NCBI GenBank assembly: GCA_031263605.1 | Contig: JAISFM010000134.1 | Location: 1-64,000, forward strand | Source: Clostridiales bacterium | GTDB taxonomy: Bacteria > Bacillota > Clostridia > Christensenellales > DUVY01 | Reading direction: 5' to 3' | DNA length: 64,000 nucleotides | Shown: positions 1 to 64,000 of the stretch, in pieces | Numbering within the stretch: position 1 is the first letter of the stretch | How the letters are laid out: every line of letters begins with the position of its first letter | Notes under the pieces: model-generated | The model's input: the letters and a program-made list of their open reading frames with translations, nothing else | Databases searched by the model: none | What the model was told of the DNA's origin: nothing | Translations under genes and position numbers: made by a program

Positions 1-256
1 CGCCGCTGCCCAGATAGCGCGCGATCGCCTCGGGCGTGGAGACCTGTTCCCGTTCCGCGCCCTGCACGACGAACTGCTTGCCGAATTTGGGGTTGACGGC
101 GTAGTCCCCTTCGAGGGAACAGGCCTCGCCCTCGGAAATCGGCGGCAGACAGCCCGCCGCGGTGGCCGCGCCGGCGTCCGTATTGACGACGAACACGGTG
201 TACCCGTTTTCCTCGTTGCGGAATATTATGTGGTCGATTGTGCAGGTCAGTTTCAT
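1..256 (-). CDS. recD2: RecD2-type ATP-dependent DNA helicase, N-terminal fragment
   Basis: Only the first 85 codons lie inside the window; the gene runs off the left edge. The ATG is at 256-254 and the peptide begins MKLTCTIDHIIFRNEENGY. The pattern 'FRNEENGYTVF...', a later 'GKQFVVQGAE' and 'TPEAIARYLGSG' is the signature N-terminal OB-fold and linker of RecD2 (YrrC), the stand-alone SF1B 5'-3' helicase found in bacteria without RecBC. The conserved YLGSG is where the helix-hairpin-helix region begins in the family. The ATPase motifs are outside the window. No relation to the downstream glycan genes is expected; it is a housekeeping repair gene. The family assignment is made from this segment only, but the motif spacing is characteristic. 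Confidence 0.82.
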   Translation of the reverse strand, partial: MKLTCTIDHIIFRNEENGYTVFVVNTDAGAATAAGCLPPISEGEACSLEGDYAVNPKFGKQFVVQGAEREQVSTPEAIARYLGSG

Positions 257-298
257 GGTGCTGCGGTTGGGGACGGGGCGGGGGCAGGGGGGAAGGCA

Positions 299-545
299 AG
301 GGAATTGAGAATTGAGAAGTGCGGATGCTGACGCGAAAAGAAACTTCTATTATGCTTTGCGTTTCTTGCCCGTGAGCGGAAACGTTTTAGCGCGGAACTC
401 AATCCTTAATACGAATTGAGAATTGAGAAGTTAAGGATAAGCGTTCGCGTTAAAACATTTCCGCTCACGGGCAAGAAACATACAGCATACTCAATGCTAT
501 TTCTTGCGTAAGCGTCCGAACTTCTCAATTCTCAATTCTCAATTC
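299..545. repeat. 247-bp imperfect palindrome flanked by AATTGAG heptamers (family B, copy 1)
   Basis: This fills the recD2-metK gap. Both ends are arrays of the heptamer AATTGAG, on opposite strands. Inside them each arm carries GTTTCTTGCCCGTGAGCGG (arm 1 near 380, its complement near 460) and a run of the GTTTTARCGCG type. The arms differ at scattered positions, so it is a diverged inverted repeat of about 110 bp per arm around position 422. Related units with the core GTTTCTTGCCC occur near 26.09 kb and at 36.35-36.88 kb. Confidence 0.75.
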
Positions 546-1748
546 TCACTTCCCTTGTCCGAACTTTTCACTTCCCAAAACGGCCGCCAGCGCATCCGCC
601 CTGTCCGTCTTTTCCCACGGGAACGCGGGGTTGCCGAAATGCCCGTAATTGGCCGTTTGGCGGTAAATCGGGCGGCGCAGGCCCAGCGTTTCGATGATCG
701 CCGCCGGACGGAAATCGAACACCGCCCCCACCGCCGCCGTCAATTCTTCGTCCGGGGCCTTCCCCGTGCCGAACGTGTCCAAATACAGCGCGACGGGGCG
801 CGCCCGCCCTATCGCGTAGGCGACTTCGAGTTGGCAGCGGTCGGCTAAACGCGCCGCCACTACGTTCTTGCAAACGTACCGCGCCATGTACGCCGCGCTC
901 CGATCCACCTTGGTCGGGTCCTTGCCCGAAAACGCCCCGCCGCCGTGGGGGATGTAGCCGCCGTAGGTGTCCACTATGATCTTGCGCCCCGTCAAACCGC
1001 TGTCGCCGCGCGGCCCGCCTATCACGAACCGCCCCGTCGGGTTGACGTAATATTTCGTTTCGGGCCGAAGCAATTCCTTGGGCAGGGCTTTGCGGATCAG
1101 ACCTTCCATGTCGCGCCGCAGGGTTTCCATGCCGGTTTCGGGCGCGTGCTGCGTGCTCAAAACCACCGTGTCTATGTACAGCGGCTTGCCGCCGACGTAG
1201 GCCACGGTGACCTGCGCTTTGCCGTCCGGCCGCAAATAGGGGAACGCGCCCGCTTTGCGCGCCCGCGCCAGTTCCCGCGTCAGTTTGTGCGCCAAAGTGA
1301 TCGGCAGGGGCATCAATTCGGGCGTTTCCGTGCAGGCGAAGCCGTACATCATGCCTTGGTCGCCCGCGCCCACCTTGTCCAGAGGGTCGTCCGCCGCCCC
1401 GCCCCGCTCCTTGTATTCCGCGCTCTCGTCCACGCCCAGCGCGATGTCGGGGGACTGCTCCTCGATGCCCGTGACGACCGCGCAGGTTTGGCAGTCGAAG
1501 CCGTATGCCGCGTCCGTGTACCCGACGTCCTTGACGACGCCGCGCGCGATTTTGGGAATGTCCACGTAGCAGTCGCAACTGATTTCGCCCATGACCAGCA
1601 CGAGGCCGGTGTTGACCGCCACGTCGCACGCGCACCGCGCGTTCTCGTCCTGTTTCAGCATTTCGTCCAGCACCGCGTCGCTGATTTGGTCGCAGATCTT
1701 GTCCGGGTGCCCTTCGGTCACGCTCTCGCTGGTGATGTATCGGATCAT
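546..1748 (-). CDS. metK: S-adenosylmethionine synthetase (methionine adenosyltransferase)
   Basis: This cytosolic enzyme makes S-adenosylmethionine from methionine and ATP, releasing phosphate and pyrophosphate. The 400-aa product has normal family length. It shows the N-terminal motif [20 protein letters not shown] (residues 8-27), the adenosine-binding [12 protein letters not shown] (127-138) and the phosphate-binding loop [16 protein letters not shown] (269-284). The ATG at 1748-1746 gives the canonical start [14 protein letters not shown]. The frame stays open about 100 codons further upstream, but that extension is a Lys/Pro/Asn/Thr tandem repeat with no counterpart in MetK, so I treat it as noncoding. 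It is transcribed away from the glycan locus, on the same strand as recD2. I see no SAM riboswitch in the 490-bp upstream gap. Confidence 0.96.
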
Positions 1749-1749
1749 T

Positions 1750-2012
1750 GAAGTGTATTCCTTTTTATAAAGTGTATTTTTATCGGGGTTGGGTGGGGTG
1801 GAGGGGGGTGTTTTTTTGGGGTTGAGTTTTGGGGCGAGGTTTTTGCGGGTTTGGGGTGTTGTTTGTGGGTTGTGTTTTTTGGGGGTTGAGTTTTGGGGCG
1901 AGGTTTTTGCGAGTTTGGGGTGTGTGTGTGGGTTGTGTTTTTTTGGGGTTGAGTTTTGGGGTGAAGTTTTTGCGAGTTTGGGGTGTGTTTGTGGGTTGTG
2001 TTTTTTGGGGTT
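1750..2012. repeat. GT-rich region with three 63-64-bp tandem repeats upstream of metK
   Basis: The unit contains GGGGTTGAGTTTTGGGG followed by a GTTTTTGCG block and a TGTGGGTTGTG block. The GTTGAG landmark falls at 1821, 1885 and 1948 (periods 64 and 63). A fourth partial copy fades near 2005. The plus strand here is almost only G and T. Because the unit is close to a multiple of three, several antisense frames stay open by chance. Confidence 0.8.
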
Positions 2013-2016
2013 TTTT

Positions 2017-2052
2017 GTGGGAAAACCTTTTTTGTCAAAAAGTTTTTCCCAC
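2017..2052. terminator. Perfect-stem hairpin, member of the GGAAAAC/CTTTTTTCAAAAAG hairpin family
   Basis: GTGGGAAAA at 2017-2025 pairs with TTTTCCCAC ending at 2052, enclosing a second pairing of T and A runs. It resembles the stronger hairpins near 8.43, 12.45, 16.05 and 43.27 kb. It could end transcription on either strand or form a leader structure for metK. The sequence does not decide which. Confidence 0.5.
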
Positions 2053-2062
2053 ACCCGTTAGA

Positions 2063-2218
2063 GTTGTTGCGAAACCTCTCCGCGAACTCTTTACGGGTCT
2101 TTTCGTGTACGGGTAAGATAGAAATCTTGATAGCAGCGGTGCTGCAATCTGCGGTTTTTATCTTACCCGTACGCAAAAATCCCTCGTAAATCTTTTCGCG
2201 TTTAGGCTTCGCAACAAC
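2063..2218. repeat. MITE-like palindromic element, copy A1
   Basis: This 156-bp imperfect palindrome is bounded by a perfect 11-bp terminal inverted repeat, GTTGTTGCGAA (2063-2073) and TTCGCAACAAC (2208-2218). It shares CGGGTCTTTTCGTGT near the left arm and a central block around TAGCAGCGGTGCTGCAA with copy A2 at 3231-3393, and the same centre with copy A3 at 38091-38231. There is no coding capacity, which is why it is called MITE-like. No transposase is present in the window. Confidence 0.7.
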
Positions 2219-2239
2219 TCTTTTGCAAAAAACTTTTAC

Positions 2240-2569
2240 TTATTCGTCCGGAGCGTCGTTCGGAGCGTCGTTTGCGGCGGCGTTCGGGGTGTCGTCCGGG
2301 GTTTCGTCCGCAACATCGTTTGCGGCGGTGTTCGGGGCGTTGTTTGCGGCGGCGTCCGGGGTGTCGTTCGGGGCGGTGTTTGGGGTGCTGTTTGGGGCGT
2401 CGTCGGTTTCCCGCGCCGCTTTCTTTTCCAAAAAGTCGGCGTATTCCTTTTGGGTCATGACGACGGTTTTGCCGTCCTCGTCGGTTGTCGCGACGGGCGT
2501 CTCGTCCTCTAAAATATCGAAATCCAGAAACGAGCCGATTAAGTCGTCCACTTTTTTAAACTTCGCCAT
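2240..2569 (-). CDS. Small acidic protein with Pro/Asn/Ala/Asp low-complexity tail
   Basis: This 109-aa product is not recognised. Residues 1-55 (beginning MAKFKKVDDLIGSFLDFDIL, later MTQKEYADFLEKK) look like a short folded or helical region. The last half is a degenerate repeat of the type APN(T/D)(A/T)PND, strongly acidic and probably disordered. The codon for M1 is at 2569-2567. It was preferred over the in-frame ATG upstream because a near-perfect promoter (TTTACA-17-TATAAT) ends only 12 bases before it, so longer versions would start outside the transcript. There is no signal peptide, so it is probably cytosolic. It reads on the same strand as metK but is separated from it by repeats. 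The function is unknown. Confidence 0.6.
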   Translation of the reverse strand: MAKFKKVDDLIGSFLDFDILEDETPVATTDEDGKTVVMTQKEYADFLEKKAARETDDAPNSTPNTAPNDTPDAAANNAPNTAANDVADETPDDTPNAAANDAPNDAPDE

Positions 2570-2581
2570 AACTTCGCAGAA

Positions 2582-2610
2582 ATTATACCATAAATAGGAA
2601 CGTTTGTAAA
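2582..2610 (-). promoter_or_regulatory. Sigma-70-type promoter of the small acidic protein gene
   Basis: On the minus strand, TTTACA (2610-2605), a 17-base spacer and TATAAT (2587-2582) match the consensus at 11 of 12 positions. Transcription should begin near 2575, only about six bases before the ATG at 2569, leaving no room for a Shine-Dalgarno site. The message is therefore nearly leaderless. Confidence 0.8.
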
Positions 2611-2614
2611 GGAC

Positions 2615-2880
2615 GAACGGATAACAGAACGGATAAACGGATAACAGAACGGATAAAATGATAAATAAGCGGCGAAACGCGCGAGGGAAAGGAATGGACA
2701 AACGGCGTGGAACATAAACACGGTCGGACGCGTAAAGCGGCCGACGGGGCAATCTCTATGTAAAAAGGCGCGTTTCGTGTTTGGTAGAGATTGCCGCGTC
2801 GCGCTTCGCGCTCCTCGCAATGACTTGCTGTGTTGGCGTTCAATGCGGTTTGTCCACTCCCGCGGGAGAGAAAAACAATT
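2615..2880. repeat. Spacer: two 20-bp tandem units and a dispersed hairpin repeat
   Basis: GGATAACAGAACGGATAAAC is repeated twice near 2628-2667. From about 2748 to 2823 lies a copy of the commonest dispersed repeat of the window: a GCAATCTCTATG arm, then GGTAGAGATTGCCGCGTCGC and CGCTCCTCGCAATGAC. I see no gene here. Confidence 0.65.
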
Positions 2881-2908
2881 TGCAAAATTTGCGAATTTGT
2901 GATATGAT
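2880..2908 (+). promoter_or_regulatory. Promoter of tRNA-Arg
   Basis: TTGCAA (2880-2885), a 17-base spacer and TATGAT (2903-2908) place the start near 2915, six bases before the tRNA 5' end at 2921. This is typical for a tightly transcribed tRNA gene. Confidence 0.7.
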
Positions 2909-2920
2909 ATAAAACAATGT

Positions 2921-2997
2921 GTTCTCGTAGCTCAGTTGGATAGAGTATCGGTCTCCGAAGCCGAGGGTCGCGCGTTCAAGTCGCGCCGGGAACGCCA
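2921..2997 (+). tRNA. tRNA-Arg (anticodon CCG)
   Basis: A complete cloverleaf is visible. The acceptor stem GTTCTCG pairs with CGGGAAC, and the D arm contains AGCTCAGTTGGATAGAG. The anticodon loop CTCCGAA carries CCG at 2955-2957. The T arm contains the GTTCAAGTC loop, and CCA is encoded at 2995-2997. CCG reads CGG arginine codons, which are frequent in this GC-rich DNA. It is flanked by its own promoter and a strong terminator, so it is a single-gene transcript. Confidence 0.95.
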
Positions 2998-3000
2998 AAA

Positions 3001-3036
3001 GGCTCGTGTTTCATCGCGGAACGCGAGCCGTTTTTA
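3001..3036 (+). terminator. Rho-independent terminator after tRNA-Arg
   Basis: GGCTCGTGTT pairs with AACGCGAGCC (10 bp with one G-T pair) around a nine-base loop and is followed directly by GTTTTTAT. It lies four bases after the CCA end of the tRNA. Confidence 0.88.
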
Positions 3037-3230
3037 TAGGTAATTTTTTGGAAGGCTTCCTCGGTACGGCGGCCGGAATTTGTATGGGAGCGGGCAAACC
3101 GCGTTGATTATAAACACGGCAAGTCTAATGCGAGGAGCGCGAAACGCTTTGAGGGCAATCTCTACAAAACATGAAACGCACCTTTTTATATAGAGATTGC
3201 TTCGTTGCTCACTGCGTTCGCTCCTCGCAA

Positions 3231-3393
3231 TAGACTTGTTGCGAAATACGGCGCGGACGCTATGCGGGTCTTTTCGTGTGTAAAGCGGGTAAAAATTTTG
3301 TTAGTAGCGTTGCTGCAAACTGCAATTTTTATCCGCATTACACGCAAAAATCCCTCGCCTATCATCTCGCGCATTAATTTCGCAACAAGTCTA
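3231..3393. repeat. MITE-like palindromic element, copy A2 (best copy)
   Basis: This 163-bp element has a perfect 17-bp terminal inverted repeat, TAGACTTGTTGCGAAAT at the left and its complement at the right. Its interior matches copy A1 (CGGGTCTTTTCGTGT; centre TAGCGTTGCTGCAA). It sits inside a dispersed hairpin repeat: the left flank ends CTCCTCGCAA and the right flank resumes ATGACC, which are normally contiguous as CTCCTCGCAATGAC. It therefore appears to have inserted into that repeat. Confidence 0.8.
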
Positions 3394-3437
3394 ATGACCG
3401 GTTGCATAAAAGTATTGATTTGTTGCAGTTTTATATA

Positions 3438-3465
3438 TTGACCTGCCGTCTTTGTATGGTATACT
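3438..3465 (+). promoter_or_regulatory. Promoter of the GH130 gene
   Basis: TTGACC (3438-3443), a 16-base spacer and TATACT (3460-3465) predict a start near 3472. The first transcribed bases form the inverted repeat at 3476-3514. Confidence 0.65.
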
Positions 3466-3475
3466 ATGGGTATGC

Positions 3476-3514
3476 GTTTGAAAATCGGCGCGGCGAAACG
3501 GCTAATTTTCAAAC
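3476..3514. promoter_or_regulatory. Perfect 10-bp inverted repeat at the GH130 transcription start
   Basis: GTTTGAAAAT (3476-3485) and ATTTTCAAAC (3505-3514) are exact complements separated by 19 bases. The position just downstream of the predicted start suits an operator or a 5' leader hairpin. Which regulator would bind is unknown; the AraC-type gene at 22 kb is one candidate. Confidence 0.5.
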
Positions 3515-3625
3515 CTGCGTATTCGGTATGAGCGACAAACTTTCAAAAAATTCTGCGACGGCGGCGGCGGTTAAGCCGCGCGGCGGGGGCTGCGAAGCCG
3601 GCGCGGTTCGCTACCCGCAAACCCC

Positions 3626-4630
3626 TTGATAACGCCGGCGATGATCGAGCCCCGCAATCGGGACTTCGAGGTCGTCGGCGCGTTCAATCCAGGCGTCGCC
3701 GCGTTTATGGGCAAAACGGTCTTGTTGGTCCGGGTCGCCGAACGCGTCAAAGCGGACGCGCGGTTCGCGTATGTCCCTATCGTTGAGAACGGGAAAATCA
3801 AAACGCTGAAAATCGACAGGAGCGACGGGGACTACGATTTTTCGGATCCGAGGCTAATCGTCGGGAAAGGCGGGAAACTGCTGACTTCAATGTCAAGGCT
3901 GGTCGTCGCCGAAAGCGCGGACGGCGTGAATTTCGAGATTTTTCCCGAACGCGGGATTTTTCCCGAAACGGAATACGAGGAATACGGCGTCGAGGACCCG
4001 CGCGTTACCGAGATAGACGGGACATATTACATAACGTACACCGCGGTTTCCGGCAAGGGCGTTTGCGTCGCGCTGGCCGTGACGGAGGATTTCCGCGCGT
4101 TTGAAAAAAAAGGCGTCGTCTTGTGCCCCGACAACAAGGACGCGGCCATCTTTCCCGAAAAAATCGGCGGCAAGTTTTATATGTTGCACCGCCCGTCGCG
4201 CTCGGAGTTCGCGCGCCCCGAAATGTGGATCGCCGAATCGGACAACCTGACGCAATGGGGCAATCACCGGCGCGTGCTGGCGACGCGCGAGGGGGATTGG
4301 GACGGCGTTCGGCTGGGGTCGAGTTCGACGCCGATTAAAACCGAGGGCGGCTGGTTGGTTTTGTATCACGGCGCGGATCGAAACGACCGCTATTGTTTGG
4401 GCGCGGTTTTGCTGGATTTGCGGAACCCGCACATTGTGCTGAAACGGTCGGCCAAACCGTTTTTGGAGCCCGTGCTGCCCTATGAGAAAAACGGATTTTT
4501 CGGCGGCGTGGTGTTCGCCTGCGGCTGTTTGCGGGACGGCGGGCGTTTGAGAATCTATTACGGGGCGGCGGACGACAAGGTTTGCCGCGCGGACGCGGAT
4601 ATAAGCGGCTTGCTGGGAGCGATGGGTTGA
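3626..4630 (+). CDS. GH130 family enzyme (beta-mannoside phosphorylase or mannosidase type), cytosolic
   Basis: GH130 enzymes cleave beta-mannosides, usually by phosphorolysis. The product is a five-bladed propeller of about 330 aa. Here FNPGVAAF (20-27), the SMSRLVVAESADGVNFE segment (88-104), GVEDPRVTEIDGTYYI (121-136, with the proposed general acid Asp124) and a late WLVLYHGAD are diagnostic. The start is uncertain. TTG at 3626 opens at the LITPAM motif, but the residues expected just before it (VRYPQ, then NP) sit one frame over in an ORF starting ATG 3529, so a one-base frameshift near 3619-3623 may have split the N-terminus. No Shine-Dalgarno site precedes either start. It has no signal peptide, so it would act on imported oligosaccharides delivered by the transporter that follows. 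Substrate and phosphorylase-versus-hydrolase status cannot be read with certainty. Confidence 0.85.
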   Translation: MITPAMIEPRNRDFEVVGAFNPGVAAFMGKTVLLVRVAERVKADARFAYVPIVENGKIKTLKIDRSDGDYDFSDPRLIVGKGGKLLTSMSRLVVAESADGVNFEIFPERGIFPETEYEEYGVEDPRVTEIDGTYYITYTAVSGKGVCVALAVTEDFRAFEKKGVVLCPDNKDAAIFPEKIGGKFYMLHRPSRSEFARPEMWIAESDNLTQWGNHRRVLATREGDWDGVRLGSSSTPIKTEGGWLVLYHGADRNDRYCLGAVLLDLRNPHIVLKRSAKPFLEPVLPYEKNGFFGGVVFACGCLRDGGRLRIYYGAADDKVCRADADISGLLGAMG

Positions 4631-5375
4631 AGTTGAAAGTTGAAAATTAAAGTTACGGATTAGACGGTGTCGGCCGTAGAAAGAACGGCGCGGGGCGCAA
4701 AAAGGCTCTTCATACGCTGGCAGAGGTTATGGCCGGCATCGGTCAAACAGTTTCGTAACAACTTTGGCGGCGCGCGGCGAAAAAGCGGGCCAACGGGGTA
4801 TACCCCGTTTTTCGTTGAACATGAAATGTTCAACGGGGAAAGGAAGTTTCAGCGAACGGCGCGTCGGACGGGAGGCAAGAGAGGCGTTTCTTAATCTGTG
4901 AATACAGGGAGCGGACAAATAGCGAGGAACATAAACTCGGCCTTGCGGGGAGGGCGGCGATAAGCGGCCGACGGGGCTGTCTCCATGTAAAAAGGCGCGT
5001 TTCGTGTTTGGTAGAGATTGCCGCGTCGCGCTTCGCGCTCCTCGCAATGACAAACGGGGCGTTCCTCTGTAATGACAACGAGTGCGCGGACATTCCCCTG
5101 TATGCGGCGCGCGGGCGTTCCTGTGTTTGGTGGAGATTGCCGCGTCGCGCTTCGCGCTCCTCGCAATGACACGCGGGGCGTTCGTGCTCCTCGCAATGAC
5201 AAACGGGGCGTTCGTGCTCCTCGCAACAAGTCTAATGACACGCGGGGGCGTTCGCGCTCCTCGCTGCAAGTCTGATGACTTGCGGTAACGCGGTTTGTGC
5301 ATTCCCGTGAATACGGGTTCTGACGGCATTTTTACTCATCTTGTGTAATTCTTTTGTAAAAGGGAAAATCGGGAA
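4631..5375. repeat. 745-bp repeat mosaic between GH130 and the first permease
   Basis: No gene is supported. It contains a twin-hairpin element (4792-4835), copies of the dispersed GAGATTGCCGCGTCGCGC/CTCCTCGCAATGAC repeat near 5015-5050 and 5130-5170, truncated copies near 5195 and 5215, and a CGCAACAAGTCTAATGAC sequence at 5222-5239 that looks like a solo scar of the MITE-like element. Confidence 0.7.
4792..4835. repeat. Twin-hairpin element, copy 1
   Basis: The first hairpin is the perfect palindrome AACGGGGTATACCCCGTT (4792-4809), followed by TTT. The second is CGTTGAACAT, loop GAA, ATGTTCAACG (4813-4835). The same arrangement with different but still perfectly paired stems recurs at 58611-58657. 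Confidence 0.75.
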
Positions 5376-6305
5376 GTGGAGCGGGCGTTTATCCAAAAAT
5401 TGAAAAAGAGCGATTTCGTGAAAAACAGGAGCCGGTACCTGCTGCTGCTGCCCTCGCTCGCCTTTATGATTGTGTTCGCCTATATCCCCATGATTGGCAT
5501 CGTCATCGCCTTTCAAAACTACGACCCCGTGGCGGGGTTTTTCGGAAGTCCCTGGCTGGGCGTTGAAAATTTCAAATTCTTTTTCGAGGGCGGCGAATGG
5601 TTGCAAGTCACGCTGAACACGCTGTACCTCAACGCGCTGTTCATTGTGACCGGCACGGCCGCGTCGATCGCTATCGCCGTCGTCATGAGCGAAATCCGGG
5701 GCAAATATTTCAAAAAGACCGCGCAGACGCTGATGACGCTGCCCAATTTTGTGTCGTGGGCGACAATCGCGCTGTTTTCGGTCGCTTTTTTGGAGTCCGA
5801 CGGCATTATAAACGCGGCGGTCAAATTGTTCGGCGGCTCGCCCGTCGCGTTCTATTCCGACCCCGGCGTTTGGGTGGGCGTGTTCGTCGTTATCCGCGCG
5901 TGGAAAAGCGCGGGCTGGGGCGCGATTATCTATATGGCCGCGATTTTGAGCATCGACAAGGAAATCCACGAGGCCGCCGTCATCGACGGCGCGGGGCGGC
6001 TGCGGCGCATATTCGCCATTACGCTGCCTTTGATTAAAAATACGGTCGTGCTGATGGCCATCATGAGTATCGGCGGCATCTTTAAAGGCGATTTCGGCAT
6101 GATTTACCCCTTTATCGGCGACAACGCCATGCTGTACCCCACGACCGACGTTATCGATACCTATGTGTTTCGCGCCCTGCGAAGTTTTACGAACTACGGC
6201 AGGGCGGCGGCAGTCGGGCTGTACCAGTCCGCAATGGGCTTCTTGCTGGTGATCGTCGCCAATCGGTTGGCAAAACGGTACGCGCCGGAGTCGGCGATAT
6301 TCTGA
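5376..6305 (+). CDS. Sugar ABC transporter permease, LplB type (CUT1 family)
   Basis: This is one of two membrane subunits of an oligosaccharide importer. The 309-aa product opens with a basic stretch and a hydrophobic segment YLLLLPSLAFMIVFAYI (21-37) and has about six membrane segments. The cytoplasmic EAA loop that docks with the ATPase is EAAVIDGAG (199-207) followed by RRIFAITLPLIK. The phrase AYIPMIGIVIAFQNYDP is typical of LplB-type permeases working with large lipoprotein binding proteins. The start is GTG at 5376, with AAAAGGGAAAATCGGGAA just upstream. Its partner permease would normally follow directly, but here 983 bp of repeats intervene. No ATPase gene is nearby, as is usual for such systems, which share an MsmX-like ATPase encoded elsewhere. 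Confidence 0.93.
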   Translation: MERAFIQKLKKSDFVKNRSRYLLLLPSLAFMIVFAYIPMIGIVIAFQNYDPVAGFFGSPWLGVENFKFFFEGGEWLQVTLNTLYLNALFIVTGTAASIAIAVVMSEIRGKYFKKTAQTLMTLPNFVSWATIALFSVAFLESDGIINAAVKLFGGSPVAFYSDPGVWVGVFVVIRAWKSAGWGAIIYMAAILSIDKEIHEAAVIDGAGRLRRIFAITLPLIKNTVVLMAIMSIGGIFKGDFGMIYPFIGDNAMLYPTTDVIDTYVFRALRSFTNYGRAAAVGLYQSAMGFLLVIVANRLAKRYAPESAIF

Positions 6306-7288
6306 CGGCGGGTAATTTACAATTTACAATTGTGTAATTTACAATTGACAATTTACAATTGACAAATTTCGGATGGTAGTTAGCGAGTGGAGAGCGGATG
6401 GCGGATAGTGATTAGTGGCGGTCTTCACAGTGCACAGTGGATTGGATAAAAGGTAAAAAGTAAAAGATAAAAGATGTTGTCGAGGGCTTTGGGCGCAGTG
6501 CGGTCGGGGGACTTTCACAGTGCACAGTGCATAGTCCACAGTGCACAGTTTCGGTCGAGGGACATTGCGCGGGCGTTCCTGTGTTTGGTAGAGATGGCTT
6601 CGTCGCGTTTCGCGCTCCTCGCAATGACAAACAGGGCGTTCCCCTGCATGGTAGGGATTGCCGCGTTGCGCTCCTCGCAATGACAAAGGCAGCGCACAGG
6701 TGTGGTCGAGTTGATTTGAGGACCCACCCCGCCGCCGTTGGCGGCACCCCTCCGTGGGAGGGGAATTTTTCAGCGGTGGGAGATTTCTCCGCTTCGTTCG
6801 GGGCTATGCCCCGAACTTCGGTCGAAATGACAGAGGTAGGTACGGGCGTTCCTCTGTCGGCTTTTAAGTGGTGGGAGATTTCTCGACTTCGCTCGAAATG
6901 ACAGGACTTTGCACATAATGACAGGACTTTGCGCAATCGGAATGAGAGAGGAAAGCGCGGGGCGTTCCTGTGTTTGGTAGAGATGGCTTCGTCGCGTTTC
7001 GCGCTCCTCGCAATGACATGCCGTGTTTTATGAGCAATGCGGTTGGTGCATTCGCAACAGGCCTCATAATGTGGGAGATTTCTCAGGCCGCGCTCGAAAT
7101 GACAGAGGCAGGCGCGCCCGCCGATCGGCTGAAATGACAGAGGCAGGCGCGCGCGAAGTAAATTGCAAACCGAAATTTGACCGTTGCCAATCGTAAATTG
7201 AAAACAAATTTCGGTTAAAAGTACGCTATCCTTAATTTGTCAATTGTCAATTGTAAATTGAGAAAAGGTCTCGGCAAACAGGAAAGAC
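6306..7288. repeat. 983-bp repeat mosaic separating the two permease genes
   Basis: No coding sequence is supported. The left end carries an AATTTAC/AATTGAC heptamer array (about 6315-6362) and the right end its complement GTCAATT/GTAAATT (about 7238-7262), so the whole block is bounded by inverted heptamers. Inside are AAAAGGT/AAAAGAT arrays (6449-6477), CACAGTG/CACAGTC arrays (6517-6550), three GATTGCCGCG/CTCCTCGCAATGAC repeats, and several copies of GGGAGATTTCTCGACTTCG followed by CTCGAAATGACA. Confidence 0.75.
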
Positions 7289-8191
7289 ATGGGAACATCT
7301 GTTCAATATAAAAAAGGGCGCGCGTCCGATAAAATCGTGACGGTCGTTTTTTACGCGTTCGCGGCGGGGTTCGCGGCTGTGTGCCTGTATCCGTTTTTGC
7401 AGGTGCTCGTCAGCAGTTTCGCCGACGAGGTGACTTTGACGCGCGAGGGGTATCGGCTGATCCCCTCAAAATGGTCGGCGGACGCGTGGAAAACATTGTT
7501 CGGCTCGGGCGAAATCGGGTTCGCGTATCTGCTGACCGCCGGGGTCACGGCCGCGGGCACCGCGCTTTGCGTCGTCGTGACCGCAATGGCCGCCTACGCG
7601 CTTTCGGGCAAAAAACTCAAATACCGGAACTTTTTCAACTTTATCTATTATTTGACCATGCTGTTCTCCGGCGGTTTGATTCCGTATTATATTTTGGTCA
7701 GCAACTATTTGCGGCTGTCCAACAATTTGCTGGTCTATGTTATCCCGTTCGCTTTTAACGTGTGGAACATGTTTTTGCTGCGCAACTTTTTCAACGATAT
7801 CCCCGAATCGATTTTGGAGAGCGCGCGGCTGGACGGCGCGGGCGAATTTACCACCGCGTTCCGAATCGTCATTCCGCTGTCGCTGCCCGCGCTGGCCACA
7901 ATCGGCCTGTTCACCGCGCTGTCGTTTTGGAACGAGTGGATGACCAGTCTGCTGTTCATCGACAATTCAAGGTACTATACCCTGCAATACATCATCGTGC
8001 GCATGGTCAACAACGTGTCCGCCGCCGGAAATCTGGGGCAGAGCGGGTTGCCCGCCGGCGTCGTCAGCGTCCCCGCCAATACGTTGCGCCTTGCCACCGC
8101 GATCGCCACGATAGGGCCTATCGTCCTGCTGTACCCGTTTTTGCAGAAGTATTTCGTGGCGGGGCTGAGGGTTGGAGGGGTGAAAGGGTAA
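7289..8191 (+). CDS. Sugar ABC transporter permease, LplC/YtcP type (CUT1 family)
   Basis: This is the second membrane subunit of the importer. The 300-aa product has an N-terminal cytoplasmic tail and a first membrane segment around 18-44 containing LYPFLQVLVSSFAD, the typical start of LplC-type permeases. The EAA loop is ESARLDGAG (177-185) followed by FRIVIPLSLPALATIGLF. The C-terminal PFLQKYFVAGLRVGGVKG is also a family hallmark. The ATG at 7289 follows AACAGGAAAGAC, an acceptable ribosome site. It should heterodimerise with the 5376-6305 permease and receive sugar from the lipoprotein encoded at 8528. Confidence 0.94.
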   Translation: MGTSVQYKKGRASDKIVTVVFYAFAAGFAAVCLYPFLQVLVSSFADEVTLTREGYRLIPSKWSADAWKTLFGSGEIGFAYLLTAGVTAAGTALCVVVTAMAAYALSGKKLKYRNFFNFIYYLTMLFSGGLIPYYILVSNYLRLSNNLLVYVIPFAFNVWNMFLLRNFFNDIPESILESARLDGAGEFTTAFRIVIPLSLPALATIGLFTALSFWNEWMTSLLFIDNSRYYTLQYIIVRMVNNVSAAGNLGQSGLPAGVVSVPANTLRLATAIATIGPIVLLYPFLQKYFVAGLRVGGVKG

Positions 8192-8527
8192 GTGAGAATT
8201 GAGAAGTGAGAATTGAAAAGTAAGGAATATGGAAAATGTAAGATGGAAGATGGGCGGGCGGCGGCGGTTGCCGCCGGAAGTGAGAATGGAGAAGTGAGAA
8301 TTGAGAAGTGCGGTCGGGGAATATTGCGCGGGCGGTTTGCATGGGTAAAAGGGCGCGGGCATGTTCGGTAGAGATTGCCGCGTCGCGCTTTGCGCTCCTC
8401 GCAATGATAGTTACAGTTAAAAGTTTTTGGGAAAGGCGCGGAAAACACTTTTTTCAAAAAGGGTTTTTCGCAACAGTATAAATAAAACAACAACAAAAAT
8501 AAAACGACAAAAAAGGAAACGGAAAGT
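8192..8527. repeat. Upstream stack of the binding-protein gene: heptamers, GC hairpin, dispersed repeat, alternative hairpins
   Basis: In order it holds an AATTGAG array, a GGAAGAT array, a GC-rich hairpin (GGCGGC...TTGCCGCC near 8250-8275), another AATTGAG array, a GATTGCCGCG/CTCCTCGCAATGAC repeat (about 8370-8407) and the alternative-hairpin element (8415-8472). An A-rich stretch then leads to the ribosome site. The same order recurs before 12639 and, with variations, before 16163. Confidence 0.7.
8415..8472 (+). promoter_or_regulatory. Alternative-hairpin element, copy 1
   Basis: AGTTTTTGGGAAAG can pair with CTTTTTTCAAAAA (hairpin 1). GGAAAACACTTTTT can instead pair with AAAAAGGGTTTTTC (hairpin 2). 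The two share the middle strand, so they exclude each other, as in an attenuator. It lies about 55 bases before the lipoprotein start. Function is inferred from structure only. Confidence 0.55.
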
Positions 8528-10258
8528 ATGAAACGGAAATGGACTGGGCTGGTGGCGGCGGCGTTGGCGGTTGCGCTTGGGGTTGGGGCGTTGGGCGGCT
8601 GCGCGCCGAAAGGCGACGCAGGGGACGCGCGCTTTTATTTGTGGAGCGACGACGGCGCGACGCCCGCCGGGTTTGCCGACGTTTTGGGCGCGTTCAACGA
8701 GGGCGCGGGCAGGGAAATGGGCGTGAAACTGCAATTTTCGTTCGACACGCAGAGCGATTACAAGCAGAATCTGAACCTCGCGATCGCGTCGGGGCAGAAC
8801 AAGTACGACGCGGTGTTCGACGCCGCGTGGGTCTATCTGTCGGAGTTCGCCAAAAAGGACTATTACTACGAGTTGTCGGGGTACTTCAACAGCGACGCTT
8901 ACGCCGGCTTGAAGGGCGCGTTCGACGCGGAGTTTTTGAACAACAACAAATTCAACAACGGCGTTTACGGCGTCCCGCTGACCGAAACCTTTTCCGATAT
9001 TACGGTCGCGTATTTGCGCAAGGACTGGCGCGTCGAATGCGCCGCCGATACAGGGTGGGCGAAGCCCGCGGGCATTTCGACTTCGGCCGTGGCCGCCGCG
9101 GATTTGGCGGACGGCGTGGACAACTTCGACGAATTGGAATATTACCTGTATTGGGTCAAGGCGAAAAAGGATGGCGTTGTGCCCGCTTTGAGCAATAACG
9201 ACGCGACATGGGGCGCGTGGGACTTGATCAACACGCGCATACTGCCCGCCAAAAGCGCGCAGGACGCGGTGAATGACGGCGTTAAAACGAACATACTCGT
9301 CCGGCAGGGCGTAGAGGCTTCGGCGTATATCAGGAACGGCGAAGTGAGGGCCGCGGACATTAAGGAGTTTTTAAGCCCGGCCGCGGCGAAGGGCGCGAGC
9401 GGCTTCCCGCCGGGGTTCGATACGCCGGACCCCAAATGGCAGGGCGATTTCCTGACGGCGCGGCGGTGGAGGGACGACGGGATTATCGGCGCGGACGTGA
9501 TGGGGACGACGGACTCAGACGCCAAATTCAAGGCCGGTTTGGGCGGCGCGGTCGTGCAGACGATCAACAACTTCGCCGCCGTGGAAACGCAGTTGAAGGC
9601 CAACAACCCCGGCGCGGAATTGGAGATTTACGTCAACGACCCGGCTATCCGCGAGAAAAGGAACGGCTACGCGCAGACCGATTACAAGGCGTGGAACTTT
9701 TTATGCATCCCCAAAACCGTGCCGCAGGCGAAGGCCGACAAGATCATGAAATTTTTGAATTGGCTGTTCGAGAGCCGCGAAAACCACGACTTGTTCCAAT
9801 ACGGGATTCGGGGCAGGCATTGGGACGCGGCGCGGGACGAAAACGGCGCGGAGATCGAGGGGACGGTCAGCACGGCGGGCATGGAGGCGTACGCGTTCCC
9901 CGCGTATGAATTGACGTGGAACCAAAATTATATCCGCGTGCAGTCGGCAAGCGACCCCAAAGTCACGGAGTATTCGCGCTATATGTACGACAGTTCGCGC
10001 TATGTCTCCATTTTGTATTCGGGCTTTACGTTCGACCCGCAGAGGACGACCGAATTGTCCAACGCGGTCAACAATGCGACGTTGGGCAGCGCGGTCACCA
10101 AGGCGCAGAGTTACCGGCTGGGGCAAATCGCCGGCCCCGTCGAGGCGTGGAACGCCGAATTGTCGGGCAGACACGGCAATGTTGCGCTGCAAGGCGCGGC
10201 GGATGTGATAAAGGACGAGATTATAGGGCAGTTGCAGGCGTATGTTGACGGTTTGTAA
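8528..10258 (+). CDS. Extracellular sugar-binding lipoprotein of the ABC importer (LipO/YtcQ type)
   Basis: The 576-aa product begins MKRKWTGLVAAALAVALGVG and has a lipobox LGGC with Cys25, so it is anchored in the outer leaflet of the membrane. The mature part is an extracellular solute-binding protein family 1 fold: an opening FYLWSDDGATPAGF strand, SGQNKYDAVFDAAWVYLSEF, GVYGVPLTETFSDITVAYLRKDW and a later KIMKFLNWLFESRENHDLFQYG. The length fits the long LipO class that pairs with LplB/LplC permeases. The ATG at 8528 follows AAAAAAGGAAACGGAAAGT. It captures the oligosaccharide and hands it to the two permeases upstream. The ligand cannot be deduced directly; the surrounding GH130 genes suggest a mannose-containing glycan. 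Confidence 0.92.
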   Translation: MKRKWTGLVAAALAVALGVGALGGCAPKGDAGDARFYLWSDDGATPAGFADVLGAFNEGAGREMGVKLQFSFDTQSDYKQNLNLAIASGQNKYDAVFDAAWVYLSEFAKKDYYYELSGYFNSDAYAGLKGAFDAEFLNNNKFNNGVYGVPLTETFSDITVAYLRKDWRVECAADTGWAKPAGISTSAVAAADLADGVDNFDELEYYLYWVKAKKDGVVPALSNNDATWGAWDLINTRILPAKSAQDAVNDGVKTNILVRQGVEASAYIRNGEVRAADIKEFLSPAAAKGASGFPPGFDTPDPKWQGDFLTARRWRDDGIIGADVMGTTDSDAKFKAGLGGAVVQTINNFAAVETQLKANNPGAELEIYVNDPAIREKRNGYAQTDYKAWNFLCIPKTVPQAKADKIMKFLNWLFESRENHDLFQYGIRGRHWDAARDENGAEIEGTVSTAGMEAYAFPAYELTWNQNYIRVQSASDPKVTEYSRYMYDSSRYVSILYSGFTFDPQRTTELSNAVNNATLGSAVTKAQSYRLGQIAGPVEAWNAELSGRHGNVALQGAADVIKDEIIGQLQAYVDGL

Positions 10259-10469
10259 GGGAAAGGGAAAAGGAAGATGGAAGATGGAAGATGGATTGTC
10301 GCGCGTTATTCGCGCGGGGACAATCAATCAAATCGGTTGAGATTCTTCACTGCGTTCAGAATGACAGGTTTTAGCGGAATGACAACCCTAACTCGCGCGC
10401 GAGAAACGCGCGACCGACTTTCTTCCATCTTCCATCTTACATAGTCATCATATCTTACATAGTGAAAGC
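10259..10469. repeat. Spacer bounded by inverted GGAAGAT heptamers
   Basis: The left end is GGAAGATGGAAGATGG (about 10272-10293) and the right end is the complement CCATCTTCCATCTTAC (about 10425-10440). Inside is the hairpin TTGTCGCGCG/CGCGCGGGGAC, also found near 43.18, 49.28 and 62.57 kb. Confidence 0.65.
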
Positions 10470-11990
10470 ATGAGCATATTGAGAAAAACTTTATTTTTGT
10501 TTGCTTTGTGCGCGTTCGCGGCGTTTTGGCCGGCACGGGGGTTGGCGCGCGCCGACGGGGTTGTGCCCGCGCGGAACGCCGTCGCGGACTATTGCGGCGA
10601 AAGCAATTTTTCGGTCTATCTCGACGCGGAAAAAACTCTATACGCGTCCGGCGCGAACGCCGTCGGGCAGTTGGGGCGCGGCTTTCGGGACGGCGGCAAA
10701 AAAATACAGCCGCTGACGCATAGGGTTTTGGAACGCGTCGCGATGTTTGATACCGGAAAATCAGGGTTTACGCTGGCGGTCACCGAGGACGGCGGGGTTT
10801 GGGCGTGGGGCAGCAACGAGTTCGGGCAATGCGGGCAGGCCGCGGTCAAAATCGACCCCGAAAACTGCGTAACCGCGCCCGCGCAAATCGCCTTGCCCGA
10901 CGGGGCGGTTCCGGCGGCCGTCGCGGCGGGCGAGCGGCATTCGCTGCTGCTCGGCGCGGACGGCGGCGTGTACGCGTGGGGCAGCAACAGCGCGGGGCAG
11001 TTGGGGCTGGGCTTGCCCGTTTCGCGGCAAACGTTTGCCGACAGGCCGTCGAAAATTTCGCGCGCCTATTTCGGCGGGCAAAGTGTCGCCGCGGTCGCGG
11101 CGGCGGGCGATTCGAGTTTCGCCCTTTGCGAAACCGGCGAGGTCTACGCGTGGGGCGACGGCGGCGACGGTTTGCTGGCCGACGGGGCGGGCTACGGCCA
11201 AACCGCCGCCGTGCCGCAAAGGACGCTCCTGTCCGGCGTGAAAAAGATTTCCGCCGAAGGCGCGACCGCGATGGCGTTGACCGACGAGAGCCGGATTTAC
11301 GTTTGGGGCTCCAATACGTCCAAGCAGTTCGGCATACCGGAATTTACGGGGAACAAGAGCGACGCGCCGCAAGAGGTCGTGAAAACGGTCGATATACGCG
11401 GCGAGGATGTCGCGGGCGAGTTTACGGATATTCTGTGCGGCGGGATCGCGAATTTCGCGCTGTCGAACGGCGGCCGCGTGTTCGCGTTCGGCGCGGGCGG
11501 GCGGGGCGAGTTGGGGTTCGACGCGCGCGACGCGGAAAGATACGGCTCGTCCTATGCCGCGCTGCCCAACGTGACCGCGCCCACCGCCGTGACCTTTTAT
11601 AAGCCGCTCGACATCGAGGCAATCACGGCCGGAAACGACGCCGCTTTGCAAGGGAAATTGCCCGTCGACAAGACCGCCGTCGCGGACGTGACGGTCAAAC
11701 GGCTGGTCAATTCGATCGGGGCGCGGACCTTTGTCGAGGACGCGGACGGCCGTCTGTGGTCGTGGGGCGACAACACCGACGGCATGGCCGCCAGCGGCGA
11801 CTTGAACGCCGCGAGCGTGCCCGTGCGCTCCACGCTGTATCGGAACGGCGATTACGACAAGGAAATTACGTCCAAAAATTACTTGTTGCAGCCGATCGTC
11901 GGCTTGGCCGTGATTTTCGGCGTGGCGGCGGTTTTGATCGGATGGGCGGAGGTGAAGAGAGGGAGGGCGCATGGAAGAGGTAAGATGTAA
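10470..11990 (+). CDS. Secreted RCC1-like beta-propeller with C-terminal membrane anchor
   Basis: The 506-aa product has a signal peptide (hydrophobic 7-20, then ARGLARA) and at least seven RCC1-type repeats of the form (V/L)(W/Y)AWG(S/D)N..GQLG. The landmarks are LYASGANAVGQLG (57-69), VWAWGSNEFGQCG (110-122), VYAWGSNSAGQLG (167-179), VYAWGDGGDG (225-234), IYVWGSNTSKQFG (276-288), VFAFGAGGRGELG (337-349) and LWSWGDNTDG (429-438). A hydrophobic segment at about 474-492 followed by basic residues anchors it. RCC1 propellers are protein- or ligand-binding scaffolds; bacterial secreted forms are mostly uncharacterised. It follows the transporter genes on the same strand, so a role in surface glycan handling is possible but unproven. 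The ribosome site is weak. Confidence 0.85.
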   Translation: MSILRKTLFLFALCAFAAFWPARGLARADGVVPARNAVADYCGESNFSVYLDAEKTLYASGANAVGQLGRGFRDGGKKIQPLTHRVLERVAMFDTGKSGFTLAVTEDGGVWAWGSNEFGQCGQAAVKIDPENCVTAPAQIALPDGAVPAAVAAGERHSLLLGADGGVYAWGSNSAGQLGLGLPVSRQTFADRPSKISRAYFGGQSVAAVAAAGDSSFALCETGEVYAWGDGGDGLLADGAGYGQTAAVPQRTLLSGVKKISAEGATAMALTDESRIYVWGSNTSKQFGIPEFTGNKSDAPQEVVKTVDIRGEDVAGEFTDILCGGIANFALSNGGRVFAFGAGGRGELGFDARDAERYGSSYAALPNVTAPTAVTFYKPLDIEAITAGNDAALQGKLPVDKTAVADVTVKRLVNSIGARTFVEDADGRLWSWGDNTDGMAASGDLNAASVPVRSTLYRNGDYDKEITSKNYLLQPIVGLAVIFGVAAVLIGWAEVKRGRAHGRGKM

Positions 11991-12638
11991 GATGGAAGAT
12001 GGAAGATGGGCGGGCGGCGGCGGTTGCCGCCGGAAGTGAGAATGGAGAAGGGAGAAGTGTGGGCGGGGAACATTGCGCGGGGCGTTCCTGTGTTTGGTAG
12101 AGATTGCCGCGTCGCGCTTCGCGCTCCTCGCAATGACGTGGACGGCGCGGGCGGCTCGTGATGATGGGACGGTGTGGGCGGCTTGTGAGGGCGAAAGCAG
12201 TACACAGTCCACAGTTTCGGTCGAGGGATATTGCGCGGGCGTTCCTCTGTCCGGTAGAGATTGCCGCGTCGGACGCTTTACGCGTCCTCCTCGCAATGAC
12301 GGGACGCGTTAATGACATGTCGCGTTTATGCGCAACGCGGTTTGTACACCCCCGCTTGCGATGACAAAAAAGGCGCGGGCGGCTCGCACGGGTCACAGGG
12401 GCGCGGACGGCTAACTTTACAAGACTAAAACGGTGAAAGTTTTTGGGAAAGGCGCGGAAAACACTTTTTTCAAAAAGGGTTTTCCGCAACATTATAAATA
12501 AAAAGAACAACAAATAAAAACACAAACAAAACAAAATCAAAACCATAACAAAAAATCAAATCAAAACAAATCAAAACAAATCAAAACAAATCAAAACAAA
12601 TCAAAACAAAAACACAAACAAAAAGGAAACGAAAAAAG
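11991..12638. repeat. 648-bp repeat mosaic with alternative hairpin and A-rich decamer leader
   Basis: It repeats the order seen at 8192-8527: a GGAAGAT array, a GC-rich hairpin, an AATTGAG-like stretch, two dispersed GATTGCCGCG repeats (about 12103-12137 and 12258-12300) and the alternative-hairpin element (12432-12492). Then come about 130 bases very poor in G, including five exact TCAAAACAAA decamers (12561-12610), before the AAAAAGGAAACGAAAAAAG ribosome site. Confidence 0.7.
12432..12492 (+). promoter_or_regulatory. Alternative-hairpin element, copy 2
   Basis: It is nearly identical to the element at 8415-8472 over about 60 bases (AAAGTTTTTGGGAAAGGCGC, GGAAAACACTTTTTTC, AAAAAGGGTTTTCCGCAAC). 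It sits upstream of another large lipoprotein gene in the same orientation. Confidence 0.55.
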
Positions 12639-15587
12639 ATGAAAAAGAAATTTTTTGCGCTGGCGATTGCGGCGTTGATGTGTGTGAATTTGTTGGCGGC
12701 TTGCGGGACGCGGGTGGGGGGAGACGGATTAGCCGTTACGGACGGCGGCGGCTCGGTGCACGCGCCCGAAACGCCCGCGGTTGAAACGCCCGAATTGCCC
12801 GCGTTGAATCGGCCGTCCGCGCTCTATTACGACGCGGGTGCGAAAATTTTGTCGTGGGAAACGGTCGAGGGCGCGGCGAGCGGGTATTCCGTCCTCGTGA
12901 AACGGGGCGCGGCCGACGTTGTGGACGAAACGGCGGAGCGGGCGGAAACGGCTCTCGGCGGTTTGGAGGCCGGGGACTATTCGGCCGCCGTCAAGGCCAA
13001 GGCGGTCGCCAATTATTATCGGGAATCCGAAACGGCGGTTTACGCCTTTACGGTCGGCGGCGGCGCGACGGGCGTTCAGCCGACGCAAAAAACGCCGCAG
13101 CCCGAAACCTTTGCCTACGACGCGGACGCAGACCGGTTCTTTTGGTCGGACGCGGCGGGGGGCAACGGGTATGTTTTAGAGGTGTTCGACGCCGAAAACG
13201 TCCGCCGCCTTCGGTACGACGGCATCGAAAATTCCGCGAGCGCGGCGACGCTGGCGATCGGCGCGTATACCGCCGCGCTCACCGTGTCGGGCGACGGCGT
13301 CGAGTATGCGGACTCCGACGAAAAGACGGTTAGTTTCGCGATAGCGAGTTTCGGGGCGTTGCCCGCGCCGCAGAATTTGAGCGTCGCCGACGGCAATTTG
13401 ACCTGGGACGCGGTTCCGCACACGTCGGGCGCGGAGATCCGCGCGGTCGATTTGGCCGGCGGCGCGGCCGTGGCTGTGCAGCCGAAATTCTCCGCGCCCA
13501 ATCAATTGATTTTGGCCGATATGGGCGTGGACGCGGGCAGTTACAGAATTTACGCCGCGCTGACGTCCAACCGCCACGACGCGGCGAAAAGCGCGGAGTC
13601 GGACGCGCCCGTCAAATTGGAGCGCGCGGCCTCGTTCAACGCCTCGCAAATCGCCTCCTTTAACGGCAATTCGCCCCGCGGCGAACACGGCGCGGCGGGG
13701 CTTACGACGGTCAACGGCGTAACTTGCGCCGAAATCAGGCCGACGGCGGACGGCTGGGGGCGCGTCGCGAGCGCGGACTTTTCTCTGGACTTTTCCAAAA
13801 ATCCCGTGGCGTATATGGCGGTCGAAAGCGTCGGCGTGGGCGGGTACCATATGCAGGCCGTCGAGGGCGACCAGACCTATTTAGTCGTGCCCGATACCCA
13901 GAAAACCGGCGGCGCGGTCGTCGATTTGGCGCGGAAAACGGGGCTTTCGGGCTTTAAAACGGTTTATGTGCGGATCGGCGTCAACAACTCGACCAGCACG
14001 GACGCGAACGACGCGCGGGTGTATTACCGGGAAATCAAAATCCTGTATATCTCCCTCGTTACGCCCCCCGCGCCCTCTCAACTCGGCCCCGTGACCGGCC
14101 CGGCGGTCGATAACAGGGGGTCGGTTACGTGGACGCCGCCGGCCAACGCCGAATGGAACGCTTTCGGCGTTACCGTCGCGGACAAGGACGACCCGGAGGA
14201 TATTGTATTCGAGGGCGAGACGGGCGCGGCGGGTTTTCCCGCGTATACGCTGCCCGCGGGGATTTACAGGGCGGCGGTCACCGCCAAAAATACGGCTTGG
14301 GCGCAGGTCGGGGAGTCGGAGCCCGTGGAGTTTTTATTCAAGGTGACCGACATCGTCCGGTATCCCGCCGCGCAGATCGATACGGCGGCGGGCGCGTTCG
14401 AGACCGCGAAGGATATACAGGCCGCCTATCACGGGGAAAGCGGCCGCGCCGTGCTGAACAGCGCGGGCATATCGGATACCTATGGCTGGATACGCCCCAA
14501 AACAGGGGTTTCGGTCAATATGGACAAAAACCCCTTGGCGGTCGTTCATACGTCGGCCGCGTCGGGCGGGTATTTTATCAAATGCAGTTTCGACGGGTCG
14601 GGCGCGGCCGAGGACGTTTGCGGGGACGTGAAAAACAACAATTACAGCGAGCCGCGCGATTTGCTGTTCCGCTTGAACGCAAATTCGGCCGCGCAGGACG
14701 GCGGCGGCGTTACGTGGACGGGCATTAAAACCGATTATAAATTCATGCCGGGCGTGACCGCTCTCGCCGACAGCGGCAACGGCATGACGAGCACCGTGAC
14801 GGTCGCGGGCATCGATTTACTGTACGTCGAGGAGTACGAGGAAATCGACGCGCCGCCCGAGCCCGTCAAGTTGGATGCGCCCGCGGACTTCGAGATCGCC
14901 GGCGCGCTGCTGGCCGCCCGCCCCGTCGCGGGCAACGCCGCCTATACGCCGGTCTACGACGTAAACGTGACGCACGACGGCGGCGGGGGCGAGGCGGTTT
15001 ACTCGGGGACGGATTTGCCGTCGCCGCAGGTCAATTTGTCCGCTTTGGCGTTGGCCGTCGGGGAAACGTATACCGTTTCGATCGCCGCGAAGGGCGACGG
15101 CGTGTATTTCGCCGATTCCGACCCGGGGACGCGGCAGTTCATATACGCCTCGAAAGTGAGCGTAACCGACTTTTCCGCGGTAAGCGTCGCCCAACGGCAG
15201 GGCAATATAACGGTCGCGTCGAAGGGCGCGGACGGCCTATTGCTGTGGGTTGACGGGACGGCTTGGGGAATCGCCGCGGTCGCGCTGCCGGTTGCGGACG
15301 GCGCGCTTTCGGACAACTGCGCGCTGATCGTTGAGTTCGGCGCGGTGACGGCGGGCGCGAACCGCGCGTATCGGTACTACGTGGGCGCGAGCGGGACAGC
15401 CTTTACTTCGGATTTGGGCGGCGATCAGCCTGTGTCCGCGAATACCGCCTATGTTTACAGTTTGGCGGGCGCGGCGACGACGGGCGGCAACTTTTATTTG
15501 GGGCTGGGCTTCGGCGGCGGTTCGGCGACGCGGACGATGTTGGTCAAGTCCGTTCAAATTGTCGAATACGCGTTGGTAAGCGATTGA
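12639..15587 (+). CDS. Large modular surface lipoprotein with Fn3-like and recurrent GWG modules
   Basis: The 982-aa lipoprotein begins MKKKFFALAIAALMCVNLLA with lipobox LAAC (Cys22). No catalytic domain is recognised. Residues 45-330 hold three Fn3-like repeats of the form WETVEGAASGYSVLVK ... GDYSAAVKAK. Two copies of a beta-rich module (nt about 13630-14060 and 14345-14840) carry ADGWGRVA or DTYGWIRP, then KNPVAYM or KNPLAVVH, then GGYHM or GGYFI. The C-terminal third has a linker Fn3-like domain and a terminal module (from VSVTDFSAV) that closely parallel those of the 26208 protein. It is most simply a carbohydrate-binding or matrix protein. The ATG at 12639 follows a good ribosome site. 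Confidence 0.8.
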   Translation: MKKKFFALAIAALMCVNLLAACGTRVGGDGLAVTDGGGSVHAPETPAVETPELPALNRPSALYYDAGAKILSWETVEGAASGYSVLVKRGAADVVDETAERAETALGGLEAGDYSAAVKAKAVANYYRESETAVYAFTVGGGATGVQPTQKTPQPETFAYDADADRFFWSDAAGGNGYVLEVFDAENVRRLRYDGIENSASAATLAIGAYTAALTVSGDGVEYADSDEKTVSFAIASFGALPAPQNLSVADGNLTWDAVPHTSGAEIRAVDLAGGAAVAVQPKFSAPNQLILADMGVDAGSYRIYAALTSNRHDAAKSAESDAPVKLERAASFNASQIASFNGNSPRGEHGAAGLTTVNGVTCAEIRPTADGWGRVASADFSLDFSKNPVAYMAVESVGVGGYHMQAVEGDQTYLVVPDTQKTGGAVVDLARKTGLSGFKTVYVRIGVNNSTSTDANDARVYYREIKILYISLVTPPAPSQLGPVTGPAVDNRGSVTWTPPANAEWNAFGVTVADKDDPEDIVFEGETGAAGFPAYTLPAGIYRAAVTAKNTAWAQVGESEPVEFLFKVTDIVRYPAAQIDTAAGAFETAKDIQAAYHGESGRAVLNSAGISDTYGWIRPKTGVSVNMDKNPLAVVHTSAASGGYFIKCSFDGSGAAEDVCGDVKNNNYSEPRDLLFRLNANSAAQDGGGVTWTGIKTDYKFMPGVTALADSGNGMTSTVTVAGIDLLYVEEYEEIDAPPEPVKLDAPADFEIAGALLAARPVAGNAAYTPVYDVNVTHDGGGGEAVYSGTDLPSPQVNLSALALAVGETYTVSIAAKGDGVYFADSDPGTRQFIYASKVSVTDFSAVSVAQRQGNITVASKGADGLLLWVDGTAWGIAAVALPVADGALSDNCALIVEFGAVTAGANRAYRYYVGASGTAFTSDLGGDQPVSANTAYVYSLAGAATTGGNFYLGLGFGGGSATRTMLVKSVQIVEYALVSD

Positions 15588-16162
15588 GTGACTATGGAAG
15601 ATGTAAGATGGAAGATGGAAGATGGGCGGGCGGCGGCTATTGCCGCCGGAAGTGAGAATTGAGAAGTGAGAATTGAGAAGTGCGGTCGAGGACATTGCGC
15701 GGGCGTTCGCGCAGTCCACAGTGCACAGTGCATAGTGCACAGTTTCGGTCGGGGGACATTGCGCAAAGCGTACCCCTGTCCGGTAGAGATTGCCGCGTCG
15801 CGCTTCGCGCTCCTCGCAATGACAAACGGGGCGTTCCCCTGTAATGACAACGAGTGCGCGGACATTCCCCTGTATGCGGCGCGCGGGCGTTCCTGTGTTT
15901 GGTAGGGATTGCCGCGTCGCGCTTCGCGCTCCTCGCAATGACAAACGGGGCGTTTCTCTGTAATGACAACGAGTGCGCGAGCATTCCCCTGTATACGACG
16001 CGCGGCGTTCCCCTTTGTTGAAAGTTTTTGGAAAGAGGGCGCGGGGGGAAACTTTTTTCAAAAAAGTTTCCCCCTGCACAACGCGCAAAATTACTTGACC
16101 GACACTAACCACTAACCACTAACCACTGACCACTGACCACTAAAAAAGGAGTTCAGGAAGAA
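15588..16162. repeat. 575-bp repeat mosaic with alternative hairpin and CTAACCA heptamers
   Basis: It contains a GGAAGAT array, a GC-rich hairpin, AATTGAG and CACAGTG arrays, two dispersed GATTGCCGCG repeats, and a strong hairpin (16046-16076: GGGGGAAACTTTTTT, one-base loop, AAAAAAGTTTCCCCC) with the alternative partner GAAAGTTTTTGGAAAG just before it. A CTAACCA/CTGACCA array (about 16103-16143) comes immediately before the AAAAAAGGAG ribosome site. Confidence 0.7.
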
Positions 16163-19100
16163 ATGAAAACGATGAAAATGCGGGCGAACGGGAAAAAGGC
16201 GGCGGTTATTTTGGCCGTCGCGTTGGCAGTCGCGCTATGCGCGGCGGCGGTGCTGGCTTTTCCGCAGGGCGGGCGGGCGCGGGCGGCTGGGCAGTTGCAC
16301 AATCCGCGCGTGGCTGCGCTGCCGCTGCCCACGGCGGAGCAGTACGACGACGCTTGGGACTGGAAAACGACGGCCGAGAATTATTTGACCTACGTTTTCG
16401 ACGCGCGCAATACCTATGAGGACGACAACGGCGACCACGGCGGCTATATGCTGGCGACGCGCTCGCGCAAGATCGGCCGTTTCGTGCCCTCGCGCAATAT
16501 GGACGAGTATTTCGGCGACCCCGAAGGCACGAATCAAGCGTGGGGCTTGCCCGCGTATATCGGCTACCGAATCAGCGATATGGATTTGGGCGAGGGGATC
16601 ACCAATCTGGCCGCGATTGCCTCGGCCGCCCTCGTCGGCATCCCCAACCTGAACGCTTACCCCGTCTACGGCGGGGACGGGGCGCAGGACGGCACGTTTA
16701 ACTTCGTCAAGTCCGCCGTCGCGCACTATAACCGCTACGACCGCATCGTGTCCGACGGCGACGACTGGGGCGGGCGCAGCGGGCAGGACGAATTTTGGTA
16801 CGAGTTGCTGCCCAACGTGCTGTTCACCGTTTTGGCGAACGAGTACGGCGATATAGAAAAGACGGAGCGGGACGGCGCGGATTTTTATTACCTGCGCGAC
16901 ATTCTGACCGAGTCCGCACGCAACCGCCTGCGCGCCGTCGTCGGCATGGGGGGCGTCAACGCCGATTTCGACCATACGGGCTGGGACTTCAATCTGGACC
17001 TTGCCGTAGACCGGCAGCGGAACGCCGACAGCGCGGCGGGCTTCGCCTATATTCTGTATTCGGCCTACGCGATGAACCGTGCGCTGCCCGAAAACGAACG
17101 GCACGCGTCCGCGTCCGAAATCGAGCAGTTCCGATTGGGCGCGATTTGGAGCATGGACTATTTGGAGCGCATCGACTTTAACCCGTTTTACGAGGTGCTG
17201 GCGTTCCTCGCGCCCTACCTCGCCGCGCGCATGAACGCCGAACAGGGCACCGATTACAACGTCGCGAAAATGTTCGACTGGGGTTTTTCCGGCTCCGTCC
17301 CGCGCCCCAGCGCGGGGCTGGTCACGTCCAACTGGGGCGGCAAATATACCGCGGGCCTGATGGAGTTCCGCGACGGGTACGGATACGGGTTCGCGATGAA
17401 CACGTTCGACGCGATGCTGGGCCTCGCGCCGACGGTGCGGTACGACAACCGTTTCGCCGAGGACGTGGCCAAGTGGGCGTTGTGCGTCTCGCAAAGCGCG
17501 CAGATGTACTACCCGATCAAGAACGGGTTCGACGGCGAGGTCAACAATTACGGCGGCAAGGACGTTTACAACGGCTATAACCAGTCGGGCAAATGGATCG
17601 GCGCGGACAGCGAGCCGGACTATTGGACGGGCGTGGGCGGGGCGGCCGCCGAAGCGGGGAACAAGCCCAAAACGGCGGCGTTTATCCCCTATGAGGGCTT
17701 GCGCGAGCATCGGAAATACGTCACATATAACGGAAGCAACCGCGCCACGGCGTGGGATACCGGCCGCGGCCCCTATGCGAGCGGCGACGCGTATACCTAT
17801 AACTGGAACGGGCATACCGATTACGGCCTGTACGGCGGCGGCCACGTCGGCATTTTCGGCGCGGCGATCGGGAAAACCGACGTGCCGCGGATTTTGGAAA
17901 TCGACCTCGATAAGTTGGACGTGTACAACTTTTCAAAAACCGAGAGCGGCAAGGAAATCGGTTTTAAGATGTATTACAACCCCTATGGGGAGGATAAGGA
18001 GGTGACCGTCGGCGTCGCGGACGGCGGCAAATTGTACGACACGCTGGCCAAGGGGTACGTGGCGGCGGCGGCCGCGGGCGCGGGGCGGGTAAAATTTACG
18101 ATACCCGCCGGGGCGACGGTGGTGGCGGCGGAAATCCCGCAGGGCGAGGCGGTGACGGCGAGCGGCGGCGTTTATACCTGCGGCGGCGTGTTCCTCGCGC
18201 GGGAAAAGGGCGGCGCGTCCTTGGCGGTGTACGGCGCGGCGGCGGGCGGGGACGCGCTGGCATCCGGCGCGCAAGCGAGCGGCATGGTGTACGCCGAGAT
18301 CGGCGCGTCCGCGCCCGAGGGCGGCTCTGTCGAGGAAATCGCGCTGGACTTCGCGGGGACGCGGATTTGGTCGGGGGCTTCCGTCCCGTCGGGCAGGGTG
18401 GCAATCGACACGACGGCTTTGCGCAATATGTCGGGTATGCTGACCGTCTCCGTTATGTTTGCGGGCGGCACGAAGGAGAAAGCGGAAGTCGCCCTGAAAG
18501 TGGACAACCGCGCGCCGATTTACGACGCTTTGAATTATGCGGGCGACGCGGATACGGCCGCGAAATGGGCGGCCGCGACGGCGGCGTGGAACGCCGAGCA
18601 CCCCGAGAGCGAGCATTACGGCGGCATAGCGGCCGCGGGCGCGGAGGGGGACGGAATCAAAATATCCCTGCCGCAGACGCTGTCGGCGGGGCGCGATTAC
18701 GCATGGGCCTCGTCGGAACTGTTTACGCTGGACCTGTCGCGCGCGCCGAGTTTACGGATCAAAATCGGCGCGGCGACTTCAAAGTATTCGGTCAAACTCT
18801 ATTTGGAGGGCTTGAACAAAACGTCCGACGCGTGGACGGGCAAATATCTGGCGAGCAATACGTCGGGCGTTCTCGACAGAATCTACGCCTTTCCGCAGGA
18901 CTTGCCCGCCGACGTTAAAAACGACCCCGCGTTCGACGGTACGGGCGTGTACCGCGTGTCGGTCAAAATCACCGCCGTGGGCTCGGCCGGCGATTCCGTG
19001 ACGCTGGAAAAATTCGAGGCTTGGCACGGGTCGGACAAGCCGTCGTTGGAGGAGCCCGCGTCCTATGAGTGGGGCTTTAAGTTCCCGGCCGCCCGCGTCT

Positions 19101-21739
19101 ATAACTGGGACAACGCCGCCTTGAACGCCCCGTCCGTGACATACGAGAATGGGAACGCCGTTATCGCGGCCGAAAGCGGCGCGGCGGGCGCGGCGGGCAG
19201 CCCCTATATCGCCGCCGTGATCGGGCAGAACCCTATGATAGAAGTACGCCCGAAAGGCGCGTCCGGCGGCTGGTTCGTCGGCGTTCAAATCGAGGGCTAC
19301 GGCGACGTGTACTATTTGGAACGCGGTATAACGTCCGCGTCCCCGCTCGTCCTGTCGGTCGCGGACGCGATGAAAACGAAATACCCGGGTATTACGCTGA
19401 CGGCGAACGTCCGCATCCGCGTTCTGATCGGCGCGGAGGCCGGCGGGTCGGTGACCTTGGGCGCGGTCGATACCTATTACGGCCTGCCCGAATGGGGAAC
19501 GGCCGCGGCGGGGGCGCAAATCCTGAATTGGGAGGTTCAAACGGGGCTGGGCGCGCGCGCCGACGTCGAAACGGACGCGGGCGGGCGGGCGGTGATTCGG
19601 AACGCCGCGAGCGCGGACAACGAAACCGCCACGGCGGGGCGCAGGGGCGCGTTCACGGTCGATTTCGCGCGCGACCCTTATTTGGACATTACCGCGCGCG
19701 CCTGTACGGGCGAGTGGCGCGTCACGCTGACCCCCGTGGGCGGCGGGACGGCCTATGAGTTGATCGGGTGGAGCGGGAACGCGGGGCGCGAGCCCGCGAC
19801 CGCCTCCCTGCGGCAAAGGACGGGCGGGGCTCTCTCGGGCGAGCGGTCTGTGTATATCAACGTCGAAATACGCGGCGGCGGGAAATCCGTGACCGTGCAG
19901 GAAATCTCGACCTATTATAAGACGGCCGCGCTTCAATTCGGCAATACGTACACGGTCGAGACGGCGACGTGGGCGCCGGCGCAGAACGCCCCGGCGGTTG
20001 CCGTCGAGGGCGGCAAGGTCAAGGTGAGCGGACGGGGGCGGCAGGGCTTGGTTACGCCCGTTGTACGCGTCGAGGCGGGCACGACGCCCGTCGTCACTCT
20101 GACGGCGGACGGCTTCGGCGCGGATACGCTGGTTTATGCCGCGGCGCATATCGGCGGCGTCGCCTATGCGCTGACGGGGAACGGGCTGACGGCGGCGGGC
20201 GGCCGGGCGTTCGACCTGCGCGCTTTGACGGGCTTTTCGACGCGCGCGTTCGACGTGAGTTTCGAGATCGGCGGCGAGGGCGTGGGCGACGGCGGGGACT
20301 TCGAGTTTAACCTCGTGAGCGTTTCCTTTAAATACAGGCTCGGCGCGCCGCAAAACGTGGCGTTCGATGCGGAGGCAAACGCTTTTTCATGGGGCGCGGT
20401 CGCGGGCGCGGTTTCCTACGCCTTTGAAATCCGCACCGCCGCGGGCGCGTTTGTCAAGAGCGGCACGACCGCGCGCACGGAGTTGGCGTTGGGCGGCTTG
20501 CGGCTGGGCGCGGGGATTTACGCTTTCGAGGCGCGCGCGACGGGCTTGGGCTACGAGCCCTCGCTGTGGGTCGCGGCGGCGTTCAAGCAGGGCGACGTCG
20601 CGACGCTTACCCTGCCGAAGCCCGTTATCGGCGTCGGCGGGCTGGCCGTGGCGTGGAAGGCCGTCGCCAATGCCGAGGGCTATGCGTACGAGTTGTACGA
20701 CGCGGACGACGACCGGTTGGTAAAAAGCGGCGTTACGGCGGATACGGCGATCGATTTGGCCGCGCTCGGGAACCCCGCGTTCAATTATCGGGTCAGGGTC
20801 AAGGCGTTGGGCGACGGCGCGGTGTTTCTGGACAGCCCCGCCGCGGAATTTACGTTCCACACCGCCGAGGCCGCGCGCTGGACGGCGCAGGGCTTCGCGG
20901 CGATGACGCCGGGGCAGAACAACGCGCAGGCGGCCTACGACGCGGAAACGGGCGCGGCGGTGATTACCGTGCCCAACAGCGGCAACTGGGGCAACGCGCG
21001 GACGCTTGCGTTTGCGCTGGACTTCGATACCGACCCCGTTTTGGCCGTCAAGTTCGGGAGCGGCAGCGTCGGCGGCTATCACCTGTCTATCGCGATCGAC
21101 GGCGCGGTCTATAATTTATGCGACGACACCTTTGATTTCGGCGGCGGGACGCTGTACATGGACATAAACGCCGCGCTGGCGGTTCGCGACGGCCCGCCGC
21201 GCTTCGACGGCCCCGGCGCGCGGGTTACGGGCGTTCACACCGTGCAAATCCTGTTCGGCGTGACGATGGGCGAAAATTCGGGCTCGCCCGCGGTGCGGTT
21301 CAAGAGCGCGGCCGTGTACCAAGCCGCCGCCGGTTTGGGCGAGCGCGTCAAAGGGCAACTCGCCGCGCCGGACTTGAAAATCGAGGGCGGGAGCGTCCGG
21401 TGGGACCCTGTGGAAAACGCCGAAAGGTATATCGTCGTCGTCAGCAACGAGTTCGGGCCTTTCCCCGCGGCGGAGGTGGCGGGAACGTCCTACGGCCTCG
21501 CGTTCTTGCAGGTCAAGGGCGGGTATAGCGTACAGGTGACGGCGGTCGGCGAGGGGTATTACAACTCCGAGGCGGCGGCGCGCGCCTTTACGGTGTCCGA
21601 CGCGCCCGCGCAAAAGGCGACGGGCTGGGCGGCGGCGCGGGTACCGGTCATTACCGTCTGCGCCGTCGTCATGGCGGCCGCGGACGGGGCGGCGGTTGTT
21701 TTTGGGGTTCTTTATTTGAGAAAGAAAAAAAAGGCGTGA
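16163..21739 (+). CDS. Giant membrane-anchored surface protein (1858 aa), putative alpha-toroid catalytic region plus binding modules
   Basis: A signal peptide (core AAVILAVALAVALCAAAV) is followed by about 600 residues rich in aromatic and acidic positions: WDWKTTAENYLTYVFDARNT, NQAWGLPAYIGYRISD, GFAMNTFDAMLGLAPTVRYD and TDYGLYGGGHVGIFGAAIGK. The repeated helix-plus-Trp/Tyr style resembles alpha/alpha-toroid lyases or hydrolases, but I do not recognise a family and name no active site. From about residue 780 come several beta-rich modules of the recurrent type, best seen at NSGNWGNARTLAFALDFDTD (about 1613-1632). Between and after them are Fn3-like repeats (VAFDAEANAFSWGAVAGAVS). The protein ends with one membrane segment (about 1828-1852) and LRKKKKA. 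The start follows AAAAAAGGAGTTCAGGAAGA. Confidence 0.75.
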   Translation: MKTMKMRANGKKAAVILAVALAVALCAAAVLAFPQGGRARAAGQLHNPRVAALPLPTAEQYDDAWDWKTTAENYLTYVFDARNTYEDDNGDHGGYMLATRSRKIGRFVPSRNMDEYFGDPEGTNQAWGLPAYIGYRISDMDLGEGITNLAAIASAALVGIPNLNAYPVYGGDGAQDGTFNFVKSAVAHYNRYDRIVSDGDDWGGRSGQDEFWYELLPNVLFTVLANEYGDIEKTERDGADFYYLRDILTESARNRLRAVVGMGGVNADFDHTGWDFNLDLAVDRQRNADSAAGFAYILYSAYAMNRALPENERHASASEIEQFRLGAIWSMDYLERIDFNPFYEVLAFLAPYLAARMNAEQGTDYNVAKMFDWGFSGSVPRPSAGLVTSNWGGKYTAGLMEFRDGYGYGFAMNTFDAMLGLAPTVRYDNRFAEDVAKWALCVSQSAQMYYPIKNGFDGEVNNYGGKDVYNGYNQSGKWIGADSEPDYWTGVGGAAAEAGNKPKTAAFIPYEGLREHRKYVTYNGSNRATAWDTGRGPYASGDAYTYNWNGHTDYGLYGGGHVGIFGAAIGKTDVPRILEIDLDKLDVYNFSKTESGKEIGFKMYYNPYGEDKEVTVGVADGGKLYDTLAKGYVAAAAAGAGRVKFTIPAGATVVAAEIPQGEAVTASGGVYTCGGVFLAREKGGASLAVYGAAAGGDALASGAQASGMVYAEIGASAPEGGSVEEIALDFAGTRIWSGASVPSGRVAIDTTALRNMSGMLTVSVMFAGGTKEKAEVALKVDNRAPIYDALNYAGDADTAAKWAAATAAWNAEHPESEHYGGIAAAGAEGDGIKISLPQTLSAGRDYAWASSELFTLDLSRAPSLRIKIGAATSKYSVKLYLEGLNKTSDAWTGKYLASNTSGVLDRIYAFPQDLPADVKNDPAFDGTGVYRVSVKITAVGSAGDSVTLEKFEAWHGSDKPSLEEPASYEWGFKFPAARVYNWDNAALNAPSVTYENGNAVIAAESGAAGAAGSPYIAAVIGQNPMIEVRPKGASGGWFVGVQIEGYGDVYYLERGITSASPLVLSVADAMKTKYPGITLTANVRIRVLIGAEAGGSVTLGAVDTYYGLPEWGTAAAGAQILNWEVQTGLGARADVETDAGGRAVIRNAASADNETATAGRRGAFTVDFARDPYLDITARACTGEWRVTLTPVGGGTAYELIGWSGNAGREPATASLRQRTGGALSGERSVYINVEIRGGGKSVTVQEISTYYKTAALQFGNTYTVETATWAPAQNAPAVAVEGGKVKVSGRGRQGLVTPVVRVEAGTTPVVTLTADGFGADTLVYAAAHIGGVAYALTGNGLTAAGGRAFDLRALTGFSTRAFDVSFEIGGEGVGDGGDFEFNLVSVSFKYRLGAPQNVAFDAEANAFSWGAVAGAVSYAFEIRTAAGAFVKSGTTARTELALGGLRLGAGIYAFEARATGLGYEPSLWVAAAFKQGDVATLTLPKPVIGVGGLAVAWKAVANAEGYAYELYDADDDRLVKSGVTADTAIDLAALGNPAFNYRVRVKALGDGAVFLDSPAAEFTFHTAEAARWTAQGFAAMTPGQNNAQAAYDAETGAAVITVPNSGNWGNARTLAFALDFDTDPVLAVKFGSGSVGGYHLSIAIDGAVYNLCDDTFDFGGGTLYMDINAALAVRDGPPRFDGPGARVTGVHTVQILFGVTMGENSGSPAVRFKSAAVYQAAAGLGERVKGQLAAPDLKIEGGSVRWDPVENAERYIVVVSNEFGPFPAAEVAGTSYGLAFLQVKGGYSVQVTAVGEGYYNSEAAARAFTVSDAPAQKATGWAAARVPVITVCAVVMAAADGAAVVFGVLYLRKKKKA

Positions 21740-22028
21740 CGGAACAGGGAGTGTACAAAGCGTTGTAGCGGAATTGCACCGGATTTTTGCTGCAACTCTC
21801 ATGACAGAGGGTAGCGCGTTCGGAATGAGAGAGGAAAGCGCGGGGCGTTCCTGTGTTTGGCAGAGATTGCCGCGTCGCGCTTCCGCGCTCCTCGCAATGA
21901 CAAACAGGGCGTTCGCGCTCCTCGCAACGACAGGCCGTGTTCATACTCGCGATGACTTGCAATGTTTATGAGCAACTCGGTTTGTACCTTCCCTTAATTT
22001 GCAAACGGCAACGGAAAAGGATTGAACG
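21740..22028. repeat. Spacer with MITE fragment and dispersed repeat
   Basis: TTGTAGCGGAATTGCACCGG followed by ATTTTTGC (about 21762-21790) matches the left arm of copy A3 at 38.09 kb, so it is a truncated MITE-like copy. One dispersed GATTGCCGCG/CTCCTCGCAATGAC repeat lies at about 21865-21902. The AraC gene ribosome site GGAAAAGGATTGAACG ends the spacer. Confidence 0.6.
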
Positions 22029-22922
22029 ATGGAAAACGTTGAAAACCCGAAACAGCGCAACCTGTATTTCGAGTCGGACAGCCACAAAATCGGCCGCGTC
22101 CTGTGGGTCTATCCGCGCTTTTTGAACGTCGGGAAACAGGAAAGCGACATCAAATACGACTATAAAGCGCATATACAGGACGAATACGAGTTCATCTATA
22201 TGCTGTCCGGCAGCGTGGAGTACCGCTGCGGCGGCAGCGAACGGTTCCGCGCGAACGCGGGCGACATGTATTTTGTCCGCCCCGGGCAGTTGCACGAGGA
22301 GCATTCCCTCGTCGAGCCGGTCGCCTTTATCTATTTGAAATTTTTCCTCTACGACTACAAGGGCAACCGCATGGACGACTTTGTGCAGGACCCCCGCTTG
22401 CAACTCTTTACCGAACCGTCGCCCTCCATCGGCGAGGCGTTCAAGCGGGCGTTCCGCGAAATGTCCGACAAGAAAACCGGCTTTAAACAGATCATCGACA
22501 ACGGCATCATGGAATTGCTGATCTATGTCATTCGGGAGCGGCAGTTGACCAACACCAAAAATACGGACAATTCCTCGATCAACAGCGTCATCTCCATGAT
22601 TTTAGAGGACATCACCGTCAACGTCGGCGCTAACTATTCCGTGGAGGGCATAGCCGACCAATACGGCATTTCCAAAAGCACCCTGCACCATTCTTTTAAG
22701 GCCGTGACGGGCTTGCCGTTTAAGGAATACGTCAACCGCATGAAGGTGCAGGAGGCCGAATACCACCTGGCGACTTCGGACAGGAGCGTGCAGTTCATAT
22801 CGGAGGAGTTGGGCTTTTCCAACGCGTACTATTTCTCCGCGCTGTTCAAAAAGCGGACGGGGCATACGCCCACGGCTTACCGCAAACTGATGTCCGAGAA
22901 GCGCGCGGGCGCGTCGGCGTAG
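22029..22922 (+). CDS. AraC-family transcriptional regulator with cupin sensor domain
   Basis: The 297-aa product has the two-domain layout of AraC/XylS regulators. Residues 1-150 form a cupin-like ligand-binding domain (YKAHIQDEYEFIYMLSGSVE, GDMYFVRPGQLHEEHSL). Residues about 188-290 contain two helix-turn-helix motifs: YSVEGIADQYGISKSTLHHS, then VQFISEELGFSNAYYFSALF and KKRTGHTPTAYRK. The PxxYR ending and LGFSNAYYFSALFKKRTG are the family signature. The ribosome site is GGAAAAGGATTG, seven to eight bases before ATG 22029. In this setting it is the best candidate to activate the transporter and surface genes in response to an intracellular sugar. Its targets cannot be read from the sequence. 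Confidence 0.93.
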   Translation: MENVENPKQRNLYFESDSHKIGRVLWVYPRFLNVGKQESDIKYDYKAHIQDEYEFIYMLSGSVEYRCGGSERFRANAGDMYFVRPGQLHEEHSLVEPVAFIYLKFFLYDYKGNRMDDFVQDPRLQLFTEPSPSIGEAFKRAFREMSDKKTGFKQIIDNGIMELLIYVIRERQLTNTKNTDNSSINSVISMILEDITVNVGANYSVEGIADQYGISKSTLHHSFKAVTGLPFKEYVNRMKVQEAEYHLATSDRSVQFISEELGFSNAYYFSALFKKRTGHTPTAYRKLMSEKRAGASA

Positions 22923-22989
22923 AGGGGGAGGGAGAGGTTTCGTAACAACTCTACTGCACGTTTTTAACAGTTCTTTGCAGGCGCGCATA

Positions 22990-23018
22990 TTGCGCGGGCG
23001 GGCGTTCCGTTATACAAT
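22990..23018 (+). promoter_or_regulatory. Promoter of the DUF1861 gene
   Basis: TTGCGC (22990-22995), a 17-base spacer and TACAAT (23013-23018) predict a start near 23025, leaving a leader of about 50 bases with AAAAGGAG before ATG 23078. Confidence 0.55.
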
Positions 23019-23077
23019 AGATACGCGAACAGCGAATGGTCTGTAAACGGACACGCGGATTTGAAAAGGAGCGGCAT

Positions 23078-24058
23078 ATGGGCACAGCGTTTGCGCGGAA
23101 GGAAGAACTTTTTTCGGTTTCCGCGCCGGTCGGGACGGCGGAATTGCTTCGGCGTTACCGAGCCGTTAAGAGGATTTATAAGGCCTGTAAAATCGCTTTT
23201 TCGGGCGCGCGCGGCGACGTTTACAATATCAGCCGCCCTTTTTGCTCCGGCGGGAAAACCTATATCGCCGGACGGGTCGAACCGCGGGACAGCGAAATCA
23301 GCCGCGTGCTGTTCTTCGAGCGCGAAAGCGAGGCCGAGTATTCGGCGGTTCGGGGCGCGGCTATCGACAATTTGCAGGATCCGTGCGTCGTGGAAATCCC
23401 CGGCGGCATAGCGGTCGGCGGCACTAAAATCCGGACGGACGGCGGCGGGCGGATCGCGGGCTGGAACACGGCTTTTTACCGGGGCGCGGATCTGTGGCGT
23501 TTAGAGGAATTTGCGAACGCCCCGCGCCAGATGAAGGACGTGCGGTTTGTCCCGTACCGCGGGCGGGTCCTCGTGTGCACGAGGCCGCAGGGCGGCGTGT
23601 ACGGGCCTGGCAAAATCGGTTGGCTGGCGCTGGATTGCATGGACGAAATAACGCCCGAAAATTTGTACCGCGCCGAAATTTTCGAGGGGCTGTTCCGGCC
23701 GGACGAATGGGGCGGCGCGAACGAATTGCACATATTGAAAAACGGGCTTTGCGGCGTTTTGGGGCATATCGCTCATATGGGCGGCGACGGCGAGAGGCAC
23801 TATTATTCGACGGCGTTCGCTTTCGACCCCGCGACGGGCGGGCGCGCCGAATTGAAAATCATCGCCGAGCGCGCCGATTTTCCGCCGGGCCCGGCGAAAC
23901 GGCCGGATTTGCGGGACGTTCTGTTTGTGGGCGGGCTTGCGCGCCTGCCGGACGGCAGGGCGGAGTTGTATACGGGGACGAGCGACGCGGAAGGGCAATT
24001 CGCCGTCATCGACGACCCGTTTGCCGAGTACGAGGCGGCGGCGGTTGTTAGTGATTAG
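23078..24058 (+). CDS. DUF1861 / MTP-1 family protein, five-bladed propeller related to GH130
   Basis: The 326-aa cytosolic protein starts at ATG 23078, five bases after AAAAGGAGCGG. The in-frame ATG 14 codons earlier lacks a ribosome site and lies almost at the predicted transcription start. The pattern YNISRPFCSGGKTYIAGRVE, LQDPCVVEIPGGIAVGGTKI, FVPYRGRVLVCTRPQG, ANELHILKNGLCGVLGHIAH and DVLFVGGLARLPDGRAELYTG is that of the DUF1861 family, which belongs to the propeller clan with GH32, GH43 and GH130. The family is not firmly assigned a reaction; a role on mannosides or another imported oligosaccharide is inferred from clan and neighbours. It follows the AraC gene and has its own promoter. 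It is the second of three GH130-clan proteins in the window. Confidence 0.8.
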   Translation: MGTAFARKEELFSVSAPVGTAELLRRYRAVKRIYKACKIAFSGARGDVYNISRPFCSGGKTYIAGRVEPRDSEISRVLFFERESEAEYSAVRGAAIDNLQDPCVVEIPGGIAVGGTKIRTDGGGRIAGWNTAFYRGADLWRLEEFANAPRQMKDVRFVPYRGRVLVCTRPQGGVYGPGKIGWLALDCMDEITPENLYRAEIFEGLFRPDEWGGANELHILKNGLCGVLGHIAHMGGDGERHYYSTAFAFDPATGGRAELKIIAERADFPPGPAKRPDLRDVLFVGGLARLPDGRAELYTGTSDAEGQFAVIDDPFAEYEAAAVVSD

Positions 24059-24195
24059 CGGTTCGTGTCGGTTGGCAATTTACAAATTACAAATGACAAA
24101 TTGCGGATTTAAAGAATAAGAGCGCAAAAAACTCAACCGAAATTTGTCAATTGTCAATTGTCAATTGTAAATTGTAAATAAAAACAGGAGGATCT
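24059..24195. repeat. Spacer made of inverted AATTTAC/AATTGTC heptamers
   Basis: The left side has ATTTACAAATTACAAATGAC and the right side GTCAATTGTCAATTGTAAAT, so a short unique core is bounded by inverted heptamers as at 6306-7288. The ribosome site CAGGAGGATCT follows. Confidence 0.6.
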
Positions 24196-24990
24196 ATGAG
24201 AAAACACAAGTCTTTCAAGGGTATCGTCGTTTGCTTGGTTGCCGCGCTGTTGTGCGCATTCTTTGCGGCTGCCTGCGGCGAAAAAGACCCGCCGGTTGCC
24301 GATACGCCCGACGCTTCCGTAACGCCGGCGGCGGCGGTTTTTGCGCGCGGCGGCGGCGACGTGCGGTTTACGCTGACGCTGTCCGGCGGCGCGGCGTTTG
24401 AAGCCGTGGCCAAAAACGGAATCACCGCCGACGGGTATGCATACGACGCGCCCGAGGTGACGATCAAAGCGGCGTTTTTGGAAACGCTGGCGCAGGACGG
24501 CGCGTATGAATTCGACATTGTGACCAGCGCGAAAGCCCTGCCCGTCACCGTGACGGTGAGCGGCGCGGAGCCGCCCGCCCCCGTGAACAGTACGCTGACG
24601 GGGTCGGCGTTCGATGTGGCCGACCTTGTGCCGTATGACCAGCCGGAATCGGGCTTGGGCGCGATCGGCGGGACGCGAATCGCGTCGCGGGAATACACCG
24701 TGACGGCGGGCGACGACCTTACGGCGGGCAAGACCTTTACTTTGGAAATCGCGGGATACGCCTCCGCGCTCGTGTCGGGCAAATTGTATTACAAGGTCAC
24801 GCTCGGCGCGGGGCTGACCGTGCCGCCCGCCGATTTGACGGGGTGGACGGAACTCGCGGACGGCGGCGTTGCGGGCGCGACGGGGCAAACTGCGGGCGGG
24901 GCTTTTTGGCTCAACGTCATTCTGGTTTCGTCGGATCCCGCCGACATGGGCAAAACCGCGTCGTTTACGGTGGGGCTGACGGTAGGGTAG
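24196..24990 (+). CDS. Surface lipoprotein with X2-like domain and a YDQPE domain
   Basis: The 264-aa lipoprotein has lipobox AAAC (Cys27) after MRKHKSFKGIVVCLVAALLC. Residues 38-120 match the X2 / CBM_X2 immunoglobulin-like pattern: VTPAAAVFARGGGDVRFTLT, GYAYDAPEVTIKAAFLETLA, YEFDIVTSAKALPVTVTVSG. Residues 130-264 form a second beta domain (FDVADLVPYDQPESG, KLYYKVTLGAGL, FWLNVILVSSDPADMGKTAS) that is clearly paralogous to the whole of the next protein. X2 domains are accessory modules of secreted glycanases. Here none is attached to a catalytic domain, so a surface-binding or structural role is likely. The CAGGAGG ribosome site is strong. Confidence 0.75.
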   Translation: MRKHKSFKGIVVCLVAALLCAFFAAACGEKDPPVADTPDASVTPAAAVFARGGGDVRFTLTLSGGAAFEAVAKNGITADGYAYDAPEVTIKAAFLETLAQDGAYEFDIVTSAKALPVTVTVSGAEPPAPVNSTLTGSAFDVADLVPYDQPESGLGAIGGTRIASREYTVTAGDDLTAGKTFTLEIAGYASALVSGKLYYKVTLGAGLTVPPADLTGWTELADGGVAGATGQTAGGAFWLNVILVSSDPADMGKTASFTVGLTVG

Positions 24991-25226
24991 AAAGCGCGGG
25001 GCGTTCCGGTGGTTGGTAGAGATTGCCGCGTCGCGCTGTGCGCTCCTCGCAATGACGGGCCGTGTTTATGGGCAGTGCGGTGGCGCATTCGCAACAGGCC
25101 TCATAAATGCGGGAGATTTCTCGGCTTCGCTCAGATCATGACAGGCGCGCGTTTCTAACCGTAAAGCCGTACACCGCAAAAACAACTTGTAACCAAATCT
25201 AAAAAATAAAAAAGGAGACTATCATC
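24991..25226. repeat. Spacer with one dispersed repeat
   Basis: It contains a GATTGCCGCG/CTCCTCGCAATGAC copy (about 25018-25057) and a GGGAGATTTCTCGGCTTCG copy (about 25110), then the AAAAGGAGACTATCATC ribosome site of the next gene. Confidence 0.6.
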
Positions 25227-25751
25227 ATGAAATCAACAAGGAAAGTGACAGTGGCAATCTGGGCGGCGGTTTTCGCCGTCCTGCTCGGGGCCGGAGGGGT
25301 CGTTTGGGCGGCGTGGAGCGCGAACACAAGCGTCGGCGGGAACTCCGTCGGAACTAAAAACGCGACGCTGACTTCAATCGGCGGCACGGCGTTCGCGGTA
25401 ACCGATTTGATCCCCTACGACCAGCCCGAGGGCGTGACGGGCGCGAAATTCGCCGCCAAGGCGTACACCGTGACAGTCGGCGAGGACGCGGAGACGGTCA
25501 AGTTGACGGTCGTGAATTTGGCCAATTCGGACAGCCTCGCGCTGTATTACAAGGTAACGGATACGGCTCTGACCGTTGCGCCGTCGGACACGGACGGTTG
25601 GACGCTGCTCGCGAACGGAGACCTCGCGGGCGCGGGGAATATCACGGCGACCGCGACGGTTTACGTCAACGTGATTCTCGTTTCCGCGAATCCCGCCGAC
25701 GGCGGCAAGGTTGCGACGTTTGATTTGAATTTGGCGGCCGTCGTTGAATAA
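25227..25751 (+). CDS. Small secreted protein, paralogue of the upstream lipoprotein's C-terminal domain
   Basis: The 174-aa product has an N-terminal hydrophobic segment (VTVAIWAAVFAVLLGAGGVV) and then WAAWSANTSVGGNSVGTKNA, a layout reminiscent of SipW-processed fibre proteins (TasA/camelysin), though the match is weak. The rest (FAVTDLIPYDQPEG, ALYYKVTDTALTV, TVYVNVILVSANPADGGK) aligns along its length with residues 130-264 of the 24196 product, including YDQPE, YYKVT and VNVILVS. The two are neighbours on the same strand and probably arose by duplication. It lacks the lipobox Cys. The function is unknown; a fibre or matrix subunit is one possibility. Confidence 0.65.
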   Translation: MKSTRKVTVAIWAAVFAVLLGAGGVVWAAWSANTSVGGNSVGTKNATLTSIGGTAFAVTDLIPYDQPEGVTGAKFAAKAYTVTVGEDAETVKLTVVNLANSDSLALYYKVTDTALTVAPSDTDGWTLLANGDLAGAGNITATATVYVNVILVSANPADGGKVATFDLNLAAVVE

Positions 25752-26207
25752 AGGATTAGAGAATGATCATGCAAGATGGTCGGATTGAGGACTTTGCGCA
25801 ATCGGTGGGAGATTTCTCGACTGCGCTCGAAATGACATGGGCTTGCGCAATCGGAATGACATGGGTTTGCGCGTTCGGAATGAGAGAGGAAAGCGCGGGG
25901 CGTTCCTGTGTATGGTAGAGATTGCCGCGTCGCGCTTTGCGCTCCTCGCAATGACAAACGGGGCGTTTCGTGTTCCCGCACAAGGACAAAGGATGCGAAA
26001 CGCATCCCGCACAAGGACAAATTATTGACTAATGATAAATGATAAATTGTTGACCTGTCGAAAAAGAGATGTCCGGCATGATTTATGTTTCTTGCCCACA
26101 GGCAACGCCGATTTAACGAGACCTATCCGAAATTAATCATTAATCATTCGTCATTCGCAACAAGTCTAACGACAAACGGACATTTTTCTCAAATACGGGA
26201 GGTCAAA
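25752..26207. repeat. 456-bp mosaic: dispersed repeats, family B unit 2, MITE scar, shared 17-mer
   Basis: It holds a GGGAGATTTCTCGACTGCG copy, two GCGCAATCGGAATGACATGG-like units, a GATTGCCGCG/CTCCTCGCAATGAC repeat (about 25918-25954), and a family B unit (about 26030-26155) with TAATGAT arrays at the left and ATTAATC arrays at the right. A CGCAACAAGTCTAACGAC scar follows at 26156-26173, then CAAACGGACATTTTTCT (26173-26189), which recurs at 43588-43604. Confidence 0.7.
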
Positions 26208-29000
26208 ATGAAAAGTTTATCCATCATGAAAGGCCGCAAATATCTTGCCTTGGGCGTTGCGTTGGTTTTTATGCTCGCGGGCGGCGGGCTTTTGCGGGCG
26301 TTCGCCGCTTGGGTCGCCCCGCGCAGCGTGCTGAATCACTCGATCGGCACGGGGACATACGGCTCCTATCAATTAAATGATACGGGCGAGGTAACGCTGG
26401 GGCTTGACGGGCGGCTCGTTTGGGACGCCGTTACGACGAAGGCGGGCGGCGTGGGCGCGGACGGTTACGAGGTAACGGTACATAACGACGACGACGGCGC
26501 GGAGACGGGCGGCGACATTGTGGAAACCGTCGCGGGCGCGGCCTATGAGCCGTATGCCTTGCCGGACGGCACCTATACCGCCACGGTCAAAGCCGCGCAT
26601 ACAAGCCCGTGGGTGGAGGATTCCGCCGTCGTTTCCGCGCCGATCAATTTCAAGGTCGAGCATATCGCAAGTTATACGGCGGCGGACATCGATACAACAA
26701 GCGGCAAATTCGAAACGGGGCAGGAGGGCTTGACGGCGGCTTATAACGGCGAAACGGGCTTGACCAAACTCAACGCGGGGAACAACGCGGGCTGGGGCTC
26801 GATTCAGACGAAAGCGGAGGCCGCCATACCCGCGCTGAATATGAGCAAAAACCCGCTTGTCGTCCTGCATACCGAGGGCGCGGACGGCGGCTATTATTTC
26901 AACTTCAAATACGACGGGTTGAGCGGCTATCAGCCCGCGCTCGGCGATACCTATACGGGTAGCGTTTGGCAGGGCAGCCGCACTGCGGTAATCAACGCCA
27001 ACCGAATCGTGAGCGATCCGAACCCGTTGACTGTGCCGGTTACAAATTTTCATTTCCAACTCGGCGCGACAGCGCGGGTCAGCAACAACATCTACAATGG
27101 GAACAACGTAATTTCGTATGTGTATTTAAGCGGAATCGACGTCGTATATATCAATCTCTATACGCCGCCGCCCGCCGCCGTAAAACTCGACGCGCCGACG
27201 CTGAACAAGTCGGGCGCGGCGGTACTCGTCGCGCCGCCCGAAAACAAATATATCGACGCGGACATTGTGTACGATATAACCGTTACGGACGACAGCACAA
27301 CGGCGGAAGTCGTTTCCTATGAGGACACAACGGCTACGACGGTCAATTTGGCGGCTCTGCCGCTTGTTTCGGGCAAAACGTATACGGTTTCCGTTACGGC
27401 TAAACCCGTGGACGGGCAGGATTACCATACCGAGTCCGACCCCGCAGAGTTGCGGTTTGGATATACCGAAAAATGCGTGATTACGGACTTTACGAGCATT
27501 GCGTACTCGCGGCGCGACGGCGGCGGAATATTTGCATCGGTTGACGAGAAAGGTATAACATACTATTGCGGGAACGGCGGTTATATAGTGGGAGCGTTGC
27601 ATATCGACGTGACGGGCATAGAGTTGACGGCCGATTCGGCGGTCATTCATAAATTAAGCGAGGTCGTTCTCGCTAACGGCGCGACGCAAGCGCGGTATAT
27701 TCATGGCTTTATAAAGGACACGGGGGGCGCGAGGGATGCCGTCGAAATGCCCGTATCGCCCGGGGAAATTATCGCGGATCCGGTGTTCGCGCCGAATACC
27801 GCCAACTTCCAAGGGACATATGTTATCAACAATATGCTGTACGTAGCGTCCGGAATGGGCGGCGACGCTTACGACCGCGCTATCATTCTCGAAAGCCTCG
27901 CAATCGCCGATTACGCGCTGCTGCCGAACGGCTTGACCGTAAGCCCGGCAAGCGCGGAGTTCGATAAGAACGCGCCGGAGGATTTAGAGTTTACGCTGGC
28001 GTTCACGCATGGGGCGGCGGCGCAAAAGGTCTCGAACGGGGCGGCCGTACTGAACGCGGGTACGGACTACGTCGTGGACGGCGACGCGCTGACGCTGAAA
28101 AAAGAGTATATGGCGACGCTGCCTTTCGGCTTGAATACCGTGCGGGTCACCGATACGCGGGGCTATGCGGCCGACATCGCTTTGACCGTGACCACGTCCG
28201 CGGAGTCCGAGCAGTTCGACGCGCCGATTGCGCAATTTGACAGTGCAGACGGCACGTTTAAATGGAGCGCGGTGGACGACGCTTTTAGCGGGTACGAGAT
28301 AGAGGCCTATTTGTTGAGCGATTGGGGCGACGATTTGAGCGAGGCCACGCCCGTTAAAACCGCCGATACAAAGGCCAACGCGAACGGAACGCCGTTTAAC
28401 GCGACTTCGTGGGTCGTTGCCGCCGATAATTTGACTACGGGCAAGTATGCGGCGCGGGTACGCGCGGCGGAGGTTTTACCCGCCTATACCGCGTCCGAAT
28501 GGTCGGATTTCGTATATCTCGATATTACGCGGGACGTATTTTGGGACGCGCAGGAAATTCCCACCGTATTCGACGGGGCCGTCGGGGGTTACAATACAGA
28601 AACGGGCGCGCAACATGCGGCGGCAACCTACGATTCGGAGAGCGGAGTTGTGCGGATTGCGCCTTCCCGAGACGGTTGGGGGATTCTTGCTTCGCCGCAA
28701 ATTACACTCGATATAAACGCAAGTTTGTATGTCGGCTATCATGCGGTCGAGGTTGTTTCCGGCGCAAATTGGAGCGACAATGTGTTTACCACATGGAGCA
28801 ATTACTTTGGCAACAAGATCCAAAACGCGGAACCCATCCCCAAATCTTTGTGTGGGACGCAGTGGGATGCGGGCGTACAGGGGAACGGACAGACGGTCAG
28901 AGTATGTATCCTTGTACAGGGAGCCAATAATGCAGGGTACACGGCTTTCCGCGGCATGGGCGTTTACCATATTACCGAGTATACGGCGCAACAGGTTTAA
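26208..29000 (+). CDS. Large secreted modular protein with X2 domain and recurrent GWG modules
   Basis: The 930-aa product starts at ATG 26208, six bases after GGGAGGT; the open frame upstream runs through repeats and is rejected. The signal segment YLALGVALVFMLAGGGLLRA ends before AWVAPR, without a lipobox. One recurrent module (nt about 26650-27155: NNAGWGSIQT, KNPLVVLHTEGADGGYYFNF) is followed by an Fn3-like linker and a module starting CVITDFTSIAYSRRDGG, matching the C-terminal order of the 12639 lipoprotein. An X2 domain (LTVSPASAEFDKNAPEDLEF, LKKEYMATLPFGLNTVRV) follows, then another Fn3-like domain and a final recurrent module (nt about 28515-28990: SRDGWGILASPQITLDINAS). There is no catalytic motif. 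It is probably a surface glycan-binding or scaffold protein. Confidence 0.78.
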   Translation: MKSLSIMKGRKYLALGVALVFMLAGGGLLRAFAAWVAPRSVLNHSIGTGTYGSYQLNDTGEVTLGLDGRLVWDAVTTKAGGVGADGYEVTVHNDDDGAETGGDIVETVAGAAYEPYALPDGTYTATVKAAHTSPWVEDSAVVSAPINFKVEHIASYTAADIDTTSGKFETGQEGLTAAYNGETGLTKLNAGNNAGWGSIQTKAEAAIPALNMSKNPLVVLHTEGADGGYYFNFKYDGLSGYQPALGDTYTGSVWQGSRTAVINANRIVSDPNPLTVPVTNFHFQLGATARVSNNIYNGNNVISYVYLSGIDVVYINLYTPPPAAVKLDAPTLNKSGAAVLVAPPENKYIDADIVYDITVTDDSTTAEVVSYEDTTATTVNLAALPLVSGKTYTVSVTAKPVDGQDYHTESDPAELRFGYTEKCVITDFTSIAYSRRDGGGIFASVDEKGITYYCGNGGYIVGALHIDVTGIELTADSAVIHKLSEVVLANGATQARYIHGFIKDTGGARDAVEMPVSPGEIIADPVFAPNTANFQGTYVINNMLYVASGMGGDAYDRAIILESLAIADYALLPNGLTVSPASAEFDKNAPEDLEFTLAFTHGAAAQKVSNGAAVLNAGTDYVVDGDALTLKKEYMATLPFGLNTVRVTDTRGYAADIALTVTTSAESEQFDAPIAQFDSADGTFKWSAVDDAFSGYEIEAYLLSDWGDDLSEATPVKTADTKANANGTPFNATSWVVAADNLTTGKYAARVRAAEVLPAYTASEWSDFVYLDITRDVFWDAQEIPTVFDGAVGGYNTETGAQHAAATYDSESGVVRIAPSRDGWGILASPQITLDINASLYVGYHAVEVVSGANWSDNVFTTWSNYFGNKIQNAEPIPKSLCGTQWDAGVQGNGQTVRVCILVQGANNAGYTAFRGMGVYHITEYTAQQV

Positions 29001-29370
29001 TGCGCGAAACGCGGCTTTATTGGTAGAGATTGCCGCATCGCGCTTCACGCTCCTCGCAATGACCAGGCCGTGTTTTATGAGCAATGCGGTGGTGCATTCG
29101 CAATCGGAATGAGAGAGAGGAAAGCGCGCGGGGCGTCCTGTGGTTGGTAGAGATTGCCGCGTCGCGCTTTGCGCTCCTCGCAATGACCGGCGGCAACGCC
29201 GCTTGTCTACTCCCCGCAATGACAGGTCTTGCCGTGTTTTATGGGCAGTGCGGTGGTGCATGGGATTGCGCAATCGGTGGGAGATTTCTCGGCTTCGCTC
29301 GAAATAACAGGGTGTGCGCATAACGGCACTATCCGGAAACAATTCCAGAATAACGGGAGGACGGCGCGGA
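29001..29370. repeat. 370-bp spacer of dispersed repeats
   Basis: It has two GATTGCCGC/CTCCTCGCAATGAC copies (about 29027-29063 and 29152-29188), a short CCGCAATGACAGG copy, and one GGGAGATTTCTCGGCTTCG copy near 29279. The ribosome site GGGAGG is ten bases before the next ATG. No gene is seen. Confidence 0.6.
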
Positions 29371-32025
29371 ATGATTTTGGCGCGGAAACTAAAAAAGATT
29401 TTTGCGGTGTTGTTCGCCGCGTGCTTGTGCGCGGCGGCCGCTTGCGCCGCTCCGGTTGCGGGGACGGACGGGGGCGGGGGCGCGCCCGTTGTTGCGACGT
29501 TGGCGGCCGGCGACGGGGCGTTCGAGTACGGCATCGATTTGGCCTACGGGCGGTGGGCGGCGGCCAGCGGCTGGCAGTCGGGCAGCAACCTGTACCCCGA
29601 AAAAGCAACCGACGGCGACACGGAAACGCGGTGGGGCGACGGGAACAACGCCGACGGCTGGATCTATGTCGATTTGGGCGCGCGCGAGAAAATCAAAAAG
29701 GTACGTTTGAAATGGGAAGCGAGCCACGCCACGCGGTACCTCGTGCAGGTCGGGAACGACCCGTCCGCGTGGACGACCGTCGTCACGGTGGACAACGCCT
29801 CGGCGGCGCAAAGCGAATGGCAATATCAGACTATCGTGTTCGACGCGGTAACCGAGGCGCAGTTTGTCAAAATCCAAGTCGCGTCTAAATCGCATACCAA
29901 TTACGGCGTGTCTATACACGACTTCGAGGTGTACGGTCCGAAAAACCCGACGGCGGCGACGGCCGTCGCCTCGTCGGCGGCGCGGGGCGTTTCGTTTTCG
30001 GCCGATAAAGCGACGGACGGCGACGCGAAGTCCTTTTTCGGCGCGGCGTTCAACGGAAATATGACGGCGGGCGCCGCGCCCTATATCTATACCGACGACG
30101 AGGCTTACCTTATCGCCGACCTCGGCGCGGAGCGGGAAATCGACGACATCAAAATCCGCTGGGGGCTGTGCTTCGCGCGTAAATACGAGGTCTTTGTTTC
30201 CGCGGGCGAGGCGGCGCGGGACGGGGGCGGCTGGAAGTCGGTCTATAAAACGGAGGCGTCCCTCGGCGAGGTCGAGGACCTGCCGATCGAGCGTCAAGTT
30301 GTCCGTTATATCAAAGTTGAACTGATTCAGCGCGAGGTCAACGAGCGGTACAAGGGCAATCCGGACGGTCGGGGCGGCGGGTATTTGGCCGACCACCGCG
30401 AGATGAAATTGTTCCCATGGAAAACGGGGTACGAAATCCGGTCGTTGGAGGCGTGGGATTGGGCGGCGGTTGCGGCCGTGCCCGTCGGGCGGACGATGGA
30501 ATTTGCAAAGGACGCGCCCGCTTGGACGCATATGAGCAATATCGCCCTCAACCCCGAGGGTTTGGTTTTGGCTCCCGTGGGCTATCCGACGCAAGCGAAG
30601 GGCTTGGGCGAGGCCGACTTCAACAATAAAAACGTGCCGGGGTTCGAGTCCTACGCGACCTATAATCCGGCGGTCATCGTGGACGATACGGGCGTGTTCC
30701 GCATGATATACCGCGCCGAACTGCCCTATAATCTGGACGATTACCACGGGGGGAGCGGGCGGCCGGCCTACGCGCACGTGTCCACGCTCGCCTATGCGTA
30801 CAGCGCGGACGGCGTGCATTTTACGCGGGGCGGCGATAGGCCCGTGGTCACGCCCAACATTCCGGCCGCGCGGTGGGGCGGCACCGAGGACCCGCGCATG
30901 TTCCGCGTGCGCGACGCGGCGGGCGCGCCGACCTATTACATCACCTTTACGATGTACGACGGCTCCAACGTCCGCGAGGGCATGGTCAAGACGGCCGACT
31001 TCGAGACGTACGGCGACATCATCGTTTTCGCGGGGACGGCGACGGGCATGAAAAGCGGCACCTTTGTGGTCGACCCGCAGGGCGACGCGGTGTTGATAGA
31101 CGACCCGCGCCCCGGCAAATCCGGCAAGGTCTATGTTTGTATTATGAAAGACGGCGGCGCGTGCTTTATCGGCTTTACCAAAAACGTGGAGTCGATCGCC
31201 CCGTCCGACATCGTCCGGTTGGACGGCGACGACGCGAACAGCATCGAGAAAAACGGCGGCTTGGACAGTTCCGCCAATATGGAGAGAGTGACGAGGGACA
31301 ACGAGTCGTGCGTCGCCCTGACCAATATTTACGGTCCCGACGACAAGGACATCGTCCTTATGTACGGCGGCACGCGGCTGAGCGACGGCGATTTGCAGTA
31401 CCGGCAGGACGGCGTTTCGGGCGGGTGGTTTTACGGCTTGGGGCTGGCGCGGATTTCCAAGGCTAATCCGTTCGAGTTGCTGCACCCGAATAAGCGCGAT
31501 TTGTTCGAGCCGTTCATGTACCCGACCGACACCAATAAAATCGACAGCGCGCTGTTCGTCAAGTGCATGTTCGCCGATACGATGATCCGGCACAAGGACA
31601 AATGGTATTTTTACTACGGCGCGGGGGATATGTACGTAGGCCTTGCCACGTCCAACGCCTCTTTCAGCGCGGCCGCGTCCGATTATACCGCGTCGGGCGG
31701 GACGGTGACGGCCTCCGTCTTGGCGCAAAACCGCCGTTACGACGGCGACAAGTCCGATATGCGCGTCCGATACGTTTACGAGGTCTACGGCGTGGACGGC
31801 GCGTTGCTGGACGAGGGCGGGGACTTTTTCGACATCGGGCATTTCACGCATGCGGCGGACGGAATCTATTCGCGCGGCCAATCGATCTCCATCGATATAC
31901 CCGCGCCGCAAGCCGCGCCGTATTATGTCGCGACGTATTTAACGGATATGAACGGCAAACTTCTGAACCAAAAGTCGTATTACGCGGCCATGGGCGGCGC
32001 AACGTCGTTCGGGGCGTGGAGTTAA
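29371..32025 (+). CDS. Secreted GH130 enzyme with two N-terminal F5/8C (CBM32-like) domains
   Basis: The 884-aa product starts at ATG 29371, ten bases after GGGAGG. The signal peptide ends in AAAAC (possible lipid Cys25). Residues 55-190 and 195-360 are two discoidin-like sugar-binding domains: LYPEKATDGDTETRWGDGNN, IYVDLGAREKIKKVRLKW, FSADKATDGDAKSFFG and LIADLGAEREIDDIKIRWG. Residues about 375-760 are a GH130 propeller with YNPAVIVDDTGVFRMIYRAE (431-450) and GGTEDPRMFRVRD (503-515; proposed general acid Asp507). The last 100 residues are a beta domain. GH130 enzymes act on beta-mannosides; extracellular ones are likely hydrolases because free phosphate is scarce outside the cell (inference). 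It is followed by the GLUG protein after 13 bases, so the two form an operon. Confidence 0.87.
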   Translation: MILARKLKKIFAVLFAACLCAAAACAAPVAGTDGGGGAPVVATLAAGDGAFEYGIDLAYGRWAAASGWQSGSNLYPEKATDGDTETRWGDGNNADGWIYVDLGAREKIKKVRLKWEASHATRYLVQVGNDPSAWTTVVTVDNASAAQSEWQYQTIVFDAVTEAQFVKIQVASKSHTNYGVSIHDFEVYGPKNPTAATAVASSAARGVSFSADKATDGDAKSFFGAAFNGNMTAGAAPYIYTDDEAYLIADLGAEREIDDIKIRWGLCFARKYEVFVSAGEAARDGGGWKSVYKTEASLGEVEDLPIERQVVRYIKVELIQREVNERYKGNPDGRGGGYLADHREMKLFPWKTGYEIRSLEAWDWAAVAAVPVGRTMEFAKDAPAWTHMSNIALNPEGLVLAPVGYPTQAKGLGEADFNNKNVPGFESYATYNPAVIVDDTGVFRMIYRAELPYNLDDYHGGSGRPAYAHVSTLAYAYSADGVHFTRGGDRPVVTPNIPAARWGGTEDPRMFRVRDAAGAPTYYITFTMYDGSNVREGMVKTADFETYGDIIVFAGTATGMKSGTFVVDPQGDAVLIDDPRPGKSGKVYVCIMKDGGACFIGFTKNVESIAPSDIVRLDGDDANSIEKNGGLDSSANMERVTRDNESCVALTNIYGPDDKDIVLMYGGTRLSDGDLQYRQDGVSGGWFYGLGLARISKANPFELLHPNKRDLFEPFMYPTDTNKIDSALFVKCMFADTMIRHKDKWYFYYGAGDMYVGLATSNASFSAAASDYTASGGTVTASVLAQNRRYDGDKSDMRVRYVYEVYGVDGALLDEGGDFFDIGHFTHAADGIYSRGQSISIDIPAPQAAPYYVATYLTDMNGKLLNQKSYYAAMGGATSFGAWS

Positions 32026-32038
32026 GGAGGGCGGGCGC

Positions 32039-33922
32039 ATGGTTAAAATCGGCAGGAAAACTTTTATCGGCCTTATCGCCGCCGCGCTTGTCCTTGTCAA
32101 TGCGGCTTGCGCGGTGTTTTTGGGCTTGGCCGTCGCCGCCAAACAGGACGGCGGCGGGGCGGCGCAAGCGGAAATCCAACTCGATACCCCCGCCGGCCTG
32201 TCTTATGCGGGCGGGACGCTGACGTGGGGCGCGGTCGCGAACGCGGGCGGCTACGTCGTTCGGGTGAACGGCGCGGAACGGGCGGTTCCCGATAACGGTT
32301 ACGCTTTTTCGGACGCCGAGTTCGGGACGTTCAAGGTATACGTGAAAGCGAAAGGCGACGGCGCGCGATACGCGGATTCGCCGTGGTGCGCGGCCTATAC
32401 GGTTGAAAAACCCGCCGCGCCGACAGCGTTGGGCGCGCCCGAAAGCCCGGCCTTCGGCGGCGGCGTGCTGGTGTGGGGCGCGGTGCCGGGCGCGGACGGC
32501 TATGTCGTGGAAATCGGCCCCGCGGACGGCGAAAAGGTTGAGTACGGGGCGGGCGCGGCGTATTATTTGATAGCGGCGGCCGGCTCCGGGGTTTTACAGG
32601 CGCGGGTCAAGGCCGTCGGCGACGGGATTGCCTTCACCGATTCGGACTGGTGCGCCCCGATACAATTCGACGCGGGGGACGGCGCGGCGGGGACGGAAAA
32701 GAAAATTTTGGGCGCGCCCCGCTATTTCCGGTACGACGCGGCCGCGCAGGCCTTGAAATGGGAGAGCGTCCCTTTCGCGTCGAACTATACGCTGATTGTG
32801 GGCGGCGGGGAAGCGGTTACGCTGCATAAATCCGCGACGCGGTACGACGCGTCGGCTTACGGCGCGGCCTTTGCCGCCTCGCTCGTCGCGGGCGGCGACG
32901 GCGAGGTTTATTTGGATTCGGACGCGGCTCGGGTCACAGTCGCGCCCGTGACTGTCGCGGAGATTTCGACCGAGGCGCAACTGCGGGCGATCGCGCCGTC
33001 CGGCTCGTATAAATTGACGGCGGACATCGCGCTGACCGCCGAATGGACGCCGATCGACTTTTTCGGGACATTCGACGGCGGCGGCAGGACGATTAGCGGT
33101 ATCTCGATTCGTTCGGATGCGGAAAACGTCGGGTTCTTTAACGCGGTCATCGACGGCGCGGTCAAGGATTTGACGCTGACGGGCGTGACTATCGCCGCCG
33201 AACGCGCGAACGGCTCCGGCTATTTGGGCGGCCTCGCGGGGCGCGCCGAAAACTTCACATTCACAAATTGTTCGGTTACGGCCGTCATCAACGCGGCGAA
33301 TTACAACGTAGGCGGTTTTGTGGGCTTAATCGCCAATACGTCCGACGGCGAGGTTTCCGCGCGAATCGACAAATGCTTTGCCGACGCGCAAATCGCCGCG
33401 ACGGGCGGCGGCTACGCGGCGGGCTTCGCCGCTCTGGTTACGACCAACGCGGCCGTCGTTACGCGCTCCGGCGCGGTGGGCTCCGTGACGGGCGCGGCCT
33501 TGTGCGTCGGCGGCTTTATCGGGTATCTGGGCTACAGCGCGGTCGAAAACTGCTACGCGCGGGTCAATCTTTCGACGGGCGCGCGGTATGCGTCGGCGGG
33601 CGGCTTTATCGCCGAGGCCGAGGGGCGCAACGCGACGGTCAAAGCCTCGTACTGCGCGGGCGACGCGGCTTTGAGCGGCGCGGACGCGGTCGGCGGGGGC
33701 TTTGCCGGAATCGCGCCCACGGGCTCCTACGGCGGCAATATCTTTGCCGATTGTTATTACGACGGCACCGTTTACACGCTGAACGGCGGCAAAATCGGCA
33801 ACCCCAACGCCAACGCGGGCGGGATTACGGCGTCCGCCGACTTGAAAAGCGGCTCGCTGCCGGCGGGGTTCAGCGCGGCGGTTTGGGACGCGGCGGCGGG
33901 GGCTTATCCGACATTGAAATGA
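32039..33922 (+). CDS. Secreted Fn3-like / GLUG-repeat beta-helix protein
   Basis: The 627-aa product begins 13 bases after the GH130 stop, behind AAGGAGGGCGGGCGC, so translation is probably coupled. The N-terminal hydrophobic segment TFIGLIAAALVLVNAACAVF may be a signal peptide or membrane anchor. Three Fn3-like repeats follow (LSYAGGTLTWGAVANAGGYV, VLVWGAVPGADGYVVEIG, LKWESVPFASNYTLIVGG). From about residue 305 a right-handed beta-helix of GLUG-type repeats is visible: FFGTFDGGGRTISGISIRSD, SGYLGGLAGRAENFTFTNCS, NVGGFVGLIANTS, CVGGFIGYLGYSAVENCYAR, SAGGFIAEAEG. GLUG repeats are common in Bacillota adhesins. It is probably a binding or adhesion partner of the GH130 enzyme. Confidence 0.82.
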   Translation: MVKIGRKTFIGLIAAALVLVNAACAVFLGLAVAAKQDGGGAAQAEIQLDTPAGLSYAGGTLTWGAVANAGGYVVRVNGAERAVPDNGYAFSDAEFGTFKVYVKAKGDGARYADSPWCAAYTVEKPAAPTALGAPESPAFGGGVLVWGAVPGADGYVVEIGPADGEKVEYGAGAAYYLIAAAGSGVLQARVKAVGDGIAFTDSDWCAPIQFDAGDGAAGTEKKILGAPRYFRYDAAAQALKWESVPFASNYTLIVGGGEAVTLHKSATRYDASAYGAAFAASLVAGGDGEVYLDSDAARVTVAPVTVAEISTEAQLRAIAPSGSYKLTADIALTAEWTPIDFFGTFDGGGRTISGISIRSDAENVGFFNAVIDGAVKDLTLTGVTIAAERANGSGYLGGLAGRAENFTFTNCSVTAVINAANYNVGGFVGLIANTSDGEVSARIDKCFADAQIAATGGGYAAGFAALVTTNAAVVTRSGAVGSVTGAALCVGGFIGYLGYSAVENCYARVNLSTGARYASAGGFIAEAEGRNATVKASYCAGDAALSGADAVGGGFAGIAPTGSYGGNIFADCYYDGTVYTLNGGKIGNPNANAGGITASADLKSGSLPAGFSAAVWDAAAGAYPTLK

Positions 33923-34267
33923 GGAGCGGCCGCTCCCGAAAAACGGGAGTGTGCAAACCGCGTTGCTCATAAACAACGGCAAGTCTGATGACGGCGGGCA
34001 GCGCGTTCGGAATGAGAGAGTAAAGCGCGGGGCTTTCCTCTGTTCGGTAGAGATTGCCGCGTCGCGCTTCCGCGCTCCTCGCAACAAGTCTAATGACAAC
34101 AGGGGCGTTTCGCCTCGAAAAGACACGCAAGGCCGCCGCAAGTTAATTTCGCAACAAGTCTAATGACCGCATATTCATTTCGCTGCAAGTCTAATGACCG
34201 GCAGCAACGCTGTTTGGACACTTCCCGAAAATTTCTAAAACCCGAAAAAACCCGTAAAGAGGTTCGT
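33923..34267. repeat. 345-bp spacer with MITE right-arm fragment and solo scars
   Basis: A GATTGCCGCG/CGCTCCTCGCAACAAGTC copy ends in a CGCAACAAGTCTAATGAC scar (34080-34097). Next is a right-arm fragment of the MITE-like element (about 34112-34167: CGAAAAGACACGCAAGGCCG ... TTCGCAACAAGTCTA), which ends with a second such sequence (34150-34167). A CTGCAAGTCTAATGACC variant lies near 34182. The ribosome site GTAAAGAGG precedes the next gene. Confidence 0.7.
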
Positions 34268-36349
34268 ATGAAAAGAAAGAAATTTTTACCGATACTCGCG
34301 CTGATCCTTGTGTGGGCGGCGGCGGCCGCGCTCGCGGCGTGCTCCCCGCGCGAGGAGATCGATTACCGCGAGGAAACCGTCGCGCGGACGCCGCTCGCCG
34401 CGCCCGAAAACGCGCGTATGGACGGCGAGGCCTTGAAATGGGAGGCCGTCGAAAACGCGGCGGGCTATACGGTCGCCTACCTCTGCGAGGAGGAGGAAAA
34501 CCCCGCCGCCGTCGAGGTTTCGGCGGGCGGCACGGAATACGCTTTTTCTTTGAGCGAGCCGGGCGTGTATTCGGCGAGGGTGCGCGCGACGGCCGCCGCC
34601 GACAGTTTTTATTCCCGCTCGCCGTGGTCGGATTGGATTCCGTTCCGCTATGTCGGCGCGTTCAGGCTGCCCGCGCCCGCGAATTTAACCTATGAGGGCG
34701 ACACGGTTTCGTGGCCGGCCGTCGAGAACGCGGCCGTTTACGAAGTCCGCGTAAACGCCGCCGCCGCCGTCCGCGTTTCGGCGACCGAGTACACCGTCCC
34801 CGCCGCCGCGCCGGGCGCGGACTATGCCGTCGAGGTGCGCGCGGTGTCCGAGGACAGTTTGTATTACGGCGATTCGGAGTGGGCGTCCCTGACCTTCCGC
34901 TTCACCGTGGCCTATGCCGCGCCCGCCAATTTGCGCGTCGGCGGCGACGGCTTTGCCCGTTGGGACGAAACGGAGTATTTGACGGAGGGCTATACCGCGT
35001 CGGTTCGGCAGTTGCCGGACGGCGCGCCCGCGACGGGCGCGGCGGAGGCGGCCCTGTACGACGTGACCCTTTTGCCGACCGGCGACTATGCGCTGAAAGT
35101 CATGGTCAACGGGGGCGCGGACGGCGTGACCGCTTCGTCCTATACCGAGGAAATCAAATTCCGCGTTACCCAATTCAGGTCGTGGGACGCCGCCGGCATC
35201 GTGTCCGAGTTTACGTCGTGGAACAAATGCACCGCGGCGGCGGTCGGGGATTACGCGAGTTTGCGCTGCGAGGAGGGTTGGGGCGGGCTTGTGTCGCCCG
35301 CGCTCACGGTCAATTACGAGTTGCGTCCGGTACTCGTTACCGAATACCTGTCGGTGCCGTTCGGCTATATGGGCAACTTCTATTTGGGGGGCGGGCTGTA
35401 TATTTACGCGCCCGATATTCGCGGCCCGTTCGGCGCGCTGTCCGTCCACTCCGATATGGCGCGCTATATGGACGGCGCGATTCCCTCCGCCACGGGGGTC
35501 GTTTCGGGCGTGAGTTTTTCCATCGGCTTTACGTACGCGCCCGTGGGCGCGCCCACGCGCGAGGTCGCGCAGGTCAAAAATGTGCGCATCGTGTACGTGA
35601 CGGAAATCCCCGAAATCCCCGACGAGTTGCAGGATCTTTCCGCGCCGTCGGATTTGCAGTTCAACGGGTTGAATTTGTCCTGGCGCGCCTCGCCCGGCAA
35701 CGCCGCGTATACGCCGACCTATACCCTCGAAATTCTGAAACATAACGGCACGGATTATGTGACGGCGGAGACACTGAACGCCTATCCGTACACGTCCTAT
35801 AACCTCGGCGATTTGCCCGGCTTTTCGCCGGGGCGGTATTCGTTCCGCGTGACGGCCGACGGGGACGGCGCGTACTTCTCGGATTCGCAGTCCGCGCGGG
35901 CGGCCAATATGAACGTGGCGGTGACGGCCTTGGATTTAGCAACCATCGCGGCGAGCGCGGCCAACGGGATAGGCGTAGCCGTTCCGAACAGGGTTTTTGA
36001 GGACGGGAAGTTAAAATTGACCCTCGCGTCCGGCTACGGGACGATCAAATATACCGCGCCGACGGCTATCGACGTGCGGAACTCGTATTTGACGATAGAC
36101 TTCGACTCGATAACCGGCGGGAATTACTATATACGGCTGCCGGAGGCGGGCGGCAACGCGGGCAACGTCAACACCATCGTGTCGGGTGACAGCAGCGTGA
36201 CGGGGCCGTGCAACTGGAAATTGACGGACGTGCCCGCGCTTGCCGACGCGACGGGGACGAAATCGTTCGATCTGCATTTGGGGATCAGCGGCAGCAACAT
36301 GACCTGCTACATCTCGAAAATCGCGTTCGTCACGGTCGCGCCCGCCTGA
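34268..36349 (+). CDS. Surface lipoprotein with Fn3-like and recurrent GWG modules
   Basis: The 693-aa lipoprotein has lipobox LAAC (Cys25). The ATG at 34268, behind GTAAAGAGGTTCGT, is preferred to an upstream in-frame ATG that lies in repeat DNA. Residues 40-300 carry Fn3-like repeats (LKWEAVENAAGYTVAYLCEE, VSWPAVENAAVYEVRV, WDETEYLTEGYTASVRQL). A recurrent module (nt about 35195-35610) shows CEEGWGGLVSPALTVNYELR and GYMGNFYLGGGLYIY. Then come the Fn3-like linker APSDLQFNGLNLSWRASPGN and a terminal beta domain. The order linker plus terminal domain is the same as in the 12639 and 26208 proteins, making three paralogues. No catalytic motif is seen; a role in glycan binding at the cell surface is inferred. 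Confidence 0.76.
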   Translation: MKRKKFLPILALILVWAAAAALAACSPREEIDYREETVARTPLAAPENARMDGEALKWEAVENAAGYTVAYLCEEEENPAAVEVSAGGTEYAFSLSEPGVYSARVRATAAADSFYSRSPWSDWIPFRYVGAFRLPAPANLTYEGDTVSWPAVENAAVYEVRVNAAAAVRVSATEYTVPAAAPGADYAVEVRAVSEDSLYYGDSEWASLTFRFTVAYAAPANLRVGGDGFARWDETEYLTEGYTASVRQLPDGAPATGAAEAALYDVTLLPTGDYALKVMVNGGADGVTASSYTEEIKFRVTQFRSWDAAGIVSEFTSWNKCTAAAVGDYASLRCEEGWGGLVSPALTVNYELRPVLVTEYLSVPFGYMGNFYLGGGLYIYAPDIRGPFGALSVHSDMARYMDGAIPSATGVVSGVSFSIGFTYAPVGAPTREVAQVKNVRIVYVTEIPEIPDELQDLSAPSDLQFNGLNLSWRASPGNAAYTPTYTLEILKHNGTDYVTAETLNAYPYTSYNLGDLPGFSPGRYSFRVTADGDGAYFSDSQSARAANMNVAVTALDLATIAASAANGIGVAVPNRVFEDGKLKLTLASGYGTIKYTAPTAIDVRNSYLTIDFDSITGGNYYIRLPEAGGNAGNVNTIVSGDSSVTGPCNWKLTDVPALADATGTKSFDLHLGISGSNMTCYISKIAFVTVAPA

Positions 36350-36899
36350 TTTTAATGATTAATGACTAATGATTAATTGTTGACCTGTCGGGAAAGGGGC
36401 TTGGGTATGATTTATGTTTCTTGCCCACAGGCAATGCCGATTTAACGATTAATGAGGGAGTGTACAAACAGCATGGAACATAAACTCGGGTTGGCCTTGC
36501 GCAAAGGACAGCGGTAAGCGTCTGACGTGACAATCTCTATATAAAAAGGGGCGTTTCGTGTTTGGTAGAGATTGCCGCGTCGCGCTTCGCGCTTCTCGCA
36601 ATGACCGGTAGCAATGCGGTTTGTACACTCCCATAAAGGATTAATTAATGATAAATGATTAATTTCGGATAGGGTTCGTTAAGGCGGCGTTTCCGGTGGG
36701 CAAGAAACGCAAAGCATACCCAATGCCCCTTTTCCCGACAGGTCAACAATTTTGCATTCTGCATTGAATAATGCCTGTGGGCAAGAAACAAAGAGCATAC
36801 CCAAAGTTTCTTGTTCGACAGGCCAACAATTAATCATTTATCATTAGTCATTAATCATTAATTAATCATTAACTATAATACGAGGGCTTTGGCAAACGG
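36350..36899. repeat. 550-bp cluster of family B palindromic units with TAATGAT heptamers
   Basis: Three related units lie here: one forward (about 36353-36455, core GTTTCTTGCCCACAGGCAAT) and two reversed (about 36680-36763 and 36765-36830, core GGGCAAGAAAC). TAATGAT/ATTAATC arrays occur at 36353-36380, 36640-36665 and 36832-36873. One dispersed GATTGCCGCG repeat is at about 36568-36604. At the end, TATAAT (36874-36879) may be the -10 site of the esterase gene. Confidence 0.72.
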
Positions 36900-38033
36900 A
36901 TGGAAATAATGAATAGGAAATATACCGTGTTTTTATTGAAAACGAGGGCGGCGGCTTTGGCTATTTTGCTGACGGGGTCGCTTTGCTTTTTCGGCGGCTG
37001 CGCTCCTTTCGGCGACCGGCGGGAAACGGGCGGGCAAAACGCCGGATATACGGCGGTCGATACGGGCGCGGCGGGGCTTTCCGATTCGGGAACCGGCGAC
37101 GACAACGCCGCCGTCCCGATCGACGTGTACGTCTTGGCGGGGCAGAGCAATATGGCGGGGACTTCGCGCGTGAGTTCGCTGCCCGAAAAATACCGCAGGA
37201 CGTACCCGTCCGTCAAGTATTACAACGGCGGCGACACGGGCGAGGGCGGTACCGTGCCGCGCAATCAATGGCACACCGTGAGGCCCGACGGGAACCGTTA
37301 TTACCCGTACAACAATGAAACGTACTGGTTCGGCCCCGAACTCGGCATGGCGGAGGTTTTGCAGAATAAGGACGGCGAGATCGCTTTCATCAAATACGCT
37401 TACGGCGGCACCGGGATATACCAGCACCCCGGGCTGAACAACAAGCCCGCCTCAATGGGGCTGAACCGCGACAACTGGCACGGGCCTTGGGACGGCGTTC
37501 AGGGCAGGTGGGACGACCCCGACCTGCAAAACGCCGCCAATCCGATGGGCAAACTATATTGCCAACTGCTCGACACCGTGGAGGAAGCGTCCGCGAAATT
37601 GCGCGGCGACGGGTACGCGCCCGTCATTCGGGGATTTGCGTGGATGCAGGGCGAAACGGACGGCGAAATCCAATTCAACGGCGGCAACGGCGACCACCGC
37701 GCGGCGGACGTGTACGAACACAATCTGACGGAGTTTTTCAACGCGGTGCGCGCCGAATTGGGCGCGCCGGAATTGCCGATCGTGTTCGGCGAGATATACG
37801 AATACAGCGCGTCGGTCGTCGAGGTGCGGAAAATCGTGGCCGCGCAGAGGGCGGTCGGCAATCTCCCCGACAATTATTTGGTCGAAACGGGGGATTTGGT
37901 CATCGACGGCTCGATAGACACGTGGCATTGGAACGGCTTGTCGGAATGGGTATTGGGCATCCGGTTCGGCGAGGAATTGTACAAGGCCGCGCGCGACATC
38001 AACAACGCCTATGACGACGGGTATACCGAGTAG
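36900..38033 (+). CDS. SASA-domain carbohydrate acetylesterase lipoprotein
   Basis: The 377-aa lipoprotein has an FGGC lipobox-like site (Cys34) after a hydrophobic leader. The SASA/DUF303 (SGNH-type) esterase domain begins VYVLAGQSNMAG, with nucleophile Ser83 in GQSN. It contains FAWMQGETDGE in the middle and ends with DTWHWNGLS, where Asp340 and His343 form the DxxH pair. GPELGMAEVL and IKYAYGGTGIY are also family motifs. Such enzymes remove O-acetyl groups from sialate, xylan, mannan or other glycans; the substrate here is unknown. The start at ATG 36900 is not preceded by a clear ribosome site, and ATG 36909 (MNRKYTVF) is an alternative. It opens a block of three esterase genes. Confidence 0.85.
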   Translation: MEIMNRKYTVFLLKTRAAALAILLTGSLCFFGGCAPFGDRRETGGQNAGYTAVDTGAAGLSDSGTGDDNAAVPIDVYVLAGQSNMAGTSRVSSLPEKYRRTYPSVKYYNGGDTGEGGTVPRNQWHTVRPDGNRYYPYNNETYWFGPELGMAEVLQNKDGEIAFIKYAYGGTGIYQHPGLNNKPASMGLNRDNWHGPWDGVQGRWDDPDLQNAANPMGKLYCQLLDTVEEASAKLRGDGYAPVIRGFAWMQGETDGEIQFNGGNGDHRAADVYEHNLTEFFNAVRAELGAPELPIVFGEIYEYSASVVEVRKIVAAQRAVGNLPDNYLVETGDLVIDGSIDTWHWNGLSEWVLGIRFGEELYKAARDINNAYDDGYTE

Positions 38034-38281
38034 CAGGGTACGCGGCCGGGTGTGAAAACCCCTTGCCGTTCCGCTCGCGCCGGCCGTTAAACTTGCAGCG
38101 GAATTGCGCCGGATTTTTGCGGAAAACAAAGATAGAAATTGAGGATTGCGGCAACGCTACTATCGAAATTTTTATCAAAGTTTGCCGTAAAAAGACGCGC
38201 AAGGCCGCCGCAGGTTGATTTCCCCGCAAGCCTGTTGCGGAGAGCGCGGCGCGGCAATCTCTGTAAAAAAACAGAAACTAA
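38034..38281. repeat. Spacer carrying MITE-like copy A3
   Basis: The element spans about 38091-38231. Its ends (CTTGCAGCGGAA and TTTCCCCGCAAG) are imperfect inverted repeats. Its centre TTGCGGCAACGCTACTATC is the complement of the centre of copies A1 and A2, and CGTAAAAAGACGCGCAAGG matches their arm. It is inverted relative to A2. Confidence 0.65.
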
Positions 38282-39181
38282 ATGAAAATGAAAATGAAAA
38301 AGAAATACGGAAGCCTTTTATTATTCGCGCTTGCGTTCGCGCTGTCGTTCGCGCTTTCCGCTTGCGGCGGCGTCGTTCGGCGAACCGAAACGGTTTATGT
38401 GCCGGGCGCGGACGGCGAGCCGGAGCAAGCGGCGGCGGGGACGGTCTTCGGGACGGTGACGTGTTTAGGGGAGCCGGTTGCCGGCGTGGCCGTGACGCTG
38501 GGGGCGAAGACGGTTTTAAGCACGCGCGCGGGGCGGTACTCGATTCGCGATGCGGCGGCCGCGGATGGAAAGGCCGTTTTTTCCAAAGAGGGGTATTTCG
38601 ATTGCAGGCGCGCCTTGAAAACGGCGGATTTTACGGACGGGACCGCTCGGATAGACGTTGAATTGACGCGGGAGGCGTCGATTTCCGGCGTCGCCGTCGA
38701 TTGGGCCGGCGCGCCCGTGCAGGGCGTCGAGGTCTTGTCGGGCGGGCAAAGGACGCTGACCGGAATCGACGGGAAATACGTTTTAAGCGGCGTTACGGCA
38801 TCCGACGGGATCGTGGCCTTTTCCAAAGCGGGCTACGGCTCCGTGACGCAACTGGTCCGCGCCGAGTGGTTTGACGGCTCCGCGGCCGCGACGGGCTTGG
38901 AAATCCTGATGCACCGCACGGCCGTCATCCGCGGGCGGGTTTCCGATACGTCGGGGTTGCCGGTCGGGGGCGTAGCCGTCGCCTGCGGCTCGGTCTCCGC
39001 CGTCACGGACGAATACGGCTACTATATTTTGCCGGGCGTTTATCCCGAAAGGAATTACACGCTCGCCCAATTCAACGTCGAATTTAAAAAGGGCGGCACG
39101 GTTCGGGTATACAGGGTCTACCTCGACGCGTATCTGGACCGCTCCGACTATGAAATCGACATGTTTATCGAAAACTTTTGA
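38282..39181 (+). CDS. Lipoprotein with three carboxypeptidase-regulatory-like domains
   Basis: The 299-aa lipoprotein has lipobox LSAC (Cys28) after MKMKMKKKYGSLLLFALAFA. After a conserved leader (GGVVRRTETVYVPG) it has three beta-sandwich repeats of the CarboxypepD_reg type: GTVTCLGEPVAGVAVTLGAK, ISGVAVDWAGAPVQGVEVLS and IRGRVSDTSGLPVGGVAVAC, each followed by a tyrosine-centred turn (GRYSIRDA, GKYVLSGV, GYYILPGV). These modules usually act as spacers or binding domains. Its first about 110 residues are strongly similar to the N-terminus of the next esterase. No Shine-Dalgarno site is evident. It may hold or present partner enzymes at the surface. Confidence 0.8.
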   Translation: MKMKMKKKYGSLLLFALAFALSFALSACGGVVRRTETVYVPGADGEPEQAAAGTVFGTVTCLGEPVAGVAVTLGAKTVLSTRAGRYSIRDAAAADGKAVFSKEGYFDCRRALKTADFTDGTARIDVELTREASISGVAVDWAGAPVQGVEVLSGGQRTLTGIDGKYVLSGVTASDGIVAFSKAGYGSVTQLVRAEWFDGSAAATGLEILMHRTAVIRGRVSDTSGLPVGGVAVACGSVSAVTDEYGYYILPGVYPERNYTLAQFNVEFKKGGTVRVYRVYLDAYLDRSDYEIDMFIENF

Positions 39182-39217
39182 AAGGCGGGGCGGCGCGCCG
39201 CTCCCCGAAAAGAATGT

Positions 39218-40624
39218 ATGAAAAGAAAGATTTGCGTTTTACCGATCCTTATTTTCGCCCTGTTCCTCGCCGCTTGCGGCGGCGTCGTCCGGCGAACCGA
39301 AACGGTCTATGTGCCGGGCGGCGATTACGAGCCGGAACAGGCGGCGGGCGTACTGACGGGGCGCGCGACTTATTTGGGCGAGCCGGTTTCCGGCGTTACC
39401 GTCACGGCCGGGGGCAAAACCGCCGTCAGCAACCGCTCCGGCGTATATGCCTTGCGCAGCGCGGAGTTGGCGGACGGAGAGATTCTCTTTCATAAGGACG
39501 GGTATATCGACGCGCGCAAAACGGCGACGAAAGCGGATTTTGCGGGCGGCGCGGCCGTAAACGCGGAAATGATCAAGATTATCCCGCAAATCCCCAACGG
39601 GACGGACGCCAAAGTCAATCTGTACGGCCGCACCGTTTACCAACGGAGCGACGGGGCGGACGAGTTTTTCAACGTCGCGGCGGGTTTCGAGGTCGCTTTT
39701 TACGGCACGGAACTGACGGCGGAAACGCGCACCCTCGCGCACAAGCGAATCAATCAGAACTATACGATGCACACCACGTGGCGCGTGCTGGTGGACGGCT
39801 CGACCGACCCCGATTTGCCCTCCCTCGACACAAAAAGTTGGATGTTCGAGGAGCAGACGATCGTGTCGGGGCTGCCCTTGGGGGTTCATACCGTCAAGGT
39901 CATGAAGTCCGACGACCCGCTGGTTTCCTCGTGCCTCGTGCGCAATTACCGCACCGACGGCGCGTTTTTGCCCGCGCCCGAAAAGCCCGCTTTGAAAATC
40001 GAGGCGTTCGGCGATTCGATCACGTCGGGCGGCGACAACCTGCTGGGGTGGCGGGGACATCCGTCGAACAGCGAGGACGTCGTGCCGCACAACAGCAACG
40101 GCGCGGCGACTTATATCACCTATGCCGCGCTGAATTTGGGCGCGCAGTTGAACGTCATGTCGGAGGTCGGCATTTGCCTTACCCAAACGGCTTTCGGCCA
40201 AACGAAAGCGATCGAAAGGATATACGGTCAAATCAGCCCCGAAAACGCCGCGCCGTGGGACATGACGAAATACATTCCCGATATCGTCGTCGTCGGCTTG
40301 GGCACCAACGACCAAAACGGCAATATGGCGGACTTTGTTTCTTCCTATAAAACGTTTATCAAGAATTTGGCGGCGGTTTACGGCAAGGGCACGGTTTTTG
40401 TCTTGGTTCACGGCTTTTGGGACGGCAGGCACATTGACGGACAATTCGTCGCGAGCGATGATTTGCAGGCTAAAATACAAGAGGTCGCGGACGATTTGAA
40501 AGCCGACGGTTACGACATGCACCGCGTGCGCTTCGAGCATTGCCCCGTCCTGCACCCCGACGTGGGAGGCCACAAGGACGCCGGCGACCGGTTGACCGCT
40601 TATTTAAAGGGTTTGGGGTATTAG
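39218..40624 (+). CDS. CE2-like acetylesterase lipoprotein with N-terminal regulatory-like domain
   Basis: The 468-aa lipoprotein has lipobox LAAC (Cys20). Residues 20-118 repeat the leader and first CarboxypepD_reg domain of the 38282 product. Residues about 130-250 form a jelly-roll domain (VNLYGRTVYQ, VAAGFEVAFYGTEL, YRVLVDG-type strands) as in family CE2 esterases. The SGNH domain follows with IEAFGDSITSGGD (nucleophile Ser267), GLGTNDQNGN (block III type) and LHPDVGGHKDAGDR near the end (catalytic His452 in the DVGGH context). CE2 enzymes deacetylate xylan and glucomannan oligosaccharides, often at O6. The gene follows its paralogous neighbour after 36 bases, so both are probably co-transcribed. 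Confidence 0.85.
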   Translation: MKRKICVLPILIFALFLAACGGVVRRTETVYVPGGDYEPEQAAGVLTGRATYLGEPVSGVTVTAGGKTAVSNRSGVYALRSAELADGEILFHKDGYIDARKTATKADFAGGAAVNAEMIKIIPQIPNGTDAKVNLYGRTVYQRSDGADEFFNVAAGFEVAFYGTELTAETRTLAHKRINQNYTMHTTWRVLVDGSTDPDLPSLDTKSWMFEEQTIVSGLPLGVHTVKVMKSDDPLVSSCLVRNYRTDGAFLPAPEKPALKIEAFGDSITSGGDNLLGWRGHPSNSEDVVPHNSNGAATYITYAALNLGAQLNVMSEVGICLTQTAFGQTKAIERIYGQISPENAAPWDMTKYIPDIVVVGLGTNDQNGNMADFVSSYKTFIKNLAAVYGKGTVFVLVHGFWDGRHIDGQFVASDDLQAKIQEVADDLKADGYDMHRVRFEHCPVLHPDVGGHKDAGDRLTAYLKGLGY

Positions 40625-41046
40625 GCGGCGTCGGCCGTAGGTATAACGAGCGCGGGAAAACGGTGTTGCAATCTCTTATATAAAAAGGGGCGTTTCGTGT
40701 TTTGTAGGGATTGCCGCGTCGCGCTTCGCGCTCCACGCAATGACAAAAGCAGTGCACAGTGCACAGTCCACAGTTTCGGTCGGGGACGTTTGCGCGCGGG
40801 GCGTTCCTGTGTTTGGTAGAGATTGCCGCGTCGCGCTTTCGCGCTCCTCGCAATGACTTGCCGTGTTTATGAGCAATGCGGTTTAACGCTCCCTAACGGC
40901 GCAAAAAGAGTTTTAATCGCCGTTGGAGGTTATGGCCGACACTATCCGGCACCCGTTTCACTTTTTTTGGATTGCTTGCGTTTATTGAAAAAATAAGTTT
41001 GGATAGGGATTGACCCGCGGGATAAAAGCGCGCTATACTGGCGCGT
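40625..41046. repeat. 422-bp spacer with dispersed repeats and a leaderless-type promoter
   Basis: Two GATTGCCGCG/CTCC(A/T)CGCAATGAC copies (about 40708-40743 and 40819-40856) flank a CACAGTG array (40751-40777). The end holds the promoter of the next gene. No coding sequence is seen. Confidence 0.65.
41010..41039 (+). promoter_or_regulatory. Promoter producing a leaderless message for the second SASA esterase
   Basis: TTGACC (41010-41015), an 18-base spacer and TATACT (41034-41039) put the start at about 41046-41047, which is the A of the ATG. No ribosome site can exist upstream, so translation would be leaderless. Confidence 0.65.
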
Positions 41047-43161
41047 ATGAAAAGAAACTCCTTTTTTTATTTTATTGTGATTCTGCTGGTTGCGGTTTTT
41101 ACCGCGCTTTCGGGCTGCGTCCCCAACGCGTTGCCGAGCGGCCGGGAGACGGCGGGCGGGCAAACCGAGGCCGGAAACGAACAAACCGCGGACGGCGGCG
41201 GGCAAACCGGGAACGGGAACGGACAAACCGCGGACGGCGGCGGGCAGGTCGGGAACGGGCAAACCGATAACGGGGGCGGGCAGACCGAAACGGCCGACGG
41301 GGGGCGGGGGTTTTTCGCGGGCGTGCGGTCGGCGGGCGTCGCCGTCGGCGGCAAGGAGTATCCGCTGTACGATCTCGACGGGATCGATAAGGCCGAGGTT
41401 CGGGTTACGGCGGTCAATCAGGCGGACGGATCCGAAATCGGGGGACGGTTGAACGCGGCGGGAGAATTTACGGCCGATTTGCCCGTGGGCGCGTATACCG
41501 TCCGTTATGAGTACGGCGGCAATGTGTACGAGGATCGGAATGTCGCGGTCGTCGAGGGGCAAAGGACCGAGTACGCCGGCAGGGTCAGCCTTGCCGCGCT
41601 GGGCGGCACCGTCGTTGCGCCCCGAACGGGCGGCGGGGCGGCGGCCGACCGCAGTTTTCAGGCGGGGAGCGATTTGGCGGACGCGGGGGGAAATTGGAAT
41701 CTGTTGGGCGGGCGGCGGGACGCGGTGCGGGTCGAAACGTATACCTACGTTTATCAGCATCAGGTCGTTGGCGACAGGTACTATGTCGAAACCGTCCTCG
41801 ACCCCGCCGAATACCGGCCGGTCGGCGGCGTCATTTACGGGCAATATATCGCGGGCCTGCTGTTGTCCCACGGCCCCGACTCTTTGAGCGGCGTCAATCC
41901 CTACTCCTTTAAAATCATCGCCTCCGTGATCGACAACAAATTGTGCTACGCCTTTACGGGCGCGGGCTGGGGCGTGTCCGGCATGGTCGCGGCGGCCGAA
42001 CTGTCGGGGATCGCGACGGGCGCGGAGCCGGTCAAATTGGGCGCGGTCCGGGACGGGACGGCCTATTACCTGTTTGTCAACGGCGTTTTCGTCCATCGGT
42101 TTTCCTACGCGCATATTACGGGGGCGAGCGGCTTCGGGATCGCCGGAAGTCTGGCGGCCGCCGAATTTACCGGGTTCAATTATTCCGCGCGGCCGGAAAC
42201 CGTGGACGCGCTGACCGAGTACGCCGAGGCTTCGATCCGCGCTAAAAGCGGCGGCGCGCTTCGGGATATCGACGTTTATTTGATCGCGGGGCAGTCCAAC
42301 GCCGCCGGCTATTCGGGCTTCGAGCCGATTCGGGGCGCGCTGCTGGACGATAACAAAAACAATCTGACGGGCTTCGGCGGCGTGTACTATTACGGGCGGG
42401 GGATCAGCAACGCCAACGCGGCCGCCGATAACGCGACCGATACCGGCGGCATTTTGCAGTTGGCCAAGGCGGGTTTGGGGAATACGGGCAATCATATCGG
42501 CCCCGAATTGGGCATGGCCAACGCGCTTTCCGAGGTTTACGGGGACAAACCCGTCGGGCTGATTAAATTGGCCTCGGGCGGCACGTCGCTCTTCGACAAT
42601 ATCGACGGCGAGAACGCCCGCGACGGCAATTGGTGCCCGCCGTCCTATACCGAGGCCGCCGCTATCGCCCCCAAAAGCCCCGAATTGACCGGCGGGCTGT
42701 ACCGATTGCTTTTGCGTACCGTGGGCGACGCGGCGCGGGCGTACCGCGGCGCGGGCTTCCGTATCCGCGTCAAGGGCCTGTATTGGATGCAGGGCGAGAG
42801 CAACCGAGGCAACGCCGCGCTGTATCGGGCGACGATGAAAGTGTTCGTCGCCGATATTCGGAAGGACTTGTCGGTCGTGACGGGCGAAAACCTGTCCGGA
42901 ATGCCCTTCTTTATCGGCGAGATTTCGCGGACGTATTTTTCCGCCGCCGCCGAGACCGTCGCCGCCAACGAGGCTTTTATCCGGATGCAGAACGCTTTGG
43001 CCGCCGAATGCCCGAACGCATATATCGTCCGCTCGTCGGGGTACGACGTAAATCGGTGGGTCGGCGGCGGCGATCAGGTCGTCGGCTCCGATCGGCACCA
43101 TTGGAGCGGCGCGGACGCTTTCGCGATCGGCAAACTGGTCGGGAGGGCGATGGCCGAATGA
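41047..43161 (+). CDS. SASA-domain esterase lipoprotein with Gly/Gln/Thr linker and LamG-like domain
   Basis: The 704-aa lipoprotein has lipobox LSGC (Cys24). Residues 37-86 are a flexible linker built on repeats of GGGQT and GNGQTAD, as in surface proteins that must reach through the wall. Residues 90-190 form a small beta domain and 200-385 a LamG-like jelly roll (FKIIASVIDNKLCYAF, YYLFVNGVFVHRFSY). The SASA esterase begins VYLIAGQSNAAGYSG (nucleophile Ser417), has LYWMQGESNRGN, and ends SDRHHWSGADAF (catalytic Asp/His). It is a second, longer acetylesterase of the same superfamily as the 36900 product. The combination with a sugar-binding-type domain suggests action on polymer rather than on small oligosaccharides. 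Confidence 0.84.
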   Translation: MKRNSFFYFIVILLVAVFTALSGCVPNALPSGRETAGGQTEAGNEQTADGGGQTGNGNGQTADGGGQVGNGQTDNGGGQTETADGGRGFFAGVRSAGVAVGGKEYPLYDLDGIDKAEVRVTAVNQADGSEIGGRLNAAGEFTADLPVGAYTVRYEYGGNVYEDRNVAVVEGQRTEYAGRVSLAALGGTVVAPRTGGGAAADRSFQAGSDLADAGGNWNLLGGRRDAVRVETYTYVYQHQVVGDRYYVETVLDPAEYRPVGGVIYGQYIAGLLLSHGPDSLSGVNPYSFKIIASVIDNKLCYAFTGAGWGVSGMVAAAELSGIATGAEPVKLGAVRDGTAYYLFVNGVFVHRFSYAHITGASGFGIAGSLAAAEFTGFNYSARPETVDALTEYAEASIRAKSGGALRDIDVYLIAGQSNAAGYSGFEPIRGALLDDNKNNLTGFGGVYYYGRGISNANAAADNATDTGGILQLAKAGLGNTGNHIGPELGMANALSEVYGDKPVGLIKLASGGTSLFDNIDGENARDGNWCPPSYTEAAAIAPKSPELTGGLYRLLLRTVGDAARAYRGAGFRIRVKGLYWMQGESNRGNAALYRATMKVFVADIRKDLSVVTGENLSGMPFFIGEISRTYFSAAAETVAANEAFIRMQNALAAECPNAYIVRSSGYDVNRWVGGGDQVVGSDRHHWSGADAFAIGKLVGRAMAE

Positions 43162-43554
43162 CTATGTAAGATGGAAGATGGGTTGTCGCGCGTTGCTCGC
43201 GCGGGGGACAATCAATCAAAGTCGCGCGTTCCCCTGTTTCCACTGTTGAAAGTTTTTGAAAGGGGTTTGGGGAAAACTTTTTTCAAAAAGTTTTCCCCAA
43301 ACGTCCGGCGCGGCAATCTCTGTATAAAAAGGCGCGTTTCGTGTTCGGTAGAGATTGCCGCGTCGCGCTTCGCGCTCCTCGCAATGACCCTGCGGGCTTC
43401 TCGTCATGACCCTGCGGGCTCCTCGCAAGACCCATGCGGCGCGGTGTGTCTGTATCGGCAGGGTTTGTCCGCTTTCGCGGGCGAGGGGGGCGGAACGGGA
43501 GTACAGGAAAAATGGAAAGGGTCGGTTTGAATGAAACTATTTTTTAGAAAAGAC
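43162..43554. repeat. Spacer with GGAAGAT array, strong hairpin and dispersed repeats
   Basis: It contains AAGATGGAAGATGG with TTGTCGCGCGTTGCTCGCGC (43168-43208), a hairpin of 18 perfect pairs (about 43267-43308: GTTTGGGGAAAACTTTTT and its complement) with the alternative arm GAAAGTTTTTGAAAG before it, and a GATTGCCGCG/CTCCTCGCAATGAC repeat (about 43350-43387) followed by two ATGACCCTGCGGGCT units. No gene is seen. Confidence 0.65.
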
Positions 43555-43583
43555 TTGATTTGCATATCGCCCTACCGTATACT
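43555..43583 (+). promoter_or_regulatory. Promoter of the CBM9-like operon
   Basis: TTGATT (43555-43560), a 17-base spacer and TATACT (43578-43583) predict a start near 43590, giving a leader of about 180 bases with marked secondary structure before ATG 43770. Confidence 0.65.
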
Positions 43584-43591
43584 TATTCAAA

Positions 43592-43648
43592 CGGACATTT
43601 TTCTTTGAGGAAGCCCGTCGGGTAAGCCCGTCAAAAGAAAATAGTCCG
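43592..43648 (+). promoter_or_regulatory. Leader hairpin at the start of the CBM9-like operon transcript
   Basis: CGGACATTTTTCTTTGA (43592-43608) pairs with TCAAAAGAAAATAGTCCG (43631-43648) with one bulge. The loop contains two copies of AAGCCCGTC around a GGGT. It starts within a few bases of the predicted +1. The bases CAAACGGACATTTTTCT (43588-43604) also occur at 26173-26189. No known riboswitch class is recognised. Confidence 0.5.
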
Positions 43649-43769
43649 GCCAAAAAAGAAATATCGGATAAGATGTCCGTATTGGGTCAAGTACACGATA
43701 GTCCGCTACGGCGGAAAGCATTCAATTACATAAAAAGTATTGTTACGCGCTTTCGGAGCGGTGAAAAAG

Positions 43770-46277
43770 ATGAAGAGGTATTATAAGTTTTTTGTTCTTG
43801 CGGTCGCCGCGCTGGTTTGCGCGGCGGCTTTCGGCGGCTGCCGAGGGGAAAAGGCGCGTCCCGAAATCACCGTCGAACAAACCGCGCTGGTCTGCGGGAC
43901 GGGGGGCGGCGTGACTCTGCCCGCCGCAAGCGCGACGGACGCTAAATACGGCGACATTTCCTCGTCCGTCAAGGTCAGGGTAATCAAGGACGGCGAAACG
44001 GCGGCCGCGTTCGACAACGGCGGCGCGGAAAACTTTTTTGCGCCGGCGGACGCGGGCGTTTATGTCGCCGAATATTCGGTCGTCAACAAGGATAAGGCGC
44101 AAGGCGATAAAAAGACCGTCAATATCAGCGTGTACGACGCGGGGAACGGCGCGGCGGTTTTAAGCAAGCCCGTTATCGACGTGGACGCGCTGGCGGTCAC
44201 CGCGATCGGCGGCGGCCCCGTGGCTCTGAAAACGGCGCGGGGGCGGGGCGTAAACGGCGGCGATTTGTCCGCCGCAATCGTTGCGAAGGTGATCGGTTCG
44301 GACGGCGCGGAAAAATACGCCGGCGCGGTCGGCGGCGTATCCGGCTTGACGGACGGCACCTATCGGGTCGTCTATACGTTAGAGGAAGGCGGTTTGCGGG
44401 CCGACCCCAAAGGGTATGTTTTGACGGTGGCGGGCGCGGCGCGGAAAAAGCCGATTCTGACCGCGCCGTCTATGCCCGAAACGGTGTATGTCGGGCAGCC
44501 TCTGACGGTTTCAACCGCCAACGCCTATGACGCGGACGAGGGCGATTTGAGCGGCCGGGTGAAATTCAAAATCGTGGGCGGGTCGGACAATACGGTCAGG
44601 GATTGGACGGCGGCCGCGTCCCCGCAAACGCATGGCTTTGACGAGGCGGGGCGGTACAGGGTGGTCTATGCGGCGGAAAACTCGGCCGGGCTGCCCGCCG
44701 ACGAACGGGGCTATGACGTGGAAGCCCGCCCGGTGGGGACGGCGGGGGAAACGCCGGCGGTTGACGGCTTGACGGACGACGAGGCGTACCTCGGCATACC
44801 CGCGTACCGCTTCGGTTTGAGCGGGACCGTCGCGTACAGGTTCGCGCCTACCGCAAACGGCCTGTATATCGGCGCGGACGTAAAGGACGGGGCGTTGATT
44901 CGGGGCAGGGGCGCGGACGCGAAGGAAGCCCGCCTCAACACGGGGGACGGGCTGGACTTTATGTTCGACCCCGCCGACTCCGGCAAGGACTATATCAACC
45001 AAAGCGCGAACTGCTTCCGTATCCGCGTGGGGATTACGGGAGCCGATACGTTTGAATACAGTACGTATGTTTCGCAAACGAACGACCAATGGCTGGCCGA
45101 AGGCGGCTCGCCGCGAATCGATATGTCGGGCGCGGCGGGCGGCGGCGGCGCGGGCTGTATCCGCGTCAAGACCTATGGGACGGTCGCCGAAAACAACGCG
45201 ACGCCGATGAGCGGCGCGGATATGCGGGACGGCGACGCGGGCTACGCGGTCGAGTTGTATATCCCGTGGGCGTATTTCGGTTACGGCGCGGAGCCGCAAG
45301 CGGCGGCGGGGTACGGCAAGAATTATATCCGGCTGGGCTTGGGGCACCGCGACGCATGCAATACCGAGTACCGGAACGCCTTCCGCGAGGCGGGCGCAAG
45401 CGACTTGATCGAGAGCGCGAACAACCAATACTGCAACGGCATGATGCTGAACGCGCGCCCAAAGGTCGCGACCGAGGGCTTGGCACCGTCGCTGTACTCG
45501 TATCTGTACCTGTCGGGCGCGGGCAAGGGGGTCAACCCCTGCGCCCCCTCGCCGTCGGTCGTTTTGGACGGCTTTATGGAGGAGAGTTTTTGGGGGGACG
45601 CGGTGGATTGGCCGTTCGGCTCGACCTCGTCCCGCTCGCCCGTGACCGCCAAAATCAAATTGGCCGCCGAGGGCTTTTACGGCGGCGTATATATCGAGGA
45701 CAGGCAAATTATCGGCCGCCCCGCGCAGGCGTTGGGGGATTTCGGGATCTTCGGCAACGACGCTATCGATATGCGGATCGCGGTCAACGCCGAAAAGGAA
45801 ATGGCCGCGCTGCCCGCGAGCGCGGCGAAATTCACCGACAGCAAACTGATCGCGCTCGACCCCTGCGGCGGCGCGTATTTAGAGGCCTTGATGCCCGTGG
45901 GCCCGGGGCGCACGCTTAAACCCCAACCGTTCGCCTACGGCACGGCCGTGGACGGCACGGTCGGCTATTCCGAAACCTGCGGCGCGTCGGCGGCGGGGGC
46001 GGCGGGTTGGAGCAACGGCCGCTTTATCGCGGACACCGACGTCGGCGACGCAGACAAGGGCTGGGGCGTGGAGGTATTCGTGCCGTGGGCGACGCTCAAC
46101 GTAACGCCGCCAATGCCCGGCGCGACATTGGAAATTCGGGCTTTAATCACGGTTTACGACAGGGGCGCGGATTCGACGGGCGCCGCGTGGGCGAACAGTT
46201 ACATCAAGGAGGGTAGCCGGAACAGCGGCAACGCCACGGTTCCGCGCTCCTACTTCGCCGTGTCCAAGGCGTTTTAA
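43770..46277 (+). CDS. Lipoprotein with Ig-like repeats and two CBM9-like domains
   Basis: The 835-aa lipoprotein starts at ATG 43770 (GGAGCGG ten bases upstream; an earlier in-frame start adds only ten residues). The lipobox is FGGC (Cys24). Residues 30-330 are three Ig/cadherin-like repeats of the kind ITVEQTALVCGTGGGVTLPA, ADAGVYVAEYSVVN, GFDEAGRYRVVYAAEN. Two CBM9-like domains follow. The first is at about 340-560 (PAVDGLTDDEAYLGIP, TANGLYIGADVKDG, GYAVELYIPWAYFGY). The second is at about 600-835 (VVLDGFMEESFWGDAVDWPF, GWGVEVFVPWATLNV). CBM9-type folds bind glycan chain ends. There is no catalytic domain. It heads an apparent three-gene operon with the next two lipoproteins. Confidence 0.8.
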   Translation: MKRYYKFFVLAVAALVCAAAFGGCRGEKARPEITVEQTALVCGTGGGVTLPAASATDAKYGDISSSVKVRVIKDGETAAAFDNGGAENFFAPADAGVYVAEYSVVNKDKAQGDKKTVNISVYDAGNGAAVLSKPVIDVDALAVTAIGGGPVALKTARGRGVNGGDLSAAIVAKVIGSDGAEKYAGAVGGVSGLTDGTYRVVYTLEEGGLRADPKGYVLTVAGAARKKPILTAPSMPETVYVGQPLTVSTANAYDADEGDLSGRVKFKIVGGSDNTVRDWTAAASPQTHGFDEAGRYRVVYAAENSAGLPADERGYDVEARPVGTAGETPAVDGLTDDEAYLGIPAYRFGLSGTVAYRFAPTANGLYIGADVKDGALIRGRGADAKEARLNTGDGLDFMFDPADSGKDYINQSANCFRIRVGITGADTFEYSTYVSQTNDQWLAEGGSPRIDMSGAAGGGGAGCIRVKTYGTVAENNATPMSGADMRDGDAGYAVELYIPWAYFGYGAEPQAAAGYGKNYIRLGLGHRDACNTEYRNAFREAGASDLIESANNQYCNGMMLNARPKVATEGLAPSLYSYLYLSGAGKGVNPCAPSPSVVLDGFMEESFWGDAVDWPFGSTSSRSPVTAKIKLAAEGFYGGVYIEDRQIIGRPAQALGDFGIFGNDAIDMRIAVNAEKEMAALPASAAKFTDSKLIALDPCGGAYLEALMPVGPGRTLKPQPFAYGTAVDGTVGYSETCGASAAGAAGWSNGRFIADTDVGDADKGWGVEVFVPWATLNVTPPMPGATLEIRALITVYDRGADSTGAAWANSYIKEGSRNSGNATVPRSYFAVSKAF

Positions 46278-46327
46278 ACGGGGCGGGGCTGCGGGCTTGC
46301 CTTTTGCAAATTTGAACGGAGGGACGA

Positions 46328-47527
46328 ATGAAAAGCGTTCGTTGTCTATTGATTGTTATAATCGGCGTTTTGACGCTTTCGGCTTGCGGTTCGCGCGGGG
46401 CCGCGCCGGACGGCGGGGCGGCGCAGACCGCGCCGCTCGCGCGCGCCGTCGCCGACGCGCATTGGGAGTCGGGAGCGTCCTATCGGCGCGAGGCGGCGGG
46501 CGGGGCCGCGCCTTCGGACAAGTATATGCTGTCCGCGCGCGTCAAACTGTCGGGCGGCGCGGCCAACTACCGCGTAGGGCTGGCGGCGGGTATCGGCAAG
46601 GCCGGCGAGAACGTCGATTTCCTCTATAATTCGGCGGGCGGCGAGTTTTCCTCGCTGGCCACGCTGTGGGGCGCGGACAGGCGCGTCGATCTTGGGCACC
46701 GCCGTATCGCGGGCGCGGCGGGCGACCCGTCCGCGTCGGGGCAGGGCGTCGTCATGGCGGTGATCCGCGACGGCGCGAGGTTCTATAACCTGATCGGCGG
46801 CGAACTTGTCCATATCCGCGAATTGGACTGCGGGCCGACCGCGCCGGGCTTCACGGTGTACAACTGCGCGGCGGACTTTACCGACGTTTCGATAGAGGGC
46901 GACGGCGCGGCCGTGGACGCGGCTGTCGGGGCGGCTCTCGGCGGGAAACACAACTTTACCTCGTCGGGGCATTACGCGACCTTCCCGCTGGTCGATACGG
47001 TATCGGGCGGTCAAATACAATTTAAAAACGCTTGCCGCGACAAAACGTTCGAGTACGCGCGGGTCGGGCTTGCGGGCGCGTACGCGGGCGACGTGGAAAT
47101 CGAGTACACGACGGCCGGTCTGACGGTCAACCCCGCCTATGACGCGGCGGCGGAAACCGCGCATTACCCCAAAATCGCGCTCGTTTTGACCTACAACTCC
47201 GAGGTGACGGACTATATCTGTCTGGGCGTGTCCAAAAAACAGGACCGTTTGGAATTGGGGTTCTATTGGGATTTGAAGCCCTGGCACAACGGCGGGGATT
47301 TGACCGCCGACGCGTCGGCGGCGAGCGCGACGGATTGGGCGCGGGACGTGAAGGTCAAGGTCAAAATCGCCGATACCGGCCATTCCAAGGCGGTTCGGGT
47401 CTATGTCGGCGGCGTGCTGTTCGCCGCCCGCAAATCCACGTCCTACGGGCCGATGCGGATCGGTTTCGCGTCCGAATACGCGGCGGGGACGGTCAAGGAC
47501 ATCGCCGTAAGGGGGGACGCGGTATGA
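46328..47527 (+). CDS. Lipoprotein with two LamG-like (concanavalin fold) domains
   Basis: The 399-aa lipoprotein has lipobox LSAC (Cys20). The ATG at 46328 follows GGAGGGACG, 50 bases after the preceding stop. Two beta-sandwich halves are seen. In 60-195, KYMLSARVKLSGGAANYRVG and MAVIRDGARFYNLIGGELVH; in 215-399, FEYARVGLAGAYAGDVEIEY, GVSKKQDRLELGFYWD and RVYVGGVLFAARKS. These are the layout of LamG/DUF1080-like domains that bind sugars. No catalytic residues are identifiable. Its stop overlaps the start of the next gene (ATGA), so the two are translationally coupled. Confidence 0.72.
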   Translation: MKSVRCLLIVIIGVLTLSACGSRGAAPDGGAAQTAPLARAVADAHWESGASYRREAAGGAAPSDKYMLSARVKLSGGAANYRVGLAAGIGKAGENVDFLYNSAGGEFSSLATLWGADRRVDLGHRRIAGAAGDPSASGQGVVMAVIRDGARFYNLIGGELVHIRELDCGPTAPGFTVYNCAADFTDVSIEGDGAAVDAAVGAALGGKHNFTSSGHYATFPLVDTVSGGQIQFKNACRDKTFEYARVGLAGAYAGDVEIEYTTAGLTVNPAYDAAAETAHYPKIALVLTYNSEVTDYICLGVSKKQDRLELGFYWDLKPWHNGGDLTADASAASATDWARDVKVKVKIADTGHSKAVRVYVGGVLFAARKSTSYGPMRIGFASEYAAGTVKDIAVRGDAV

Positions 47528-49230
47528 GGAAAGGGACAATAAGGGCGGTTATCCTGTGCGCTCTGCTGGCGGCTTTTTTGCCCGCGTGCGGCAAGGCCGG
47601 CGAGGGCGCGACGGTCGAGGGCGAACGGTTCTATACGCTGGAACTGGCCGCGCCGTCGGTCGATTTGTATACGTGGCAGCGCGTTGTTCTGCCCGCGCCG
47701 ACGGCCGCCGCGCCGGACGGGAGCGACGTAACCGACAGGGTGCGCGTCGCGGTCAAATACGAGGACGGCTCGGTCTATGTCCCCGAACGCCTTTACGCGC
47801 CCGGATCCGAATTTCGGGCGGGGCGGGCGGGGCGGTATACCGCCGAGTACGCGCTCTATCATGAAAACGGCGGCGTCGCGGCCAGAAAAACCGCCGTTAT
47901 CACCGCGTCCGACGAGGGCGACCCCGAATCCGGCATCGAGGCGGACGGGCTGATCGGCGAGGCGGCGTATTCGGAGGGCTTCCGAACCGGCTTGAACGGC
48001 AATATGACGGTCAAATACCGCTTTTCGCAGAAGGGCGTTTATTTGGGCGTGGACGTGAAAGACGGCAATTTGATTTACAACCGCTATGTGGCGGGGCGGT
48101 TCACGCAGTCGGACGGCTTCGAGGTTTACCTGAATTTGGGCGGCGGCGCGGACGACGTTTTGAACGGCCGCTGCTATCGGATACAGGTCAACGTCGCGGG
48201 CGACGTTTGGGTCGGCCAAGCCAAGTCGGGGCGCGTGGGCTTCGAGTTGAACGAACGCTTGCAGCCCCCGCGAGGAATCAATTATCACGGCACGCGCACG
48301 GAAGTAGGCGGCGGGATCTACGACCATACTTATCTCGATACCGACGAGGGCTATACCTGCGAGTTGTACCTGCCGTATCTGATGCTGGATATCGATCCGG
48401 CGACGCTGCCGGATACGGTCGGCATCGCCTTTTCGCATCGGGACGTGGCGAGCAGCCGCGCCGAGGAAATCCAGATGGGCGCGCCCTTCAACGCGTACTA
48501 TTCGGACGTTCAACTGCCGGCGGGCGTGGATCAGGTCATTCACACCAACGGCTCGAACTATGTTTTAACGTCCTACGACGCGTACAGCGTGACCGCGCTT
48601 TATCGGAAACTGTATGTCAAGGGGACGGAAAGGACGGGGATTTGCGAGCCGCAAACCGCGCCGATGCTGAAAATCGACGGCGCGGCGGACGAGGCGGCGT
48701 GGGCGGGCGCGGCCGACGTTGCGGGCGGCCTGCCCGCCGGAATCGCGGCCAAGGCGTTGCTGCGGGAGGAAGGGCTTTACGTGCGTGTGGACGCGGACGA
48801 CGCGACCGTCACGACGGGGCCGTACGAGGACATCGCGGCGGGCGACTGCGTGCAGATCAATATCGCGGCGGGCGAGACCCTCGGGCAAACCGAATTGCGG
48901 CAGGGGTACGGCATAGCCGCCAAATGCGTCGAGATCAATCCGGCGGGGCGGGTCAACCTGAAATACCTGAACAAGGGCGGCAGCGTTTTTTGGGGCGGCT
49001 TCGACTATAAAGCCAAGGCGGCCGAACGGGCGGGCGGGTACGGTGTGACGCTGTTTATCCCCGCGTATGAGTTGGGGATAACGCCCGACGCGGCGACGAC
49101 GCCCAAACTGTGCATAGGCGTGGTTGACAACGGCGGCGGCGCGCCGTCCTCGGCGGCCGACTACGCGTATTCGTGCGACAGGGCGAACCCGGCGGCGTAT
49201 ATCGCGGCGGGACGGCAGGTCGGGCGATAA
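47524..49230 (+). CDS. Lipoprotein with two CBM9-like domains, paralogue of the 43770 product
   Basis: The 568-aa lipoprotein has lipobox LPAC (Cys22). ATG 47524 overlaps the upstream stop by four bases; the longer open frame upstream is antisense-like read-through of the previous gene and is rejected. After one Ig-like repeat (LAAPSVDLYTWQRVVLPAPT, AGRYTAEYALYHENGG) come two CBM9-like domains: IEADGLIGEAAYSEGF with KGVYLGVDVKDGNLIYNR, and MLKIDGAADEAAWAGAADVA with EEGLYVRVDADDA. YTCELYLPYLMLDIDPATLP matches the ELYIPWAYF segment of the 43770 protein. Both are probably glycan-binding proteins that work together. The function is inferred from fold only. Confidence 0.78.
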   Translation: MRKGTIRAVILCALLAAFLPACGKAGEGATVEGERFYTLELAAPSVDLYTWQRVVLPAPTAAAPDGSDVTDRVRVAVKYEDGSVYVPERLYAPGSEFRAGRAGRYTAEYALYHENGGVAARKTAVITASDEGDPESGIEADGLIGEAAYSEGFRTGLNGNMTVKYRFSQKGVYLGVDVKDGNLIYNRYVAGRFTQSDGFEVYLNLGGGADDVLNGRCYRIQVNVAGDVWVGQAKSGRVGFELNERLQPPRGINYHGTRTEVGGGIYDHTYLDTDEGYTCELYLPYLMLDIDPATLPDTVGIAFSHRDVASSRAEEIQMGAPFNAYYSDVQLPAGVDQVIHTNGSNYVLTSYDAYSVTALYRKLYVKGTERTGICEPQTAPMLKIDGAADEAAWAGAADVAGGLPAGIAAKALLREEGLYVRVDADDATVTTGPYEDIAAGDCVQINIAAGETLGQTELRQGYGIAAKCVEINPAGRVNLKYLNKGGSVFWGGFDYKAKAAERAGGYGVTLFIPAYELGITPDAATTPKLCIGVVDNGGGAPSSAADYAYSCDRANPAAYIAAGRQVGR

Positions 49231-49611
49231 TGGCTATGGAAGATGGAATGACTATGGAAGATGTAAGATGGAAGATGGAAGATGGGTTGTCGCGCGTTAC
49301 TCGCGCGGGGACGCTTTCGCGCAGTGCGCAGTCCACAGTTAAGGATAAAGGACTATGCGCATAATGTGGGAGATTTCTCGACTTCGCTCGAAATGACATA
49401 AAATGCGCGGGGCGTTCCTGTGTCGGGTAGAGATTGCTTCGTCAGACGCTTTGCGCGTCTTCCTCGCAATGACATGCCGTGTTTGTGAGCAATGCGGGTC
49501 GTATACTCCCGAGTATCCGACGCTAATCACTTCCCCGCCTCGCCCGCCGTGCGGAAACTCCGACCTTAACTTCTCAATTCTCAATTCTCACTTCTATCAC
49601 TACGGAGGTTT
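49231..49611. repeat. 381-bp repeat mosaic
   Basis: It holds a GGAAGAT/GTAAGAT array with TTGTCGCGCG hairpin (49236-49311), a short GCAGTCCACAG fragment, a GGGAGATTTCTCGACTTCG copy (49368-49398), a dispersed GATTGCTTCG/CCTCGCAATGAC copy (about 49431-49472) and a TCTCAAT/TCTCACT array (49570-49592). The ribosome site ACGGAGGTTT follows. Confidence 0.65.
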
Positions 49612-51306
49612 ATGAAAATCAAAATGAACGCGTTAAAAAACGCCGCCGCGTATGTTCGGTTTAACTGCAAATGCGCTTTCGCGGCTTGTATCGCCGTGAT
49701 GGCCGCGCTGCTGGCGTTCGGCGTCGGGGGCTCGCATTCGGGCGGGAGCGGGGCGGCGGCGAGCCAAAAGGCCAAGAACGTCCTCATGATTCAAACCGAC
49801 CACGAATTGTTCTATAAGCACGGGACGGACGAGGACGTTTTTAAAATCAAACGCCCCGTATACGACCAATTCCGTTCGGAGGCCGTGCAATTTGCCAACG
49901 CCCGATCGATTTGCCCCCTGTGCTCGCCCGCGCGGCGCGCTATGCTGACGGCGGTGTACCCGCAACAGAGCGGCATTATGACCAACGCCACGGCGCAAAC
50001 GCCCCTGCCCGTCGAAACCATGTACGACGTTTTGCTGGGCAACAACTTTTCGGCCAACAATATTTACTTCTACGGCAAGACGCATTACAGCGGCGACAAG
50101 ATGCCCGACGACAACCCTGTCAAGACCTACGGCGTTCAGGGGTGGGCGGAGGACGGCTACGGCCAGCCCTATACGACGCAGAGGTACGCCCAGTATTTGC
50201 GGGACAACAACTATTTCGGCGCGCCGTCCGGCCTGCGGAACGGCCCCGTCATGATTTTGGAGGCCGATTCTTTGAGCCCCGGCGGCAGCCCGTACAAGGG
50301 CGAAACCTTTAAACTGGCCGACATGGGCATCATCACGGGCAACCAGTTCGGGATAGCGGTCACCCCGAAGGAATACCACGAGGCTTATTTTCTGGCCGAT
50401 TTGGCGAGCAGCGGCTTGCGCCGGATCGCGAGCCGGAGCAGCCGCGACCCCTTCGTGATGTCGGTCAATATCTGGGGGCCGCACCACCCGTATTACCCCA
50501 CGCCCGAATACGCCGATCTGTACCGCGACGCGGACGGCGTTTTGGGCGGCGATATTCCCGAATACCCGACCTTTTACGACGATTATTACAACAAGCCCGC
50601 CGTCTATGCGTGGGACAACCAGGTGCAGAGCGGCGCGAACCCCGGTATGCCCGCGCCCAATACCCGCGCGTGGGAGGATTTCCGCGCCTATATGGCGTTG
50701 GCCTACGCGCAGGCGACCATGGTGGACGACGCGATCGGCGGCATTCTGGACACGTTAAAGGAAACCGGCTTGGACGAGGATACCGTGGTGATTTGGACGA
50801 ACGACCACGGCGACGCGCTGGGCTCGCACGGCGGGCATTCGGACAAGGAATGCTATTTGACGGAGGAAATCCTCGCCGTCAATATGACTATGCGCCACCC
50901 CGATTTCCCCGAATTGAAGGGGACGGCCAACGCCGCCTATGTCACGACCGTGGACGTTCCCGTGACGATTTTGGACGTGGTGGGCATGAAATTCAACAAT
51001 CCCGACGTTTCGGGGATCAGTTTGGCCGGCCTGCTGTCCGGCGCGCAAAAGCCCCGCGACTATTTGACGGTGGTGACCAACGGCCACTATTCGGATACGC
51101 GCGCGAGGGGTCTGTATTACGACGGCTATATCTATTCGTATTACATGGACGACATCGACGAGTTGTACGACTTGAAAAACGACCCGTTTGAAAAGGACAA
51201 CCTGATTTTCGAGCCGTCCGCGCAGGGGCGCGTCGCCCTGATGAAAACGATGCTGCGCGAGTGGCAGGTCCGGTATAAGGACAATATACCGTTGGTCAAT
51301 TTGTAA
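49612..51306 (+). CDS. Secreted sulfatase (formylglycine-dependent, S1 type)
   Basis: The 564-aa product has an N-terminal hydrophobic segment (about 22-38) for export. It belongs to the alkaline phosphatase-like sulfatases. The signature is SICPLCSPARRAMLTAVYPQ, in which Cys104 of CSPAR is the residue converted to formylglycine. Metal ligands are suggested by IQTDHE (60-65) and WTNDHGDALGSHGGHSDKEC. A C-terminal YDLKNDPFEKDNL is the usual sulfatase tail. It would remove sulfate esters from a glycan outside the cell. A Cys-type enzyme needs FGE or an anSME-type radical SAM maturase; neither is in the window, since the radical SAM gene at 57683 is of the PFL-activase type. The ribosome site is ACGGAGGTTT. 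Confidence 0.9.
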   Translation: MKIKMNALKNAAAYVRFNCKCAFAACIAVMAALLAFGVGGSHSGGSGAAASQKAKNVLMIQTDHELFYKHGTDEDVFKIKRPVYDQFRSEAVQFANARSICPLCSPARRAMLTAVYPQQSGIMTNATAQTPLPVETMYDVLLGNNFSANNIYFYGKTHYSGDKMPDDNPVKTYGVQGWAEDGYGQPYTTQRYAQYLRDNNYFGAPSGLRNGPVMILEADSLSPGGSPYKGETFKLADMGIITGNQFGIAVTPKEYHEAYFLADLASSGLRRIASRSSRDPFVMSVNIWGPHHPYYPTPEYADLYRDADGVLGGDIPEYPTFYDDYYNKPAVYAWDNQVQSGANPGMPAPNTRAWEDFRAYMALAYAQATMVDDAIGGILDTLKETGLDEDTVVIWTNDHGDALGSHGGHSDKECYLTEEILAVNMTMRHPDFPELKGTANAAYVTTVDVPVTILDVVGMKFNNPDVSGISLAGLLSGAQKPRDYLTVVTNGHYSDTRARGLYYDGYIYSYYMDDIDELYDLKNDPFEKDNLIFEPSAQGRVALMKTMLREWQVRYKDNIPLVNL

Positions 51307-51444
51307 CGGTCATGAGGGAATGAAGGGATAGGGAATAGGGAATAGGGAATAGTGGTTAGTGGTTAGTGTCGGATAGAGTCATTTAAAGAAAAACAGATAC
51401 GGGTCATTTTGAATGAACCGTAAAAAAGAAAGAGGAAAAAAACG
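51307..51444. repeat. Spacer with AGGGAAT and AGTGGTT heptamers
   Basis: AGGGAAT is repeated about four times near 51326-51351 and passes into AGTGGTT repeats. Two further period-seven families are thus joined head to tail. The ribosome site AAAGAGGAAAAAAACG follows. Confidence 0.6.
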
Positions 51445-54400
51445 ATGAAAAAGAAAGTCATGTTCCTGTTACTGACGGCCGCCGCGACGCTTGCGCTCGC
51501 GCTGGCCGCCTGCGGCAAAACCGAGCCGATTCGGTACACCGTCGCGTTTGAAAGCGACGGCGGCGGGGCGTTCGCGGCGCAGGTTGCGGACGCGGGCGGC
51601 GAGGTGTCCGACCCCGGCTCGCCGACCAAAGCGGGCTATACGTTCGCGGGGTGGTATGAGGCGGAGGATTTTTCGGGGAACCCCGTGTCCTTCCCGTACA
51701 CGCCGGCGGCGAGTTTGACGCTGTACGCCAAATATACGCCGAACGGGCCCGACGACCCCTACGCCGATCCGAGTTATCAACCGATTTCCTCCGCGCTGCC
51801 CGCGACGCTGTACTACGGCGTGGAAACCGATTTCACGCCCGACATAGATCCGGCGGGCGGGTACGCCCTGTTTTCGGCGGTCATCACCGGCCCGGACGGA
51901 TTCTGTGAAGACCTCGACGGGGAGCGGAAATACACCTTTAACGCGGGGCAAATCGGCGCGGGCTATAAGGCCGCCTATACCGCCAAAAAGGGCGAGGCGG
52001 TGAGGACGCTGGAAAGGAATTTCAGCGTCGCCAACGCCGTTTCGACGGCCGGCGTCGCGGAGTCCTTTTATCTGGGCGCGCCCGCCGACCTGAGGCCGAC
52101 GCTCGCCCCCGGCTGGCGTTTGAGCGGCGTAACCGTCGCCGACGCGTCCCAAAGCGAGGAAGCGGCGAATACGCCCGAGGGGTATACGTTCGCGGCCGAG
52201 GGCGTTTATACCGTTTCGTATACGGCGGACGACGGGGCGGGCGGCGAGAACGCCGCGTCCGTTACCGTTTTCGCGGACGCTTTCGAGGCCGCGACGGACG
52301 GGTATTCGGCGGATACGGCGACGGGCGCGCGCGCCCTGACGGCGACGCGCGAACCCGAATGGCGCAAGGCGTATTATTATCGGGAGTTCGAGGGCGACTA
52401 TTCTTTTTCGGCGGCGGTCAAATTCACGACCGAAAGGCTGGAAGGGAACTATGATACCGCGCAGTGGCCGAAGGTGGGGATCGTCGGCGGCGCGGACGCG
52501 GCCGGCAACGAAATCGCGTTCTATTTCGACCCTAAAATCTCGAACTTGACGGACGGGCGCACGGGCAGTTACGTGACGGCGGCGGGCGGCGCGACGGCGT
52601 TCGGCGCGCCCTGCGGGCTGGATTCCGAAAACTTCAATACGACGGATAAGAAACTCGCCGCGAACACGGAATACACGCTGAAAGTCACGCGGATCGGGGA
52701 CGACTTCTATTTTTACGTCAACGACGTACTGTATCAGGTGCGGGAGGCCGTGTTGAGCGGCCCCGCGCGGGCGGGCATTTGCGCCGCGCAGCAGGACGGC
52801 GTGTTTTGGGATTTCTCCTGCGAAACCGAAAACGTGGCGGCGGACGCGGGGCGGGTGCGCAAGGTAGGCGGCTACGCCAATTTCACCCATATCGACGCGC
52901 AAGCCGCCGACGGGATTTCCCTGCGGGCGGACGAGACAATTTACACGGGCGCGAAGAATATGCGTATCGGTTTCGGCGACGGCGTTTATGAGGGCGAGTT
53001 CGATTTGAGTTTCGATTTGAGCGGCCTTATCGCCGTTCCCGCCGAGCATTTCGGCGATTTGACGCCGAAACGGATCGTCGTCAACCTGATCCGCGCGGAC
53101 GGTAAAACGGACGGCGTGGCGTTCGCCCTGCGGACGGACAACGGGAAATTCGGGTTGCAGTATATCAGCGGCGACGGCGGCGACTACGCCCCCTTGGCCA
53201 TAGGCGGCGCGCAAGGGATCGTCAACGCGACGGCCGGCCACGACGTGAACGTTCCGGCCGGCTCGGGCGTTGACCCGTTGAGAATCGCGGAATTTGAAGC
53301 CTTGTGGAAAACGTCCTACGGGGTAAAGATAACGCGTCGCATAACGGACGGCAAAACGGTGCTGTCGGTTTATCTGGACGGCGTTTTGCAGGCGCGGACA
53401 AGCGGCGTTGCGGGCGTGGCGATGGCTTACGACGGCGATTACAAACTTGGGTTTACGGTCGATCAGTGGGGCGGCGTGATTGGAAACCTCGACTATGACG
53501 ACGATCCCCAACCGCCCGCGCCGCCCGCGAGTTACGGGACGATCGGCGGAACCGCTAACGGCGCGTATACGTATACGGTAACGGGCGACGGGGCGAAAAC
53601 GAGCGCGAATACCGCGCAGTTTTTGGCCGAAACGCTCGCCGACGCGTTCGAGGTCAAGTTTAAACTCGCCAACGGGCTTCTTGATTGGGGCGCTGTGGTC
53701 GGCACCGGAGCGGCGGCCTATCAGTTGGCGTCTAATTCGACGTTTATGCCGCTATTTATCTTTATCAAATACGGGGATACGGAAATGTACGATATTGTCG
53801 CGCTGGATTTCTCTACGGCTTCATACGTATCAACCGGCGGGGGGAATATCGGTACAAGCGCGAATAAAACGGATTCGTTTATCGCTTTACGGCTTAAAAT
53901 CGGCGCGACATCGACCGTCGTTCAAGACGCGGACGAGTGGTGGACTGAAAAGTTTACGCCGTCAACCGACACGTGCAGTAAATTGGGCAACGGCGACGCG
54001 ATTCGTATAGCGTTGAACCGCAGGATTGTCAAAGACGGCGACGGGACATTGAAAACCGAGTACAATGTTTCGTTTAACTTTATGACGACGCAAACGACCG
54101 ATGTAACCTTTGCCGCAAAATCCGGCTATATCGGCGGCGCGGCGATTGGATTCGCGACTCAAAACACTAACGTAAGTTTGGGCAATATTTGGACGGGCAA
54201 AACGGTTAACTTCACCGAGGACGGTTTCACGACGGCGGTTCCCATTGATTTTACCGCTTCCGCGCAGGGGAATAAGGACGCTAACTCTCACGCCGACGGC
54301 ACGCACGCATGGGCTTTCAAAAGCGTTGCCGTGTATAAAGCCGACGGCGAAGAGGTAACCGTTACAAGCCCCGGGGCGTTCCAATTCCCCGAGGCCGGAA

Positions 54401-54492
54401 CGTATACGGTCGTTATCACGGCGGAAAAGAAGTTGAACAATTCGTCGGTTTATAAAACTTCGGTGTTTGCCAAGACGGTCACGGTAACGTGA
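51445..54492 (+). CDS. Large surface lipoprotein with InlB B-repeat and LamG-like domains
   Basis: The 1015-aa lipoprotein has lipobox LAAC (Cys23). Residues 30-95 are one Listeria-Bacteroides (InlB B-type) repeat: YTVAFESDGGG, SPTKAGYTFAGWYEAEDFSG, LTLYAKYTPN. A following region has Ig-like features (GVYTVSYTADDGAGG). From about 285 LamG-like domains follow: YREFEGDYSFSAAVKFTTER, DDFYFYVNDVLYQVREAV, KTVLSVYLDGVLQARTSGV and, near 700, LADAFEVKFKLANGLLDWGA. The last part ends in an Ig-like strand set (PGAFQFPEAGTYTVVITAEK). No catalytic motif is seen. It probably binds polysaccharide at the surface. It is convergent with the ArsR-like gene. Confidence 0.78.
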   Translation: MKKKVMFLLLTAAATLALALAACGKTEPIRYTVAFESDGGGAFAAQVADAGGEVSDPGSPTKAGYTFAGWYEAEDFSGNPVSFPYTPAASLTLYAKYTPNGPDDPYADPSYQPISSALPATLYYGVETDFTPDIDPAGGYALFSAVITGPDGFCEDLDGERKYTFNAGQIGAGYKAAYTAKKGEAVRTLERNFSVANAVSTAGVAESFYLGAPADLRPTLAPGWRLSGVTVADASQSEEAANTPEGYTFAAEGVYTVSYTADDGAGGENAASVTVFADAFEAATDGYSADTATGARALTATREPEWRKAYYYREFEGDYSFSAAVKFTTERLEGNYDTAQWPKVGIVGGADAAGNEIAFYFDPKISNLTDGRTGSYVTAAGGATAFGAPCGLDSENFNTTDKKLAANTEYTLKVTRIGDDFYFYVNDVLYQVREAVLSGPARAGICAAQQDGVFWDFSCETENVAADAGRVRKVGGYANFTHIDAQAADGISLRADETIYTGAKNMRIGFGDGVYEGEFDLSFDLSGLIAVPAEHFGDLTPKRIVVNLIRADGKTDGVAFALRTDNGKFGLQYISGDGGDYAPLAIGGAQGIVNATAGHDVNVPAGSGVDPLRIAEFEALWKTSYGVKITRRITDGKTVLSVYLDGVLQARTSGVAGVAMAYDGDYKLGFTVDQWGGVIGNLDYDDDPQPPAPPASYGTIGGTANGAYTYTVTGDGAKTSANTAQFLAETLADAFEVKFKLANGLLDWGAVVGTGAAAYQLASNSTFMPLFIFIKYGDTEMYDIVALDFSTASYVSTGGGNIGTSANKTDSFIALRLKIGATSTVVQDADEWWTEKFTPSTDTCSKLGNGDAIRIALNRRIVKDGDGTLKTEYNVSFNFMTTQTTDVTFAAKSGYIGGAAIGFATQNTNVSLGNIWTGKTVNFTEDGFTTAVPIDFTASAQGNKDANSHADGTHAWAFKSVAVYKADGEEVTVTSPGAFQFPEAGTYTVVITAEKKLNNSSVYKTSVFAKTVTVT

Positions 54493-54766
54493 GCGCGCAG
54501 TTAAAGCAGTGCACAGTGCACAGTGCATAGTCCACAGTGCACAGTCCACAGTTTCGGTCGGGGACATTTGCGCGTGGAGCGTTCCTGTGTTCGGTAGAGA
54601 TTGCCGCGTCGCGCTTTCGCGCTCCTCGCAATGACCGTAAACGATTGCGCAAAGTACTTTATCCATTAACTGTGGACTGTGGACTGTGCACTATGGACTG
54701 TAAAAATTTCTGCGTCGCGCTCCTCGCAATGACTTGTAACAACGCCGCTATGTGACCGCGTCATAT
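54493..54766. repeat. Convergent spacer: CACAGTG composite with inverted ends
   Basis: A CACAGTG/CATAGTC/CACAGTC array (54507-54552) on the left and ACTGTGG/ACTGTGC arrays (54668-54700) on the right enclose TTTCGGTCGGGGACA, a GATTGCCGCG/CTCCTCGCAATGAC repeat and GATTGCGCAAAGTACTTT. The same composite occurs three times in tandem near 62.6-63.0 kb. No obvious terminator for either gene is seen. Confidence 0.65.
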
Positions 54767-55684
54767 CTACCACGAGGCTTTGACGGTAATATCCTGCTTA
54801 TAGTCCCCGAACCCCGAGCCGAACAGGTTGATACCGCCCTTGTAATACGCGTCGGCTTTTACGCCGATCTTAAAGGAAATGTGCGGGCAATTGTCCAATT
54901 TTACGTCGGCCGGAGTTGCGTCGCCGATTCGGTTGTGGTTGAGGAACGCGCCCTTTTCGGTGACCGTCCACACGCAGAGCATACCGTATTGGGTCAGGTT
55001 CTGCGGCCACCACGCGGGGTTGAGCGCGCCGGGGCGGCCGCCGAAATCGCCGGGGCAGCGCCACGTGCCGACCTCGGCGTCGTTGATCCAGAGCGTGATG
55101 TCGGACTTCCAGTCGTTGCGGTAAAAGGGGGCTTCCGAGCAGGCCTCGAAACTGATTTCCAAGCCTTTCAGGCGTTTGGGCAGGTTTTTGCGGCTGACGC
55201 GGTATTCGACGTAGCCGACGCCGAACCAAAGCAGTTGGGCGTTGAAATGCTCGGGGTTGAAAAAATTGTCCTCGTCGTTGTCCTGCCCTATCGTGTGCGA
55301 ACCCGTGACCATGCCGCAGGACGGGGTGACCTTATAGGATACATATGCGCCGATCGGGACCGACAGCGCGATTTGGTTGCTTTTGACGTCCTTGGGGCGG
55401 AACAAGTCCACAATCACGCCGTCGCAGGAGCGCGAGCAGAGTTTGGATTTCCCCGTCTGGGTGTAGCGCGTTTCCACGTCGATTATGCCCGCCTCGCGCA
55501 GGATTTCCACGTTGAGCGCGGTGCTGGACATCGGCTGCTTTAAGGCCGTGGCGATTTCCTTGATGTTCAAACTCGCGCCCTGCAACAGTTTCACGATGTC
55601 CAGCCGCTGCGGCGAGGACAGGGCGCGGGCGACGTCCATCAGTTCATTGTCGTTGTCGATAGACACTTGTTTTTTGGGGAGCAT
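54767..55684 (-). CDS. ArsR-like helix-turn-helix regulator with large C-terminal beta domain
   Basis: The 305-aa product starts at ATG 55684 behind AGAGAGG. Residues 10-95 form a winged helix of the ArsR type: MDVARALSSPQRLDIVKLLQ, GASLNIKEIATALKQPMSST, ALNVEILREAGIIDVETRYT. Residues 100-305 are a separate domain (VDLFRPKDVKSNQIALSVPI, LLWFGVGYVEYRVSRKNLPK, SDITLWINDAEVGTWRCPGD) that looks like a jelly-roll ligand-binding fold. I know this layout from Bacillota regulators found beside glycosidase genes, but the ligand is unknown. It is divergent from the GH2 gene with a 220-bp shared control region, so it most likely regulates the GH2-activase-glycyl radical enzyme set. Confidence 0.85.
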   Translation of the reverse strand: MLPKKQVSIDNDNELMDVARALSSPQRLDIVKLLQGASLNIKEIATALKQPMSSTALNVEILREAGIIDVETRYTQTGKSKLCSRSCDGVIVDLFRPKDVKSNQIALSVPIGAYVSYKVTPSCGMVTGSHTIGQDNDEDNFFNPEHFNAQLLWFGVGYVEYRVSRKNLPKRLKGLEISFEACSEAPFYRNDWKSDITLWINDAEVGTWRCPGDFGGRPGALNPAWWPQNLTQYGMLCVWTVTEKGAFLNHNRIGDATPADVKLDNCPHISFKIGVKADAYYKGGINLFGSGFGDYKQDITVKASW

Positions 55685-55708
55685 GGAGCCGTACCTCTCT
55701 ATCCGTCT

Positions 55709-55738
55709 ATTATAAACCCCGCCGCCCCGTACTGTCAA
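55709..55738 (-). promoter_or_regulatory. Promoter of the ArsR-like regulator gene
   Basis: On the minus strand, TTGACA (55738-55733), an 18-base spacer and TATAAT (55714-55709) match both consensus hexamers exactly. The start is expected near 55702, leaving a leader of about 18 bases that contains the AGAGAGG ribosome site. Confidence 0.85.
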
Positions 55739-55806
55739 GCGGATTGCAACCGTTACAAGAAAATTGGAAAAGTCCGCCGCCGGAAAAACTATTTTTTATA
55801 GAAGTA

Positions 55807-55835
55807 TTGACAGAATGCGCCGTATAGGTTAAAAT
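55807..55835 (+). promoter_or_regulatory. Promoter of the GH2 gene with hairpin leader
   Basis: TTGACA (55807-55812), a 17-base spacer and TAAAAT (55830-55835) form a strong promoter. The leader (about 55842-55904) can fold as GTCGTCGCG (55839-55847) with CGCGACGGC (55879-55887). There is no Shine-Dalgarno sequence before ATG 55905. Confidence 0.75.
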
Positions 55836-55904
55836 AGAGTCGTCGCGCAAGGTTGCAAGGATTTTGCGGAAAAGGCTTCGCGACGGCTCTGACACGGGTA
55901 TACT

Positions 55905-57659
55905 ATGAATTTTACGCCGAGAACGGAATATCCCCGCCCGCACTTCAAGCGCGGGCGTTACCAAATCCTCAACGGGGAATGGGAGTTTGCCTATGACGAC
56001 GCGGAAACGGGCGTCGCGCGGGGGCTGGACGCGGGCGCGGCCGCCTTCGACCGAAAAATAACCGTGCCGTTCGCCTATCAGACCCTGTCGAGCGGAATCA
56101 ACGAGCGGGATTTTCACGAGGTCCTTTGGTACAAGCGCGAATTTGCCCTTGACGAGGGCTTGCGCGAGGGCGGCGTGCTGCTGTGCTTCAACGCCGTCGA
56201 TTATCAGGCCGACGTGTGGGTCAACGGGCGTTACGCGGGCGGGCATACCGGCGGCTATACCGCCTTCGAGTTGGACATTACCGATTTGGCACGGCGCGGG
56301 GAGGGCAATACGCTGGTCGTGCGCGCGACAGACCGCTGCGACGTGACCCAGCCGCGCGGCAAGCAATATTGGAAGCCCGCCCCCGACCGCTGTTGGTATC
56401 ACGGTACGTCGGGGATTTGGCAGAGCGTTTGGCTGGAAGGGTTCGGCTCCGCGCGGATCGCGGGCGCGCTGCAAACCGCCGACGTCGATAAAAACGTCTT
56501 TTACACCGAGGTCGAAACGCGCGGCAGGGCGGACGCGCTGCGCATGACGGTTTCCTATGAGGGCAAGGCCGTCAAACGCCAAACGGTCAGTTTGGACGGG
56601 CGTTTCACCAAGGCGGCCGTGGAACTGTACGAGCAGGACTGCGTGGACGAAATCCACCTGTGGTCGCCCGAAGCCCCCAACCTGTATTATTTGACCTATG
56701 AACTTCTGGACGGGGACAAGGCCGTCGATCAAATCGAGACCTATTTCGCGTTCCGCAAAATCCACGCGGACGGGTCGGGGCGGATTTGCCTCAACAATAA
56801 AATCCTCTATCAGCGGCTTGTGCTGGATCAGGGCTATTGGGAGGACAGCGACCTTACGCCGCCGAGCGCGGCTGCCCTTAAAGAGGATATTCTGCTCGCC
56901 AAAAGCATGGGCTTCAACGGGGCGCGCAAGCACCAAAAGGTGGAGGACCCCTATTTCTATTATTACGCGGACACGCTGGGCTTTTTGGTGTGGGGCGAGA
57001 TGCCCAGCGCGTACCATTACAACATGGCCGAGGCGCGCGGCATTACGGAACAGTACCTCGAACTCGTCAAACAGTTGTACAACCACCCGTCGGTCATCGT
57101 GTGGGCCCCGCTCAACGAGAGTTGGGGGACGCGCAAGATTTTGACCGACTGTATGCAGCGGGATTTTGCGCGGTCGCTGTACTACGCGACGAAGGCGGTC
57201 GATAAAACGCGCCTCGTCAGCACGAACGACGGCTGGGAGAACGTCACCGAAACCGATATAACCTCGATTCACGACTACGCCGACAGGGGCGAGGGCTTCA
57301 AATCAAAATACGCGCCCGACGGGATCGGCGACTTGTACGCCATGCAAAGGAAGCAGATCGCGCACGGCGAGCGGTACGCGGGGCAGCCCGTAATCCTCAC
57401 CGAGTACGGCGGGATCGCGTTGGATGCGGACGCGAAAAACGGCGCGTGGGGCTATAACGGCGCGGCGAAAAGCGCGCAGGAATTTCTTGACCGGCTGGCG
57501 AGTTTGAACAAGGGCGTTTACGAGTGCGGTTTCGCGGGCTTTTGCTATACGCAGTTGACCGACGTGAAGCAGGAAGTGAACGGGCTGCTCGACAAATACC
57601 ACAAGCCCAAGTTCGATCCCGAGGCGATACGGCGGCTGAACCTGCCGGCGGGCTTTTAA
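55905..57659 (+). CDS. Glycoside hydrolase family 2 enzyme (beta-galactosidase/glucuronidase/mannosidase type), cytosolic
   Basis: The 584-aa product has the short GH2 layout: sugar-binding jelly roll (1-180; VPFAYQTLSSGI, LWYKREFAL, VDYQADVWVNGRYAGGHTGG), Ig-like domain (185-285) and TIM barrel (290-584). In the barrel GFNGARKHQKVEDPYFYYYA leads to PLNESWG with acid/base Glu405, and PVILTEYGG carries nucleophile Glu500. GH2 enzymes are retaining exo-hydrolases of beta-galactosides, beta-glucuronides or beta-mannosides; the exact sugar is not decidable here. It has no signal peptide, so it acts on imported oligosaccharides. The activase gene begins 23 bases after its stop, which suggests an operon with the glycyl radical genes. 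Confidence 0.92.
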   Translation: MNFTPRTEYPRPHFKRGRYQILNGEWEFAYDDAETGVARGLDAGAAAFDRKITVPFAYQTLSSGINERDFHEVLWYKREFALDEGLREGGVLLCFNAVDYQADVWVNGRYAGGHTGGYTAFELDITDLARRGEGNTLVVRATDRCDVTQPRGKQYWKPAPDRCWYHGTSGIWQSVWLEGFGSARIAGALQTADVDKNVFYTEVETRGRADALRMTVSYEGKAVKRQTVSLDGRFTKAAVELYEQDCVDEIHLWSPEAPNLYYLTYELLDGDKAVDQIETYFAFRKIHADGSGRICLNNKILYQRLVLDQGYWEDSDLTPPSAAALKEDILLAKSMGFNGARKHQKVEDPYFYYYADTLGFLVWGEMPSAYHYNMAEARGITEQYLELVKQLYNHPSVIVWAPLNESWGTRKILTDCMQRDFARSLYYATKAVDKTRLVSTNDGWENVTETDITSIHDYADRGEGFKSKYAPDGIGDLYAMQRKQIAHGERYAGQPVILTEYGGIALDADAKNGAWGYNGAAKSAQEFLDRLASLNKGVYECGFAGFCYTQLTDVKQEVNGLLDKYHKPKFDPEAIRRLNLPAGF

Positions 57660-57682
57660 TTTCGCCGCAAGCCTGATGACTC

Positions 57683-58525
57683 ATGACGGAAGGGACGATA
57701 TTTTCAATCGAGGAGTTCGCGGTATTCGACGGGCCGGGGATACGGACGGCGGTGTTTTTCAAGGGCTGCCCGCTGCGGTGCAACTGGTGCCATAACCCCG
57801 AGGGGTTAGAGCGCGCGCCGCAGGTCGTCCGAAACCCCAACGGGTGTTTGGCGTGCGGGAAATGCGCGCCGCTGCTCGGGGCGGGGAAAACGGCGGCAGA
57901 GGACGATTTGTGCGTATGCCCGCGCGGCCTGTTGCGGATTTCGGGCGCGGCGTACACGTCCGGGGCGTTGGCGGCGCGTTTACTGAAAAACGCCGATATC
58001 TTGAACGCGAACGGCGGCGGGGTGACGTTCAGCGGCGGCGAGTGCCTGATGCAAGCGGGCTTTTTAGAGGAAACGCTGGAACGCTTGCGCGGGAAAGTCC
58101 ACACGGCGGCGCAGACTTCGGGCTTTGCCGAGGCGGGCGCGTTCGATCGCGTGATCCGCAAAACCGACCTTGTGATGTTCGACCTGAAAGTGATGGATCG
58201 GGCGTTATCCAAAAAATATACGGGGCAGTACAACGACTTGATTTTGGAAAACTTCGCCGCGCTGAAAGCGTCCGCCGCGCCCTTTATCGCGCGGGCCCCG
58301 CTGATACCGGGCGTGACCGACACGGAGGAAAATTACGGGGCGATACTCGCGGCGGTAAAGGGCTCCCGCGCCCTGCGGGTGGAATTGCTGCCCTATAACA
58401 AGATGGCGGGGGGCAAATACAAACTTGCGGGGCGCAAATTCGAGCCGATGTTCGACGAGGGAGTTGCGCCGCGAATCGATACGGGGCTGTTCGAGAGGAA
58501 CGGGATAGAGGCGAGCGTGTATTAA
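57683..58525 (+). CDS. Glycyl radical enzyme activating protein (radical SAM)
   Basis: The 280-aa protein generates the glycyl radical on its partner by abstracting a hydrogen with a 5'-deoxyadenosyl radical from SAM. The radical SAM motif is CPLRCNWC (Cys29, Cys33, Cys36), preceded by FAVFDGPGIRTAVFFKGC as in PFL-activases. A short ferredoxin-like insert has Cys55, Cys58, Cys61, then Cys77 and Cys79, so it is smaller than the usual two-cluster insert and may hold one extra cluster. GGGVTFSGGE binds SAM, and TSGFAE and VMFDLKVMD are further family motifs. It lies between the GH2 gene and its probable substrate enzyme, 178 bases upstream of the latter. It must work without oxygen. Confidence 0.94.
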   Translation: MTEGTIFSIEEFAVFDGPGIRTAVFFKGCPLRCNWCHNPEGLERAPQVVRNPNGCLACGKCAPLLGAGKTAAEDDLCVCPRGLLRISGAAYTSGALAARLLKNADILNANGGGVTFSGGECLMQAGFLEETLERLRGKVHTAAQTSGFAEAGAFDRVIRKTDLVMFDLKVMDRALSKKYTGQYNDLILENFAALKASAAPFIARAPLIPGVTDTEENYGAILAAVKGSRALRVELLPYNKMAGGKYKLAGRKFEPMFDEGVAPRIDTGLFERNGIEASVY

Positions 58526-58702
58526 AGGTAAAAGGTAAGAGGTAAGAGGTAAAAGATGAGGTAATAGGTAATAGATAAGGTGTAAGAGGGAAGGCGCGGG
58601 CAGCGCGCGAAACAGGGTATACCCTGTTTTTAATTTCAAGCCTTGCTTGAAATTAAAGGGGATTTTGACGGGCAAAAAACGCGGAAAAAAAAGGGAATCG
58701 AT
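58526..58702. repeat. Activase-GRE spacer with GGTAAGA heptamers and twin-hairpin element
   Basis: AGGTAAA/AGGTAAG/AGATGAG/GTAATAG heptamers (58525-58580) are followed by the twin hairpin at 58611-58657, then AAAAAAAAGGGAATCG before the glycyl radical enzyme. Confidence 0.65.
58611..58657. repeat. Twin-hairpin element, copy 2
   Basis: The first hairpin AACAGGGTATACCCTGTT (58611-58628) is a perfect palindrome. The second pairs TTTAATTTCAAGC with GCTTGAAATTAAA around CTT. Compared with 4792-4835 the stems differ at several positions but remain fully paired. It may act as a terminator or processing site that adjusts activase against enzyme levels. Confidence 0.75.
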
Positions 58703-60760
58703 ATGACCGACAGAGTGCGAAAAATTTATGACAGGCTGATTGCCCGCGAATACAGGAATTTGCGGAGCGATGCGGAATACGATTTCGCGGCGGAATTTGC
58801 CGCCGCCGGGCTGCCGCTCGAAACGCGGGCGGGCTTGCGCCTGCTGCGGCTGGCCGAGGCCGAAAGGGCCGTTATGTTCCCCGGCGACCGGATCGGCTTT
58901 TTGCGGACGGTCAAGCGCGTGCCGCCGCTGCAAACCGCCGCCGAATGGGAAACAATCCATAAAACGCGGTTCGTGTTCGACGGGGCGCAGGTCGGCAATA
59001 TTTCAAGCGATTACGAGTACACGCTGAACGTCGGCCTGGAAACGCGCCGCGCCGAAATCGTTGAGCGGTTAAAGGGCGTACAAGAGGGCGGCAAGGCCTT
59101 TCATTTGCTGAACGCCATGTTGACTTCTATCGAGGCGGTTTACGTCGTCGCCGACAAGTACCGCGCGGCGGCGGAAAGGGCGGGGGCGCGGGAACTGGCC
59201 GCCGCCCTCGGGAATGTGCCGCGCAAAGGGGCGGGCGGCTTTTACGAGGCCCTCGTGTTCTTCCGCATTTTGAACTTCGCCTTGTGGCTCAACGGCAACA
59301 AGCACAACACGGTGGGGCGGTTCGACGTTTACATGCGCCCGTTTTACGATAAGGATATTGAAACGGGCAAATTAACCCGCGCCGCCGCGTTGGATTTATT
59401 GGAGGAGTTTTTCATCTCGCTGAACTTCGACGCGGATTTGTACCCCGGCGTACAGCAGGGCGACAACGGGCAGAGTTTGGTACTCGGCGGCATGGGCGCG
59501 GACGGCGGCGAGGTTTTCAACGGTTTGTCCCGCCTGTGTCTGGAAGCGTCGCTGGAACTCAAACTGATCGACCCGAAAATAAACCTGCGCGTCAATAAGG
59601 GCACGCCCGACGAGGTATACCGTTTGGGCACGGAGTTGACCAAGCAGGGGTTGGGCTTTCCGCAGTACTCCAACGACGACGTTGTGATCCCCGCCTTGAC
59701 GAGATGGGGCTATGAGGAGCGCGACGCGCGCGATTACGTCGTGGCGGCGTGCTGGGAATTTATTATCCCGAAAGTCGCGATGGATATCCCCAACATCGAC
59801 GCGCTCAACTTCCCCGACATTGCGAACCGCGTTATACGGGACAAACTCGCGGCGGGGGGAAACTTCGACGAGATTACGGAAGGGGTCAAGGCCGCTATAA
59901 CCGCCGACGTTGCCCGAATCGCGGAGTCGGTCAAGAACATCTTTGTCGAGCCGTCGCCGTTCCAATCGGTTTTGATGCGGGACTGCGTGCGGGACGCGCG
60001 GGACGTTTCGGAGGGCGCGAAGTACAACAACTACGGCATTCACGGCGCGGGAATCTCCAACGCCGCCGACGCGCTGGCCGCCGTCCAAAGGACGGTGTTC
60101 GAGGACAAGACGGCCGCGCCGGACGAACTGCTCGCCGCGCTGGACGCCGATTTTGCGGGGTATGAAAAGTTGCGCGGGAAACTGCTCGCCGCGCCCAAGA
60201 TGGGCGACAACGACGACTGTGCCGACGGTTTGGGCTGTATGCTGGCGGACGCGTTCGCCGACGCTTGCGCGGGTCTGAAAAACGAGAGGGGGGGCATTTT
60301 CCGGCCCGGCACCGGCACGGCCATGTACTATATATGGTTTTCCGAGAGGCTGCCCGCCACCGCCGACGGGCGGAAGCGGGGCGAGCCGTTCAGCGCGAAC
60401 TATTCGCCGTCGCTGTCGGCGCGCTCGAAGGGCGTGTTGTCGGTGATCCAATCCTTTACGAAGCCCGATTTGCAAAGGGTGTGCAACGGCGGGCCGCTGA
60501 CCTTGGAATTTCACGACACCGTGTTCCGCAACGGCGAGGGGACGCAAAAGGTCGCCGCGCTGGTGAAGGCCTTTATCGCGAGGGGCGGGCATCAAATGCA
60601 GTTGAACGCGGTCAGCCGCGCCGCGCTGCTCGACGCGCAAAAACACCCCGAAAAGCACCGCGGCCTGATCGTGCGGGTCTGGGGGTGGAGCGGGTATTTC
60701 AACGAACTGGATATCGCCTATCAGAACCATATTATCAAACGATTGGAATTTACCGCGTGA
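58703..60760 (+). CDS. Glycyl radical enzyme (pyruvate formate-lyase superfamily), substrate unknown
   Basis: The 685-aa cytosolic protein starts at ATG 58703 behind AAAAGGGAATCGAT; a longer in-frame start is upstream of the ribosome site. The glycyl radical site is RVWGWSGYF near the C-terminus with Gly661. The thiyl-radical cysteine is Cys350 in VVAACWEFIIP, followed by Trp and Glu352. A Cys-x-Glu pair is typical of glycerol, propanediol, choline and hydroxyproline-type enzymes, in which the Glu acts as a base; PFL itself has Cys-Cys. NYGIHGAGISNAADALAA, GLGFPQYSNDDV and ADGRKRGEPF are also superfamily motifs. It is shorter than PFL (about 760). A dehydratase or lyase acting on a sugar-derived polyol is plausible, but the substrate cannot be named. 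Confidence 0.92.
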   Translation: MTDRVRKIYDRLIAREYRNLRSDAEYDFAAEFAAAGLPLETRAGLRLLRLAEAERAVMFPGDRIGFLRTVKRVPPLQTAAEWETIHKTRFVFDGAQVGNISSDYEYTLNVGLETRRAEIVERLKGVQEGGKAFHLLNAMLTSIEAVYVVADKYRAAAERAGARELAAALGNVPRKGAGGFYEALVFFRILNFALWLNGNKHNTVGRFDVYMRPFYDKDIETGKLTRAAALDLLEEFFISLNFDADLYPGVQQGDNGQSLVLGGMGADGGEVFNGLSRLCLEASLELKLIDPKINLRVNKGTPDEVYRLGTELTKQGLGFPQYSNDDVVIPALTRWGYEERDARDYVVAACWEFIIPKVAMDIPNIDALNFPDIANRVIRDKLAAGGNFDEITEGVKAAITADVARIAESVKNIFVEPSPFQSVLMRDCVRDARDVSEGAKYNNYGIHGAGISNAADALAAVQRTVFEDKTAAPDELLAALDADFAGYEKLRGKLLAAPKMGDNDDCADGLGCMLADAFADACAGLKNERGGIFRPGTGTAMYYIWFSERLPATADGRKRGEPFSANYSPSLSARSKGVLSVIQSFTKPDLQRVCNGGPLTLEFHDTVFRNGEGTQKVAALVKAFIARGGHQMQLNAVSRAALLDAQKHPEKHRGLIVRVWGWSGYFNELDIAYQNHIIKRLEFTA

Positions 60761-60879
60761 GCGGCGCATAGCGGCGTTGATGCGGACTACGCTCGGCAAA
60801 TCGGCGAGGTCATGTAGTTCAATACACTCTCTCGCCGTTTGCCGACTGTTGTCCGCCTGAACGCTGCTCTGTGCCGCTC
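60759..60879. other. 121-base near-perfect palindrome between GRE and GH43 genes
   Basis: It begins at the stop codon of the glycyl radical enzyme gene. Three pairing blocks nest: GAGCGGC...GCGTT with AACGC...GCCGCTC, then GCGGAC with GTCCGC, then TCGGCAAATCGGCGAG with CTCGCCGTTTGCCGA. The apical loop is about 20 bases (near GTCATGTAGTTC). No T-run follows, so it is not a standard terminator. It could be a processing signal, a structured RNA or a mobile palindrome. Confidence 0.75.
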
Positions 60880-60966
60880 ACGGGCGCGACGCTTGTACAG
60901 TCCCGCGTGAGTTAGGGAACCGACATGCGCCTATTAAAAAAAAGCAACGAGGAGGTTTAAAAAACG

Positions 60967-62499
60967 ATGATTAAAAAATTGTGTATGCTCGCGTCGGCGT
61001 GTTTGCTGATACTGCCCGCCGCGGCTTGCGTGTCGGGCGAGGGAAGCAAAGGGTTGACGAAAGGGACGGCGATGAATACCGCCTTTTACAACCCGCTGCG
61101 GATCGAGGCGCAGATGGGCGACCCGTGGCTGACCTATCACGAGGGGTATTATTACTACACCTGCTCGGAGGGCGCGCAAATCCGCGTCACCAAATCGCCG
61201 TGGATGACCAACCTTGTGCGCAAGGCGGGCGACGAAACGCAGACCAAAACGATCAAACGCCAGCAGCAGATGGGCGTGGTGGAAATCTGGGCGCCCGAGG
61301 TGTTTTTTTTCGAGGGGTATTGGTACGTTTACTTCACCGCGACATTGGACGGCGATACGGACGCGAAGGACGCGGGCCGCCGCACCTACGGTATCAAGAG
61401 CAGGACCGCCGACGCGATGGGCGAATGGGGCGACGCGGTTGAAATCGAGTTGCCCATGGATTACCGCTCGATCGACGCGACGTTTATGGACTACGGCGGC
61501 AGGCAGTATATCGTTTGGTCCGGCTGGCCGAACGCCGTGAACGGGACGGGGGCGGAGGCGTACCTGCAATGCCTGTACATTACGGAACTGGAAACGGGCA
61601 ACCCGCTCAAAGCCAAAAGTTTGGAACCCGCCGCCCGCGTGGAACTGTCGCGCCCCGACTATGATTGGGAAAAATTCAACAGCCCGCAAAACGAGGGGCC
61701 GGCCGTCGCCTACGCGCCCGAAACGGGTAACCCGTCCGTCTTGTACGCGGCCAGTTACAGCGGCGGCGACAATTACTGCATCGGCTATTTGGAATTTACG
61801 GGCGGCGACATTCTGCAAAAGAGCGGTTGGCGCAAGGGCGAAAAGCCGCTGATGCAGACCGACATGGACTATTCCGAGGTCATCGCGCCGGGGCATTGCT
61901 CGGTCACGCGCTCGCCCGACGGCAAGGAAACGTGGATCATGTACCACGCCGCCAAAAAATCGGGCGCGGGCTGGGACAGAATGGCGCGGCTGCAAAAAAT
62001 GACGTGGGCGGGCAACACCCCGACGGTCGAACGGATTGACAGGCTGACCGCCGAAGTCCCCTTGCCGTCCGGCGAAACGGTCAACCGCGTGCGGTACGAG
62101 GCCGAGGACGCGGATTTGACGGCGAACTGCGAAAAAATCGAGTTTTCCGAGTACGACGGCGGCAGGAAATTGTTCGACTACGCGTCGGGCGGCTACGCGA
62201 TCAACCTCGGCGGCGAGGACGATAAAATCACGTTCAACTTCGACGTTCCCGAAAACGGCGACTATTTGATTTATCTCCGCTATTCCAATTTTCAAGGGGC
62301 CTCGACGGTTATAGCCGCCGAGGTCAACGGCGAGGCGGTTTCGGTTTACGCGCCGCTGACCAATTTCAACGATTCCTTTTCGACAACGGGCTTTTACGCG
62401 ACGTGCTATAAACGACCGGACAAGCCCAACACGCTGACGGTCAAGGCGGACAAGGCCGTGTATATAGATTGCGTGATTGTGGATCGGCTCGGGCGGTGA
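60967..62499 (+). CDS. GH43 family glycosidase lipoprotein with C-terminal CBM6/35-like domain
   Basis: The 510-aa lipoprotein has an AAAC lipobox-like site (Cys21). Its ATG lies behind GAGGAGGTTTAAAAAACG. The five-bladed propeller has the three GH43 acidic residues in context: Asp52 (AQMGDPWLTYHEGYYY), Asp170 (SIDATFMDYGGRQYIVWSG) and Glu243 (PQNEGPAV). EIWAPEVFFFEGYWYVYF is the classical blade 2 pattern. From about residue 370, NRVRYEAEDADLTAN begins a beta-sandwich carbohydrate-binding module of the CBM6/35 type. GH43 enzymes are inverting alpha-arabinosidases, beta-xylosidases or galactosidases; the specificity is not decidable. It would cut side chains at the surface. Confidence 0.9.
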   Translation: MIKKLCMLASACLLILPAAACVSGEGSKGLTKGTAMNTAFYNPLRIEAQMGDPWLTYHEGYYYYTCSEGAQIRVTKSPWMTNLVRKAGDETQTKTIKRQQQMGVVEIWAPEVFFFEGYWYVYFTATLDGDTDAKDAGRRTYGIKSRTADAMGEWGDAVEIELPMDYRSIDATFMDYGGRQYIVWSGWPNAVNGTGAEAYLQCLYITELETGNPLKAKSLEPAARVELSRPDYDWEKFNSPQNEGPAVAYAPETGNPSVLYAASYSGGDNYCIGYLEFTGGDILQKSGWRKGEKPLMQTDMDYSEVIAPGHCSVTRSPDGKETWIMYHAAKKSGAGWDRMARLQKMTWAGNTPTVERIDRLTAEVPLPSGETVNRVRYEAEDADLTANCEKIEFSEYDGGRKLFDYASGGYAINLGGEDDKITFNFDVPENGDYLIYLRYSNFQGASTVIAAEVNGEAVSVYAPLTNFNDSFSTTGFYATCYKRPDKPNTLTVKADKAVYIDCVIVDRLGR

Positions 62500-63087
62500 A
62501 AGACTATGGAAGAGGGAAGAGGGAATGGCTATGGAAGATGTAAGATGGAAGATGGAAGATGGAAGATGGGTTGTCGCGCGTTACTCGCGCGGGGACATTC
62601 AATCAAACCTGTAAAGCAGTCCACAGTGCACAGTGCACAGTCCACAGTTTCGGTCGGGGACGTTTGCGCGTGGGGCGTTCCCCTGTCGGGTTGAGATTGC
62701 CGCGTCGCGCTTCGCGCTCCTCGCAATGACCGTAACGATTGCGCAAAGTACTTTAATCCATTAACTGTGGACTGTGGACTGTGCACTGTGGACTGTAAAG
62801 ATTGCCGCGTCGCGCGTTCCGCGCTCCTCGCAATGACCGTAACAATTGCGCAAAGTACTTTAATCCATTAACTGTGGACTGTGGACTGTGCACTGTGGAC
62901 TGTAAAGATTGCCGCGTCGCGCTTCGCGCTCCTCGCAATGACCGTAACGATTGCGCAAAGTACTTTATCCATTAACTGTGGACTGTGCACTGTGCACTGT
63001 GGACTGTGACTGTGCGCTGTGCGCAGTCTAATCTCACGAAACTCTAATCATACGGAACCTAAAAAAAAAGCAGGAGGATAATTAAAG
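62500..63087. repeat. 588-bp mosaic with three 105-107-bp tandem composites
   Basis: It begins with a GGAAGAT array and TTGTCGCGCG hairpin (62506-62597), then a CACAGTG array (62612-62650). Three tandem units follow (about 62690-63010). Each is GATTGCCGCGTCGCGC, CTCCTCGCAATGACCGTAAC, GATTGCGCAAAGTACTTT, AACTGTGG and an ACTGTGG/ACTGTGC array; the CGTAAC landmark is at 62731, 62838 and 62943. The ribosome site CAGGAGGATAATT ends it. Confidence 0.75.
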
Positions 63088-64000
63088 ATGAAATCTGTCA
63101 AAAAAGGAATCGCGCTGCTGCTCGCGCTGGCGGTCGCGCTCGGCGCGTTGGCGGCCTGCGTAAACGGCGGGAAAAAGTATTACGATTACTATACCTTCGA
63201 TACGTCGGGGATTCCCGCCGAAATGCTGATGGGCAAAACGGTCGGGGTCGAACCCGTCGTCCGGAATTTGGGCGAGGCCGTCGAAAACCCGCGCTATTCG
63301 GTCGTTATCTCGTCGGACGGCGAGGACCGCACCGCCGACTGCTACGACGCGGAGGCGAAAACCTTTACCCCCGACGCGGTGGGCGACTATGCCGTCAAAT
63401 TTACCGCCCTCGACGCGGACGGCCGGGCGAGCAAAGGGGAGAACGGCGAGGAATTTACCAAGACCGCCGATATCGCGGTCGTCACGATGGGCTTCGCGCC
63501 GATCAACAGCGCGGGCGCGGACGTTACGACCGTCGAGGAAAGCGGCGTGACGAAACTCGTGTTCGGTTCGTCCTACGCTTCCGCCAAGGTCAATTCCAAC
63601 CAGTACAAGGTCACGGGCGTAACCTTTAAGGGCGACTATCGGATCACCTATAAAATCGAGGCCGTAGACTATGCGGCCGCGGACGTGGACGGCATTTATT
63701 TCGGGGTCGAGCGGCAGTCCGACGACAGGTACGACGATTCGATCAAACTCAATTTCGGCGGCGGCGATTTCAGCGCGTACTTTTGGAACGCGGGCGGCGG
63801 TTCCTTCGGCGACGGCTGGAAGCCGTCCCCCGTGCAAGGGTGGGCGGACACCGTGCAATCGGCGACGGGCGGCTTCGGCGTGGAAAAGAACGCGACGCAT
63901 TACGTGACCTTTTCGCGCCATCTCGACGCGGCCAAGGAAAAGGCCTACTACGCGATAGAGTACGACAACGTGCCGTTCGTCGGCATGTATATCGGGGGCA
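63088..64000 (+). CDS. Lipoprotein, N-terminal part (gene continues past the window)
   Basis: The ATG at 63088 follows CAGGAGGATAATTAAAG. The first 304 codons are visible. MKSVKKGIALLLALAVALGA is followed by lipobox LAAC (Cys24). Residues 30-135 look like an Ig-like domain (KTVGVEPVVRNLG, FTPDAVGDYAVKFTALDADG). From about 150 a beta-sandwich resembling LamG or CBM folds begins (GVTKLVFGSSYASAKVNSNQ, YRITYKIEAVDYA, IYFGVERQSDDRYDDSIKLN). It fits the pattern of the other binding lipoproteins of the locus. Whether it carries a catalytic domain further on cannot be seen. Confidence 0.75.
   Translation, partial: MKSVKKGIALLLALAVALGALAACVNGGKKYYDYYTFDTSGIPAEMLMGKTVGVEPVVRNLGEAVENPRYSVVISSDGEDRTADCYDAEAKTFTPDAVGDYAVKFTALDADGRASKGENGEEFTKTADIAVVTMGFAPINSAGADVTTVEESGVTKLVFGSSYASAKVNSNQYKVTGVTFKGDYRITYKIEAVDYAAADVDGIYFGVERQSDDRYDDSIKLNFGGGDFSAYFWNAGGGSFGDGWKPSPVQGWADTVQSATGGFGVEKNATHYVTFSRHLDAAKEKAYYAIEYDNVPFVGMYIGG

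Follow-up and report, generated by a model that had tools for sequence, protein, structure and literature searches.

Phosphorylases acting on beta-1,2-mannosides are known. Like the locus analyzed here, the Thermoanaerobacter cluster containing Teth514_1788 and Teth514_1789 combines GH130 enzymes with an ABC importer (PMC4264767). In Leishmania, the beta-1,2-mannan mannogen is the substrate of GT108 phosphorylases, to which a protein of our locus is related, but there mannogen serves the cell as an energy store inside it (PMC8950772). The accessible parts of these two papers name no protein like the GWG module described below, no helical-barrel protein and no surface lipoproteins. GH130 proteins that remove beta-1,2-mannosides, a further likeness to our locus, are also found in the yeast-mannan loci of Bacteroides (e.g. 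BT3780, in which Lys199 is the residue for beta-1,2 specificity), but these loci are directed at alpha-mannan with beta-1,2 caps (PMC4599007), whereas no alpha-mannan enzyme was recognized in our stretch of DNA, and an ABC importer is present. Finally, CBM112, an internal beta-mannan-binding module of Bacteroides GH26, is a recently named family that, like the GWG module, occurs mostly in mannan loci; according to the accessible part of its description (PMC13357471), it differs in belonging to Bacteroidota, in being inserted in the GH26 catalytic domain and in being specific for plant beta-mannan, which sets it apart from the GWG module. A search of a partial open-access library of the literature yielded no secreted or endo-acting beta-1,2-mannan enzyme and no module binding this polymer; because the library is partial, CAZy may already hold such a family. 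The locus supplies a candidate for each, that is, for a secreted enzyme breaking beta-1,2-mannan and for a polymer-binding module.

The window, i.e. the whole stretch of 64,000 nucleotides that was analyzed, is a contig sequence of a 2.75-Mb draft genome that is 73% complete. Genes are named after the position at which their reading frame opens, and those relevant here are:

3626-4630, plus strand: GH130 protein, closest to Lin0857 and Uhgb_MS
5376-6305, plus strand: permease 1 of an ABC sugar importer
7289-8191, plus strand: permease 2 of the ABC sugar importer
8528-10258, plus strand: putative solute-binding lipoprotein of the importer, without Pfam match (role suggested by its conserved position in the locus)
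10470-11990, plus strand: RCC1-repeat protein with a C-terminal hydrophobic segment, conserved in the locus
12639-15587, plus strand: module lipoprotein with lipobox LLAAC, part of the core of the conserved locus
16163-21739, plus strand: 1858-aa module protein with a C-terminal hydrophobic anchor and basic tail
22029-22922, plus strand: AraC-type regulator
23036-24058, plus strand: DUF1861 protein, relative of the Leishmania GT108 beta-1,2-mannan phosphorylases
26085-29000, plus strand: secreted module protein, which also contains CBM_X2 (27939-28163)
29314-32025, plus strand: secreted, distantly GH130-like protein with F5/8C domains, distantly resembling beta-1,2-mannosidases
34163-36349, plus strand: module lipoprotein with Fn3 repeats, likely start at 34268

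The product of gene 3626 matches the GH130 family of Pfam (PF04041, E 2e-54), and its closest relatives are Lin0857 (5e-98) and Uhgb_MS (2e-93), which places it, by sequence, in the beta-1,2 type of GH130. Lin0857 of Listeria is a beta-1,2-mannobiose phosphorylase. The DUF1861 protein encoded by gene 23036 is homologous to GT108, as it aligns with Leishmania MPT-2 over 294 residues (E 4.5e-48). It has an aspartate at the site of the MPT-2 D94N substitution, reading NLQDP where MPT-2 has NLEDP and the D94N chain NLENP.

Recurrent GWG modules

The original prediction had claimed at least nine copies of a recurrent segment in four surface proteins: two in gene 12639, about five, partly degenerate, in gene 16163, two in a gene starting at 26208 and one in a gene starting at 34268. 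Profiles built from orthologues of one position only detected ten copies, distributed as predicted (2, 5, 2 and 1), of which A to D are the degenerate ones. The six best copies lie within about 25 bases of the limits drawn by eye. The gene placed at 26208 has a reading frame that opens at 26085. The ten copies are:

13626-14069, plus strand: copy L1, gene 12639 (profile; AlphaFold model with pLDDT 96.8)
14352-14846, plus strand: copy L2, gene 12639 (profile)
18530-19042, plus strand: copy A, degenerate, gene 16163 (profile, E 7.4e-11)
19064-19537, plus strand: copy B, degenerate, gene 16163 (profile, E 7.3e-7)
19538-19987, plus strand: copy C, degenerate, gene 16163 (hhalign to B, 8e-12)
19988-20407, plus strand: copy D, degenerate, gene 16163 (hhalign to C, 2e-10)
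20870-21334, plus strand: copy E, gene 16163 (profile)
26664-27170, plus strand: copy 1 of gene 26085, L2-like (profile, tree)
28533-28994, plus strand: copy 2 of gene 26085 (profile)
35174-35617, plus strand: module of gene 34163 (profile)

A profile of the six best copies, which had been proposed as a check, gave 167-203 bits at those six places, scores that are circular because the same six copies built the profile. Single-sequence phmmer searches agree with it, linking copy 2 of gene 12639 to copy 1 of gene 26085 (E 3.5e-22) and copy 1 of gene 12639 to copy E of gene 16163 (6e-8), and so do the orthologue-only profiles. For this non-circular test, eight positions were defined in the two core proteins (genes 12639 and 16163), each was represented by a profile from 9-11 genomes, the profiles were run against 21 proteins of the window, and pairs of positions were compared by hhalign. 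Seven of the eight positions, five in gene 16163 and two in gene 12639, form one family together with the copies in genes 26085 and 34163, while the position at the C-terminus of gene 12639 falls outside it. The hhalign E-values were 4e-19 for copy E against L1, 1e-12 to 1e-7 among copies A to D, and 4e-4 for the weakest pair (D against L2). Cross-copy profile matches mostly scored 11-84 bits, with a few weak pairs below 11 bits. The top domain score among 800 locally shuffled proteins was 5.6 bits, and chance or composition was therefore rejected as the source of the likeness. Across an alignment of 38 copies, the conserved columns are W/Y44-G45, P60, G73-Y74, D90, G109 and G118, numbered according to the L1 model.

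The copies have clear boundaries and lie beside a glycosidase-like domain of putative activity. They had been described as joined by Fn3-like linkers, which holds for some copies only: such domains flank several of them, but copies A to D adjoin directly without an Fn3 linker, and Pfam fn3 exceeds its cut-off only in gene 34163.

The outlying position at the C-terminus of gene 12639 is a second repeated module, present twice:

15144-15584, plus strand: second repeated module, gene 12639
27462-27929, plus strand: second repeated module, gene 26085

The two match each other with E 2.3e-19 and, in profile comparisons, do not match the GWG module; a weak further match lies at about 35993-36340. 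The small secreted proteins encoded by genes 24196 and 25227 (24196-25751) both contain a similar AFxVxDLxPYDQPE segment, and their orthologues are found in one other module genome (L046), downstream of the enzyme. A SipW-type signal was suspected in genes 25227 and 26085; no NCBIfam model matched.

Predicted folds and family assignment

No family of Pfam or NCBIfam covers the GWG module, in line with the original prediction, which had recognized no named family. In a Pfam scan of the 38 copies, matches were scattered and below threshold, with one copy each for CBM_11 (E 0.0011), CBM_6 (0.02) and Mann_GBD (0.05). Identity with a known Pfam CBM was therefore discarded, the best candidate being the CBM_11 match in 1 of 38 copies. 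Fibronectin type III was rejected as well, since the fn3 matches lie outside the modules and none is among the matches of the copies. A search with the 38-copy profile found no PDB chain at E <= 5, and thus no solved relative by sequence.

AlphaFold2 modelled copy L1, with a 38-row alignment, as an all-beta sandwich (pLDDT 96.8, pTM 0.89); L1 is the one copy modelled, and the others are expected to share its fold because of their profile homology. Foldseek matched the L1 model to PDB structures of CBM86, CBM6, CBM22, CBM27 (mannan), CBM35, CBM36, CBM11, CBM4, CBM15 and the beta-sandwich parts of glycosidases, and also to non-lectin beta sandwiches such as the Eph receptor and Cry toxin domains. 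These matches were mostly at TM 0.45-0.61 and E 1e-4 to 1e-3, with about 10% identity, and therefore point to the CBM fold class without a match at the family level. In a viral structure library the matches were mostly phage tail and fibre proteins, which is uninformative. Like the beta-sandwich CBMs (CBM86, 6, 22, 27, 35, 36, 11 and 4), the GWG module is predicted to be an all-beta sandwich of similar size within multidomain secreted glycan-acting proteins; it differs from them in having no profile match to them and in that its binding is a prediction. By its modelled fold, the GWG module looks like a new sugar-binding module of a family unclassified in Pfam and NCBIfam.

The 1858-aa protein begins with a second domain without family:

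16283-18232, plus strand: putative catalytic domain without Pfam family, residues 41-690 of gene 16163, predicted to consist of a helical barrel and a beta domain

Neither this domain nor its counterpart in ten homologues scanned is covered by a Pfam family, apart from a sub-threshold match and added domains, and no solved relative was found by sequence. In the AlphaFold model (pLDDT 89.1, pTM 0.92), the helical part comes first and a beta domain after it. The acidic residues E144, E344, E511, D542 and D586 of the 1858-aa protein are invariant. The best structural matches in the PDB are GH127 and rhamnosidases, at TM 0.27-0.36 and E 1e-4 to 1e-3. At these TM values, membership of the GH127/GH78-like (alpha/alpha) glycosidases by structural match of the whole domain was rejected. 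At most, the model would place the domain in the broad class of helical-barrel glycosidases, as a shared fold class only.

Conserved locus and history of the copies

Among about 400 genomes of the order, comprising relatives and an even sample, the GWG module was found in five besides that of the window, and in all five it lies within the same conserved locus. Samples of the phylum (399 genomes) and class (341 genomes) added no further convincing module genome. An early draft of the profile had also given three matches in a different family within the phylum (L039-L041); these were set aside, as they covered only about 38 positions of a frame of 185-189 aa.

Along the locus, the GH130 gene is followed by two permease genes and then by those for the solute-binding protein, the RCC1 protein, the module lipoprotein and the module enzyme; an AraC regulator comes next in some loci, and the series ends with DUF1861. 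An overlap filter used in this survey hid some reading frames, for example the GT108 gene of G176, which directly follows the enzyme. The RCC1-repeat protein with its C-terminal hydrophobic segment is conserved in L045-L052 and L055. Pumilibacter intestinalis CLA-AA-M10 (Clostridia in the NCBI taxonomy) has the same locus. Several contig titles name an animal gut source (roe deer, reindeer); others carry no statement. Within the order, GT108 (DUF1861) is rare, being present in 9 of 396 genomes, and it is present in five of the six module genomes (Fisher p 9e-9, a guide only, because the genomes are not independent). The sixth is 62% complete, and in it the contig breaks off within the enzyme gene.

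When GTDB genome contigs were scanned with the enzyme domain, 33 loci were recovered. The ten close ones all contain modules, and five of them are genomes already found by the module search (L046, L047, L048, L052 and L054). Taking contig titles as written, homologues of the enzyme domain occur in Bacteroidota, Acidobacteriota, Armatimonadota, Planctomycetota, Kiritimatiellota, Verrucomicrobiota and two archaeal MAGs. By raw count, 13 of the 23 distant loci have a GH130 gene within 10 kb (in Bacteroidota, Acidobacteriota, Armatimonadota and Planctomycetota), and ten of these 13 neighbours match the GH130 of the window with E below 1e-80. Two genomes of the same order, G001 and G033, gave no module match; their enzyme copies, of about 680-730 aa and without modules, are adjacent to GT108 or close to it.

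In a FastTree phylogeny, the copies at any one of the seven core positions group with their orthologues in other genomes (clade support 0.96-1.0), and the L2 clade also takes in two 26085-type copies, one from the window and one from L046. The duplications therefore predate the spread of the locus through several families. The original prediction had the module amplified inside this locus as a carbohydrate-binding or matrix module; the tree contradicts an amplification in this genome and indicates that it is old, while the carbohydrate-binding part agrees with the CBM-type predicted fold and the glycan-utilization surroundings.

Proposed role and competing readings

That the modules are homologous, that L1 is predicted to fold as a beta sandwich, that the gene neighbourhood is conserved and that the neighbouring genes belong to the families given above are results of this analysis. 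From these we infer what the modules bind, that they bind at all and that the enzyme domain cuts the ligand. On balance we lean towards the reading that the GWG module, with its predicted beta-sandwich fold, is a carbohydrate-binding module of an unclassified family, belonging to a locus with which the cell would take up a beta-1,2-mannoside polymer and break it down by phosphorolysis. Modules on the lipoprotein, the anchored 1858-aa protein and the two accessory proteins would retain the polymer on the surface of the cell, the N-terminal helical-barrel domain of the 1858-aa protein would cut it, the ABC importer would, from the gene content, carry oligosaccharides in, and the GH130 protein and the GT108 relative would, from the function of their families, release mannose-1-phosphate in the cell. 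Most likely, then, the modules keep a beta-1,2-mannoside polymer attached to the cell so that the enzyme domain of gene 16163 can act on it. We favour sugar binding because the all-beta fold is confidently predicted and the PDB matches are largely CBMs of several families, and beta-1,2-mannosides because the module locus contains a beta-1,2-type GH130 and a GT108 relative, GT108 is enriched in module genomes, and the enzyme domain lies near GH130 or GT108 elsewhere. Counting against this reading are the moderate structural matches, which include non-lectin sandwiches, and locus L055, which has modules but yielded no GH130 and no GT108 gene within 10 kb.

The downstream genes also count against it. 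The region 36900-62499 encodes two esterases of the SASA type, a CE2-like one with kinship to the glucomannan deacetylase AxeC2 (below cut-off), a sulfatase, GH2 and GH43, a set that could point to an acetylated plant glycan. The sugar bound by the module might then be a different one, for instance acetylated beta-1,4-glucomannan or a mixed hemicellulose of plants, and the beta-1,2-mannoside genes would serve only for side chains or for an additional substrate. In line with this, SASA and CE2-like genes accompany gene 34163 in two further genomes, and one copy touches CBM_11 (E 0.001) and one Mann_GBD (0.05). We consider this unlikely, given that the core carrying the modules in most genomes includes a beta-1,2-type GH130 and a GT108 relative, and the esterases are absent from most loci in the stretch examined.

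Beta-sandwich modules also serve as spacers, and the GWG modules might be non-binding structural elements that keep the enzyme off the cell wall, as the head-to-tail, degenerate copies A to D, the Fn3-like domains joined to other copies and the existence of module-less enzymes of about 680 aa would allow. The aromatic and polar columns W44, Y74 and D90 are nevertheless conserved in 38 copies and in several families of bacteria, although a mere spacer would scarcely require them except for its fold, and modules also fill a separate lipoprotein (gene 12639) that lacks a recognized enzyme domain, so a spacer role seems quite improbable. Least probable to us is that the copies belong to a family already described (Fn3 or CBM6/35/11/27) and have diverged so far that the profile libraries miss them: the general fold is indeed shared with CBM11, CBM27 and CBM35, but the absence of PDB chains matching the profile, the low identity of the Foldseek matches and the failure of every copy to reach a Pfam cut-off all speak against it.

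Returning to the beta-1,2-mannoside reading, since the GWG module travels with genes for beta-1,2-mannose chains, the module and its attached enzyme can be tested on one named candidate sugar class, and an enzyme domain without Pfam family, present in several bacterial phyla and two archaeal MAGs, gains a functional hypothesis. A bolder version, which we put forward tentatively and would sooner doubt than accept, is that the locus is dedicated to extracellular use of beta-1,2-mannan (e.g. fungal or protozoan) by gut Clostridia, that the N-terminal domain of gene 16163 founds a new helical-barrel family cutting this polymer, and that GWG is the first family of modules binding it.

Farther downstream in the window, a glycyl-radical enzyme and its activase are encoded at 57683-60760. 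On another contig of the same genome (C17, L093), genes 2822-6085 and 6089-9235 on the minus strand encode two multi-domain proteins with segments remotely like the GWG module (E 8e-7 to 4e-3), which adjoin an ABC permease and a solute-binding-like protein.
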